64,000 nucleotides of DNA. Origin: Antedon mediterranea. Lineage: Eukaryota > Echinodermata > Crinoidea > Comatulida > Antedonidae. The DNA lies in the NCBI RefSeq assembly GCF_964355755.1, contig NC_092677.1:15718101-15782100 (forward strand). Reading direction: 5' to 3'. The translations under genes were made by a program, and so were the position numbers. The notes under the pieces are model-generated. The model saw only the letters and a list, made by a program, of their open reading frames with translations, was not told the origin of the DNA and ran no database searches. Below, piece after piece: positions 1-64,000 of the stretch (position 1 is its first letter; the number at the start of each line of letters is the position of its first letter).

Positions 1-3000
1 CATTTGATTAAAAAGACCTAGAAATGTCTAAAAACTTTGATGATAATTGAAAAATTCATTAACATACATAACTCGCTACAAAGTGACAACTTAATAACCA
101 TTATGAAATTAAATTATACATTATTTCACAGTTTATAAAATAACAATTAATAAAGAGCATTACCAAGTAAGGTGTTGAATGATTACCCTGATAAAAGGCT
201 AATCGCGAAGTCAAGTAATTTGTGTTACAGCCAATACTTTTGAAAAAAAAGTTACTGCTCTGACATTAGTCTAGGAAACAGACGGCGGTTCTGCTTAATA
301 TATACCAAAACCTTTTGTTACACATAGAGTTTCATACGTAGAATACAGTTAAGCAAACTTTTGCTAGTGTGACTTCTGCAAACTGCAGAAAACAAGTTTG
401 CAGAAGGCACACCTCTGCAAACTGGTCTAGGCCTACACTAACAAACTTTGGAAAATGTTTCTTGACAAACCAAGAGTATTGCAAGTTAGAGTTTGTTAGT
501 GTAGACACCTATAGAGGTAAGAAAAGACAGATAACTAGCGACTTTAATCAAATCTACACCAAATTACACTATTTACGCATTGTGTTTGTCGGTTGTTTAA
601 TAATTGAGACAAACATCAAAGCACACGTCACAAACTAACATTTAAAGGGACTAGTATAATAGTTACTGTATGTCCAATTTCATTTTGATGTGGACTGTAC
701 TGTCTGTGTTTTCGAGTACAGTAATAAAGTGTGAAAAATACGCAGGCTTACACTTTTCCAGCATCACTATAAGCTAAAGTTGTAGTATATAGAGCGAGGG
801 ATCATTCGAGTAATCAAATCAATCTATATAGAGATGATTGATGAGCAAACATTCAACATATTTTAGTACTTTAACTAACTTCCTCTATATGAATCACATG
901 CATTGTGATATTGTAATTACTACTATAATAAAACCAAATGTGGAACGCGTGTAAATTGAAAGCATTTTTTTTGTTTTAGTAAAGCACTCACAGAACATCC
1001 AAATGAAGCCAGATGGTAATTTGTTTTTTGTTTGTTTCAGTTTATAAATTGTCTTTCTTATCTCTATTGTTGACATTTACAATATCACCAACAGCTTTAT
1101 GAATTAGCTTAAATCAGTGTTGAGCTTTTAAAACACTTCGGGATGAAATCATTGAATAGAAAAATTTAATAATCACAATTTATGATAATTATATTTTTCT
1201 ATTCAACGATTTCATCTCAAATATCTTAATTTCTTAATGTAAGCGCATATTCGTGTATTTTAAAGTTAAAATTAATCTAAATAATTATTATGTGTGTCTA
1301 CCTCTTATGTTGCCACTAGGCTATTGGTAATTTCAATAGTTAAATTCTTATGTATATTAATATAGCTACTGTACAACGTATTATTTTACAATTTTTAGAC
1401 AGTTTAATATCAAATAGTTATAGATCAAGGTTAAACGTCACACGCAGGTCATGTAGCAATTTGTATAAGTCAATAAACATGACGGCTCGTTAACCGTCTC
1501 CTGGGGTTAAACCTGCTGTTTTCGTGACACGCATGGGTGTAGTCGTGTGTACTTTTTAAACATCTTTATACTGTATATACAGTACTGTGTAGGCCTACTG
1601 ATATATATTAGGACATCTAAGAGCTATAGAGCTTCATTGACTATACTGAGACCCTGAAGTTTTTTGTATATTAAAACAATAAAATGTCGAAACGTAAACT
1701 TTTGAAATTAAAGATAATACAATGATAATTACCGGTCGTTATTTATTAAAGTATATCCGGGATATAATACTCAGCATCCTAGGCCAGGTTACAATTCCGG
1801 AGGTGGTGTTACTGTTACACTCAAGACGCGAAATTGCTATTTTTTATTATTTAAAAAAATGACATTTTTGAACTAAAATCCCCAAAAAACGTGATGAGGT
1901 TTCAACAATAACACAAGGAAATAAAACAATTATCACAAACAATTATTAAGAAAAGAATAGAAAATGTACCCGTTCTAGATTGTATATACGATAGTGAAAA
2001 GAACATATTCCATGTCATGTATGACTTGGTCTATCTATAACAGTTTTTTTTTTCTCCTTTGTGGCGCAAACACCACTTTTATTCACATTCATATTATCTC
2101 ATATTACATAAAATCGTATTATTTAACTTGTAACATTTTTACATATATGAATTCTGTATTACTCATTTTTTCATTAATTTTCTTATATTTTGTTATACAC
2201 TTGACAGGATCATCATTATCATCTATCCCGTTTTAAAATAGTTCACACATTTTCATTGGTTTGTTTTCATTTTACAACCCGGATTATACAATATATTTAT
2301 ATACATGATAAAAAAAAAACTATAACAGTTATAGGTTAAAAATAATAACGATTCGAATGTAGTAGTCCTGCAGCCGTTACTTTATACATGACTGTTGAAA
2401 TACAAATATAGCCTGCAACTGCAAACAATAAAACATACCTTAAAGTGTACAGAGCTACCAAATTCTTCTTTCGTCAGCAGCAAGTAATCTAAAACGCAAG
2501 TGTTTGAAAATAAAAACAATTTACGTACAATATAAGCCTTGTTTCTTTATCAAGAAATTCTGAACTGAGCTTAAAGAGCAGAGAAGAATGTTGCGATGTG
2601 TTCTTCGCTAAACTTACCTATTTAAACTTTTGGCCTACAATACCGATCGATCGTAACTGCCACCCACTAAAACACACTGATTGTGTTACACGCTTCCAAT
2701 TACAAGTTCGAGGACAGTCAACATGACTATCTTACGTAGGTAACCAAAAAGTCACATGTCTTCAATAATATATAGTAGGCATAACGGCATTTTAACCGAC
2801 CATGTATTATAATCAATATAATTTATTGATAATATGTATTTCATGGGCTTGTAGTAGCTGCTAACATATAACCACTCTCCCTAATTTGGTTTGTTTGGTT
2901 TGCAAATTACCGAACCAGATGCTTACATAAATATACTGTAATTGCAAAAAGATTTCACTTGTGTACACCTTTACATTTCATTCAAGCTAAGTTATAGGCT

Positions 3001-4369
3001 GTTTTTTATTTTCATTTAGACCTAGTGCAAATGGTTAATTGTTATGGTAATTACTCTTACTACGCTAAACGTCTTCCGTATACTACGGTTGTAATAGGCA
3101 CCGCCGATACACTTTCCACCCGCATCAAGCAAACAGTGCGAGTTTTTACTTTATACTGTACCAGGTTTATTTTATTTATAAAATTAATAAACACATTTTT
3201 ATATACAAATATTGTCATACTAGTCGTTTTAGGCCATTTCTTTCATTCAGCATTATCGTTCTATTTCTGTTAAAAGTAAAGTAACATCCGATTCGTGAGG
3301 TGTTAAAATACTTCATACACCTGACTCGAATCCAGATGACTGTCAACAGTCAGATAATATCTACATAATAACGGCTGAATAATTAAAATGACTGCCAAAC
3401 ATGGGGATCTGTTAAATGAGAAATGGCGTTTATCAAGCACCATCCACCACTCTCTGACATAAAACGTTTTTATCACCCGCTCAAGATATCTCCACTCTAC
3501 ATTTATTAATATACTTCATTTTCACTTTCTTCCTTCCTGAGATTTGTTATTATTAATTATTTCATGGATTTTAAGACATATATTGATGTGTTTATTTATA
3601 ACATAATATGCTACTAAGAGTGCAGATTAATGCTTATGTACTTGCATGCATGCATTAAAACATATTTACTTTAATTCAAATTACTAAAATAAAAATAAAT
3701 ACAAATATGTAATTTTACACTTTTCTAAAATATGAAAACAATAGGCCTCTAACCAGACTACAATAAAAACATCTCCTGGAACATTATATTTATTTTGAAA
3801 AATGTTTCATTCAGTAAATTTATGTTCTTCAATCATCGATTGGCTTATTATGTTATTTTATTATTATTATATTTTTTAGGCCTAACCAAAAATGTCTTTA
3901 TTAATCATGTACGAAAATGCTTGGTCCTGTTTAAAAAAAACCTGTCAAAAGCTCAACTTAGACGAGTAATAATGTACAAATAACACAATTGTTTCTGATT
4001 ATTAAATGCGCTAGGTCAATACCAAAAACTACCAACGACGGAACATATACTTTCACCAAGTCTCTAGTTATTGGTTTTCATGATTTTACTGGTTATTGTC
4101 GTTTGCATGTTATGTACATTCCTTTACGATCGCCAACAAAACTTGTCCAGGAAATATATGTGCAAAACTTAAAAAAAAAATGTATTTATTCATTTTATAT
4201 TAAGATGTGGTAAAAACATTTTGGCACACATGGCCTGTTATATGTTTTGGAATAGTTTGGATAGCGCTCGTAAAGGTATGAAATAGCCGTCTAGAAATAT
4301 ACACATAGGCCTACAGTACAACGAAGACAACAAACGTTACAAAGTCAATGCCACACACTAGCCAAGTTT
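1..4369. other. Gene-free AT-rich stretch
   Basis: I see no supportable gene. The open frames here are short, low in complexity and show no domain. Two small inverted repeats are visible. One is at about 428-512, with ends reading CTACACTAACAAACT and its complement. The other is a hairpin at about 1143-1216, whose arms carry GATGAAATCATTGAATAG and a near-complement. Both look like decayed MITEs. The last part of the stretch is the 3' flank of the minus-strand sulfotransferase gene. Confidence 0.5.
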
Positions 4370-5660
4370 CTACATCAGATTAAGTTCTGTGTCTCTAAGA
4401 TCGTTTTCGGTTTTAACAAGTCTATAACCCAGCTGTTTCATGACGGGTTCACATACAGCTTGAACATCAAGAACATCCTGTAGATTCATGGTCTGTCTCC
4501 AAGCAAACGGTACCGTTTTCGAATCTTTAGCAACAACCATCGAACCATTGGAAAAATTAGTTACGTTCGTATTTTTTCCAATCCACGTTACAATTTCATT
4601 CGGCAAATTGAAACCAATAAAGTCGTATATTTGTTTAGATATTTTGAGTGGATTTAAAGATAAATCTTCATATTTTAACTCCATGTACCGGCTTCCACCA
4701 TTCCATATAGATTTATCCTTCACTCGTTGCCGAGTTGTGGCAATAAAATTACAAAGATCACGTGATAAAGATGTGATGTTTGAAACACTTGTCCGAAAGT
4801 GACGCTTATTTGAGTTAATTGTTCCTCTTGGATCACGAACAAGATGTATGACTTTTAAATTTGTTCCTGGCGTTACTGCAAAACGTTCAAGGTGTTTTAT
4901 TTTGAATAATCGTATCGTTTTTATGGCGACAAAATCTGATTGTTTACATCTGTTATTCATCTCTCTATAGATAGCAGAAATAGGCTGACGAGTAGAAGAA
5001 CAAAACGAAGTATTACGCAGAACGCTGCCATAATAACACATGTAATCTGGAAAGTCGTGATACCAAATAGTATGAAACGGCAATTTAGTGAACTGACACG
5101 ATAAAATTGCCTCTAATGTTGAACGACTGACATTTTTAATGTAGCCAGGGTCCACAGGTCTTTTATTAAAGAAGCGCAAAAAGTGAAGCGGTTCAAACAA
5201 GTAAAAAGATCTCATATTGTTTCCAAAGAGCTCTCCAGTAAATGTTGATCCTGATCTCCTGAAGGTCATTAATACAACTTGTGCTCTTTTCTTTTCCACT
5301 AAATAATGCGACTCCAATAGAGGCTCTTGGTGTTGTGTTACTTGTCCGCTATTTAATATAGGTCCGTCTAAACGTTAAATAATAAAACCTTTCAAATAGT
5401 ATACAAACAAAAATTAGATATTTTTAGAAAAGCAATCCAGCCGATATGTCTATCAATTGATCTATTTATAGTTTCATGACGTAATTTAGTGTAACACACA
5501 AATAACCACATGATCATGACAATGTTCTATGGGAATTTTTTTACACATACATACTGACAAATAAAAGAATAATTATTCTATACTTACATAGAAACATTGT
5601 TGACATAAAAGATAGAAGTACTATCATACAAAGTAGTATAAATAAACGTTTTATTTTCAT
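4370..5660 (-). CDS. Carbohydrate sulfotransferase, Golgi type II membrane protein (two exons)
   Basis: Predicted to transfer sulfate from PAPS to a sugar in the Golgi lumen. Exon 2 (5367-4370) has the 5'-phosphosulfate loop as FRRSGSTFTGELF near its start and the 3'-phosphate motif as LVRDPRG in the middle, the hallmark pair of the CHST1/3/GlcNAc-6-O-sulfotransferase family. The uninterrupted frame here lacks a membrane anchor and has no ATG at its 5' end. Upstream on the same strand, 5660-5588 reads ATG, then MKIKRLFILLCMIVLL and further hydrophobic residues, and ends in phase 1 at a consensus GTAAGT donor. An acceptor (TTTAG) before 5367 joins it in frame, giving about 356 aa, within the usual range for this family. 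The exon 1 assignment is my inference from splice signals and the hydrophobic helix. Acceptor substrate is unknown. Confidence 0.8.
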
Positions 5661-7069
5661 TGCGTTTGAATTGGGACATCAACGTTGTGACGTCACTCTG
5701 TACCAGTATCTGAAAATAAGAAATATAATAAGAGAAATGAGAGAAATGTTTCTTTCAGGTCTAACCTATGTTTTGTTTATTGGCCCTTGTATAACCTACA
5801 ACTAAAATAAAATCATCAATTGCATTGTTTACAAAATATCATACTTATTACGTGTATGCCATTCTATATTGATTATGATATTTTGTAACAAACCTTTTTT
5901 GAAATAACTCTAGTCGATTCTGTAATAACTTTAGCTCTCTTGTTTTGTAATAAAGTATATTTTGTATTAAAAAATACGACGTAATCAAACGCGACTTTAT
6001 AGAAAATGTAAGGTAGGCATATTACTTACTTTTTATATCGTCTTCTGTCGACGAAGCTGAACTGCGAAACTTCCACGCAATACTAAAATGAAATAAAATA
6101 AAATCGCTCAGAAATCTAAATAGTACATTTAAATTATTATTTCCGTCTATAGATTAATGTCAAGTTCATAGTTAACCAGAAGCAGACAGGACTACGTATG
6201 CCTACTTTAACAATTACTCATGAACTGCAGTTTACATTATCAAAATAAGATCTAAATAAATCAAATTGGTTTTAAGCATCTATTTTATTTTAAAATAAAG
6301 CACAAACATTGTTATTCTATAACGTTGGATTACCGCCAGATCAGACAATTGCCTGTCTCGTAAAAAAAAACGTGACAGGCAAAATATACCAAATTTGTAT
6401 ACTTAACCAACCTTTTAATATACTTCACGTCATTTTCTTCGGGCTGTTTCCAAGTTCTGTTCAGGCCTACATGTGTTTGGACCAGTATCTGATCAGGCTA
6501 AACATTCATTGTCTAGGCAGTGTCTTGTTAAGGCTAGCCAGTACCGTCCTTCTATTTTATTTTGTATACATTCAATAATTTAATTATCGTTCAGGAAGTT
6601 GACTAATATGTTTCCTCGTTGAGTTCTATAGGACGTGTATCCTGGCCAATAGGAGCGGCCTATTTTCTGGTTGAATTACTATTTATAAATATCTGACATT
6701 TCCAATTTTTGAATTATGAATACGATTAACAAATCCTGTGTGGATATTTCGTTTTCCAGTCTCATCGAAAACACCGAGCATGATAAGCAGATTCAACTCA
6801 CTCTAGAGAGAACTTTGTTCAATTCAATTCAAATTGGAGCTACTCTCGGGAATACAATTCTGTAGCCGAAATATTCCTTATTATATGGTGTACATTTCAG
6901 AGAATGATCGGGTACACACTTTTTTATTATCAATAGGCCTCCAGAATGTATCATTTATAAATGTGAGTGTTTTGATCGGGTATAAATATTGTATCGAAAA
7001 AGTCTGTAGAGATTATTTAAATACACTATTTTACAAAAAGAGAAACATTGTCATTACGAGTTTGAAATA
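5661..7069. other. Gene-free stretch between divergent-content genes
   Basis: This holds the 5' side of the sulfotransferase gene. A possible 5'-UTR acceptor (TTATTTTCAG, minus strand, near 5710) lies upstream of its first coding exon. The rest is AT-rich sequence with no supportable gene. It ends at the 3' flank of the minus-strand GPCR. Confidence 0.4.
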
Positions 7070-7945
7070 TTACCACCATCTAAGTCTATCAAGTATGTTT
7101 TTTGCAGCACTTATGTATTCCTTTTGTCTTAAAGTGTATACAACTGGATTTACAGTAGAGTTACAGAGAACGACAAACCAGACGGTACCAAAAGACCAGC
7201 GATAATCAGTCCAATCGGCGCAAGATATAACAGATATATAAAACAGTATAAGAGGAGTGGAAAACAATATATAAGCACCAAGCACGATAATCGTGGTCTT
7301 TGTTGCTTTAAGCTCAATTTTCAAAGTTTGTTTCTGTTCTTGTTGTATCCGGATTGAACTTATTTCCGATTGGATACGTAAGTGATGACGTCTAGCAATA
7401 CAATATATCAACATATATAAAGCAACTGTAATACATAATTCAACTAACATTATCACAAATGCAATAAATTCTAAAAGTAACATTTTAACATTTTGATCGT
7501 GAGTACAAGTGTAAAATGTAGTTGGAGGAATGAAATACATACACAGTGCATTAGGTAGAATGAATAACCAAACGGTGGCAATAGATGCTCTGGTAACTAT
7601 GTCCCTGCTGCTATATGACTGATATAGATAAGGTCTTGAAACTGCTATGTACCGGTCTATACTTAGAAAGAAGATATGATTCAACGAAATCATAGCAAAT
7701 GTCTCGCGTAGAATCCCTGATGTTGTATGCAATTCAGGTAGGCCTATAAACAATACAATTGCGCTGAAGATCATTGTAAAACCAGTCAAAGTATCTACCA
7801 CTGCTAGGCTAAAAATAAAATAATTACTAAGACAATGCATGTGCTTTGTTTTGCGGATCACAAATATGACAAATAAATTGCTGATAACTGCTGCAGATCC
7901 AATAACAGGGTATCCAATTGAATATAAGTAACTTTGATACGCCAT
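7070..7945 (-). CDS. Class A (rhodopsin-like) GPCR, orphan
   Basis: An intact single-exon frame of 291 aa with seven hydrophobic helices. Class A landmarks: TM1 asparagine in the segment ISNLFVIFVI, LAVVD in TM2, SIDRYIAVSRP at the end of TM3 (DRY), and NSTVNPVVYTL in TM7 (NPxxY). Two expected features are missing. TM3 has no cysteine at its outer end, so the usual disulfide to extracellular loop 2 cannot form. TM6 reads LFSTP where CWxP is normal, replacing the toggle tryptophan with serine. The ATG at 7945 is the first in frame after a stop. A CAG just upstream could instead be an acceptor giving a longer N terminus. It closely resembles the GPCR at 15.1 kb. The ligand is unknown. Confidence 0.85.
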   Translation of the reverse strand: MAYQSYLYSIGYPVIGSAAVISNLFVIFVIRKTKHMHCLSNYFIFSLAVVDTLTGFTMIFSAIVLFIGLPELHTTSGILRETFAMISLNHIFFLSIDRYIAVSRPYLYQSYSSRDIVTRASIATVWLFILPNALCMYFIPPTTFYTCTHDQNVKMLLLEFIAFVIMLVELCITVALYMLIYCIARRHHLRIQSEISSIRIQQEQKQTLKIELKATKTTIIVLGAYILFSTPLILFYISVISCADWTDYRWSFGTVWFVVLCNSTVNPVVYTLRQKEYISAAKNILDRLRWW

Positions 7946-8486
7946 ACCACCAAAACGCTGGAAACAGAATGAGCTGGTGGGTTCGAGATTGCTGACTTAT
8001 ATGCACAGGTACACTCATCGTGAATCTAATTCCAGTTTGTTTCTTTAAAAAAGCAATTTAGACAACATGTAATTTGAACCAACAACAGCTTCTTAAATAA
8101 CAATCAATACTCCTATATATATTTATTTTTGTTGTAAAAATACATTATCAAATTCTTTTGAAGTTAATTGCAAGCGAACAAAACAATAATCAACTGTAGA
8201 AACGAAAAGCGATCGAAACTCTTTATTAATTAACATTCAATTATAAAGTTTTTCTTTGTAGAAATTTGATATCGGATCACACACAAAAATAAAATATATA
8301 TTTTTCTGAAAAACACATGTAATTTAAAGCAAAATTAAATTGGGTGCTAGCCAATGGGTTTTTAATTCAATCGTTTCTTTTGTCTTTTTGTAAGTTAAAT
8401 TAGTTTTGGTTTTTTTAATGGAAGTGATTACATTTATTAAAAATTAAAAAATGGCCTATTCAAATTATGATGTTATTAATCTTCAT

Positions 8487-8855
8487 TTACTTCCACCAGC
8501 GATAATCAGCGCAAGATATAACACCTATATAAAACAGTATAAGAAGAGTAGACATATAAGCACCAACCACGATAATCGTGGTCTTTGTTGCTTTAAACTC
8601 AATTTTCAAAATTTGTTTCTGTTTTTGTTGTAGCCACACAAGACAATGCATATGCTTTGTTTTGCGAATCACAGATACGACAAATAATTGCTGATAACTG
8701 CTGAAGATCCAATAATATGGTATCCGATTGAATATATGTAACTTTGATACGCCGTACCGCCAAAACGTTGGAAACAGAATGTGCTGGTGGGTTCGAGATT
8801 GTTGACTTAAATAATCTAATTCCAGTTTGTTTCTTAAAGGCAATTTAGACAACAT
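8487..8855 (-). pseudogene. Collapsed tandem copy of the neighbouring GPCR
   Basis: Minus-strand sequence closely matching the 7.07-8.02 kb GPCR and its leader. It has the N-terminal/TM1 piece (VIRKTKHMHCL) fused directly to the intracellular loop 3/TM6 piece (KIEFKATKTTIIVVGAY), then ends shortly after ISCAD. TM2 to TM5 and TM7 are absent, and the TM1 region is also in the wrong frame relative to the parent. The upstream flank (about 8815-8890) matches the flank of the intact gene (8020-8100). Not expected to encode a receptor. Confidence 0.8.
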
Positions 8856-8924
8856 GTAATTTGAACCAACAGCTTCTTAAACAACAATCAATGCTTTGCT
8901 AAAATCTTAGAAAAATAACTTTAG

Positions 8925-9195
8925 ATTTGTTGGTAGATTCAAAGGTTGAAGTTGCTGACCTAAATACACATACACGAATCTAATTCTAATTTGTTAATCT
9001 TAAAAGTATTAAACACGTCATGTAATTTGAATCAAAAACCTCTCCGTATATAAACCAATACTGTCAATTTAATATAGCATTTTCTTGAGGTTAATTAGAA
9101 GTATACAAACCGAGTTTCAACTACAGATACGAACAGCTTTTTAAATAAGAGAGGATATTTGTTTGTAGATATTTGATATCGGATTACTTTCAAAG
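8925..9195 (-). repeat. Third copy of the GPCR 5' flank
   Basis: The sequence from the TGCTGACCTAAATA motif through GATATCGGATTAC matches, at moderate divergence, the upstream flank of the intact GPCR (about 7990-8280), including the shared TTTGATATCGGAT block at the far end. No receptor coding sequence remains next to it. It is evidence of a second tandem duplication or of a deletion. Confidence 0.6.
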
Positions 9196-10703
9196 TTAAT
9201 TCAGACGTGAATGAGCAGCCACTTAATAAGAACTGAACCTAAATAATGTTTTTTAACTGAGTTCACACATACAATAAATAATATAACACAGCTCTGAGTG
9301 GAATCTTCTCATTTTGAACGATTGTGGTCACATGATTTTCAATAATTATTCCATTGAACTCTTACGTCATCAAAATTGCAATTTCGTTATGCGAGTGCAA
9401 TTTTGTTATAGGCGAATACAATTTCGGAGACCCATGATAGTCAGTTGGCTTAACAACGCATTTTGAGGAAATTTTTACATGGTGGACAAAAACGCCAAAT
9501 TTTGTTTGACTGAATAGTTTTCGAAAAATCATCCTGTAGTGTGCGCTGCCTTTTTCAAATGGTGTAGGCCATGGTCTAGCCTTTCGGTGAAAGTTGGCGT
9601 ATTAAAAATGAATGTCTTATATTCGTGAAATACAAATACAAAACAGGTGCGTCGATGCAAGTCATGCTGTTTTACTAATAACCAATGAATATTAACATTA
9701 TATTTATTTTTTATAATTATATTTCTCTCTGTTTCAATATAATTTATTTATTTGACCAACAAACCATAATATAAAATATATAGAGATTGGTCAGAGACTG
9801 TTAATAAGATTAAATCAGAGTCAGCAGTCCAAAGAATTAAAATGTAGACGTGTATACACAAACAATTATTATATACAAACAAAACAAAATATTAAAACAC
9901 AGAGCATTCTACTATTTACTCTAGTAGCTAGATCAACTTTCGTATGCACTTTGAGGTCCAGAGAATTTGACTTCAGAAATTGGTTTAGGGTGGTCAAACA
10001 ATCATTTTTAGCTTGGTTACACATTTTGAAAATGTGGCGAAAGGTCAAAAGGTCAGGGTGAAAGGTCATAAGACCAAACACCAATATGTCCTTAAATCTC
10101 AACAACCACTGGTCACAGCGAATTGGTCTCAAATTGATCAGAAGGTATACATTTATATTCAGTCTAATGGAACATTTTAGTCAAAAATGACCGGAAATGC
10201 CATTTCTGACCTTTGACCCACACCCCAGGGCATGTATGTATCTCCGTAACTACTGATCGTAGACACTTGAATTTGGTCTTACATTGTTGAAATAAACATT
10301 TTGTTATTTGTTGCACATTTTTAAAAATGTTACAAAAGGTCAAAGGGTCAGGGTCAAGGGTTATATGAACAAATATAAATAGATACTTCTATCTCGGCAA
10401 CCACTGGTCGCAGCAAGTCAATTTTGGTCTTAAAATGTTCAGAAGGCATGCTTTCATATTCAATCTAATGGGACATTTTAGTCAAAAATTATCAGAAATG
10501 CTATTTTTGACCTTTGACCCCCATATCATGGCATCTTCATATCTCTGTAAGTACTGGTCGTAGAAACTTAAATTTGGTATCAAATTGTTCGAAATATACA
10601 TATTTACATTCATTGTAATAGAAAATGTGGTTAAAAGATGAACAGAAATACTATCACTAATGTTTCAAACAAAAAACATATGTCTACATAACTTATCCTT
10701 AAG

Positions 10704-10882
10704 CGTGGTTCCCACTAGCGACGCAACGCAAGGACGTAACGCAACGCAAGTGAATTGACCAATCACAAGCGATGGCTTATTCGCTTGTGATTGCTAACTG
10801 TCTATAACTTCGCTTGTCATTGGTTAAAACGCTTGCGTTGCGTTTACGTCCTTGCGTTACGTTCTAGTGGGAACCAAGCTTT
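10704..10882. mobile_element. MITE with GCTTGGTTCCCACTAG-type ends, full copy
   Basis: Inverted ends read TAAGCGTGGTTCCCACTAG and CTAGTGGGAACCAAGCTTTA. The body is rich in GCAACGCAAGGACGTAA and its complement, so it can fold into a long hairpin. It sits in the left arm of the large inverted repeat. The right arm at about 13480-13500 has the uninterrupted sequence, an empty site. No coding capacity. Further copies or relics are listed separately. Confidence 0.8.
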
Positions 10883-11454
10883 AGACAGTAATGTAATGCA
10901 ATAACTGATACTTTAAATTGTTTCAATTTCAAGTACTTATTGCCGTCCCCAAGAACATTTTGATAGAAACGTCAAGTTCAACAGTTCTTTTCAGAATGCT
11001 AGAAGTAACTTGCCATGTGTATCCGATTAACCGGGCATTTATTGTTCAAAAGGGTTTTGAGGGGGAGGGGAGGCATCTTTATTTGGGGTATAATATGGTA
11101 ATACACTATGTATAATCAAATAAATACCACCTAGATGTAAAAAAAATACAGCACAATTAATATCAAAAAGTGAAAAAAATGCTTGGTAAATTGTAGATTA
11201 TGGTAGTTAATGTAATGTGTTGTGATACAATGGTATTGTGTAAATGCATGTGGCGGGTGTATTCCACATGAAGGGAATGGTGGCGTTTATTTGAGGGAGG
11301 CTTTTATTCAAAGCGGGTGTTAATTCGAATAAATACTGTAATTTTAATAATTATAATTCGTTTCTCAACTGATAAGAGGTACTTTACATGATTCGTTTTC
11401 TTTCTTTTTTCTTCTTGTTTCTGTCTTTTAGAATAAAAGTGACACTGTCATAGA

Positions 11455-12054
11455 TAACATTACTTGTTTACTTACTTACTTGTTTACTTGTTTCCGGAGC
11501 TCAGCAATGCTGGGTCCGGAGTCGAGGCTAGGCTATGCCTATAAGCCCCTCTTGATAATTACATCAACTCTTGAATATGGCGCAAATTTAAGAGGGTGGT
11601 TGGACCATGCCCGTTCAAGACCGGACTTAAATTGATTGGTTGATCTTGAAGCTACTACATCCTCCGATAACGAATTCCATAATACAATAGCTTTTCGACC
11701 AAATGAGTCCCTCATCCAATTTGTGCGTGAGAACTTAAATTTTAATTTAAAAGAATGACCACGTGTTCTAACATCTTCATCACGCTCAAAAAAAGAATCA
11801 GCAAAAATACTATACATTAAATGGATCTTCTCCTCCAGGTGCAGTATAATGATATAAAACATTATCCTGACACGATTGCACTCACAATGGATCTTCATTC
11901 TATCATCTGTTTGTTTGTGACTACAATTTGACAACAATCTTTTGCATATTTTTAAATGCCGATACATAGTTTCATTACTATTGTACAATATGTCCAGCTT
12001 TCCTGAAAACACCCTTGTGTACTGTAGTACAGTGTTGTAGTATGATTTTATCAT
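11455..12054 (-). pseudogene. LINE 3' fragment (C-terminal end of reverse transcriptase protein)
   Basis: A minus-strand frame of 171 aa (12054-11539). Its C-terminal half carries the pattern RTRGHSFKLKFKFSR, then R..F..R.I..WNSLSE.VV..RSTNQFK, typical of the tail of CR1/L2/Jockey-like retrotransposon proteins downstream of the RT domain. After the stop, the minus-strand sequence runs into a short repeated AAGTAAGT-type tail (11460-11490), as at a LINE 3' end. The catalytic RT motifs are absent, so this is a 5'-truncated insertion. It lies in the spacer of the large inverted repeat. Confidence 0.65.
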
Positions 12055-12077
12055 GATAACTTCTGATGCTTTTATTT

Positions 12078-12260
12078 ACCTCCGCCAAGGAGGTATATGT
12101 AATCGATCGCGTGTGTTTGTTTGTCTGTCTGTTTGTCTGTTTGTTTGTTAGCAGGATTACTCAAAAAGTAATTACAAGGTCTTTACCAAAATGAATCTAC
12201 AGATAGATATGTGGTCCATTCCATTAAATTTTGGGACCATTTCGGACCACGGTCCCAATT
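12078..12260. repeat. Dispersed repeat with ACCTCCGCCAAGGAGGT hairpin and TTTGTCTG run
   Basis: Begins with a short perfect hairpin (ACCTCCGCCAAGGAGGT), followed by a GTTTGTTTGTCTGTCTG simple run and TTAGCAGGATTACTCAAAAAG. A related start, ACCTCCGCCTTGAGGT, occurs at about 31014 with a TTTGTCTGTGTG run. Similar sequence is widely dispersed in marine invertebrate genomes. No coding function seen. Confidence 0.55.
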
Positions 12261-12820
12261 CTGGACCACTTTTTAGTATACTTTTCAGACCTGCTAGTGT
12301 TAAAAAGATAGGACAGAATTTTTCAAAAGCCGGCGAGCAGTCTTAAAGTAACAAGTAAACTCAAATTGAATTTTCTCGAGAACTACTTGTCCAAAAAACT
12401 TCATTTTTTTGTACAAGGGCAAGAGTTTTTAAAACATAATTTTATTTAATGTGCACGTTTTTTTATGGGAGTAGTTTACAAAACCTATTTCTTTTCAAAT
12501 TCACTCGTTTGATTTTCGCGTTGCTGTTCTATTGTTAGTCAACTGAAGCTATTGTTAATTGAAAGGCTTGTTACAAACCATTACACCAAACTCGCATACA
12601 CAAGCTTGTAGTGAAATTAGCGTAAATCACAAACAAATATATATATATTTTTTTACCGGAGAAATCTGATGTAGGAGAATTTTTTTCTCGGAGTGGCTTT
12701 CTAGTTGTCAATGCATTCAGTACCTAAAACATGTCAAAGTTTCTAGTGGTATTGATAATAAATCTCCAGAAACATATATTGTTTTTTTATCTACACTGGG
12801 AACAGACGTGTATAATATAC

Positions 12821-12861
12821 ACCGACAAAACTTATACATATTATGTATAAGTTTTGTCGGT
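12821..12861. repeat. Perfect 41-bp palindrome
   Basis: ACCGACAAAACTTATACATA (12821-12840), one T, then its exact reverse complement to 12861. It lies near the right end of the spacer of the large inverted repeat. It may be the tips of a tiny foldback element or a deletion product of a longer one. Confidence 0.85.
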
Positions 12862-14276
12862 AACATTCAAAAATATTATGCAACAGTGTTACGGAATAAT
12901 GACAATGAATTGGTCTATTAGGCCTATAATTGTCTCTGATACCTTTTATTACATGATTGTACTTGCACCAGAATAGAATGAGGTTTAATCCAGTTATTAT
13001 TCTTATTATATTAATTTTTTTTTTTTTTTAACTGGGGTGTATTTATTTGATTATACATGTTACCATTATTACACCCAAACAAAATAAACGCCTTCCCTGA
13101 ATAAATAAATGCCCGGGCCTTTTATTCGGGTAACTATGGTATGTTACTTCTAGCATTCTTTACTGTTGAGCTCGAGTATTTATTCGAATTAACACCCGCT
13201 TTGAATAAAAGCCTCCCTCAAATAAACGCCACCATTCCCTCCAATAGAACATCATGTTAATACCATATTATACCCCAAATAAAGATGCCTCCCCTCCCAC
13301 TAAAAACCCTTTTGAACAATAAATGCCCGGGGCGTTTAATCGGATACACATGGCAAGTTACTTCTAGCATTCTGAAAAAACTGTTGAGCTTGACGTTTAT
13401 ATCAAAATGTTCTCATGGACAGCAATAACTAGTACTTGAAATTGAAACAATTTAAAGTATCACTATCAGTTATTGTATAAAATTACTGTCCAAGAATAAG
13501 TTGTGTAGAGATATGTTTTTTGTTTGAAACATTTAATAGTAATAGTATTTTCTGTTCATCTTTTAACCACATTTTCTATTACAATGAATGTAAATATGTA
13601 TATTTTGAACAATTTGATACCAAATTTAAGTTTCTACGACCAGTACTTACAGAGATATGAAGATGCCCTGGTATGTGGGTCAAAGGTCAGAAATGGCATT
13701 TCTGATCATTTTTTTACTAAAATGTCCCATTAGATTGAATATGAAAGCATGCCTTCTGAACATTTTAAGACCAAAATTGACTTGCTGCGACCAGTGGTTG
13801 CCGAGATACGAGTACCTTTATTTATTTGTTCATATAACCCTTGACCCTGACCCTTTGACCTTTTGTAAAATTTTTCAAAATGTGTAACAAATAACAAAAT
13901 ATATATTTCGAACAATTTAAAACCAAATTCAAGTGTCTACGACCAGTAGTTACGGAGATAAATACATGCCCTGGGTTGTGGGTCAAAGGTCATAAATGGC
14001 ATTTCCGGTCATTTTTAACTAAAATGTCCCATTAGACTGAATATAAATGTATACCTTCTGATAAATTTGAAACCAAAATTACTTCGCTGTGACCAGTGGT
14101 TGTTGAGATTTAAGGACATATTGGTGTTTGGTCTTATGACCTTTCACCATGACCTTTTGACCTTTCGCCACATTTTCAAAATGTGTAACCAAGCCAAAAA
14201 TGATTGTTTGACCACCCTAAACCAATTCTCTGGACCTCAAAGTGCATACGAAATTTGATCTAGCTACTAGAGTAAT

Positions 14277-15098
14277 TCACGTATGCATTCCTTACAAACA
14301 TATTTTTGATCCAACTCTTATGAACTTCAATGTACATTACTGTTTTTGTACATGGCAATTTACTAATAATCCAAAAATTAGATGGATTTATTGAAAATGA
14401 AATGTACAGTAATAACAGATAATTGTATAAAGAAACGTATGCAAGTATAACAAAATATGCAGATAGATTAAAAAAAACCCAAAAAACACTATGTTAAAAA
14501 AAAGTGTTAATGGAAATGTGTTAAATTGATTTTTAACAGAATACAGTAGAATATATGTATAAGTAGGCCTATGATATATTAAAGAGGATACAAGTAAAAG
14601 ATGTATAAAAAAAATATATGACATTGAATGAATAAAGGTGGTGGTTAACCACGAAAGAAAAAAAAAGTAATACATACATTATCGGATGCTTTTGTTTAAT
14701 ATATCAACAATCGGAAGACATTATATTTTAGTGATATAATTCGAAGTATCTGGAAACTCCCATTATTTTCGCGAGATTTTGGAGGTCTGTATTTTAATAG
14801 CATAAATGTTCATTTCAATTTATTATCCTAAGAATTTTTGACTAGTAATCGATCATCCGATGACAGTGCTAACTCATTTGGTAAGAGTTCAATTCCATGC
14901 TTGTGAGTAAAAGGTAATCACTGTGATCGATCGATTTATAAAATCATTTAGTGAACTGTGTTTGTATAGCTTATTAACAAAAATTAAAGTTGTCAATCAT
15001 TTTGTAACTTATTCAAAAGAACTTTATCTAATAGCTGTACTGTGTGTGCATAGTGTTAACCTACAAAACGGTCACATACAGTTTATAGCAATGTTATT
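14277..15098. other. Gene-free stretch upstream of second GPCR
   Basis: AT-rich sequence between the large inverted repeat and the GPCR at 15.1 kb. It presumably contains that gene's promoter. No TATA box or start site can be assigned with confidence. Open frames on the minus strand near 14.4-14.7 kb are low-complexity. Confidence 0.4.
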
Positions 15099-15128
15099 AT
15101 GTTCGTGAATCAGTATTTTTTGTCAAAC

Positions 15129-16097
15129 ATGAACTGGTCATCCTCTGATACCGCTTTGATGAATGTAAACATATCACGTGATAAGCCAGGTGACTTAGAA
15201 TATCGGCATTATTTATACCTGATAGGATATACAATATTTGGAATTTTTGCCATTATTGGCAATACATTTGTGATATATGTGATACGTTCCACCGGGCATA
15301 TGTATTGTCTCAGCAATCATTTAATATGCAGCCTGGCGTCAGTTGATGTTATGACTGGTCTGATTATGGTATTTAATGCAGTTGCGTATTCAATTGAAGA
15401 TTTGCAAATTGCTGTGTGGATAGTAACTGTTTTGAGAGAAATATTGGGTATCATTTCTCTCAACCATATTTTCTTTTTGAGTATAGACCGATATATAGCA
15501 GTTTCTCGACCGTACTGGTATCAAAAACACAGCCACAAAACGGGAATAACGCGAACAGTTCTTATCTCTGTTTGGTTAATTCTTATACCTTTTTCGCTAG
15601 GTCTGTATGTCGTTCCTAGTGATACGTTTGTCGCTTGTCCGCATTCACCATTCGGCGATTTCGTACTTGTCGAATTTGTGACATACATGATGATGCTAGT
15701 TGAGATATTCATAACGGTTATTTTACACATTTTAATATTTTGCATTGCTAAACGTCATCAAAGACGTATCACAACAGAACTGAATGCAATTGAACTTAAC
15801 ACAAGACAGTTATTTAAGATCGAATTGAAAGCTTTCAAAACAACGATTATCGTGGTTGGGGCGTACTTATTGTTTAGTACTCCACTAATGGCTTTTTACG
15901 CGTTTGATATATTTTGCGCAGATTGGACTGATTACTATTTGTCGTTTGATGTTGTTTGGTTTGTTCTTCTTTGTAACTCTTCTGTAAATCCTGTTGTTTA
16001 CACTTTGCGACAAAGTGAATACAGGACCAAATCAAGGTTAATACTACGTGACTTTAAATTGTCAATGCTACTGAAAATGTTTCCAAAAATATTTTAG
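15129..16097 (+). CDS. Class A (rhodopsin-like) GPCR, orphan, paralogue of the 7 kb gene
   Basis: Single exon, 322 aa from the Met at 15129. An in-frame Met at 15099 would add 10 residues. I prefer 15129 because it gives a short N terminus with two N-glycosylation sequons (NWSS, NVNIS region), normal for small class A receptors. TM1 has IIGNTFVIYVI, TM2 LASVD, TM3 ends SIDRYIAVSRP, and TM7 has NSSVNPVVYTL. As in the 7 kb paralogue, TM3 lacks the disulfide cysteine and TM6 reads LFSTP instead of CWxP. The two share the loop 3 ECL sequence CADWTDY. The long IL3 has KIELKA before TM6. These common oddities define a subfamily here; the ligand is unknown. Confidence 0.88.
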   Translation: MNWSSSDTALMNVNISRDKPGDLEYRHYLYLIGYTIFGIFAIIGNTFVIYVIRSTGHMYCLSNHLICSLASVDVMTGLIMVFNAVAYSIEDLQIAVWIVTVLREILGIISLNHIFFLSIDRYIAVSRPYWYQKHSHKTGITRTVLISVWLILIPFSLGLYVVPSDTFVACPHSPFGDFVLVEFVTYMMMLVEIFITVILHILIFCIAKRHQRRITTELNAIELNTRQLFKIELKAFKTTIIVVGAYLLFSTPLMAFYAFDIFCADWTDYYLSFDVVWFVLLCNSSVNPVVYTLRQSEYRTKSRLILRDFKLSMLLKMFPKIF

Positions 16098-16567
16098 TCT
16101 ATTTACACGCGCGCAACAATATCTATCTACTCCTGTCACGTGAAACATATTGCAAGTACTGTACGGGGGTTTGTAAACACATAATCTACTTTATTCAACT
16201 TTCTACCTAGTTGTTTCAAATGACACGATAGACTTGTTTCCAGCTTATATTATCATACTGTTAAAAAAAGAGGCTCTTGACTAGTGTTACAGGTATTACA
16301 ACATTGGCCTTCGTCATCTAGGTTAAACCAATCAAAAATTCATTGGCCCGTGAAAACCGACCAACCAAAAACTTTCAATAAAGTCATAAAAAGTAAAACA
16401 TGAGAAAGAAGCAGACTATAACCACAAATAAAATAAATATGAATAAAAACACATCGATTTCTATTATGAATTTGTACATTATGCTTTGAATAAATATAAT
16501 AACGAAATATAAACATTGTCAATGATGAAATAAATGAGTTTACCTAAAGCTGTTATATTAAGGCATA

Positions 16568-16760
16568 AAGGGCCTTTCACACCTGTTCCGGCACGGTTCC
16601 GGTCCGGCGAATCGAACGCCAATGTTTCGTTTTCACGACGCTCCACGCGGCCAAGCACCAATCGATATGCGCGTAGCCGCGTAAAAACGAAACATTGACG
16701 TTCTATTGGATTTGCCGTCGCCGGACCGGAACCGTGCCGGAACAGGTGTGAAAGGCCCTT
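16568..16760. mobile_element. Non-autonomous foldback/TIR element (AAGGGCCTTTCACAC ends)
   Basis: About 193 bp. The ends are AAGGGCCTTTCACACCTGTT and its complement, and pairing continues inward through CCGGCACGGTTCCGGTCCGG-like sequence and GTTTCGTTTT. Nearly the whole element is one imperfect hairpin, far more GC-rich than the surroundings. There is no coding capacity. A flanking target duplication is not clear to me. Confidence 0.8.
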
Positions 16761-17290
16761 AATACAGTATTTACTATTACTTTTAGTAGGTAAGCGATGC
16801 AGAACAACATGAATACATTAGTTATTCACTATTTTATTTAATAATGCACTAGGTGTGATGCTAGCGGGAAATGCTTTGCATAATATCAACAAGGGCGCAT
16901 ATTCGACCGACCCCACAGGGGAGTGCCACACTGGAGGTGCTGACCGGTCGTGGGCGACCAATGTTTTTTACTTTTTGTATGTACATAATTATTGTATGTC
17001 GTATGTATGTATGTAGATGCATTTAAATAATAGTTACCAAACTGGCAAGAACTCGCTTCTTTTTGGTGTACTGTTGGATGTAAAATGTAAACAAAATTAT
17101 AAATTGTAAATAATTACGGTAAAATATACTTCACTATACCGCATCCCATTGTATTCGGCTTTGAAGAGAACATATAGTATTTACTTATTGCCATAATTAA
17201 ATGTATTACTGCTTTTATTTTATTTACCTGTATAACATTGTAATGAATAGATCGCCTCTCAATAATACGATAAACTACAATAGCACATTT

Positions 17291-17310
17291 TCCAGATGTT
17301 ATAATTCACA
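17291..17310 (+). promoter_or_regulatory. Upstream block shared by genes A, B and C
   Basis: CCAGATGTTATAATTCACA or a close variant occurs upstream of the start codon of all three paralogues: here about 113 nt before the ATG, at 34226 in gene B (about 90 nt) and at 49675 in gene C (about 123 nt). It may be core promoter or 5'-UTR sequence retained from the ancestor. Function is inferred only from position and conservation. Confidence 0.45.
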
Positions 17311-17404
17311 CAAATCTTCGCATATTGCAATTGTTTTCAAATTAATATAACCAGTTATCTTATTTTGGCAAGATGAGTTCAGACGTTTAAAGTAGTATTG
17401 CGAT

Positions 17405-19791
17405 ATGGATTTTATACAGGTAAGATTTGTGTTACTCACTTATTATAAATTAATTCAAATCAATTTATGAGAAAAAGTTATAAAACAAAACATAATCCAA
17501 TTAAATATCGCTTTTAGTACCGGTTAGTAAGTTTTTTTAAAAATCGTTAGAATTATTAGTCAACATTTAATTGCTGGTTAATAGGCCTAAGTTATATTTT
17601 GTGTGAAAGAAAATGAATTAGAGAAGGCCTAACTTGTAATGATCTTGATTAGCAATACTATGACTATGAATATAATGCAATTATTTAAAATAAAACAATA
17701 CCAACCCGTTTACAATTATGCAAAACAAATCGAGTTCAGCTTTTATCGATGTTGAATCGAGAAACAGTTACATTTGTGAAAACATGGCACCCTCAAATGT
17801 GCAAATCTTTACAAATTCACAATTCACTACATGACGCCGTAAAGTGTAAAGCTCTGTCTACACTATCAAAGTTTATGTGACAACAAACATGTGATGTGCC
17901 TATAAATGGACATGGTGATGTCATATTACTACTATATTTGGGCATATCACCACCATACATAGGCACCACCTTTTTTTTTTGTCAAACTAGTTTGATAGTG
18001 TAGACAGAGCTTAAAAACGATCATTTTTGACAAAATGAATTCTATAAATTTGCAAATCATTTTTTCAACCAAAATCAGTTTAGTTAAAATAATAAGCTAA
18101 TACGAAATATTTACGGGGTATTCTAACATAATATGTTTTCAATATATAGCCAGTTGCGTATTTAATTGTAGTAATATTAAATGAAGGCTGAAATAATCCG
18201 TTTTTTACAAAGCAAAAAAAAAAAATTTAAATAAAAAGAAACAAACAAAACAAACACAATTATGTCCGGGGATATTGAAGTTCATCACAGACTGATGTTC
18301 TTCTATTTCAAAGGAAATTTACAAAACATAATGAACTGAGAGTTTATTTGATTTTCTACATTAAAAAAATGCATTTGCGTTAAGCACGATTTGAACAATT
18401 TATGCAATTCAGCTTCATTAGTAACTTATAGAGTAAAATATAATCTCAGTTTAGAAAAACATTCGATTCTGCATCTGTCATTACATATTCGAACTAACTG
18501 TCTACAGTCAATTATAAACTTGTTTTAAGCTGAATTCAATAAACCCTTTCTTCTGGTTCCCAGCGGTGAACAAATTCAAGAAGAGTCTCCAAATGTTTCA
18601 ATAACAACATTTTCGTTAAAACTCCTCGATTCTCGTTTGTAAAAAAATGATGTGTGTTTATGCTTATTTGATTTATTTTTTTCAATTAGGTGTTGTTGAG
18701 TTTATGCTTATTTTATTTATTTTTTTCAATTAGGTGTTGACTGTTGTACTACTTTGGAACATTATTGGATTAGGAAAGGCAAGCACTGCGGCAATATGTA
18801 AGTAGTATAATTCTTCAACTAAAAAGCCTGTCAAGCCTGTTAAGTCGGCCCTCAATCATCTTGGTCAAACGTCTTTTTACCAGGAATGGCCATACAATGA
18901 CTACAAAATGCTAATGCTTAATATTTTATTTTACTATGCTACATCTTTTAGATATTCTGACAACTGTTGCGGATTTGCTCAACAGCAGAAAATGATTAAT
19001 TACAAAAAAATACCTTCTTTTCCAAAAAGTAATATAAAGTACATAACTGCACATAATAATAAAGTACATAACAACATTACATAAAACACTATTTGAATGA
19101 TACAATATACAATCAATTTTAGAAGTACTTTTAATTTCTTTTCAGATAAATGCCCCTACGATTGGAAACTTTTTGAAGATACTTGTTATTTGTTAGATGG
19201 CAGTTTACTCAACTGGAATGACGCTAACGCATTCTGTCAAAAACAAAATGCATCTTTGGTATCTATAACATCACAAAGCGAAAATGAATACATTCAACAG
19301 ATGGCACAGGACAAATCCTATGATTATATTTGGATTGGCCTGAATTTCCAGAACTTTTCTAGGAACTGGTATTGGACAACGGAAGAGATACTTCTGTATA
19401 CAAGTATGGAGATAATATAGTTTGTATAACAACTCGATGGAGCTTCATACCTTAGATCACCTATTAAGGGACACTTTTCTGTTAACCGAATAAACGCCGA
19501 TGTTTAATCTATATCGAGGTCACTTTTTTGGGTCCGAAGGTCTGATCTTAATAGCGGCTCTACTACAGAGAATAATATATATATTATAATATATATAAAT
19601 CCAAAGGCAAATTACTGAAAAAATGACAATGCTGTGGGTATCAGTGGCTGGATCTCAATGGAGATACAAAAAAAAAGCGAAAAGCTAAATCAAAACAATA
19701 AGTAAAACAGCCAGAAAAGTTAGCAGAGCTTTCGGGCAACACTAGCCCTTTATCAGTGCAAGTGAGCACTGTTTCTATAATTTACAGTATG

Positions 19792-19873
<82 letters not shown>

Positions 19874-22156
19874 TGATTTGTTAAGCCTCCACTGATTGTG
19901 AGGGCGTTTGTTGTATGAGAGAATGTATCTGGTGGGTGAAAATCTGTGATAATACCATACATGGCTCTGTGGTCTAGTGGTATGATACTCGCCCTGTAAG
20001 CGAGAGGTTGCAGGTTCGAATCCAGCCAGAGACATTTTTTCATACAACTAAAAAATACGGAACTTTCGCCAATGAGCTATGCTCGACGCGATTGTGAGAT
20101 CATGTTCCGAATATGAGCACTGTTTCTATAATTTACAGTATGATTTATATATAATTTACACAGTGCTACGCAACATCATTGATTTACATATACACAATAT
20201 TATTTAAAAAACCGTTGCGAATTAAAGTTGGAATTTATTCTGATTTGTTAAGCCTCCACTGATTGTGAGAACGTTTGTTGTATGAGAGAATGTATCTGGT
20301 GGGTGAAAATCTGTGATAATACCATACATGGCTCTGTGGTCTAGTGGTATGATACTCGCCCTGTAAGCGAGAGGTTGCAGGTTCGAATCCAGCCAGAGAC
20401 ATTTTTTCATACAACTAAAAAATACGGAACTTTCGCCAATGAGCTATGCTCGACGCGATTGTGAGATTATGTTCCGAATATGAGCACTGTTTCTACAATT
20501 TACAGTATGATTTATATATATATATATATCTATATATCAGTGTATCACCGGGCGGTTTGGAATTTATTTCTATGCCTGTTGTGTTTATATATATATATAT
20601 ATAATATAAATATTTACATTTTTATTATGTAATCAGTAATTATTTTCACCAGAAATTTCGGTCGAAATTACAGCTAATGTAAGTATTACGCACTGTTCAC
20701 GATAATGTAATTATTTTTTTTTACCTAGAATGGCAAGGAACACCAGACATCGCTTCGGGAGAGTGCGCATATTTCAATACATCGAATGGCTTATGGTCAA
20801 ATATGCTTTGTCAATCAAATAACACAGTAATGTGCCAGAAAGGTAAATGTTACAGTTACTGCCCTTACTATCGCCGTGAGCCTAGGTAGTTCGTACTTCG
20901 GACGCAACGACAGGATGTACAGTACTGTAGGCGCAACGCAAGAAAAGAATTAACCGAACACTCGCTTGCCATTGGTCAGCTCGCTTTAGGTGCCCTTAAG
21001 TCCTGGTGGGAACCAAGCTGTAAACAAACACCTGTATTGCATACAGTAGTACCGTACTCCATTCTTTTATTTACCTAAATTGTACAAGGTGGTACTTTTC
21101 TTCCAAATATTGAAGAAGTTTTAGTAGTTATAATTATATTTCTAAATAGGTGTTCAAAAGTTTGGCTGCCTTGATGAAACTTGGTATGGTAATAAAGACG
21201 AATGTTACAAATACTTCAACAATTGTACAACACATGATGAAGCCACACAAAGCTGTCGAAGTTTTCGAAATGCTGACCTAGCTAGTATCCATTCTTTAGA
21301 TGAAGATGAGTTTGTACAAACAATTATTGGAAACTTCTGCAATGAGACATGGCTCGGCCTGAACTACTCCAAAGAATTTGGTAAAATTTGAATATTTATA
21401 TAGTCGATTGCATATTTTAGTTACTAGATTACAGTTAAATATACTTTCATCGCTATAATGCGCCGGGTAACAAGTGTGCGTAAATATTATTAAAAATGAT
21501 TTGTAAAATTTAGTATAAACTATCGGATACAACTCGATTCTCAGTACAGTATCTCCACATATGACAATATGTGTCTAGTGTCAAAAATCGGTAATACCTA
21601 TACAAGTTTTCAGGTTTTACACACAGGCCTGTACCATAACATGTATAGGCTTATGTCCAATGATCATACAGTATGTATGTACCGGTATATGTTGTAATTG
21701 TTGCTTTATCACAAAAAGAGGTACTGGGCAAACTTAGATACACTCCTGAGAATTAGAGTGCACGGTAATTATATATTGATATGGACAGATGTATACATGA
21801 TTTACGGTGGAATTACTTTACAATTTTCGGAAAAAAAGTTCACTCACGTGCGTGCGTACCAGACTAATGAGCTCATATATCACCATAAGTAATCTTATAT
21901 TAATAGACGTTATCAATAACGATATTCACATTATTTATTTTATGTATATTTCTTTACAGATCTTCAATGGACTGATGAAACTGATGTTGAGTATTCGATT
22001 AACGGAATTAATCAAACTGATATAGATGGCAAATGTGCAGCATACAGTCAGGATGATGACATTTTCTCTTGGAAATTCATGGATTGTTCAACAGAAAATG
22101 CATATGTGTGTAAGGATATGAGAGGTAACAAACACATAACAAATCTCGCGTTCTGA
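17405..22156 (+). CDS. Gene A: short secreted protein with two C-type lectin domains
   Basis: Coding exons: 17405-17419, 18734-18797, 19146-19403, 20729-20842, 21150-21380, 21960-22156; 879 nt, 292 aa. The leader MDFIQVLTVVLLWNIIG is a signal peptide. Exon 2 then continues with LGKASTAAI, which is the end of the FN3 exon of gene B (45787), and joins in frame to CTLD1 (KCPYDWKLFEDTCY, WIGL, SGECAYF, VMCQKG) and CTLD2 (FGCLDETWYGNKDECYKYF, ASIHS, TWLGLNY, GKCAAYS, AYVCKD). Compared with B it lacks the FN3-like, beta, Ig, EGF and both FN3 modules. All frames stay open and every splice site is GT–AG, so it looks functional. An AATAAA signal lies at 22340. A soluble lectin is predicted; ligand unknown. 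The CTLD calcium motifs are not canonical. Confidence 0.8.
17847..18013. mobile_element. MITE with TAAGCTCTGTCTACACTATC ends
   Basis: Near-perfect terminal inverted repeats of about 23 bp (TAAAGCTCTGTCTACACTATC at left, the complement at right) enclose about 120 bp with inverted GTGATGTGCCTA/TAGGCACC-like stretches. It lies in intron 1 of gene A and is absent from the matching introns of B and C. No coding capacity. Confidence 0.8.
18659..18750 (+). repeat. Tandem duplication of a 3' splice site (gene A, exon 2)
   Basis: A block of about 46 bp comprising TTTATGCTTATTT, a T-rich tract, TTTTTTTCAATTAG and GTGTTG is present twice in tandem. The second copy's AG at 18732-18733 precedes exon 2. 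The first copy's AG (about 18686) is an equally good acceptor. Use of the first would insert extra sequence before the normal exon. Confidence 0.7.
19963..20034 (+). pseudogene. tRNA-Thr(TGT)-like sequence in repeat, copy 1
   Basis: Folds roughly as a tRNA: acceptor GGCTCTG/CAGAGAC with one mismatch, D arm with TCTAGTGGTA (A box), anticodon stem CTCGC/GCGAG with loop CCTGTAA (anticodon TGT), and T arm with GGTTCGAATCC (B box) and one mismatch in its stem. Position 33 is C rather than the invariant T. These defects and the repeat context suggest a SINE-type tRNA-derived head rather than a working tRNA gene. Confidence 0.65.
20330..20401 (+). pseudogene. tRNA-Thr(TGT)-like sequence in repeat, copy 2
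   Basis: Identical in all tRNA landmarks to the copy 367 bp upstream, including the C at position 33 and the T-stem mismatch. It was copied as part of the tandem unit. Likely not a functional tRNA, although intact A and B boxes could still recruit RNA polymerase III. Confidence 0.65.
20880..21022. mobile_element. Degenerate GGTTCCCACTAG-family MITE in gene A intron 4
   Basis: Retains CGGACGCAACGACAGG, GCGCAACGCAAG, CATTGGTCAGCTCGCTT and the end TGGTGGGAACCAAGCTGTAAAC. The same relic sits at the same position in gene B (about 47240-47397) and gene C (about 62590-62810). The insertion therefore predates the duplication of these genes. Confidence 0.7.
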
Positions 22157-22339
22157 ATTGTTTCTATCAAATGGGTAAACAATAGCCAACTTTGTTTTAA
22201 TATAACATGTATGTTTTCCTTCTACAGTTTTAATACCTATCTTTTTTTTCAGCATTAACAATATTTATTTTCACAGCATTAACTAAGAAAATTTCTCCCC
22301 ACAGGTCAACATGTTATTACTAATTTTCAATTTTAATTT

Positions 22340-22345
22340 AATAAA
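22340..22345 (+). terminator. Polyadenylation signal AATAAA, gene A
   Basis: AATAAA about 185 nt after the stop codon. A matching AATAAA lies at 48662 at the same relative place in gene B. It places the 3' end of the transcript soon after the last CTLD exon, leaving no room for a membrane or kinase region. Confidence 0.55.
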
Positions 22346-23175
22346 CTAAGTATAAGTGTACAGGGTATAGGCTAAAGAAGATTACAAAAAGTAATTAATG
22401 AGTCTCATGAAAACAAAAACATAACCCAGAGGAATTGGAAGTTACAGCACAATGCATGCAAAAATCTACTACTGTGGTCGTCGTTATAATTCTCACAACA
22501 ATTTGGTAAGCCTTTAAATAGCATTGGTTTAGTTGTTATAGTCAATTTACACAGACACGTGGTAACGGTAATACAAATATAGAGTACATGTTATACTTAT
22601 GACCATTTACACAACGCAACAAGAAATGTTCACTGAACACATTCTGAAATTTGGCAGTTGGCGTGCCAGTCGACTTTCACATATCAGTCGACGTATAGTG
22701 GAGGTACAAATCGAAAGTCCATGTAAAGTGATTTTAGTTTACTTGTTGATATTGCTGCTACCACTGCTGATTAAATCTACCAAGGAAGCGTACTGAATTT
22801 TACAAATGACAATAATTTACGTTTTCCTTCTGTAGAATGGTCAACAAATGAAGAGGACATAACGTTTGACTGATGGTAGACAAACTAAAGTCCAAATACT
22901 GTTATGAGGTTAGTAATAGTTGCAACATATAATGAATAACTCACAAAACCAAAAATAAAAAAAAGGCTATTTCATCTGTTTATTTATAATCTCAGTTGAT
23001 AACATTCATCCATCCAATGTTGGTTAGTTTATGCTTTGCTATTTATATCTTACATTTGATCTTTTATAATCGAAGGAATAATTGAAGCAAAGGAATAATT
23101 GAAAGTAGCTTTGGGCGAAGTCTATGTATCGAACTCGTAACCAACCTTCAATGATCTGGTTAAAAGCATACGTAA
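22346..23175. other. Short intergenic stretch downstream of gene A
   Basis: No gene seen. A small open frame at 22.6-22.8 kb has no domain and no splice context. Confidence 0.4.
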
Positions 23176-24497
23176 TCTATATATAAATTTACGTAAGGGC
23201 AAAATTCGGTAAATCGTGCCTTACTTCTATAATTTTTACTCGATGGTATATAAAGTTGGTTCGTACTTTCGGTACTGATTTTAACCACCTGATGTAACCC
23301 TGTTTACTAATTAAATTAAGTTAGATAATAAGTTATTGACGGTTAAAACGAATTTAGGTTCCAAGATTTGCCCCAAATAGGGGTGTTTTCCGACCGTGGT
23401 ATACACTGTATAATGGATGTCCGTCTTGAAAAATACCCGCCACAAAAATGCGAGGAGGCTTCGCATTTTCCTATCTCCTCCTACGATAATTGTTTTTAAT
23501 AGCTGAAAACCGGTTGAACAGCTAGAGTACACCATCATAATGTTGAAGACAGGCCGATTTTCTTTAAAAAATACTATTTTGATAGATTTAATATACGATT
23601 ATACAAATCTATTGATTTGCGATGAATGGAACATCCCAATCTCTCAGTCTGCCAGAGTTTGGTTTAACACAAGTACTGTAGGTAAATTTATGAGCCCTTG
23701 GTTTAACACATACGGTAGGTAAATATATGGGCCCTTTGAGAATAAACTTGCGAGATTGTGGATAGGCTCTACTGTTAGATATATAAACACATTATTATAT
23801 ACAAATAAACTTTATACTGACAGTTCTTTCTCAACGTTTGTATTAATTAATAATTACCAAATATAAACGTCGTAGTGGTGTATCGTGACATGGTACTTTA
23901 ATATTTCAATCGATTATGACAGTGACAGTTTTAACTAAACTAAATAAAGAATGTTCTCTAATATAATTAGGAATCTCTTGCCATACACGGGGAAAATTAG
24001 TGTACAATGAATATTTAAAATAAATAAATAAATAAATAAAATAAAAAAAGTATTAAATCGCAAATGTTTTACTGTATTTAGAGGTATATTATTTATAGGC
24101 CTATAAAACATGAAAAAAATATTTCGTTACTGAGTGGATAAAGAATATATTTAAAAATTGTTCCTCTTTGTACCTATCCGCTTTCCCATCCCTCAACCCT
24201 AATGTTACATACAAAACACAAATTGGGTTTCTTTAAATGAGTCCAAATCAAAAACTTGGACTCATTTTGTGATAAGTTTCTCCTTCGGAAGTAATTCCCA
24301 GGGTGCTAATTTTAGTTGACTACATAAATCATCGTGTCAATTTATTCGTTTCTGTAAACGACAATGTATAGGCCTATAGTCCTGCGGTACGTACATTTGA
24401 AATCGCCAGTTTTGTTACGCTGAAATTACTGTGTATTCGAGAACCATCTGTGGGCACGACCTAGATGGTACGCGAGCGAAGCGAGCGTACCATCTAG
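23176..24497 (+). mobile_element. Non-autonomous Helitron, first unit of a head-to-tail dimer
   Basis: A 1,322-bp unit. It begins TCTATATATAAATTTACG directly after a host A and ends in CTAG, preceded by a strong hairpin (GATGGTACGCGAGCG, AAGCGAGCGTACCATC) a few bases upstream. This is the Helitron end structure: 5'-TC, 3' hairpin, CTRR. No Rep/helicase protein is encoded; the small frames within are not genes. It is followed with no intervening base by a second unit. Confidence 0.85.
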
Positions 24498-25652
24498 TCT
24501 ATATATAAATTTACGTAAGGGCAAAATTCGGTAAATCGCGCCTTACTTCTATAATTTTTACTCGATGGTATATAAAGTTGGTTCGTACATTCGGTACTGA
24601 TTTTAACCACCTGATGTAACCCTGTTTACTAATTAAATTAAGTTAGATAATAAGTTATTGACGGTTAAAACGAATTTAGGTTCCAAGATTTGCCCCAAAT
24701 AGGGGTGTTTTCCGACCGTGGTATACACTGTATAATGGATGTCCATCTTGAAAAATACCCGCCACAAAAATGCGAGGAGGCTTCGCATTTTCCTATCTCC
24801 TCCTACGATAATTGTTTTTAATAGCTGAAAACCGGTTGAACAGCTAGAGTACACCATCATAATGTTGAAGACAGGCCGATTTTCTTTAAAAAATACTATT
24901 TTGATAGATTTAATATACGATTATACAAATCTATTGATTTGCGATGAATGGAACATCCCAATCTCTCAGTCTGCCAGAGCTTGGTTTAACACAAGTACTG
25001 TAGGTAAATTTATGAGCCCTTGGTTTAACACATACGGTAGGTAAATATATGGGCCCTTTGAGAATAAACTTGCGAGATTGTGGATAGGCTCTACTGTTAG
25101 ATATATAAACACATTATTATATACAAATAAACTTTATACTGACAGTTCTTTCTCAACGTTTGTATTAATTAATAATTACCAAATATAAACGTCGTAGTGG
25201 TGTATCGTGACATGGTACTTTAATATTTCAATCGATTATGACAGTGACAGTTTTAACTAAACTAAATAAAGAATGTTCTCTAATATAATTAGGAATCTCT
25301 TGCCATACACGGGGAAAATTAGTGTACAATGAATATTTAAAAGAAATAAATAAATAAATAAAATAAAAAAAGTATTAAATCGCAAATGTTTTACTGTATT
25401 TAGAGGTATATTATTTATAGGCCTATAAAACATGAACAAAATATCCAAATCAAAAACTTGATTTTGTGATAAGTTTCTCCTTCGGAAGTAATTCCCAGGG
25501 TGCTAATTTTAGTTGACTACATAAATCATCGTGTCTATTTATTCGTTTCTGTAAACGACAATGTATATAGTTCTGCGGTACGTACATTTGAAATCGCCAG
25601 TTTTGTTACGCTGAAATTACTGTGTATTCGAGAACCATCTGTGGGCATCTAG
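24498..25652 (+). mobile_element. Non-autonomous Helitron, second unit of the dimer (internally deleted)
   Basis: Starts TCTATATATAAATTTACG exactly at the CTAG end of the first unit and is almost identical to it. It has two deletions: about 130 bp near 25440, and the terminal hairpin near 25646, where GTGGGCATCTAG replaces the longer end. The next host base is T, so the dimer as a whole sits between A and T, the typical Helitron target. Confidence 0.85.
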
Positions 25653-28120
25653 TATAATGAAAGTAACGTAATTCTTAAGCGGCGGAATAATTGTGTACCA
25701 AAAACCGATAGCAGCAATCGTTCCAATCTGCGTCCAGAATGCTCAACACACAAACATTATAGAATATTATTTCATTATAAGCAGAAGTGTAAACACTTAA
25801 TTGTATTGTACTTGTTACTTACATGTCTAACGGGGCGTTTCTTACAAAATAATAATCCGAAAGTAGCTTATTGTGATATTAAATATTGTAGAACAAAAGA
25901 TTATCTTATTAGTCAGATTTTACTAAATAATTTACTTTTAGGATATATTTCCCCCTGAACAAAATAATTGTAAGATTGTTTTGATGTTCAATTTTAATTT
26001 AATTATTTACTTTGATGCAAAATTGGATCGAAAAATCTGCAAATAAACCGGAAGAGTTGTCCATGAATATGGAAGACAACTATATTTTATTTTTTGGAGA
26101 AGTTACTGATGCTATTACAAAATACAAAATGGCCTAGACAAAGTTTGTTTTTAATCTTTATATTGGGGGTCGCCAAATGTGTTCATTTGCGCTGCGCATC
26201 ACACAAACTTAGTTCAATGCTATAATATTCATTGCATTGTAATATATACAACTCTTAATAAGACACGATCTAATTTCAGAAGTCAACAGTAATGTAGCTT
26301 TAATACTGAATCGTAACAGAAAATTATTTATACTCTTGCTCTGAGGAAGAGTTGGTGTTACACAAAAGCTCTGTAATTTCTTACTAGCTATTTTACACCC
26401 GATTCTGCTACTGTCCACAGGTGCTATCTGTAAAACTATAGCAAGTTATACACGTTGCTGTCTGCTATAAATGCTGTACTTTTAACACACGGTACACTGT
26501 CTGTAGCACAGTGTGTGTTGACAATTTATAATGATGTACAACCATAGGCAGGTTTTCGTACTGCCATGCAAGAATGGATAGGTGCTTTCCGCCGCTTTTA
26601 GGCCTTCTAGTCAATATTGTTATTATTATACGAATTACGTAATTAGTCTAGTAGCTCATCTACCTTTTTAGCAGGGCATAATGAATATTGTAGCTAGGCT
26701 AGGCCTACTAGTCTAGCGGGAAATCAACCAATTATTTGGTTGGATACGAGTTTAGGGTAGGAAGTAAAGTACGAGCTCAAGTCGTACACGTATGAAACGC
26801 CATATGTGCCAAAATGTTTATTTACTAACAATTTATCTACTAATGTTAAGCCAAAACTCCGTCTGGAATCCAAAACATAATGTTAGTGACATTAAGTCAC
26901 TGATATGCTATAATGCTACCTGACGGTTATTGTTTATTTAATCATAGAGATATTATCTCTATTAGCTATAGGCCTAATTAACACTAAACAGCACAGACGT
27001 ATTTCTTTTTAACTTTCATTGTCAAACATTCATTTTAAATAATACCATTCATTTATTATTCCAAACACACATTACTTAGTTTGAAATTGTACGCGTTTGT
27101 TCATGTTAAAATATAATACATATAAAAAACAGGAAAAAAACAAAGTACACGATAAAGGTTGTTAAAAAATGGTTAACAATTGGTTAATATTTGAACAATA
27201 TTACCAGTAAAACTATTAAAAGGTGCTTAATAAATTAATAAGTTAAAACCTGTTACGTCAGGGAAGAGTGAACGTTGTCAAGGCTTGGTTACGTATTATA
27301 CATTTTAAAAGCTTAGTAAGCCTTTGTTTGGCATTGTGCTTGAGCAGGAAAATACATGGTTTAGGATTACAATTGTAACCGATTTCTTTCGTTTGTTCGT
27401 CCATTCTGTATTATCTGGTTAAACCGTAAGTATATCCCTGGATAAATTCTAGTGACATTAAATATATGATGTGTTTATATATACATATATAAATCCAAAG
27501 GCAAGTTACTGAAAAAATTACAAAGATAACTTACTCTAAACCCACCAATAGGTGTACATCCCCATTAGAACTTTTTGGTCAGAATCCTTATCAGATAAAT
27601 CAACTAAGCAGGTGATTAATGACATGAATCCTATTATACCCCTGTGATTTTATTAGCTCTCTTGTAATTGATTGATTAGGACAAGTTACATTCTTCAGTA
27701 TGCAAGGTCAATGGTCAGGCAAAAACTAGCAGAATTCGGCAATGATCAAATAGTTTAACGACCTGCCTATCAATATGACCGTGTTCGTACGGCGATTGAA
27801 ATACACGTTTATTTGGGTTTTACCCTTGGGGTAAAACCCATACGACGTTCGTACGAATAAACAAAGTACCGGTAAGCTGACACGAAACCAATTAAGATCG
27901 GAATTCTTAGGTCAAAAAGCGCCCTCTGTGCGTCGACCCATATCAATTGACATGGCGTGTTGACAAATTCAACTGGATATTGCATGTCGTTTCGCGCGCG
28001 AATCCTTCAATTATTATTTTTCAATCGACAACCAGACCTATATATTTATAATACATCGAATACAATTTACTTTTTAAATAAATAATGATCGAAAATCCTG
28101 CTAACGTATGTTGTTTGTTG
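25653..28120. other. Gene-free stretch
   Basis: No supportable gene. It has a strong 12-bp-stem hairpin at 27814-27840 (TGGGTTTTACCC, TTG, GGGTAAAACCCA). It also has a piece near 27485 (AAATCCAAAGGCAAGTTACTGAAAAA) matching the start of the repeat at 19.6 kb. Confidence 0.45.
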
Positions 28121-28465
28121 ACCACGTGTATTTATCGTGCGAGCCGAACTATTGTTGTGGAAATTCCATTTAATGTACTGTACACGCACTGTACCCCTCT
28201 TGTAAAAATCACCACGTGTATTTATCGTGCGAGCCGAACTATTGTTGTGGAAATTCCATTTAATGTACACGCACTGTACCCCTCTTGTAAAAATCTTAAT
28301 CACCACGTGTATTTATCGTGCGAGCCGAACTATTGTTGTGAAAATTCCATTTAATGTACACGCACTGTACCCCTCTTGTAAAAATCACCACGTGTATTCA
28401 TCGTGCGAGCCGAACTATTGTTGTAAAAATTCCATTTAACACGCACTGTACCCCTCTTATCGTGC
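28121..28465. repeat. Minisatellite, about four copies of an 83-91 bp unit
   Basis: Each unit reads ACCACGTGTATTTATCGTGC, then GAGCCGAACTATTGTTGT, a TTCCATTTAATGTAC block and GCACTGTACCCCTCTTGT. Starts are near 28121, 28211, 28303 and 28387, and the last is truncated. The frames read through it on both strands are repeat artefacts. The first unit differs by an extra TGTAC. Confidence 0.85.
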
Positions 28466-29039
28466 GAACCGAACGGTTGATGTGGTAATTCACAGACACC
28501 AGGCTACCACAATACAGAACTCCCTGCCGTTACATGTACATTATAAGCCACCGATTCGCAAGTTCAGGTCACCGGAAAAAAACCAACGAGTTGATTATTT
28601 ATATATAATTTTACAAAACAATAGATATACATTTGCATTAACGAAAAAGAACATTTTAAACAATAATTGTTAAACAATCAGAAAGCTTATTTGAGGTCGC
28701 GATTTGACATGACCCCGTTAACGCTTGATTAATTATACCCCGAGGCAGCGTGTAATTGGAATGGGATTGAAATAACCAGTAAAGTTGGTGGATTTTTCGT
28801 CCAGATGGTTTTCTAATTTTTTATAGCCAGAGGCGTAAGTTAATTGCCACACGCGACCTCACAGTTGGAAGTACACGGTAGTTTCAGTCCCGTCCGTTGG
28901 ACTTAAATAAACACATGTAACAGTAGGAGGTTAAGTGACATTTACCCGAAGTTTTGAAAAACTTGGGGTAAAAATGAACACATTCTCTAATGGGGCTGTA
29001 CACGTAATGACCACTCCGCATCCGGTATAAGAAGAAACA

Positions 29040-29575
29040 GAGGGAGAAACATAATATGGTTCAACCCACCATTCAGTACGAACATTAAGACAAATGTCGC
29101 ACGAACCTTTTTACAATTAATTAAAAAACATTTTCCCAATGGACACGTATTACATAAAATATTTAATAAGAACAATGTTAAAGTAAGCTATAGTTGTATG
29201 TCATGTGTAAAAAATGTAATTAGCAAGCATAACCACAATGTACTGAACCCCCATACAGAACGAGAAAGTGCGTGCAATTGCCGCAACAAACCCGAATGCC
29301 CCCTAAATGGTTCATGCCTCGCATCTGAAATTGTCTACTCTGGCAACGTCATAACCAATAACGAAACTAAGAAATATATTGGTATGACGGGTGGGCAGTT
29401 TAAATCTAGGTTTAACAATCACAAGAAATCTTTCAAAAAAGAAACGTACAGTAAAGTATATCAAATCTGCAGCCAGTACTGTATCGATCTTATTAGATCT
29501 TGTCAGTGCAGCTCAGGTTTCGAAATGAAATGTACCGCAGAACTGGCACAATATATAGGCTGAGCCAGGTATGCG
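29040..29575 (+). pseudogene. Penelope-like retroelement fragment with GIY-YIG endonuclease
   Basis: Translation from about 29058 gives IWFNPPFSTN, NVARTFLQLIKKHFP, HKIFNKNNVKVSYSCM, then a cysteine cluster (CNCRNKPECPLNGSC), IVYSG, KKYIGMTGGQFKSRFNNHKKSF. This order, RT C-terminus, Cys cluster and a GIY-YIG-like YIG...R..NH, matches the 3' part of the RT/GIY-YIG protein of Penelope-like and related elements. The core RT is absent and the frame is broken after about 29560 (a second frame continues with an adjoining piece). It is a dead fragment. Confidence 0.75.
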
Positions 29576-31580
29576 GGACATGGTACACTGATTATGAACA
29601 CAAAGAGTGCACAAGCTCAACGAGCGTGCTTTGCAAGATGCTAATAGTATTCAAAACAAATATGCACCGTTTCGAAATGAAGAGTGCTCTACAAAACAAC
29701 ATACTATATATGAATATAGCAGAAAGTAGAGGAGCGTAATATCCAATCTGCAGACAGTAGGCCTACTGTTTCGATCTTATTAGATCTCGTCAGTATATAT
29801 ATATATATACAAATATAAAATATATATATTTTTGTTGAAAATGCCATATTAGTGTCACATAATCGTTATTCAGTTGGTCGTTTCGCCCTTGCTTACCCAG
29901 AAACATTAAATTAGAACATCCCTGTACGATAATGGACTAGTCCGCAACCCTCATGTGGGAACGATTGAATGAATAAAGTTCACATATATAACAACAGTTT
30001 ATATACTAACAACGTTTGTTTTCTATTTTCCAATATTTTAACCTCCTTTAATTTCGATCTTAAAACTTTAGCCATTTCCATGCTTATCGGTTACATTTTG
30101 TTACGTAAGCGGTTAATGAAATAGTAACATCACCACTTCGACAATACCATCACAAAATTTTTATCACGCTGCTGCTCTAGCCCGCTACGTCCCATTAGGA
30201 CTACTCAATCAGAAGCTAAAGCAAGCAGCAGTTATAGTTCTAAGGACAGACAGTTTTGTGAAAATGGAAACTCCACTATGATTTATTGATTCCAGTAGAC
30301 CCAAAAAACGGCTGGGAAAGAGTCTATTAGGACATGTCATGCTAAAATTACAAATCCCTATATTCACTGTCAGTGTCAGATATTCATTGAATTATTATCG
30401 AAACAGTCCATTAAAGTTTGTGTTTGTAATAGGATACTTCACAATTGAAATATCTAGGGTGATGAAGTGACCCCCAGATTTGACCTTAGCAATAAAATTA
30501 ACTAAAGTGACAGAAATTGAGTATTCACTTCTGTAACAAAAAAGTAATATTTATTCACATATAAAAAATGAAAAGAAACCCAAAAACCATTGTCTGACAG
30601 ACAATTTAAGTATTTGTTGCTTTAAATTACATTTTTTCAGGTAAAATAACTATTGTATCTATGATGTGACAATAAAATGACACATTCAAAAACATTTGAA
30701 ATAACAAATATTTTCCAATAAGCGAGCAGCGTTTTTTGTAAGAAATATTTCTTGTTTTTAATATTGCAATTCCCAAGGCCAAGCTATTGTAGTAAAACTT
30801 CCATTTGATTGTGTATAAAAATCTTCTTTTCATCAAATGAATGAATGCCAAACAATGGACAAGAAGCTAAGTTAATTCAATACTCGTTGTTCGTTGTTGT
30901 ACGGTATTTAAAAAAAATCTAGTTGTATTTATTTTACTGTGGTGGTTTCAAGATTTGATCGAGTTACTCAGTCTTCAAAAAGGTAATTTTGTCTATGTTG
31001 TTTATATTTAATTTACCTCCGCCTTGAGGTATGTTTTCCTTTTTGTCTGTGTGTTGGTTGGTTTGTTTTTAACACTAGTCTTTAACAGACTATGTAGTAT
31101 CCAAATATTGACAAACCTGGCCATTTATAATCTAGTATCAATCAAAATGTCGACGATTTTGAGGAAGGATAAAAGGTCAGTGTACCAACAAAAAATGACT
31201 TTATATTCAACACATCCTACAGGATACGTTTTTAGAAGACCAATACAAGTTATGTTACTGTTATTCTTTCGACTAATCAGAACATTAGTAACATTTTGTT
31301 GTTAATATTAGGAAAACAGGCGTATAAGAAATAATGGAAATATTCATGACCTTTTAAAAATGATCAACATGTACTCAAATCTGGTCTCCGTTCTTTGAAG
31401 TGTAAAAATAATTCAATATCAATGTCTTTTTTTCAAAGTTTGTCCATGTATTGTATAATATAATATGAATTTCTGCGGGTTTAGATGTTTACATTAACTT
31501 TTTAACATTACCTGTAAAATATTGTGTTTATGACAATACAAATTTTTCTTATCTTATATTATTTTTTAGCATAGAAAACC
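29576..31580. other. Gene-free stretch upstream of the second sulfotransferase
   Basis: No gene is supportable. It contains a TA-rich run near 29790-29830 and a dispersed repeat at about 30590-30730 (ATTGTCTGACAGACAATT) that is related to sequence at 52195-52340. An ACCTCCGCC-type repeat lies at 31014. An acceptor-like TTATTTTTTAG just before 31570 could mark a 5'-UTR intron of the next gene. Confidence 0.45.
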
Positions 31581-32375
31581 ATGACGTCATCAAGAAATGC
31601 GCACGTTTTTCTTTGGGCAGTTCCAAGATCATTGTCAACTGCTTTTACCAGAAGCATGGAAAGTATTGATAATGTAGCAATATATCACGAACCATATGGT
31701 TGTGCAGATCACTACGGCCCGGAGGGACGTCTTATTCCAATGGATGCCTCTCCGTCTGAAATGCAGTGTACCTACGATTACGTTAAGGCAAAACTAGAAG
31801 ATAAATCACTAGAGAATAAATGTGTCTTTGTAAAGGACATGGGTTACGCCGTTCATAAACGGTATGATAAAATCGCTAAAGGCTATAAACACTCATTTCT
31901 TATACGACATCCAATCAAATCTTTCTTGTCTTATTACAATGCGATAGTATCTTCTGGTGCAGATGACGTAGATGGCAACCTTTCTCATTGGCTTCCAGAA
32001 GGCTTAGGCTATCAAGAGCTTTGGGAACTATATTGCTACCTTGAAAACGAAAACGGCAAGAAACCTTTTGTTGTAAATGCAGATGATTTGCTAACAAATC
32101 CTAAACAAGTTCTAGAAAAATATTGCGAAGCTGTTGGATTTGAGTATAACGATGGTTTACTAAGCTGGGACAGCAAGCCCAAAGTAAAGTGGAATGTGGC
32201 AGCGACCGTTTGGGATGTAGACCATACGTATAATTGGTTTGCAAACAGTTTATCAGCGGGTGGTTTTAAGAGAGAGCTATCAAAACCCATTCCCTCAATC
32301 GAGAAATTACCAAACATAGTACAAAAGTATGTACACAAATCAATGCCATATTATGAAAAGCTTAGTGCATGTTAA
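31581..32375 (+). CDS. P-loop sulfotransferase-like protein
   Basis: A single-exon frame of 264 aa. The N terminus has the phosphosulfate-binding loop as WAVPRSLSTAFTRSM, and a mid-protein FLIRHPIKSFLSYYNA is the 3'-phosphate/PAPS motif. No signal or membrane segment is visible, so it is probably cytosolic. This compact family is often labelled branched-chain-aminotransferase-like in databases, which is misleading because no aminotransferase fold or PLP site is present. Substrate unknown. The Met at 31581 is the first in frame after an AG acceptor-like site 12 nt upstream, so a noncoding 5' exon is likely. It is unrelated in sequence to the 4.4 kb gene except in the PAPS motifs. Confidence 0.82.
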   Translation: MTSSRNAHVFLWAVPRSLSTAFTRSMESIDNVAIYHEPYGCADHYGPEGRLIPMDASPSEMQCTYDYVKAKLEDKSLENKCVFVKDMGYAVHKRYDKIAKGYKHSFLIRHPIKSFLSYYNAIVSSGADDVDGNLSHWLPEGLGYQELWELYCYLENENGKKPFVVNADDLLTNPKQVLEKYCEAVGFEYNDGLLSWDSKPKVKWNVAATVWDVDHTYNWFANSLSAGGFKRELSKPIPSIEKLPNIVQKYVHKSMPYYEKLSAC

Positions 32376-32754
32376 ACGGTGCGATTTCAAACAAACATTA
32401 AGATAACTAATATATATTTTTTTTTTGTCTTTTGTGAGATTCACTCACTTTTATTTCATCTATATATAAATTCGACTCTATACGTCGAACGCCGAATGGA
32501 TTATGCATTTTTTTCTACAGAAAAAAAGTGTTCATCCTATAGGATAATAAAATCAATAAGACAAAACAATTCATAAGATACAGCAGTTTTTATTATTCTT
32601 ACTGACAATGGAACTGTGAAATATTATTTCCATCAAGAGAGTATAAGTAGGGCATAACCTCTACTTTTCTATTTTCTTTTTTTTTAATTATAAAAATGTA
32701 TATTATTTTATCTATCGTTTTAACACAGGGCTGAACACACGGAGCCTCGTATGT

Positions 32755-33020
32755 ATCTCCCACTAACGTAACAATCATCAACGCAACAATCACCCACTAA
32801 CATAACAATCACCCCTAACGTAACAATCACCCACTAACGTAACAATCACCAACTATCGTAATAATCACCCACTAACGTAACAATCACCCACTATCGTAAC
32901 AATCAACAACTAACGTAACAATCACCCACTAACGTAATAACAGTTTAACCACTAACGTAACAACAGTTAATCACTAACTTAAGAAACTTCATAACCAATA
33001 ACGTACCAAAATTTAACCAT
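32755..33020. repeat. Minisatellite of about 19-20 bp (CACTAACGTAACAATCACC)
   Basis: About a dozen imperfect copies of CACTAACGTAACAATCACC, degenerating to the right into AACAGTTTAACCACTAACG. Changes are mostly single bases. No function evident. Confidence 0.85.
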
Positions 33021-34225
33021 TAACGTAATAACAATTTATATACAGTACTAACAACGTTTGTTTTCTATCCTCCAATGTTTTAACCTTTAGACGTAAGGAT
33101 TAATTAATTTTAAACTTAAAATGTCTATCTTAAAACTTCAGCCTATTTTTTTGTCTGTCCACATTTCCGTACGAAAAAAATGGAGATACCTTATTGTAAT
33201 GAAAACCATTCCATTTCCATGCTTATCTGTCTCTTTATATAACAATACTCTACATTTCATTGACGTGACACGGTTTCCTCATGGTTGACATATCATGTTA
33301 TGCTTTGATTATGTTTTTTTTTTTGTCAATGTATGCATATTCAATACATTTTATTGTATACAAAAAATATAACTTTAATAAACCAATTATCAAGTACTCA
33401 CTTGCAACGTTAATTTTTTTACACAATAATATTTTGAAACCAGATGAAATTTTTAGAGAAAATATATTATATTAATTAACCAAGGGTAAATTTAAAAAAT
33501 AAGACAATTAAGTAACAGATAACAGAAGGACGGTCACAAAGATAATCATAGACACGAAACTAGGTTTAATACCAACAATCACAAATCGAACTTTCATGTG
33601 GAAAGTAAAGAATTTATTTGTCATACAGTAATTGCTAAAAAAAAAATGAGAATTAAAGAAAGAATTCATTGATAGACCAACACACCGACAAACAGATAAG
33701 AAAAAAGTCAGCGTTCATGTGAAAGATTTAGTACCATTTGTAAGAAAAAAAATTAGATAGATTTTTATTTGAGTTATTTTGAGTTTACCGATCGATCGAT
33801 CAACCGACCTACCGACATAGTGAGCTGTAGCGTCGCGTTTGCACGCGACTAATAATTCGATACATAAACTTAATAGTTAAGACATAAACAAAAACTGTCG
33901 ACAGAGTAAGTTAGATCGATTTTAAGCTCACAAAACGCAAGCAGCAGACTACGTATAACAATAAATATGTGTAAACACATTGATTTTTATTATGAATATG
34001 TATTTTATGTTGTAGATAAATACAATTATGATATACAGTATAAACAACATCAATGTTGAAATCAGCGCCTAAGGTGTCTATTAAAGCGTCATGAGCTGTT
34101 TTTTTATAAAGATTATTTATTAACACAACGTTTTTACAACGTTATAATAATTAAAATAATTATTAGCTTTGATGGGTACACACTTCATATTGTTCAAAAT
34201 ATATCATAAACGTGTACAATGTCTT

Positions 34226-34241
34226 CCAGATGTTATAATTC
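34226..34241 (+). promoter_or_regulatory. Upstream block shared by genes A, B and C (gene B copy)
   Basis: CCAGATGTTATAATTC, about 90 nt before the ATG of gene B; the same block lies before genes A and C. Possible core promoter or 5'-UTR element. Confidence 0.4.
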
Positions 34242-34315
34242 CCAACATACAATTTCTTTCAACGAATTGATAGTTATTTCTCTTGTTAAGACGAGAGGAG
34301 ATGTATGTTGCAATT

Positions 34316-36180
34316 ATGGATTTCACACAGGTAAGACGTATTTTAGGGTTAGGGTGCTCTCTAATTGAATACCACTCAATAAACTTAATATTTCGATAGT
34401 TTTAATTTCAAATTATATTGTCTCACAAAATTAATTTCTACATTTTAGATCTTAATTAGACAACACTAAATATATAATGCAAGATTTTATAGGAACAACC
34501 TCGAATGTTTCATTAATGTAAGCGTATTGAAGTATCAAACTGATTCGTTTATTTCATCGGTGTTTATTTAGTTTTTAAGGAAAAGGCGTAAATCTAATTT
34601 CTATAGTAACGAAACTGGTAAAGTATAAATAAACCATATTAACGTGCTTACATTATTAACAGAATACCACTATAACTTGGAATGTTTCTTATCAATATCT
34701 CTTCAAGCATACTAGCATGACGTAGTTTGGTCATTGGTCGCAAATAGAAATCCCCCTAATAACAACGGTTGTAATTATCTTTTTTGTTTTTTAAGTCTAT
34801 ATACTAGGAATATACATACGAAAGAAAATACATGCTTATCCTCTAAACAAATGTAAATACCTGTTTCGAATTAACGTATATTTTTTGGTAATTACACTAA
34901 ATCGATGAGAAAAAAGTACTTACAACAATCTAGCAAAATAACGGACATGATGTAAATGCAGGCACTAAAACATGGTTTCTACATAAGTTATTTGATCAAT
35001 CAAAACCAATGGTTTTATTCGAACTTTCGCGTGTCAAAACACACCTGCGTTGCGCTTCTACGTATTTACACTGCGTTACTAGTAGGAACTACGCTTAATA
35101 TTTCGCCATTGCAATTGCGGTAACTCCACAACAAGCGCAAACAGAATACAAGCAATGTGTTTCTGATTTTTTTCAGGTGTTGATTGCTGTACTACTTTTG
35201 AACAGTATTGGTAAGATCCTTTATATTGCCCTTTTATATGAAATGTGAACATTCCTACAAAATATGGATTCCTAAAGCAAGAACTTAAGCCTAGCGTTTG
35301 GATCACATCAATTCCCACCATGATACGTCGATTAAAAACAGATGAATTTTGATTGATAAACTTGCTTGCATTGCGGTTTAGTTCCAGTCGGAACCAAGCT
35401 TAATGGGAACGAATCTTTAGAAATAAGTCAGAGTACAACATGACAACACAACCATATTGGGGGGGGGGGGGCACTTTTCCTACCTAATGTTGCGTGCGTT
35501 GCAGCATATTGTTTTCTGAAGCTTGGTTCGCACTACAGGATACAACGCAAGTACATAAGCGCAACGTAAAGTCACAATCAATGGATTATTCGAACCTCGT
35601 GTTTTAATAAATCGCTTTCGTTTCGGCTTACGTCCTTGCGTTGCGTCCTAGTGAGAACCAAGCTTTGAAACTCTGTAATTATTTCGTAAGAGCCGCATAA
35701 TTGCATCAACCATACGCTTCATCGTCGTTAGACATAGCGCGTTCTACTATTTTGTGTCATTTATTTCTGTCGTAGGCCGGATGTGTCTCAAGTTTTTCAG
35801 ATTTACTATATTCTATAAATGTCTTTATTTCTTTATTTGTAGTCAATGCCTTTTTATATTTATTTTTATTATTACTATTATTATTCTTTCATTCATTCAT
35901 ATATTTTTAATATCTTTTTAAATTCTTAATCTGTTATTGCTAATTACATTAACAGTAATTTTTTCTTTTTTTAAATACAAAATTCAACGTAAACAGAGCT
36001 GTATAAATGTGTTACAAAACATTTTTGTTATCAACAATTAACATGCCTCCGGAGTAAATTTTTATTTTATACAGTATGCATTTTTTCTAAGATTAACAAG
36101 ACATTTTCTCCAATAATTTGTTTATACAACTTTACTGTTGTTTTTTTGTTGTAAAGGTACATCTGTTACCCAAACTGTTG
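34316..36180 (+). CDS. Gene B leader exons: signal peptide and an 8-residue micro-exon
   Basis: Exon 1 (34316-34330) encodes MDFTQ, exon 2 (35177-35210) VLIAVLLLNSI, and exon 3 (36157-36180) is a 24-nt micro-exon encoding GTSVTQTV. Together they form a signal peptide and its cleavage region. Exon 3 is matched in size, phase and splice sites by 51174-51197 in gene C (GISAYQAI), which supports it despite its size. It is absent from gene A. Intron 2 contains a GGTTCCCACTAG-family MITE at 35521-35666. Confidence 0.75.
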
Positions 36181-37280
36181 GTAAGTACACGTCAGTTACT
36201 AATGCTATTTTGCTAAAACCTTGTTCGCACTGGACTTGAAAAAATGGTAAATTTAACCACAGTAGCTTTAGCCAATGTCATCGGAATATTTGACCATCGT
36301 TCGCACTATTTCACGAAGTTAAATTTACAAAATTTAACCGCGATGTTAAAAACAACGATTGACTCACATGTTTTAAACATGAGTCGGACGTTCGGATTCG
36401 ACTTTCTAGCCGCGTGGTTTGTTTTATCGAAAATATGGTAAGTTTTACTGGACTATCAACTAAAAATTAGCACTCTGTGAATTATGCCTACTTCTGAAAG
36501 AGAAACCAAATTTTTGATTTGATTCTCATTTAAACAAACCCAATTTGTGTTTTGTATGTACATGGGATGGGTACAAAATAAAATATATTCTTTATCCACT
36601 CAGTAACGAAATATTGTTTCATGTTTTTATATGCCTATAAATAATATACCACTAAATACAGTAAAACATTTGATATTTAATACTGTGTTAAAATTGTCCC
36701 TTAATCGATTGAAATAGTAAAGTACATGTAACGATACACCACTACGACGTTTATATTTTTTATAATTATTAATACACAAACGTTGAGAAGCAACTATCAG
36801 TAATACATTTTATTTGTATTTATATATCTAACAGCAGAGCCTACCCACAGTCACAGTATTAAATGTTATTTGTATATGTGTTTATATATCTAAAAGTACA
36901 CTTACAGAAAGAAATTTTCCTTTTAAATGGCGACCAAAATGGTTAATACGTATTTACAGTATTGTCAAAGTATTGCAATACTTAAGGTTTTAAGTTTATT
37001 CTCCTTAAGGGCTCATAAATGTACCTACTTGTGTTTAATAAAGAGCTAACAAATCTACCTACTTGTGCTAAACCAAACTGGGAGACTGAGAGATTGGAAT
37101 GTTCCATTTATCCATTTGTATAAACGTATATTAAATCTATCAAAATGATATTTTTAAAGAAAATATGTTTAAATTTAACACATATGATTCTGTACTCGAG
37201 TAGCTCATAAATTAACCTACTTGTGTTAAACCAAACTGGGAGACTGCGAGATTGGAATGTTCCATTTATCCATTTGTATA

Positions 37281-37318
<38 letters not shown>

Positions 37319-40300
37319 GTGGTGTTATTATTATTATTATTATTCAGTTTCTCTTTGCCGAGTAATCTTCTGATTTCTCCGCCTGGGCTGCCTTGCTTAC
37401 TCTTTGTATCAGGTTTCTCCATTCCTTTCGTTTATTGGCCAACTTTCTAAAATATTAAACATCTTTCATTGTCTCCAGCATCATCATGCCAGGGGAGTTC
37501 ACCTTTTTTATGTCATTGTTTAAAGTAACTGGAAGTGTGCATTTAGGCCTACCTAAATGTATAAACGTATATTAAATGTATAAACGTATATTAAATCTAT
37601 CAAAATAGTATTTTTAAAAAAAATCTTTTTAAATTCAACATATATATGATTCTGTACTCAAGTTGTTTAAACGGTTTTCAGCTATTAAAAACAAATATCG
37701 TAGGAGGCGATAAATAAAGGTGAATCATCCTCATAGTGTGCGGGTATTTTTCAAGATGGACATTCATTAGACAGTGTATACCACGATCGAAACAAACCCC
37801 TGAACCTAAATTCGTTTTAATCGTCAATAACTAATTATCTAACTAAATTTTATTAGTGAACAGGGTTACATTAGGTGGGTAAAATCAGTACCGAAAGTAC
37901 GAACCAACTTTATATACCATCGATTAAACATTCTAGAAATAACGCGCGATTTACCGAATGTTGCCCTTACGTAAATGTATATAGATTGTAGCCAGTGTTC
38001 GAATTGAACCTTTCTTGGTCAATTTAGTCGGCGACTCGGTTAATTTGACCAGATGAAATCCAGTGCGACCGAGGTATAAGACAGTATTGTTAACCTTGGA
38101 TTAACAATCCACTGATGCCTACAGTATAAAACAGTAATACTGAAGTAAAATGATGGCAAAGGGCTAATTGCGGGGAAAAAAATGTTTATGTAACCCATTT
38201 TATTAAAAAAAAATCGGTTTCTTACCAGGGAGGAAGAGTTTAAGGTATCCAGTAAAATTCTTATGTTTTGGTAAACAAAATGTTATAAAAGAGAGGCATT
38301 AAACAATGTATTACTGAATTTTACCGGTTTTTGTGTTTTTATTCAACTTTAACTCCCACTAACAATTTTGTTATGCATTTTTTTTTATTTTCTTGGGAGT
38401 TATCGCCAGATATGGTAACATTAGGATTGAAGTAATTACTAGATTTTTACTATACTAAATTAAAAAAAGACTTTTTTTCCCCCGTGATTGATTGGTGTAC
38501 ATTTAACTATTAAAACTTCTTTACAATACACCCAGTCTGGTATTACCAATACCGTATAATATTAAAACGTGTTTATAAATTTCAACAGGACCATCGTACT
38601 CGTATAATAATCCATGCAACTACACTCGTCATTCAAATTGGTATGTAAACCTAACTTGTGACACTTGGAATGGCGAAGGACACGGTGATGACGTTGTTAT
38701 AAAAGGTTACACAATTCAGTATTGGCTCACCAAGTTCCCGAGTCGCGTTTACAACATCACTGTCAACAAACCTATGTCGTTGCAATATACGGTCTTACTT
38801 CATGTTAGCTATTCCTACTCACATCAGGTCACAGTGTTGGTGAACTATGAATCTAACGGAACTGATGTGGTCGGATCAAGGAGCCCTCTACTGAATATAT
38901 CGAAAGGTTTTCTGTATATTTATTGCTATATTCATGCTTTCCTTTAACATGTACGTTGTTTATTAAAACATTGTTTACTTTAAAATGTGTACATGTGCAC
39001 ACACTTTATATTTGATTGATTGATTTGACGTAACATGGATTTTAAAAATAACATATATATTTAAAATATGTCCAATTTTGTTATTAGTATGTGTTATTAG
39101 TTTTATTATTTCTATTATACCTTTTCCCCAAGCTGTTCGTCTAAACAAATAAACATTTTCTATTATAGCACCTATTATTTTTCATCTACTTTAACAATGC
39201 ATAGGGCTCTCAATTTGACGTATTTTTCCATGATGCTCACCACCAACCCAAATGGTTAATTAACTAGCAGTAACCCGGGCTCCGCACAGTCTTGTTCTGC
39301 CTTGATGTGGTCATATACTAATTTGCATGGGATGAGTATAAGTATATTAAAAGCGCAGTATTCCCTGATAAAAGTACTCTGAAAAATTAATTTAAAAAAA
39401 ACAAAATGTCAAGAATACAATTGTGTACTATTTACGGCCATTGATTTTGTTATACACGAAGTATTTCTTCACTTTGAAATATCTGTAAGCTAAAAAATGA
39501 AAGCAATATTGTATGAGATTTTAAGAAAATAAAAGAAGCTAAAGAGAAATTGTGGTTTCTTTCCTAGATGGTACGCTCGCTTCGCTCGCGTACCATCTAG
39601 GTCGTGCCCACAGATGGTTCTCGAATACATAGTAATTTCAGCGTTAACAAACTGGCGACTTCAAATGTACATGCAGGACAATAATACATGTCGTTTACAG
39701 GAACAAATAAATAAACACGGTGATTTATGTACTCAACTAAAATTAGCACCCCAGGAATTACTTCCGAAAAAGAAACTTGTCACAAAATAAGAAACAAACT
39801 GAATTTGTGTTTTGTATGTAACATTAGGGTTGAGGGATGGGGAAGAGGATGTGTGCAAAGACGAACAATTTTAAAATATATTCTTTATCGATTTAGTAAC
39901 GAAATATGAACTGTTTTAATGTTTTACAAATAATATACCACTAAACACAGTAAAACATTGCGATTTAATACTTTGTTGAAACTGTCACCGTCATAGTCGA
40001 TTGAAATAGTACAGTACATGTAACGATACATCACTAATACGACGTTTGTATTTGTTTGTAGTTACATTATTAATTAATACAAACGTTCAGAAGGAACTGT
40101 CGGTAATAAAGTAAACAAATCTATTCGGAATTCGTAAATTCACTTTAATCGTCAATAAATAATTATCTAACTCAACTTAATTAGTAGGCCTAATGGTCAA
40201 TTGTTTCTTAGAGCCAATTCATACTTAAGTTGTTTCCTAACCACCAAAGTTGTTCTGCGTTTAGGGCATGTGATCCTTCGTACTGTAGGCCTGTCCTCTA

Positions 40301-42459
40301 CTGGCTTTACAACGCTACTCATGCCAGTGAGGGGGAGGGTGGTGGTATTGGTGGTGGTTTAACTGCAATAATAAAGTTGATTGTACATAATAGACGGCGA
40401 CTGGAAAGGCTAGCTCATTATGCGCAAAAAAAAAAGATTCCACAGTTTGAAAAAAAATGGATCGAATTTCTGTTATGACTGTACTTGTCTTTACGTCGCC
40501 TGAGGGAATAGACACTTGTGGAACAGAGATTGGAATGTTCCATTTATCGCAGATCAAAACATTTGTATAAACGTAGGCCTATATTAAATCTATCAAAATA
40601 GTATTTTTTAAAGAAAATCGGCCTGTCTTCAACATTATGATGCTGTACTCGAGCTGTTCAACCGGTTTTCAGCTATTAAAAACAATTATCGTAGGAGGAG
40701 ATAGGAAAGTGCGAAGCATCCTCGCATTATTGTCTGCGGGTATTTTTCAAGTTGGACATCCATTGGACAGTGTATACCACGACCACAAAACACCCCTATT
40801 TGGGGCAAATCGTTGAACCTAAATTCGTTTTAAATGTCAATAACTAATTATCTAACTCAATTTAATTAGTAAAGATGGTTAAAATCAGCATCGAAAGTAC
40901 GAACCAACTTTATATACCATCGAGTAAAAATTCTAGAAATAAACCGCGATTTATCGAATTTTGCCCTTACGTAAATGTATATATAGATTAATCTAGGGTG
41001 CGCGTCAGAAAGTGACAACGTGCATGATGGTCTGTCAATCAGTCGGCATTTTAAAACATTTCAATAACATATGAATTGGTAATTTATAGAATTGAGATGT
41101 GAAGTATTGAAATACTAAAACTGCAGCTGCTTACGGACCTTAAATCAACACAAAAGTGCACATGGTGGTGGTAGTCGAAATTAGATGATGGACACTAACT
41201 ATATTGTTAAACATGAAAACGATTTTTTTATTTTATCTATAGGTATCAAAATAATACACAACGAAAAACATCCATATAGAAATAGAATTGTTAGTTTTTG
41301 AACTGACCTTATTGGAGACGAAATTTGTGGAAATGATTGCATATCAATATTTAATTTATGTTCTCTTATAATGTATATATTCTTCCATAGAAAATACACC
41401 AGACATTACTGGGTTCAGTGCGTCTGGTTTCTACATGATGAAGGAAGTCAACACTTTGCATATGCGTTCTTATACAAAGCAGCTTACGAAATATATTGTC
41501 AATTATGGAGTCGGCTTATGGGTAAATGATAACAGAACACATTTTGGGGAGAAAGAATTAAGTAGTAAAAATATGATAGAAATAATAAGAGAAAATCTAC
41601 TTGATTCAATTTTTACTCAAACTACAAGCTTCAACTCCCGCTCAGGTGTAGCATACGAGTTGTCGTTCCCCGGCAGTGTCGGTGTTCGAAGAGTCGGAGT
41701 AAAATACATGAGGACAGAATTTAATGGAATTGTTGCGTCGATACCAATGGTATTTTTAGCACAATATGGTACGTGTGAATAAAATGTGGATAAATGTTTC
41801 TATATTAACAAAACAACTGTAAGCCTATAGTACATTTTAAAAGCGGTGAGATGATTTACGTAAGTTCATTTTTAATTTATAGCTGAGATTGTAGCACAGA
41901 ACCGGACTATATCTACCAGTATTGGTGAATCTATTGAATTAGTGGTAACAACCAATAATACAGTTAACACTAATAATTTAAGATGGAAAAAAGACGGTAT
42001 TATTGATATTTTTGAATGGGATGGACTGAGTAACGTGACTATTGAGAATGTTCGGAGGAAGGATGATGGTATTTACGAATGCTACCAAGAGGGTCATCGG
42101 GACGAAGGACAGCATGCAATAGTACGAGTGATTGTAAGAGGTAAGATATTTTCAGCACGAATACCTTTTATTTTTCCATAATTTAATATTATATTACGTA
42201 ATAAACTTAATAACCACTCATAACAACAAAATATGACTTCTTTTGGCCTCATGTGCCTGAGCTATTTTTAAAGGAAATTTAATCATTCCATCTGTTAATT
42301 GTCATCTCCATTTCTTTAATTGTACTTGTTGCTTGTCTTGAGGTTTGATCTCTAAATCACGTTATAGTTTTGATACTTTGATAACTTTATTTCGTCCACA
42401 TAGGAAAATATTTTGAGTGCTTTTCACAAAATTGTACAAAAATATATAAAAACGTTTCA

Positions 42460-42499
<40 letters not shown>

Positions 42500-45400
42500 T
42501 ACAATATTTAAAAACACTATATATAGATTATTATTTTCCTGTCCAATGTTATTGTTCTTATCATTCTTTCCTTATATTTTCTTTGTGTTTATTTGAATTT
42601 GTGTTCCATTTTTGCCATTGCGTCTCTGCTTCGTAGGTGATACACTGGTTAAAAACTGTACGTGTCAGGCATAGCGGAATGTTACTCTTTTAAGTGTTTT
42701 TATTATATTTTCCAAAAGCATTCGAGTCAGTCTGTATTCTTTTTCCCGGTTCTTTTTATTGCTGTAATCCATTTTCATTATTTATCTCCAAACCTTGATG
42801 ATTTCGTTATTAAACCTTGATTTATTTTATCGTTTTTATAGGTGTCAAGTATTAATTATTCCGATGTTGTTACTTTCTTCGTTTAGTTCATTAAACAGTT
42901 TTTATACTGCGTTTGTGTTATATAATCTGCAAAGAGGATTGAGGAAGTTTATGGCAATTTTTTTCTATACATTTAGTTCCTTTGTCTAGAAAACTAAGAT
43001 CTAGAAAACTAAGACCTAAAATATCTTAGTTTTCTAGATCTTAGACACCCCTTTTTTAGTCTATAGGGACTAGTTTATTATAAACAACTTATTTTTAAAT
43101 CTTATGTCATAATAATTTTAAACTGAATAAAAAGCACAACACTTGCACTACAATTATTCCAATTATAATTCCTATGCAAATGCAAGTGAAGGCATTATTA
43201 TGAAGACGGGTCTTGCAAACAAAATTCTTCGGTTTTAATCTTAAAAAGTAGGCCTAATTGAAATAATTGTTACCAAGTAAAATTCAAAGAGTTTGTTTGA
43301 CACATCCCCATTAAATTTTCTGACCAATAAACCACAAAAGAATCACACATTGATTTAAATGAGCAATAATAAACAACCTATATTTCAGAGTGTCCCCGTG
43401 GGAAGTGGTTCCCTCCGGACTGTGAATTAGACTGCCCTGTATGTCACAATGGTGGTGTGTGTTCTGAATTTGGATCATGCGTCTGTCCTCCAGGCTTTAA
43501 AGGCGATAACTGTGAAGAAGGTAAATATTTTAAATTAACCGATTCAGTGCTTTCCGTTAACTCATTGTAGGTCTAGTCTTTACGCCGCTGTTTGACAAAC
43601 GAAAAAAAAACTTCCATTTCTGTTATAGGTAAATCTACTTATGTAATAATATATTTTATTATGTTTTCATTAAAATTACATAGCATGTGGAGATAACTCA
43701 TGGGGACGGGATTGTACAGTTGTTTGTAAATCTGGTTATAAATGCGAACCAGGGAATTTACACTGTTTACCTGATCCATATGGCTGCTCATGCTTTACAG
43801 GATATGAGGGATTGGAGTGTGATCACGGTAATGTAACCATTTTATAATAACACATAACTAAATGTTAAAGGTAGATTAAGATAGGTTGTCTAGTTTATTA
43901 GTTAGTTAAGAATTGGTTAAGGTAGGTCATAAAAAGCATTAGAATTATACATAAGCAGATGTATGATAATGGTATCATAAACATTTTTTTTAAATAAACA
44001 CCAACCAATAAAATGATCGATAATCAATAACCCGAGATTGAGAAGAAGATACTGTGCATGTTCAAGATAGCTGTTGATGACTAAAACACTCCAAATTTAT
44101 TTTAAAATATATAAAGCGCATCATTAGATATTTAATTCTTTTCAGAATGTGATACACAAACAACTGGCAGGTACGGAGCAAACTGCATGATGGAATGTCA
44201 CTGTGACACAAGTGAATGTTTCAAAACAGAGGGTTGTGTTGAGGGTGCCGTGTGCAACAGCAATTACACTGGGAAAACGTGCTTAGGTAATTGATACACC
44301 TAATACATGTAATCGTCACTAGACAATGCTAGCATGATACACATAACAACAATTACATTTTTTCGAGAAGTTATTTCAACGTAATAACATGGTTACTAGT
44401 TTAAGTTCAGTAAGCTATTGTATATTGTACAAGTTCAAAGTTTATTAATTGACAGCCGGAGTATAATTATTAAACTAATAATAATGTAAATATTTTTAAA
44501 TTTGAAAATGTGTTATTTCATTAGAAAGGAAGCCGGATGTTGTTTGCCCAGAGGGGTTCTATGACACAGAAAGAGAATGCACCAAAAGGTGTCATTGTAA
44601 ACATTCGTCAACTTGTAATCGTACCAGTGGACGTTGCCCAGACGGTGATCATTGCGCAGAAAGTTGGGCTGGCTTAGGCTGTCAACAAGGTAGGAATTTT
44701 AAAACAAAAAAAAAATTGTTTAGAAAGTCTTTCAACATTTACCACCCCGCCTAAAATTAAAGACTTTTGGTCGATACGTTATATTAACAGTCTATCCGCT
44801 ATACTGTAGATATCTTGACTTTCATGGCGTATCTATACATTTGGAAATGGAAAGGTTTATAATTTAAAGTACGGCCTCAAATATAAAATATAATAGCATG
44901 ATGTGAATGATATTACTTATATTATAACACTTCCGCATTAAAGTAAAGTAGTATTTCTCTTTTCCCTCGCACGGTGTGTCTCATCGGGGATGCTGATTGG
45001 TTATGGAATTTATTATTAATAAAATTTGTCCATGTATTTGTTTTCTGGTTTGTTGTAATTGATCCAAGCTGAAAAGCACCCGTGTCTATTGTACATTTGT
45101 GTCAATAATGGAAGTGTAATTTTTAAAAAGGGTTTTATATTAGTAAAGTTTGGCTTGCGGTTAACAAGTGTTTCGAAAAGCAAAGTAAGGTTGAGGCGTT
45201 CCGGTTGTTATTCTGCAATCAAAGCAACATGACGTTGAGCGCGGAAATCAAATGACACGACCTTAGTTCCACGCCCCTCACCAGACACCGCTAGTACTTG
45301 TCGCAGCCAGACATAAGTTCAAAGGCCTGTTATAACTTCCTATATTGTCAAGGCGAGCTCGGTGGATTGTTGTTAGATTGCTTTGCCACAACTGTTATAG

Positions 45401-48400
45401 TGGTTGTTTTTTAAATAGCCGATAATGATTCTCTACTATAAAATCCATTCATATCCCTATCTATTTCAGCCCTACCAGCACTGAGCGATGCCCCAGTTGT
45501 TGAAACGTTCGATAATGAAGTCAAAGTTTACTGGTCAAGGTGGACACCAAACAATGACTATGGTCAGGGGACAGTAACAAGTTATCAGCTACTTTTTTGG
45601 CCAACAACTAACCCTAACCCCACTACCAATATTAAACACTCAAACATTACAAACGGCGTTGAAACGAACTTATCTTGGACTCACATGAAGTACCACACAG
45701 AGTACAGTTTTGTCGTAAAAGTGTTTACAGAAGTTGGGCAAACATTAGCATTGGGAAAGGCAAGCCCTGCGGCAAAGCATACAATATGTAAGTAGTATAA
45801 TTCTATAAATAAAAAGCATGTCAAGCCTGTTCAGTCAGCTCTCCATCATCTCGGCCCTAGGCCACTCGGCGCCTACTTATTAGCTGATATTTTGAGTTAC
45901 GTTAAAGATACATCAATTATATTCAACTCCATTATTCATATCTATGATACACCACCGTATTTACTCCTATACATTAGGACAGAAATATTAAAATCAGTAA
46001 ATTATTCATATCCAGATCCACCGTCTTTACTCCTTCCACCATCGCTGCAGTCACGTGGCTCCTTGGGCGTCAACATTACATGGGATGAATGGACGTACGT
46101 CTTTGACAAGGGCATTGGCAATGTAACAGCCTACGTCATTGAATGGTGGGATGCAGTGTCTGCATATAACGTTAGTGCCATCAGGTATACCGGTGATCCC
46201 TCAGAAGGAATACTTATTCCAAATATCACGTATGATTCTATCTTGGTTGTCACCATCAGTACAGTGTATGTAGATGGCAGTGGCGAGCAAAAAGGAGAAC
46301 CCAGTCCAGTACTGGTCATTTTAAAAGGTTGGTCAAATGTCTTTTAAATGCTTACAAAATGCTAATGCTTAATATTTTATTTTACTATGCTAACCACTGT
46401 TGTGGATTTACTCATCAGCAGAAAGTGATTAATTACAAAGAATACCTACAGCAATCCAATAAGTACATAACTGGACGCAAATACCATTGAATGATACAAT
46501 ATACAATCAATTTTAGAAGTACTTTCAATTTCTTTTCAGAGAATTGCCCCTACGATTGGAAACTTTTTGAAGACACTTGTTATTTGTTAGATGGCAGTTT
46601 ACTTAACTGGAATGACGCTAACGCATTCTGTCAAAAACAAAATGCATCTTTGGTGTCTATAACATCACAAAGCAAAAATGAATACATTCAACAGATGGCA
46701 CAGGACAAATCCTATGATTATATTTGGATTGGCCTGAATTTCCAGAGCTTTTCTAAGAACTGGTATTGGACAACGGACGAGATACTTCTGTATACAAGTA
46801 TGGAGATTAGATAGTTTATATAACAACTCGATGTAGCTTCATACCTTAGATCCCCTATTAAGGGACACGAATAAACGTCGATGTTGAATCTATATTGAGG
46901 TCAATTTTTGTGGGTCCCGAAGGTCCGCGATCTTAATAGAGGCCCTACTAGAGGCATATAATAATATAAATATTTACATTTACATCAGTAATTATTTTCC
47001 ACAGACATTTTATGTAAGCTTATGTAAGTATTACGTACTGTTCACGATATTGTAATTTTTTTTTACCTAGAGTGGCAACAAGGAACACGAGACATCGCTT
47101 TGGGAGAGTGCGCATATTTCAATACATCGAATGGCTTGTGGTCAAATATGCTTTGCCAATCAAACAACACAGTAATGTGCGAGAACGGTATGTGTTACAG
47201 TTACTGCCCTTAATACTGCCGTAAGCGAAATCATTCTCTAAGCCTAGTTAGTTCGTACTTAGGACGCAACGACAGGATGCCCAATACTGTAGACGCAACG
47301 CAAGACACGGATTAACTGAACAATCGCTTGCCATTGGTCAGCTCCCTTTAGGTGCGCTTAAGTCCTTGCGCTACGTCTTGGTGGGAACCAAGCTATAAAC
47401 AAACACCTGTATTGCATAGTACCTTACTCCATTCTTTTATTTACCTAAATTGTACAAGATGGTATTTTTCTTCCAAATATTGAAGAAGTTTTAGTAGTTA
47501 TAACTATAGTACTTGGTTCTATTTCTAAATAGGTGTTCAATATTTTGGCTGCCTTGATGAAACTTGGTATGGTTATAAAGACGAATGTTACAAATACTTC
47601 ACCAATCCTACAACACATGATGAAGCCGCACAAAGCTGTCAAAGTATTCGAAATGCTGACCTAGCTAGTATCCATTCTTTAGATGAAGATGAGTTTGTAC
47701 AAACAATCATTCGGAATGTCCGCAAGCACACATGGCTTGGCCTTCACTACTTACAAGAATCTGGTAAAATTTGAATATTTATTTGCAGTCGATTGTATAT
47801 TTTAGTTATTAGATTACAGTTAAATATACTTTCATCGCTAAAATGCGTGCATAAATATTATTAAAAATGATTTGTAAAATTGATTATAAACTTTACAGTA
47901 CTGTATCTCCACTATGACAATGTGTCTAGTGTCAAAAATCTGTAATACAAGTTCTCATATGTTACACACATGCCTGTTTCATAACATGCATAGGCTAATG
48001 TCCAATAATTATACAGGTTTTATATGTAATTTTTGTGATGCTTTATCACAAAACGGGGTACTAGGCAAACTTAGATACACTCCTGAGAATTATATATACT
48101 GATGTACACATGATTTACGGTGGAATTATTCTACTATTTTCTGGAAAAACCAGATTCACTTACGTGCGTGCATAATTATATTTTTCTACGGACCGAACTA
48201 ATGAGCTCATATATCACCAATAATAATAGATGTTATCAATAACGATATTCACATTATTTATTTTATGTATATTTCTTTACAGATCTTCAATGGACTGATG
48301 GCACCGTTGTTGAGTATTTGATTAACGGATTTATTCAAACTGATATAGATGGCAAATGTGCAACATACAGTCAGGATGATCACATTTTCTCTTGGAAATT

Positions 48401-48479
48401 CATGGATTGTTCAACACAAAATGCATATGTGTGTAAGGATATAAGAGGTAACAAACACATAACAAATCTCGCGTTCTGA
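34316..48479 (+). CDS. Gene B: secreted Tie-ectodomain-like protein with two C-type lectin domains
   Basis: Sixteen coding exons: 34316-34330, 35177-35210, 36157-36180, 38589-38906, 41391-41768, 41883-42140, 43389-43520, 43684-43827, 44146-44286, 44525-44689, 45470-45787, 45998-46327, 46540-46797, 47071-47187, 47533-47763, 48283-48479; 3,060 nt, 1,019 aa. An in-frame ATG at 34301 would add five residues. Order: signal peptide, FN3-like, beta domain, Ig, EGF x4, FN3 x2, CTLD x2. EGF2 (LPDPYGCSCFTGYEGLEC) and the following modules resemble the Tie/Tek receptor ectodomain. Nothing after CTLD2 suggests a membrane helix or kinase, and AATAAA follows at 48662. All introns are phase 1 except the first (phase 0). 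Expected to be extracellular, perhaps in adhesion or recognition. Two Helitrons lie in its introns. Confidence 0.82.
35521..35666. mobile_element. MITE, GGTTCCCACTAG family, gene B intron 2
   Basis: Ends AGCTTGGTTCGCACTA and TAGTGAGAACCAAGCTTT, with ACAACGCAAGTACATAAGCG and TTACGTCCTTGCGTTGCG inside. A nearly full but diverged copy. Shorter pieces of the family lie at about 35045-35097 and 35380-35403. Confidence 0.75.
36460..37985 (-). mobile_element. Non-autonomous Helitron copy in gene B intron 3 (3' end missing)
   Basis: A minus-strand copy of the 23.2 kb family. Its 5' end (TCTATATACATTTACGTAAGG) is at 37985 next to a host A on that strand. The CTAG hairpin end is not present at the other side. 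The interior carries a TTA microsatellite (37278-37343) and an extra insertion, so the copy is older and rearranged. It lies between the micro-exon and FN3-like exon of gene B and is absent from the same intron of gene C. Confidence 0.75.
38589..38906 (+). CDS. Gene B exon 4: FN3-like domain
   Basis: 106 codons. The pattern VNLTCDTW ... VIKGYTIQYWL ... YTVLLHVSYSYSHQVTVLVNYES ... SPLLNISKG has the tryptophan, tyrosine and hydrophobic spacing of a fibronectin type III fold, with an N-terminal CNYT plus VNLTC pair that could form a disulfide. Several N-glycosylation sequons are visible. The donor (G|GTTTTC) is weak but identical in gene C (56475), so it is probably real. Confidence 0.65.
39564..40987 (-). 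mobile_element. Non-autonomous Helitron copy in gene B intron 4
   Basis: A minus-strand copy with both ends: CTAG plus the palindromic hairpin at 39564-39600 and TCTATATATACATTTACG ending at 40987, next to a host A. The interior diverges from the dimer units and has a foreign stretch at about 40190-40500. Absent from the corresponding intron of gene C. Confidence 0.8.
41391..42140 (+). CDS. Gene B exons 5-6: cysteine-free beta domain and Ig domain
   Basis: Exon 5 (41391-41768, 126 codons) has no cysteine and ends in the conserved SVGVRRVGVKYM.TEFNGIVAS. I do not recognise it as a standard family; it could be a diverged Ig or FN3. Exon 6 (41883-42140) has the Ig features LRWKKDG and RRKDDGIYECYQEG (the D.G.Y.C motif of strand F). 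It lacks the strand-B cysteine (ESIELVVTT), so it has no canonical Ig disulfide. Gene C shows the same absence. Confidence 0.6.
42464..42494. repeat. Poly(A) run
   Basis: About 31 consecutive A in the intron between the Ig and first EGF exon of gene B. Possibly the tail of a decayed retroposon, but no body is recognisable. Confidence 0.7.
42985..43045. repeat. Palindrome built from CTAGAAAACTAAGA
   Basis: The left arm has two direct copies of CTAGAAAACTAAGA, and the right arm reads TCTTAGTTTTCTAGATCTTAGA. The motif resembles the outer ends of the inverted repeats around the LINE in gene C (GAGTTTTCTAGAC). Possible foldback element relic. Confidence 0.6.
43389..44689 (+). CDS. Gene B exons 7-10: four EGF/laminin-type modules, Tie-like
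   Basis: One module per exon: 43389-43520 (ECPRGKWFPPDC, VCPPGFKGDNC), 43684-43827 (CGDNSWGRDC, CLPDPYGCSCFTGYEG), 44146-44286 (CDTQTTGRYGANC, NYTGKTC) and 44525-44689 (CPEGFYDTEREC, CHCKHSSTCNRTSG, GWAGLGC-like end). The second module closely follows the second EGF repeat of Tie receptors. The fourth extends the usual three. Confidence 0.75.
45470..46327 (+). CDS. Gene B exons 11-12: two FN3 domains
   Basis: Exon 11 (45470-45787): ALPALSDAPVVET, YWSRWTPNNDYGQG, SYQLLFW, YHTEYSFVVKVFTEVGQ, ending LGKASPAAKHTI. Exon 12 (45998-46327): DPPSLLLPPSL, LGVNITWDEW, NVTAYVIEWW, YDSILVVTISTVYVDGSGE. Both have the FN3 tryptophan/tyrosine pattern, and their order after the EGF block is as in Tie receptors. 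The tail of exon 11 is the part retained in gene A's exon 2; exon 12 is entirely missing from A. Confidence 0.75.
46540..48479 (+). CDS. Gene B exons 13-16: two C-type lectin domains and C terminus
   Basis: CTLD1 is split over 46540-46797 and 47071-47187, CTLD2 over 47533-47763 and 48283-48479. Each has the entry CPYDW/GCLDETW, the alpha-2 cysteine (FCQKQNASLVSI; SCQSIRNADLASIHS), WIGL/WLGL and two closing cysteines. At the calcium site CTLD1 reads WQQGTRD where genes A and C have WQGTPD, and no EPN, QPD or WND triplet is present in CTLD2. The last exon reads through a good donor (AGAG|GTAACA) to stop after GNKHITNLAF. The same ending is present in all three copies. Confidence 0.8.
47240..47397. 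mobile_element. Degenerate GGTTCCCACTAG-family MITE in gene B intron 14
   Basis: Orthologous in position to the relics in gene A (20880) and gene C (62590). Keeps TTAGGACGCAACGACAGG, GACGCAACGCAAG, CTTGCGCTACGTC and TGGTGGGAACCAAGCT. Confidence 0.7.
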
Positions 48480-48661
48480 ATTTTTTCTATCAAATGGGTA
48501 AACAATAGCCAACCTTGTTTAGATATAAAATGTACGTGTATTTTTTTTTCTTTCCACAGTTTAACTACTTATTTTTTTTCAGCATTAACCATTTACTTCC
48601 ACAGCAATTACCAAAAACAATGTCTCCCCCACAGAATATCAACTTGTTACTATTTTAATTT

Positions 48662-48667
48662 AATAAA
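48662..48667 (+). terminator. Polyadenylation signal AATAAA, gene B
   Basis: About 183 nt after the stop; same relative position as in gene A. Only about 1.1 kb separates it from the gene C start. Confidence 0.55.
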
Positions 48668-49239
48668 GTAAGTATAAGTGTACAGAATATAGGCTAAACA
48701 AGAATACACACAATTGAGGAACCGCATGGAAATATTAATAAGATGATATTGGAAGTTACACAAGAATGCAATACCAGTTACAACATCGTGAAAAGCATTA
48801 ACTGTGTTCGGTGGTATGCAGACCACATCTACTGATCTAATTTAATAATTGACACTGCCGATATAAAAGGTATTATTATCATTATTATCCAAAAATCCCC
48901 TACTGTATAAAAGAAAATGATAAAATATTACAATGTATCCGTAATTTACGGTACGTGCAAACAAGTTGAACAATGGATGGATTAAAAATAATAAATGGAT
49001 GCTGTGATAAAACCGAATGTACATAACATCGAAATGTAAAGAACAATATTGATATGTTTTGCTAGTTATCGTCCTAGTTACTTCTCTTTTGTAATAAAAT
49101 TAATTTTGTTAGTTTCATAATTTATTATTTATGAGTAGGCCTATACGAATACCAAATATAATGGCATCCTGCCAAGAACTGTCGAGATGTCATTGCATGT
49201 TTACACAGTTCCAATTATTTTTGTTGCAAATAATATTAT

Positions 49240-49725
49240 TAAGTTCATGGCAACAGCACGTGTTTATTAATATGGTGGTGTTACAAAAATTATATCTTAC
49301 GGCAAAACCTAAAGATTAATTTTGACATTGTGACCCACCTTACAAAATGATGTTGAAACAAAACATATTAAAATTGAACAATAATCTCCAGATGTTGCTA
49401 TTCACAAGGAATTATGTTCGTGTACATTGTCTTATGTTTAGTTCATATTAATTTAATAATAATGATTATTGATTAAATTGGCCCTATTTTGGGTCACATG
49501 ATTCTACATTATTCTTTTCCAAACAAAATCCATGGCAACAGCGTGTGTTTATTAATATGGTGATGTTACAAAATGTATATCTTACGGCAAAACCTAAACA
49601 TTAGTTTTGACATTGTGACCCGCCTTAACAAAATGATGTTGAAACAAAACATTATTAAAGTTGAACAATAGTTTCCAGATGTTACGATTCACAATAAATG
49701 TTCGTATATAAAAGAATATTATTTC
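49240..49725. repeat. Tandem duplication of the gene C promoter region
   Basis: About 285 bp are present twice. CATGGCAACAGC, TGTTTATTAATATGGTG, ATCTTACGGCAAAACCTAAA, CATTGTGACCC and the CCAGATGTT block occur at 49247-49440 and again at 49533-49725. Only the second copy is next to the first coding exon. The upstream one may be a spare promoter. Confidence 0.75.
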
Positions 49726-49797
49726 CAACATATTATCAGATATTTTCTTGTTGGCAACAGATGAAGATTCCAGACTATTTCAATGCTGTGTTTTAAT

Positions 49798-52700
49798 ATG
49801 GACTTGGCACAGGTAAGATGTACGTTATGTAGGCCTACTGCTTATCAGTAAAATTGAATGAAAGTTAATAAACATATTCTTTTCCAATTAAATACCACTT
49901 ATGGGACGGATTTCGGTTCTTTTATTTTCTATAACCATTTTTATAGTACTTAGTAATTGTAGTAATAACAGTAGGCCTTACTTTTTTAAGGGGGTCTTCA
50001 ATTAGACAATACCGTAATATTCTTTTTCAATTAAATACCACCTATGGGACTAATTTTCACTCTTTTATTTTTTATAACTATTTTTATAGTACTTAGTAAT
50101 TGTAGTCATAATAGTAGGCCTTACTTTTTAAGGGGATCTTCAATAAGACAAGACCGTACTAGAAATAGTTGAATATCAATTTCATTGGCAAGTAATGTTA
50201 GTTTATCTTTTAATGATGACATAATCTGTATGTGTGTCTGTATTGATTTGTACAAATGAAATTATTTAGATTTTAATCAAATTAATTCTTAAATCGTTTT
50301 GTTCAATGAATATACAACTATGTATTGCAGAAAAACTATTTACATTTTGATTAACTGAACACTAGCCTAGCGGTGTCACCACTGTACCAGACAGTGTATT
50401 AAAATGAGGCAAATATCACCGAGGAATTACCTATCTATTATACTAATTTACAAATTGACTGCAAGATGATTGATCTATTATTACCATAAATTTCTTTTGT
50501 TTTGTTAGGTTTTGATTCTTATATTAATTTGGAAAAGTATTGGTAAGTTCCGTTGTTGTTTTATTGAATGAGCTACTGTACATGGAGCAATGAGCCATGG
50601 TACTTTTGTTTAAACATTGATAATTTCCTATAAAATGTAGGTCTCACGAATTAGATTTTTGGTGAGGCCTCTGGAATTCAAAGTAGGCAATAATTCTCAC
50701 TTGATCCATCTGGGTTTGTTTGTTTGTACTATTTATTGCTATTAATAATATCCACAATACAATACATTATAATTAACAAAATCATACAGAAACAAAGTAA
50801 TATATATTTATGGTATAGCAGAGTATAATCCTTTAAACTGGCAAACTGTTTCAGAAGGGGTCCTAAAACTTTTTGCTGAATTGAATGCCGCATTATTTAA
50901 GTCGTGTATTTTTATATTTTTATAATTTATACAAGTAGTTAATAGTATATTAATATATATCATGAATATTATATATATCAACAGTTTCCGAGTTCGAATC
51001 TCGGTTAGGCGGCTTTTTTAATTCTCACAGATTTCTTCATCTTTATCGTTTAAAAATCAATTAATTTTTCCATATATCACCGAGTGATTGTAGTGGAAAG
51101 AAGGATAGGGCGATATTTTCTGCGAAATGTGACAACTTTAAATTCACGTACAAAATCTGTTTTTTTTTATAAGGTATATCTGCTTACCAGGCTATTGGTA
51201 AGTTTACTTATATTATTTTAGTTCTTTATTTTTAAATGTAAAAACTATTTACTAATTTATAATTTAAACATGTACCCGTATTTTCCCCATAAACATAATT
51301 ATTAGAACATAATAATAAAATCAGACTTTATTCACTTACGTATACAAAATGAATAATGATTTTCCTAATAACAAGGCCAACAGCCATTAAGTCGCGTGCT
51401 ACAATGCATAGTGATACCGGACCGACAGACAAACAGACCGACAGACAGACAGACCGACAGACAGACGGACCGACCGACATAGTGAACTATACTGACCGAA
51501 ATTACTGAACATGTTTAAAAATGTTGAAATGTTTAAAAACATTTATATTTTTTTAATTTACACGTGCGTAGCCTGTCACTTTTGACGTGCTCGTATAACG
51601 TAATTTCGAGTTGAAAAGTAAGTCAAGAAAACAGAAATCGGGCAAAAAGAGTGCGCAATAACATTTAACGCGCAGTGTGCGCGCAAAAATCTGCGCACTC
51701 ATGGCAATTTTGTAAACGCTTAAAATTGCCTGAAACGTACTCTTATTTCATCGAAAATAAATTTTGAAAATTTTAGGCGCGCGTACGCATGCGTTACATG
51801 CGCTACGCACGTAATTGTATTGCCATATGATGATTTATGCCCTGAAATTTATGAGTACCAAATTTTATTTAATTGTGATTCATGGTTGTTAAGATATGAT
51901 TACAAACGTGATTTCGTTAAATCGTGCGTAGACCGCGTAATTTTTTTATTGCGCACCGTGAAATCATAACCACATCGATTCCTGGCCATAAGGAATATTC
52001 TGTGAAAAATTGATTTAGCTAGATTAAACTGATATCAAGATAAGGTCATAAAGCGATAAAACGCATAGTGATACCGGACCGACAGACAGACAGACAGACC
52101 GACAGACAGACAGACAGACAGACCGACCGACATAGTGAACTATAGAGTCGCTTCCACGCGACTAAAAACAAACATTTAAATTAAACTAAAAACCCATTGT
52201 CTGAAAGACAATTTGTCTTTTCCCCGTTAAATTAGTTTTTTCGGTTAAATAATTGCTTTGATCTAATTTCAAATAATGTGACATTAAAATAGCATTATTC
52301 AAAAAGTTTAAGTTTTTTAAAACATATATTTTTTCAGGGGAACAATATCTTTCAAATATTGGTAATTCAATATTGATCATTCCTTTTTTTGGGATTTTGG
52401 GTGGAAAACTCAGATTTCAGATTAATCTGAGTTTTCTCGATCTGGAACGCTCATATTATCAAGATCTGAATTTTTAGTTCCATTCTTCAACTAAAAAAAT
52501 CATCGATCATCAAATAGGTCGTTCCATTATTACTCAGAGGGTAAGTTATTTGAAATACTACAGTATTGTACGTTTTCATCATAAAGAAAATACAGTAGAT
52601 ATCACTGTAAAATTTGGACTTAGTATTTAGGCTTAGCCTAGCTGCTAAGCAAACTCAATTCAAGGCTCACCGTGTGAGCCGCGATCGCGATGTATCGGAA

Positions 52701-55700
52701 AGAGTAGACTTAGCCCTACTAGGCTAGAGGGATGCTTGGTCAACTTGTACCCAAACTAACTGGTACCCAAGCCAACTCGTACCCAACTTAAATATTAATT
52801 AGTAAGAAAACGTATAATCAATATTAATAGAATAATAGTGTAGTATTTCCAAATAACCTACCCTCTAATTAATATTTAGGAAAACATTACACGATGTTGT
52901 TAAACTTGTTGATCTTAAAGATAATAGGCTTGTCGCTATTGAGGTTGGCAAGGGTAGGTATAAAACCTTATTTGTTAACCTGTACTTACCCTATGAATGC
53001 GACGACAACTTTGGTGAATATTTACAATATTTAGGTAAAATCAAAAGTATTGTTGAAGAGTTTGACAATGACAAAGTAGTCCTTGTTGGTGATTTTAATT
53101 CTGATCCTAAGAAAAAATTCGGTAACGAATTGATTGATTTTTGCACTGAGTATAACTTGGTTATATCTGATTTGGAATACTTTGGTCATTACTCAGGTAC
53201 GTTTACTTATTTTAGTGATGCTCACAGTACCACAAGTTGGTTAGACCATGTTGTGAGCACTCATAGTTCCCATTCTCTGCTGTGTAATTTTATAGTTAAT
53301 TATGATTTTATGTATTCTGATCACTTTCCTATTTCGTTTGACTATTTAGGCATTGATATTTGTGATGATTGTAATGACAAGGGTGAAAATATGCATGAAT
53401 CCTCAAAAACTATCAGAGTTAACTGGAATAATGTTAAGAGGGAGGATATAAACAATTTTAATGAGATAACTGAATCCTTACTTAGTAACCTTTATTTTAT
53501 TTATTTTCTTTATTTATATTTTTTTCTTCTCTTAATTTAAATATTTTGTAAAGGCAATCCCGTCACAAGATTGTAATCTTTTTGGGATTTGCCTTCGTCC
53601 ATTTTCTTGTTTTATCACTTGCCATTTTGTTTTTGTCACTTTTGTCTTTTAGACGTGAATAGATGTTCCTTGAATTGAACCTTACTCTCAATTGCGATGG
53701 TATACTTTGTAATGATTCCTCAAGTAAAGATGAATGCCATTGCAATGATATTAGTGATTTATATGACAATGTTATTGAGTGTCTGAGAGTCAGTTCTGAG
53801 GGGTGTTTTAAGTCGACTAAAAATCAAAAAGTCAATGTTGTCCCTGGGTGGAATAACTGAGTAGCTGGATTTCATAAACATGCCCGGGAAGCATTTTTGA
53901 AGTGGCGTGGGTTGGGTAAACCCAGATATGGCCACATCTATTAACACATGAAAATCACTAGATCTAATTTCAAAAATGCCCTCAGAAAGTGTAAATCCAA
54001 CGAAGAAATGCTAAGGGCGGACTCGATGGCCAAGTCTTTTGACGATAAGGACTATAATAGTTTCTGGGGTAAGGTTAAGAAATCCAGCTACGCCAATTCC
54101 CAGTCTAACATTATTGGTAGTGCTAAGGGCGAAAATGACATTTGTGACCTATGGCGTCAACATTTCTCCGATTTATTTAATAGTATTGACTCATCTGAGC
54201 ATAAGACTGTTGTTAATGAAACTCTTGAAAACTGTACAGACGGTGAAATTGATGTTTCACCCCATAATATTAAGCTATTAATTGACAAATTGCCCAATGC
54301 TAAAGCAGCGGGATATGATGGTCTATGCAATGAGCATTTCAAATTCGCTTCTGAGCGACTTAGTATTATTTTAAGTGTATGTTTTAAGGCTATGTTTGTT
54401 CACGGGTTTGTTCCAAGTAATCTCACAAAAGTCACGCTTGTGCCGGTAATTAAATCTAAATTAGGGAATATCACTGATAAAGGGAATTATCGGCCAGCTT
54501 CTAAACTTCTAGAGTCTGTAATGATACAACATTGTGGTAATTCACTGGACTCCCATGACAACCAGTTTGCCCTCAAATCTGGTCACTCAACCGAATTGTG
54601 TATATTTGCTCTTAAACAGATTATCGAGCATTACAACAATCATGGTAGCCCAGTTTATTGCTGTTTCTTGGACGCTAGCAAAGCCTTTGATAAAGTGAGC
54701 CACTGGACACTTTTCACGACCATATTTGACAGGGGTACCCCTTCACCTGTAGTTAAGATACTGAGGTCATGGTATAGGAATCAGGAATTTGTTGTCAGGT
54801 GGGGAAGTTCCGTTTCCGATTCTTTCACTGTTCGTAATGGGGTTCGCCAGGGAGGCGTTATGTCCCCTCTACTTTACAATGTGTACACTGATCCGTTAAC
54901 TGGTGAACTGACTAAGTCAAAAGAAGGTTGTGAAATTAACAGTCTTAAACTGAATTGCCTAAGCTTTGCCGATGACTTGGTCCTTTTGGCTCCGTCAGTG
55001 ACTCGCTTACAAAGCATAATTGGACTCTGTGAAGGTTTTGCTAGTGACCATGATATTACTTTTAATGAAACCAAATCCAAATGCTTGCTATTTTTCCCGA
55101 AAGTCCGCAACCTCAAAGGTGTTCCACATATTACCTTAAATGGGGCACCTCTAATCGTTGATAATTCAATAACCTATCTTGGTCATGTGATTAGTAATAA
55201 CCTGAGTGATGAAAGTGACACCAAACGTCAATATCGATCTATTTGCATTAGGGCCAACTCTCTAAATAGAAAGTTTGGAAAATGTTCTACTAAGACTAAA
55301 CGTTATCTATTTAAGAGTTACTGTGTCAGCATGTACTGTTCAACCTTATGGTGTAGATATAATAAGAGCACTCTGAGATCACTGAAAGTATGTTATAATA
55401 ATGCCTTACGTTTGCTGCTGAAGCAGCCTAGACATTGTAGTGCAAGCATGATGTTTGTCTTAAATGACGTCCCATCCTTTGATGAGTTCATTAGAAAATC
55501 TGTTTTTAGTTTTAAAAATCGTGTGAACACAAGTAGTAATTCCTTGATCATGGCCATTAATCGCCACGTTCTTAATGTGTCAAGAATGCACATACAATGG
55601 AATGCTTTGTTGCATTGACTTTATATATTTACATATCTTTGTTTTTGTTCTATGAGCTGTTAGATTAAGATTGTTTTTCTCTCTTTTGCTATGGATATAA

Positions 55701-58700
55701 TATTATGTCACCATGATATTCCGAAATAAAAAGATAAATGAATGAATGAATGAATAATGGAACGATCCAAATATCCAAGACTCAGATCTTGATATCCGAG
55801 TTTTCTATAGATCTAGAAAATTGAGATATATCTGATATCGGAGTTTTCTAGACACAAGTGAATATAAAATGTTAATTGTTTGGGTTACCCTGGGTAAAGA
55901 AATATTATTATAGGCCTACATAATGAATGATAAAAATAAATGATATTAGTAATAATAGTAGTACGGATAATAGTAGTAATAATAGTAGTAGGCCTAATAG
56001 TAGTATAGTATTATTAATAACTAGTAGTACAACATCAACAAGAGCATATTGTATATGGTTATGATTTGATCAAAGACGTAGAAGAATCGCATTGTCGCGA
56101 TAGAATTTCTTAAATATTATGTATTTCTTTATTTATTGATTTCATTTCATCAAACAGAACCATCGTACTCGTATAATAATCCATGCAACTACACTCGTCA
56201 TTCAAATTGGTATGTAAACCTAACGTGTGACACTTGGAATGGCGAACGACAAGATGATGACGTTGTTATAAAAGGTTACACAATTGAGTATTGGCTCACC
56301 AAGTTACCGAATCGAGTTTACAACATCACTGTTAACAAACCTATCTCGTCGCAATATACGGTCTTATTGCATAGTAGCTATTACTACTCACATCAGGTCA
56401 CAGTTTTGGTGAACTATGAATCTAACGGAACTGATGTGGTTGGATCAAGGAGCCCTCTACTGAATATATCGAAAGGTTTTCTGTTTATTTATTGCTATAT
56501 TTCTGCTTTTCTCACTGTTATGTACGTTCAACATTTTGTTAAAATTGTTTACTTTATACATTTAATTTGGTGATTTTATGTAACCTGGATTTTTTTTAAT
56601 AACATGTATATTAAAAAAATGTCCAATTTTGTTATTAGTATTTGATATTATGTCGTAAGTTTTATTATTTATATTTTCCCAAAGCTTTTCGTCTAAACAA
56701 ATAGTTTTGTTATGCTTTAATTATCACCTATTATTTGTCACCTATTTTAATAAAGCATAGCACCACCAATTTGACGTATTTTGCCCAATTTTTTTCCGTA
56801 TTATTATTATTGTATGTTATTCAATGTTGTATTGTTAACTGGCTTACATTTTCTTTAGAAAAAACACCAGATATCACTGCGTTTAGCAATAAGGCCTACA
56901 TGGTAACACAGACAAACACAATTAAGGTGCGTTCGTATACACCCAAAAATGACAAATTAAACGTCTCCTATGGAGTAGGATTATGGGTAGATGACAACGG
57001 AACACATTTTAGGGAAAGAGAACTTAACAACAGATATGTGGACGTGGACGTGGACGACGACAACCTTAATAGTGATAGAACTGTTGATGTTCCAGTAAAC
57101 TCTATTTTCACCGAAGGTACAACACTTTCGAAATACGAACACAACAATGCCGATGCATACGGTTTACAATTTCCCCATAGCGTTGGTGTTCGCAGAGTCG
57201 GAGTAAAATACATGTGGACAGAATTTAATGGAATTGTTGCGTCGACATCAATGGTATTTATAGAACAGAATTGTAAGTGTACTTTATTCAATGTGTCTAT
57301 TCAATTACTGTAGTACTAAACTTAACGGGTGGAAATTAGATATTAACTTAACATTTAACATATAATGCGATGTGTGAAATGTGATTTGAGGTAGTAACAG
57401 ATATCGCCAAAACTATCAACTCGCCACGTCTGTTTATTATTCAACTTTGTATCATGAATTTTCTAGCAGGAAAATATTTAATTACCCTAAATTATTTAAA
57501 TAAAACTATCTAGTACGTTCATATAAGTAGGCCTGTGTTTAAGATAAGACATTTTTGATCGTTATTTTCTAATTCGTAGCTCCGATCGTACAAGAGCACC
57601 GAACTATATCGACCAGTATTGGTGAATCTATTCAATTGGCTGTAGCACTTGTTAGCATTGACAATACTATGCTGCGATGGAAAAAAGATGGCAGTATTGA
57701 TATATCAGAATGGAACGGTATGAGTAACGTGACTATTGAGAATGTTCGAAGGAAGGATGACGGTATTTACGAATGCTACCAGGAGGGTCATCGGAACGAA
57801 GGAAAACACGCAATAGTTCGAGTGATCGTTCGAGGTAAGTCTTTTTTATAGAATGCTCTATGGGAACTTAATTTACCACGTGCATCATAAAATCATTACA
57901 AGGTTTCTCGCAAGCAATTTAGAAAACAGGGGTATATTCTTGAACAGGAAAGTGGAATTCTACAACAGTAATTGTTTGTAATTATTGTTATTGTAGGCCT
58001 AATTGTTTTTGATCAAATTATTGAATGAATTGAATTTGTAAAAGCAATCAGTATTGGTAATATAAAGTGCTCAGAAAGAAATAAACATTTGCATAACATA
58101 TTTCAGAGTGTCCACGGGGAAAGTGGTTCCCTCCAGACTGCGCGTTAGACTGCCCTGTATGTTACAATGGCGGTGTTTGTTCTGAATTTGGATCATGCGT
58201 CTGTCCTCCAGGATTTAAAGGCGATAACTGTGAACAAGGTAATGAACTTCTATCAAATTTACTTTGAACCAAAATACTATTATTTCTAAAAGCAATTTGC
58301 GTCGATACGTTGTATCTGCGTTCTTGCGTTGCGTCCTTAGCGGGGGAAGCAAGCTTAATTGGCTACACAATTAAGAACTGCAACCTGTTCGGTAAGCTAT
58401 GTTTCATGTAGATCTTAATTGCTCACTCAGTAGATGTATAACTGCATGTTTTGTTTTATGAAGCATGTGGATATAATAATTGGGGACGAGACTGTACAAT
58501 TGTTTGTAGCTCTACTTAGCCAAGAATTTTAATAAGGAACAGGTAAACATTACATTGTATTGTTCAGAATGTAATACATTTCATACTATATGTATAGCAT
58601 GTGGAATCAATAATTGGGGACGAGATTGTACAATTCTTTGTAGCTCTGGCACCCCTGGATGCCCAGGTATATTATACGGCCTGCCTGATCCATATGGATG

Positions 58701-61700
58701 CTCATGCTTCACGGGATATGAAGGGATAGAATGCAATAATGGTAATGTTACACTTCTTATAATTATATACTTTTTCAGATATGCCTACTAAAATATTTTA
58801 CCCAAACGAGGCTCGACATTTTTATTTTAATTCAAACATTATGTAAGAACAATAAAAAAAGGATAATTATAAATACATGTTTTATTTCCTAACAAACAAT
58901 TAATATTCGTCACTGTGGTAGCTTAACATATTATTAAACAAAACGTATTGTGTTGTTCAGAAGCATCTAAGAGAAGGCACGAAACTACAATAAAACTGGT
59001 TGTATTATTCCATTGTGACTTTTGTTCAACTTTAGAATGCGACGCTGGTATGTATGGACCAAACTGCTTGCTTGAATGTCACTGTGACGAAAATAGCTGT
59101 GACAGGACAAGTGGTTGTACTATAACTGCAACATGCCACAGTGGATACACTGGAGAAAGGTGTTTATGTAAGTCATTTTACTAACTGTAGAAAGACACTA
59201 ATTGATGAATCCTTGGCCTTCCATAGAATTATAACGTTTTAGATCTTCGGAGGGCTAGCCACATGATGCCATTTTAACCAGTAACGTTCTTGTATTTGCA
59301 TAGGCTATGTAATAATATATACTATACTAAAATATGTTTGTAGGTCTGAATACTGTATTATAAACAACAAGGGCATATACAAGGCTGCAGTCGCGTGCTC
59401 AAGTTAGTGTTTACCGACCAACCGACCGAGATAGTGAGCTGTATAGAGTCGCGAATAAATAATAAAAATTTAATAGAAAAAACTCATTTAGTGCTGGGTT
59501 TGTTGTGCTAAAATAGTATAATTCATAAATACACACATGTATGTTTTATAATGTTTTTTTGTGTGTTCTCAGATAGAAGTGAGGATGTTGATTGCCCTGA
59601 TGGGTTCTATGGGCCAGAATGCACCAAAGTATGTCATTGTAAACATTCATCAACTTGTAATCGTACCAGTGGAAGTTGCCCAGACGGTGATCATTGCGCC
59701 GAAGGTTGGGCTGGCTTAGGTTGTCAACAGGGTAGGATATTAAATCATATTCCTTTAAAATAAACATTGTTTTCTTTATCATTATATGGCATGCCGATAC
59801 AACATAATGTTTTAAAGAATATAAGCTTCTCTGTCCCACAATTTAAACTTTTGTCTTTAAACTATAAAACAATCTACGAGTACCTTAACATATTAATCAA
59901 AATGTATGAAGATATTGAGACGGTTCAAATATAAAGGCGGGAAACGTTAACACTTAATACATATGGTAGATACCTCAAACCTAAAAAATACCATACAAAT
60001 ACTTAATGTTTATAGGAGTGCGATGGTACACATAATGCATGAGGCAAAAGATGAGGCGAAGCCGAGTTAAAATGTAATTTAATATTTCACCGAATGAAAT
60101 TATTTGTACCGTTGCACGATTATAAAACATTCATACCTCTGTTATTTATGTGTCAATAACCGAAACACAATCCTAGGCCTGGGCTGGGCCTTGTGTAGGA
60201 AGATTAGCAATATTTAAAAATCTCCAGACAACTGAAACTGATCTAGACTAATTCTGATTTTTCCCAACAATTCCACGTCTTATAGAATTATCAAAATCAT
60301 ACAAACGATCTAAAGCTAATTTAAGTGCTGTTTTTGGTTTAAAATAACATATATCGCTTTCCAAAAATGTTAGTTTCGATAGAGTGAACCGTTATTTTTT
60401 TCGTACAAACAAAACTAAACTTTACACACGATCTTCAAATAATGACAAATATATTTAGGTGTGTTATAATAACAGTTTATTGGGAAAAACTATGTTAGGT
60501 ACGGTACCGTAATTATCATGAATGAATTAAACGTTCATTTATTAAGATGCAAACTGTGTTCTTATATCTGTTGTATTTTATAAAGCTGGTCAGCCTAGGC
60601 CTAAAAATAATTTATTTCCAAACCCATCACATGGCTTTATCTATTTCAGCCCTTCCAGCTCTAAGTGATGCTCCATTTATTGAAACGTCTGGTAATAACA
60701 TAAAAGCTTATTGGTCAAACTGGACACTAAATAATGATTATGGCCGAGGAATCGTTAAAAGTTATCAATTACTGTTTTGGTCAGATACCAATACCAGTGA
60801 TTTAAGTACGTTAAACATTACAAACGGTGTTGAAGCAATCGTATCTTGGACTCAAGTGGACTACTACACGGAATATTGCTTTGCGGTTAAAGTATTTACA
60901 GAAATAGGACAGCAATTATTCCTAGGAGAGGCAAGTCCTATGAAAGATCACAAAATATGTAAGTAATCTAACAATAATGACATCGTCTATTAAAAATCTG
61001 AAAAGATTTTTCAAAATACGTTTAGTGGAGTTTAAGCATATAACTTATAACTGTGAATCCAATTTTGGTTGTATCCTACAAAAGAACCATTTTCGACAGT
61101 GCTGACAGTGTGCTATGAATACGGTACCTCGCTGTTTAAAGTGACATTATATCGTCACTGATGGGGTGAGTATAGAGTCTTTCCATTCTCGACATGTCAT
61201 CTAAATTGTTTTGAAACTTGCATACATTTTACAATTAGTTAATTATTCATATCTAGATCCGCCGTCTTTACTCCGTCCGCCATCGTTACTGTCACGTAAC
61301 TCCCTGGGCGTCAACATTACTTGGAATGAATGGACGTACGCCTTTGACAAGGGCATTGGCAATGTAACAGCCTACATCGTTGAATGGTGGTATGCAGTGT
61401 CTGCAGCTGACGTCGGTGAAATCAGGTGTACCGGAGATACATCAGAAGGAATACTTATTCCAAATATAACGTATGATTCTATCTTGGTTGTCACCATCAG
61501 GACAATGTACGTAGATGGCAGTGGTGAGCAAAAAGGAGAACCCAGTCCAGTTCTGGTCATTTTAAAAGGTTGGTCTAATTATTTGACTGGGTTATGTTTT
61601 AGATATTCTAACTGTTGTGGGTTTACTCATCAGCCGAAAGTTATAAATTACAAAGATTACTTTAAATAATCCAATAATTAATATAAAATACTGTTGTACG

Positions 61701-63983
61701 TACGTAACTACATTACATTTAACACAATATTTAAAGAATGCAATACGATCAATTTAAAACTAGGCCTACATTTAATTTCTTTTCAGATAACTGCCCCTAC
61801 GATTGGAAACTATTAGAAGATACTTGTTATTTTTTAGATGGCAGTTTACTTAACTGGAATGACTCTAACGCATTCTGTCAAAAACAAAATGCATCTTTGG
61901 TGTCTATAACAACACAAATCGAAAATGAATACATTAAACAGTTGGCACAGGACAAATTATATGATTATATTTGGATTGGATTGAGTTTCCAGAGCTTTTC
62001 TAGGAACTGGTATTGGATTACGGAAGAGATACTTTTGTATAAAAGTATGTACAGTAGATGATATCATTTACATAGCTCGATGGACATGAGCTTTATACTT
62101 TAGATCACCTACTAAGGGGACACTTTGAATTCTGTTCCGGTTAGTTATAAAATGGGAGCTTTAAAGTGCTGGAGAACGAAGCGATGTATTATTAGTATTA
62201 TGTTTCGTTAAAAAAACAAGCGCCGATGTTTAATCTCTATCTAGGTCACTTTTGTAGGCCCCGAGGATGTCCTCTTAATCTAATAAAGGTCTATATATAA
62301 ATATTTATATTTGTATTAAGTAATCAAAATAGTTGTAATTATTTTTTTTTGGAGAAATTTCGGTCGAAATACAATTACGGTACAGTATTACGTAATGTTC
62401 ACGAGAATGTAATTTATTTTTCTACCAAGATTGGCAAGGAACACCAGACAACGCAATGGGAGAGTGTGCATATTTTTACACATCGAATGGTTTTTGGTCA
62501 AATAGGCCTTGTCAATCAATTAACAGAGTAATGTGCGAGAAAGGTAAATGTTTAGTTACTGCCCTTACTTACTACTGCCCTAAGCGAACACTTTCTGTAA
62601 GGTCTAGTTCCTACTTAGGACGCAAAAAAGCAACACAAGTAAAATTGGTCAGCTCGCTTAAAGCTTGGTTCCCACTAGAACGTAACGCAAGGACGTAAAC
62701 GCAATCATTGGTCAATTCACTTGCGTTGTGTTACGTCCTTGCGTTGCGTCGCTAGTGGGAACCACGCTTTAGGTGTGCTTACGTCCTTGCGTTGGGAACC
62801 AAGCTGTAGGCAAACACATGCATTTTATAGTAATCCCTTCTTTTATTTTACTTTACGTCACCTGAACGATTTTTTTGGACAAGAAATAACGTTTCTATTT
62901 ACCGAACTTTACAATGTTGTACTTTTCTTCCAAATCAGTCTTAATAGTTATAATAGTACTTAGTTCTATTTCTGAATAGGTGTTCAAAAATTTGGTTGTC
63001 TTGACGAAAGTTGGAATGGTTATAAAGACGAATGTTACAAATACTTCAACAATCGTACAACACACGATGAAGCCGCACAAAGCTGTCGACATTTCCGAAA
63101 TGCTGACCTAGCTAGTATTCATTCTTTAGATGAAGATGAGTTTGTTGAAAGCATCATTCGAAACTTCAACAAGGACACATGGCTTGGCCTGAACTACTCA
63201 AAAGAATCTGGTAAAACTGTGTATTGATCAAATTGTAATCGAATGTATGTTTTACTTACTATGTCCAGAACTGTACGTTTACTCAACTGGATACTTTCCG
63301 TTGGGTAGGGCTAAAAATGTGCATAATATTATTCAAAAAGTTTTGTAAGAGTGTAAACTATGTGATACCACCCGATTATCAGTACTGTATCTCCACATAT
63401 GACAATATTGTCTATTATAGACGAAATCTACAATACAGATGTTCCACAAACATACCTGTATCATTTGAGGTTAGGTTATGGTTCAATGATTTAGGTTGTA
63501 TGTGCTGATGTTGATGCTTTATCACTGGGCAAATTAAGATACACTACTGAGAATTAGAGTGCACAGTAATTATATATTGATTAACAAAAGGTGGAGTGAC
63601 CTACACATCATTACGGTAGAAATATTCTATAATTTTTTTTGGAAAAAAAAAAGTTCACTCACATGCGTGCGTAAAAGTTTATTTTCTGCGTACCAGACTA
63701 ATGGGCCCATATATCACCATGAATAATGGTATATTAATAGACGTTATCAATAATGATATTCACATTATTTTATGTATATTTGTTTACAGATCTTCAATGG
63801 ACTGATGGCACCGTTGTTGAGTATGTGATTAACGGACTTAATCAAACTTATATAGATGGCAAATGTGCAGCATACAGTCAGGATAACATTTTCTTCTGGA
63901 AATTCATGGATTGTTCAACAGAAAATGCATATGTGTGTAAGGATATAAGAGGTAACAAACACATAACAAATCTCGCGTTCTGA
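49798..63983 (+). CDS. Gene C: secreted Tie-ectodomain-like protein with two C-type lectin domains
   Basis: Sixteen coding exons: 49798-49812, 50509-50542, 51174-51197, 56158-56475, 56859-57272, 57580-57834, 58107-58238, 58598-58741, 59036-59167, 59573-59731, 60650-60958, 61239-61568, 61787-62044, 62430-62543, 62980-63210, 63790-63983; 3,063 nt, 1,020 aa. Signal peptide MDLAQVLILILIWKSIG, then FN3-like, beta, Ig, four EGF modules, two FN3 domains and two CTLDs as in gene B. Differences: the beta domain is 12 codons longer with an acidic run (VDVDVDDD); EGF2 has lost one cysteine (ILYGLPDPYGC against LHCLPDPYGC in B); intron 3 is enlarged by a LINE. The stop lies 17 bases before the window edge, so the polyadenylation signal is outside. 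Predicted soluble; ligand unknown. Confidence 0.82.
49876..50155. repeat. Tandem duplication in gene C intron 1
   Basis: Two copies of about 145 bp, with AATTAAATACCACTTATGGG, TTTTATAGTACTTAGTAATTG and TAGTAGGCCTTACTTTTT-like landmarks. Noncoding. Confidence 0.75.
50985..51013 (+). pseudogene. tRNA 3'-half remnant
   Basis: CCGAGTTCGAATCTCGGTTAGGCGGC contains a 5-bp T stem with a perfect TTCGAAT loop, followed by what could be an acceptor half. No 5' half is present; it is a tRNA-derived fragment or SINE end. Confidence 0.45.
51405..52165. repeat. Paired dispersed repeat with ACAG/GACC microsatellites
   Basis: GCATAGTGATACCGGACCGACAGAC and a run of ACAGACAG/GACCGACC, then CATAGTGAACTATA, occurs at 51405-51490 and again at 52062-52165 (the latter followed by GAGTCGC..CACGCGACTAA). 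Shorter relatives at 33785 and 59410. Between them is a GCGCAC/GCGTACG-rich stretch. In intron 3 of gene C. Noncoding. Confidence 0.7.
52388..55855. mobile_element. Foldback-like element split by a LINE
   Basis: The left arm (about 52400-52545) and right arm (about 55752-55855) are inverted relative to each other. Right-arm landmarks AATAATGGAACGA, CTCAGATCTTGATA and GGAGTTTTCTAGA correspond to left-arm TCGTTCCATTATT, TATCAAGATCTGA and GAAAACTCAGAT. The LINE occupies the space between. The best explanation is insertion into the loop of a palindromic element. Confidence 0.55.
52880..55750 (+). pseudogene. LINE (CR1/L2/Jockey-like non-LTR retrotransposon), inactive
   Basis: 5'-truncated endonuclease region (about 52880-53490): TLFVNLYLPY, VVLVGDFNSDP, SWLDHVVST, SDHFPISFDYLG, the C-terminal motifs of an APE-type endonuclease. 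The frame is then interrupted by an AT-rich insert of about 165 bp (53490-53660) and by stops at about 53858 and 53941. The reverse transcriptase (53948-55618) is open for 556 aa: AAGYDGLCNEHF, GNYRPAS, CFLDASKAFDKVSH, VRNGVRQGGVMSPLLYNVY, LSFADDLVLLAPS (FADD catalytic pair), NSITYLGHVI. The 3' end carries a GAATGAATGAATGAAT tail as in L2-like LINEs. It sits sense-strand in intron 3 of gene C. Confidence 0.85.
58317..58362. mobile_element. MITE end fragment, GGTTCCCACTAG family
   Basis: TTCTTGCGTTGCGTCCTTAGCGGGGGAAGCAAGCTTAA is one diverged end of the family. In intron 7 of gene C. The other end is not present. Confidence 0.55.
58463..58520 (+). pseudogene. Decayed duplicate of the EGF2 exon, gene C
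   Basis: CATGTGGATATAATAATTGG, then GGACGAGACTGTACAATT, GTTTGTAGCTCTACT repeats the start of the real EGF2 exon at 58598, with its own AG acceptor, but reads into TAG after 18 codons. The second half is missing. A tandem partial duplication left this pseudoexon about 135 bp upstream of the intact one. Confidence 0.8.
59732..60649. other. Gene C intron 10, no feature seen
   Basis: AT-rich intron between EGF4 and the first FN3 exon. A minus-strand frame overlapping 59.55-59.84 kb is the shadow of the EGF4 exon. Confidence 0.5.
62590..62812. mobile_element. MITE inside MITE, gene C intron 14
   Basis: An old copy of the GGTTCCCACTAG family, orthologous to those in genes A and B, is split by a younger compact copy at 62661-62772. 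The younger copy has crisp ends (AAAGCTTGGTTCCCACTAG, CTAGTGGGAACCACGCTTTA) around GCAAGGACGTAAACGCAA and its complement. Flanking old pieces: CTACTTAGGACGCAAAAAAG and GTCCTTGCGTTGGGAACCAAGC. Confidence 0.75.
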
Positions 63984-64000
63984 ACTATTTCTATCAAATG

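Follow-up and report, generated by a model that had tools for sequence, protein, structure and literature searches.

Four neighbouring genes of Antedon mediterranea, A to D, form a tandem array that appears to encode secreted proteins combining Tie-type modules with C-type lectin-like domains (CTLDs). Judging from the sequence, we consider it reasonably probable that these four proteins have a D-like origin and a role in fluid-borne recognition. Coordinates of A, B and C, which are all on the forward strand, are positions within the window, the whole 64,000-nt stretch of DNA that was analysed; gene D is located outside it, just past its end. On chromosome 8, the array occupies C8:15.735-15.801 Mb. 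All four genes have open, phase-consistent exon models.

Organization of the tandem array

Genes B (34316-48479) and C (49798-63983) each consist of 15 exons with AG/GT borders, and their open frames encode 1,005 and 1,006 aa, respectively. The original prediction of two intact genes is retained, but its count of 16 exons and about 1,020 aa is not. The first exon ends in phase 0 and all later junctions are in phase 1. The domain order agrees with that described previously and is seen in both the assembled frames and Pfam: signal peptide, FN3, an unassigned domain, Ig, four EGFs, two FN3s and two CTLDs.

In gene B, the shared ATG exon (exon 1, MDFTQ, 34316-34330) is followed by an exon common to all copies, which contains the signal-peptide core VLIAVLLLNSI (exon 2, 35177-35210). 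Exon 3 (38589-38906) encodes an FN3 with 57% identity to the terminal FN3 of module 1 in gene D. The unassigned domain (exon 4, 41391-41768) occupies the position of Tie Ig1, and the Ig domain (exon 5, 41883-42140) is collinear with Tie2 Ig2. Four EGFs (exons 6-9; 43389-43520, 43684-43827, 44146-44286 and 44525-44689), with the sequence LPDPYGCSC in EGF2, precede FN3a and FN3b (exons 10-11; 45470-45787 and 46016-46327), which are detected by Pfam within an open frame. CTLD1 (exons 12-13; 46540-46797 and 47071-47187) matches Pfam Lectin_C, and CTLD2 (exons 14-15; 47533-47763 and 48283-48479, including the stop) is likewise identified by Pfam and an open frame.

Gene C also begins with the shared ATG exon (exon 1, MDLAQ, 49798-49812) and the common signal-peptide exon (exon 2, VLILILIWKSI, 50509-50542). 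The remaining exons are open and in phase 1, encoding the N-terminal FN3 (exon 3, 56158-56475), the unassigned domain (exon 4, 56859-57272), Ig (exon 5, 57580-57834), EGF1 and EGF2 (exons 6-7; 58107-58238 and 58598-58741), EGF3 and EGF4 (exons 8-9; 59036-59167 and 59573-59731), FN3a and FN3b (exons 10-11; 60650-60958 and 61257-61568), CTLD1 (exons 12-13; 61787-62044 and 62430-62543) and CTLD2 (exons 14-15; 62980-63210 and 63790-63983). Compared exon by exon, B and C are 50-90% identical with an overall dN/dS of 0.33, which excludes chance as the source of the two models. A single giant transcript spanning B, C and D is ruled out, since every copy has its own signal-peptide exons.

The proposed tandem duplication is confirmed and extends to A and D, two array members that had been overlooked. 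Gene A (17405-22156) encodes 292 aa, comprising a signal peptide and two CTLDs. Its ATG exon (exon 1, MDFIQ, 17405-17419) and GTAAGA donor are common to B, C and D. In exon 2 (18734-18797), an internal deletion has brought the signal-peptide core and the 3' end of the exon for FN3a together in one frame. The exons of CTLD1 (exons 3-4; 19146-19403 and 20729-20842) and CTLD2 (exons 5-6; 21150-21380 and 21960-22156, including the stop) are 80-94% identical to those of B. The in-frame deletion and the open 292-aa frame do not support A as a plain pseudogene, though dN/dS between A and B is 0.66. Pairwise values among B, C and D are 0.27-0.33, indicating purifying selection on these three genes.

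Gene D encodes 1,501 aa, with two complete Tie modules ahead of the CTLDs. The N-terminal FN3 of B and C, which is 57-59% identical to its counterpart in D, had been described as FN3-like. Based on the two-module structure of D, this FN3 is not a new domain but a remnant of a deleted first module, namely the second FN3 of the lost upstream module that D has kept. The most likely ancestor of the array would be a D-like two-module gene, from which B and C may have lost all of module 1 save its last FN3, and A everything save the signal peptide and CTLDs.

Tie-type ancestry of the Ig/EGF block

Aligned as a profile, the Ig and EGF exons match Tie2 Ig2-EGF1-3 collinearly over Tie2 residues 106-318 (E 2.9e-42), far ahead of the next families, WIF1 (E 7.9e-10) and VEGFR2 (E 7.7e-9). 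This bears out the predicted Tie ancestry of the block, and Tie-type ancestry is supported at the sequence level. The order of Ig2 followed by Tie-type EGF repeats, with LPDPYGCSC in EGF2, is a Tie/TEK feature.

Major differences from Tie2/TEK, Tie1 and sea urchin SpTie1/2 can be observed. These receptors have Ig2-EGF1-EGF2-EGF3 and the LPDPYGCSC EGF2 in common with the array, followed by FN3. In the assembled frames of the array genes, Tie Ig3 is absent between the EGFs and FN3; a fourth EGF exon leads directly into FN3. The domain at the Ig1 position belongs to no Pfam family. It gives a weak match to the LAIR-1 Ig (E 0.11), and its AlphaFold2 model, built from a two-sequence input, has a pLDDT of 30. 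Where the known receptors continue into a membrane helix and kinase, the array proteins have two CTLDs instead.

Predicted secretion of the array proteins

The predicted signal peptide is encoded in A-D by the same two short exons, MDFxQ followed by 11-12 hydrophobic residues, in agreement with the earlier claim. A scan for membrane exons common to the copies found no transmembrane exon in any of A-D, while the same scan recovered a helix in locus L070 and a likely helix in locus L072, both elsewhere in the family. No kinase motif is present in the 104 kb examined around the array, and the nearest scored kinase match, among the best 133 of 774 candidates, is separated from module 1 of D by 77 kb. 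The proposed secreted ending of two CTLDs and a stop is thus supported, and we infer that the array proteins are secreted.

Ahead of the stop, the final coding exon of each copy has a fair phase-1 GT donor, AGAG|GTAACA, whose position is identical in A-D. The donor makes a longer isoform conceivable and, together with the 1-1 phase of the internal coding exons, could mean that the models are incomplete and that further exons render the proteins membrane-bound like other Tie-like genes. We regard this as very unlikely. The tail NKHITNLAF and the stop are kept in A-D, with 3/4 changes in D being synonymous, A, B and C have an AATAAA ~190 nt further on, and only 1.3 kb separate the stop of B from the ATG of C. 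Reading through the stop as an intron is judged unlikely, as the sequence downstream of A-D contains no membrane or domain exon that the copies share.

Tie receptors are a small kinase family for blood-vessel stability, and the soluble ectodomain of vertebrate Tie2 acts as a decoy. By analogy, and since they keep the Ig2 and EGF block of Tie, the array proteins might be soluble decoys for an angiopoietin-like ligand that damp a true Tie receptor tyrosine kinase. However, Ig3 is missing, the portion outside Ig2-EGF has been replaced, and no kinase-bearing Tie is found near any Tie-type locus among the best 133 of 774 candidates, making this reading highly improbable.

CTLDs of the mannose-receptor type

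Pfam detects two Lectin_C domains (E 2e-34) with the signature of the CTLD fold, including conserved Cys residues and WIGL. Among solved structures, the tandem CTLDs are closest to the mannose-receptor family (LY75/DEC-205, PLA2R, MRC1 and MRC2), with LY75/DEC-205 (E 3e-61) aligning across both domains and PLA2R at E 5e-46. Members of that family are membrane proteins with 8-10 CTLDs, CysR and FN2, whereas the array attaches two CTLDs to a Tie scaffold. The EPN/QPD motif of calcium site 2 is missing from CTLD1 and CTLD2 of A-D, and WSN or WKF stands in place of WND. The original prediction of two C-terminal CTLDs is correct, but that of a soluble lectin is doubtful, because the canonical sugar-binding motifs are missing.

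The lack of these motifs, the numerous EGF and FN3 modules and the purifying selection would also suit extracellular-matrix or developmental components with a structural function, such as lecticans or tenascins, and no part in recognition. We consider this unlikely: module-losing tandem clusters, patchy divergence between B and C exons (dS 0.06 to 1.8) and ~90 relatives that carry Tyr-motif tails are traits seen more typically in recognition families.

A genome-wide Tie-like family

The genome has 11 large contigs and a size of 354 Mb. Its Hox homeodomains are without the UbdA peptide of protostomes, as would fit a deuterostome, and a search for mitochondrial COX1 gave no hit. It contains ~89 other Tie-type Ig exons in ~20 clusters. 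No scored kinase match lies within 75 kb of any of them among the best 133 of 774 candidates; for the wider family, the absence of a kinase is based on these matches and four sampled regions. Of the sampled members, one has a membrane helix and a tyrosine-motif tail at its C-terminal end, and another has a likely helix and a similar tail. Matches to the tail occur at at least 19 loci, all inside or beside Tie-like clusters. On this evidence the array is one branch of a ~90-gene Tie-like family whose examined members carry no kinase.

A second cluster on chromosome 8 (L071, C8:12.1-12.25 Mb) also joins Tie-type Ig, EGF and FN3 to CTLDs. Its CTLDs are distantly alike to those of the array, and it additionally contains F5/8-type C (discoidin) domains.

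With so many relatives lacking a scored kinase nearby, the kinase was probably already lost in the source of the array genes. The earlier idea of a local conversion from a Tie receptor is thus upheld for Tie ancestry, but not for a local event, given the ~89 Tie-type Ig exons elsewhere with no scored kinase nearby. A literature search, with most subscription papers outside its reach, retrieved no paper that describes Tie-CTLD proteins or an expansion of Tie-like genes.

Discussion

In our preferred reading, the array proteins are built from a Tie-type module (Ig1-position domain, Ig2, four EGFs and two FN3s) joined to two mannose-receptor-type CTLDs. The array would represent a secreted branch, with the sampled relatives being kinase-less membrane receptors with short tyrosine-motif tails. 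As multidomain recognition proteins they may be carried in the coelomic or tissue fluid, where the Tie module and CTLDs would bind putative protein or glycan targets. They could be opsonins or, in relation to the membrane-bound Tie-like receptors, decoys or soluble partners; we infer such a recognition or immune role, as well as the binding partners.

Members of the Tie-like family resemble recognition proteins more than receptors for growth factors. More tentatively, the Tie ectodomain may have expanded, within one lineage, into a ~90-gene family of recognition receptors, with signalling, if any, through short tyrosine-motif tails instead of a kinase, and with two CTLD-fusion clusters on chromosome 8 whose secreted recognition proteins have diversified by module loss.

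Echinoderm immune families such as SRCR (PMC10855680) are likewise large, tandemly expanded and multidomain, with secreted and membrane forms. They are built from a different domain, and an immune role of the array is putative. Sea urchin SpTie1/2 is described as expressed in coelomocytes and the axial organ in the title of a paper cited in PMC13409769 and PMC12113024.

The four-gene array would be a clear case of diversification through module loss. If our reading is correct, an invertebrate deuterostome has drawn on the Tie ectodomain to build a large recognition repertoire, in which membrane forms without a kinase stand beside lectin-like forms that are secreted. Considering the described expression of SpTie1/2 in coelomocytes, it would then become a testable question whether the original role of the Tie ectodomain was in blood-cell or immune recognition.

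Structure of the tandem array

The window spans C8:15718101-15782100 on chromosome 8, and the analysis covered it and 40 kb downstream, 104 kb in all; positions past 64000 continue the window numbering, with 64001 corresponding to C8:15782101. Self-comparison of translated segments identified B and C as exon-by-exon duplicates and A as a third, partial copy upstream of them, and a fourth copy, D, lies downstream. In splice-site modelling, the exons of all copies are bordered by AG and GT, with exon 1 ending in phase 0 and every later junction in phase 1. The resulting genes have 6 exons and 292 aa (A), 15 exons and 1,005 aa (B), 15 exons and 1,006 aa (C) and 22 exons and 1,501 aa (D). The original prediction of multi-exon open models for B and C is retained, with sizes slightly below those proposed (16 exons, about 1,020 aa).

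Each copy begins with a 15-nt start exon (ATG GAT TTC ACA CAG, MDFTQ, in B) and a short second exon that codes for a hydrophobic stretch: VLTVVLLWNII (A), VLIAVLLLNSI (B), VLILILIWKSI (C) and ILSVILILWSIT (D). The splice sites of the pair match in all four copies, bearing out the signal peptide that had been predicted. Since each copy has its own signal-peptide exon pair, A-D are marked as four separate genes.

The locus contains several other features. An intronless sulfotransferase gene (Sulfotransfer_5, window 31581-32369) lies between A and B, and two GPCR-like single-exon reading frames, 52% identical, are located at 7079-7951 (minus strand) and 15189-16058 (plus strand). Intron 2 of C holds a LINE-type retrotransposon (52869-55615; endonuclease and reverse transcriptase by Pfam), and an intron of D a minisatellite with 77 copies of a 23-bp unit (L009 6409-8188).

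Tie-like modules

In comparisons with PDB sequences only, where PEAR1/MEGF-type proteins are under-represented, the profile of the four-EGF block ranks Tie2 first (9.7e-29, then WIF1 at 3.4e-12), and a second profile, built from Ig, EGFs and FN3a (the first FN3 exon after EGF4), is collinear with Tie2 from Ig2 through EGF3 (2.9e-42; runners-up WIF1, 7.9e-10, and VEGFR2, 7.7e-9), in agreement with the proposed Tie link. This collinearity places the Ig exon as Tie Ig2, and the unassigned domain preceding it at the Ig1 position. Unlike Tie2, the modules of B, C and D lack Ig3 and have a fourth EGF. In C, a truncated EGF2-exon copy with a stop (58457-58522) lies shortly before the intact exon.

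D consists of a signal peptide, two modules and two C-type lectin-like domains (CTLDs), each module comprising the unassigned domain, Ig, four EGFs and two FN3s. The last FN3 of its module 1 shares 57-59% identity with the FN3 at the N terminus of B and C; in the simplest reading, B and C lost module 1 except for this exon. The signal-peptide exon of A runs in frame into the final codons of FN3a (LGKASTAAI), pointing to an internal deletion that left the signal peptide plus CTLDs. The direction of change was probably loss from a D-like ancestor.

Over all exons, dN/dS is 0.33 (B/C), 0.31 (B/D) and 0.27 (C/D; Nei-Gojobori). Synonymous divergence between B and C is uneven, at 0.06-0.3 for most CTLD, FN3b (second FN3 after EGF4) and first FN3 exons, and 0.8-1.8 in the unassigned domain, Ig, EGF2 and FN3a. 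Such patchiness suggests gene conversion.

C-terminal CTLDs and gene ends

CTLD1 and CTLD2 are both clear CTLDs, and the best solved relatives of the pair are the tandem CTLDs of the mannose-receptor family. Because the EPN/QPD motif is absent from both, and the WND position is WSN in CTLD1 and WKF in CTLD2, canonical calcium-dependent sugar binding would not be expected. The intron that splits CTLD1 of A contains two tRNA-Thr(TGT) genes (19962-20035 and 20329-20402) within a stretch of recent duplication.

A fair donor, AGAG|GTAACA, precedes the stop in the last exon, and splicing onward through it would carry the genes past their predicted ends. Against such a continuation, the tail NKHITNLAF/NKHLTNLAF and its stop are common to all four copies, with three of the four changes in the D tail synonymous; AATAAA follows about 190 nt on in A, B and C, and only 1.3 kb separates the B stop from the ATG exon of C. 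Continuation is further disfavored by the lack of downstream exons common to the copies and, in a scan of A-D, of a shared membrane exon with a phase-1 acceptor. The same scan finds a helix in L070 and likely one in L072, two Tie-like regions elsewhere in the genome. No kinase motif was found in the 104 kb.

A wider Tie-like family

A search of the genome assembly (354 Mb, 18 contigs, 11 large) with the D Ig detected 89 further Tie-type Ig exons (E < 0.001), accompanied by Tie-type EGFs, in 20 places; module 1 of D accounts for one of these exons. The largest clusters contain 21 (C5:7.67-8.07 Mb) and 15 exons (C6:26.05-26.37 Mb). Among the best 133 of 774 kinase candidates, which were scored, no match lies within 75 kb of any of the 89 exons. 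About ten Hox genes on one strand form a compact cluster at C2:7.83-8.21 Mb; six Hox homeodomains are without the UbdA peptide seen in the central genes of protostomes, as fits a deuterostome, plausibly an echinoderm.

The sampled genes include a kinase-less membrane form. L070 encodes EGFs and FN3s together with a membrane helix, and its tail carries the tyrosine motifs YEDI, YANP and YDNI; this tail has 19 matches, all inside or adjoining Tie-like clusters. L072 is probably a second such gene: it has an EGF (LPDPYGCSC) and FN3 along with a likely helix, and its tail carries YELP and YVNE. L073 was sampled through its EGFs and one FN3. L071 (C8:12.108-12.255 Mb) combines Tie-type EGFs and FN3 with three CTLDs and F5/8-type C (discoidin) domains by Pfam, and high-scoring relatives of its CTLDs are confined to this cluster. 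Tie-CTLD chimaeras therefore occur in two clusters, both on chromosome 8.

Domain content and family structure suggest that the array proteins are secreted, with possible recognition and decoy roles. Reference titles in PMC13409769 and PMC12113024 describe coelomocyte and axial organ expression of the published sea urchin orthologue SpTie1/2. A Tie-2-like receptor is also named in a starfish coelomocyte proteome. On these grounds, an immune-cell link is reasonable as a hypothesis. The genome-wide set of about 89 Tie-type Ig exons is a more substantial finding than the window on its own.
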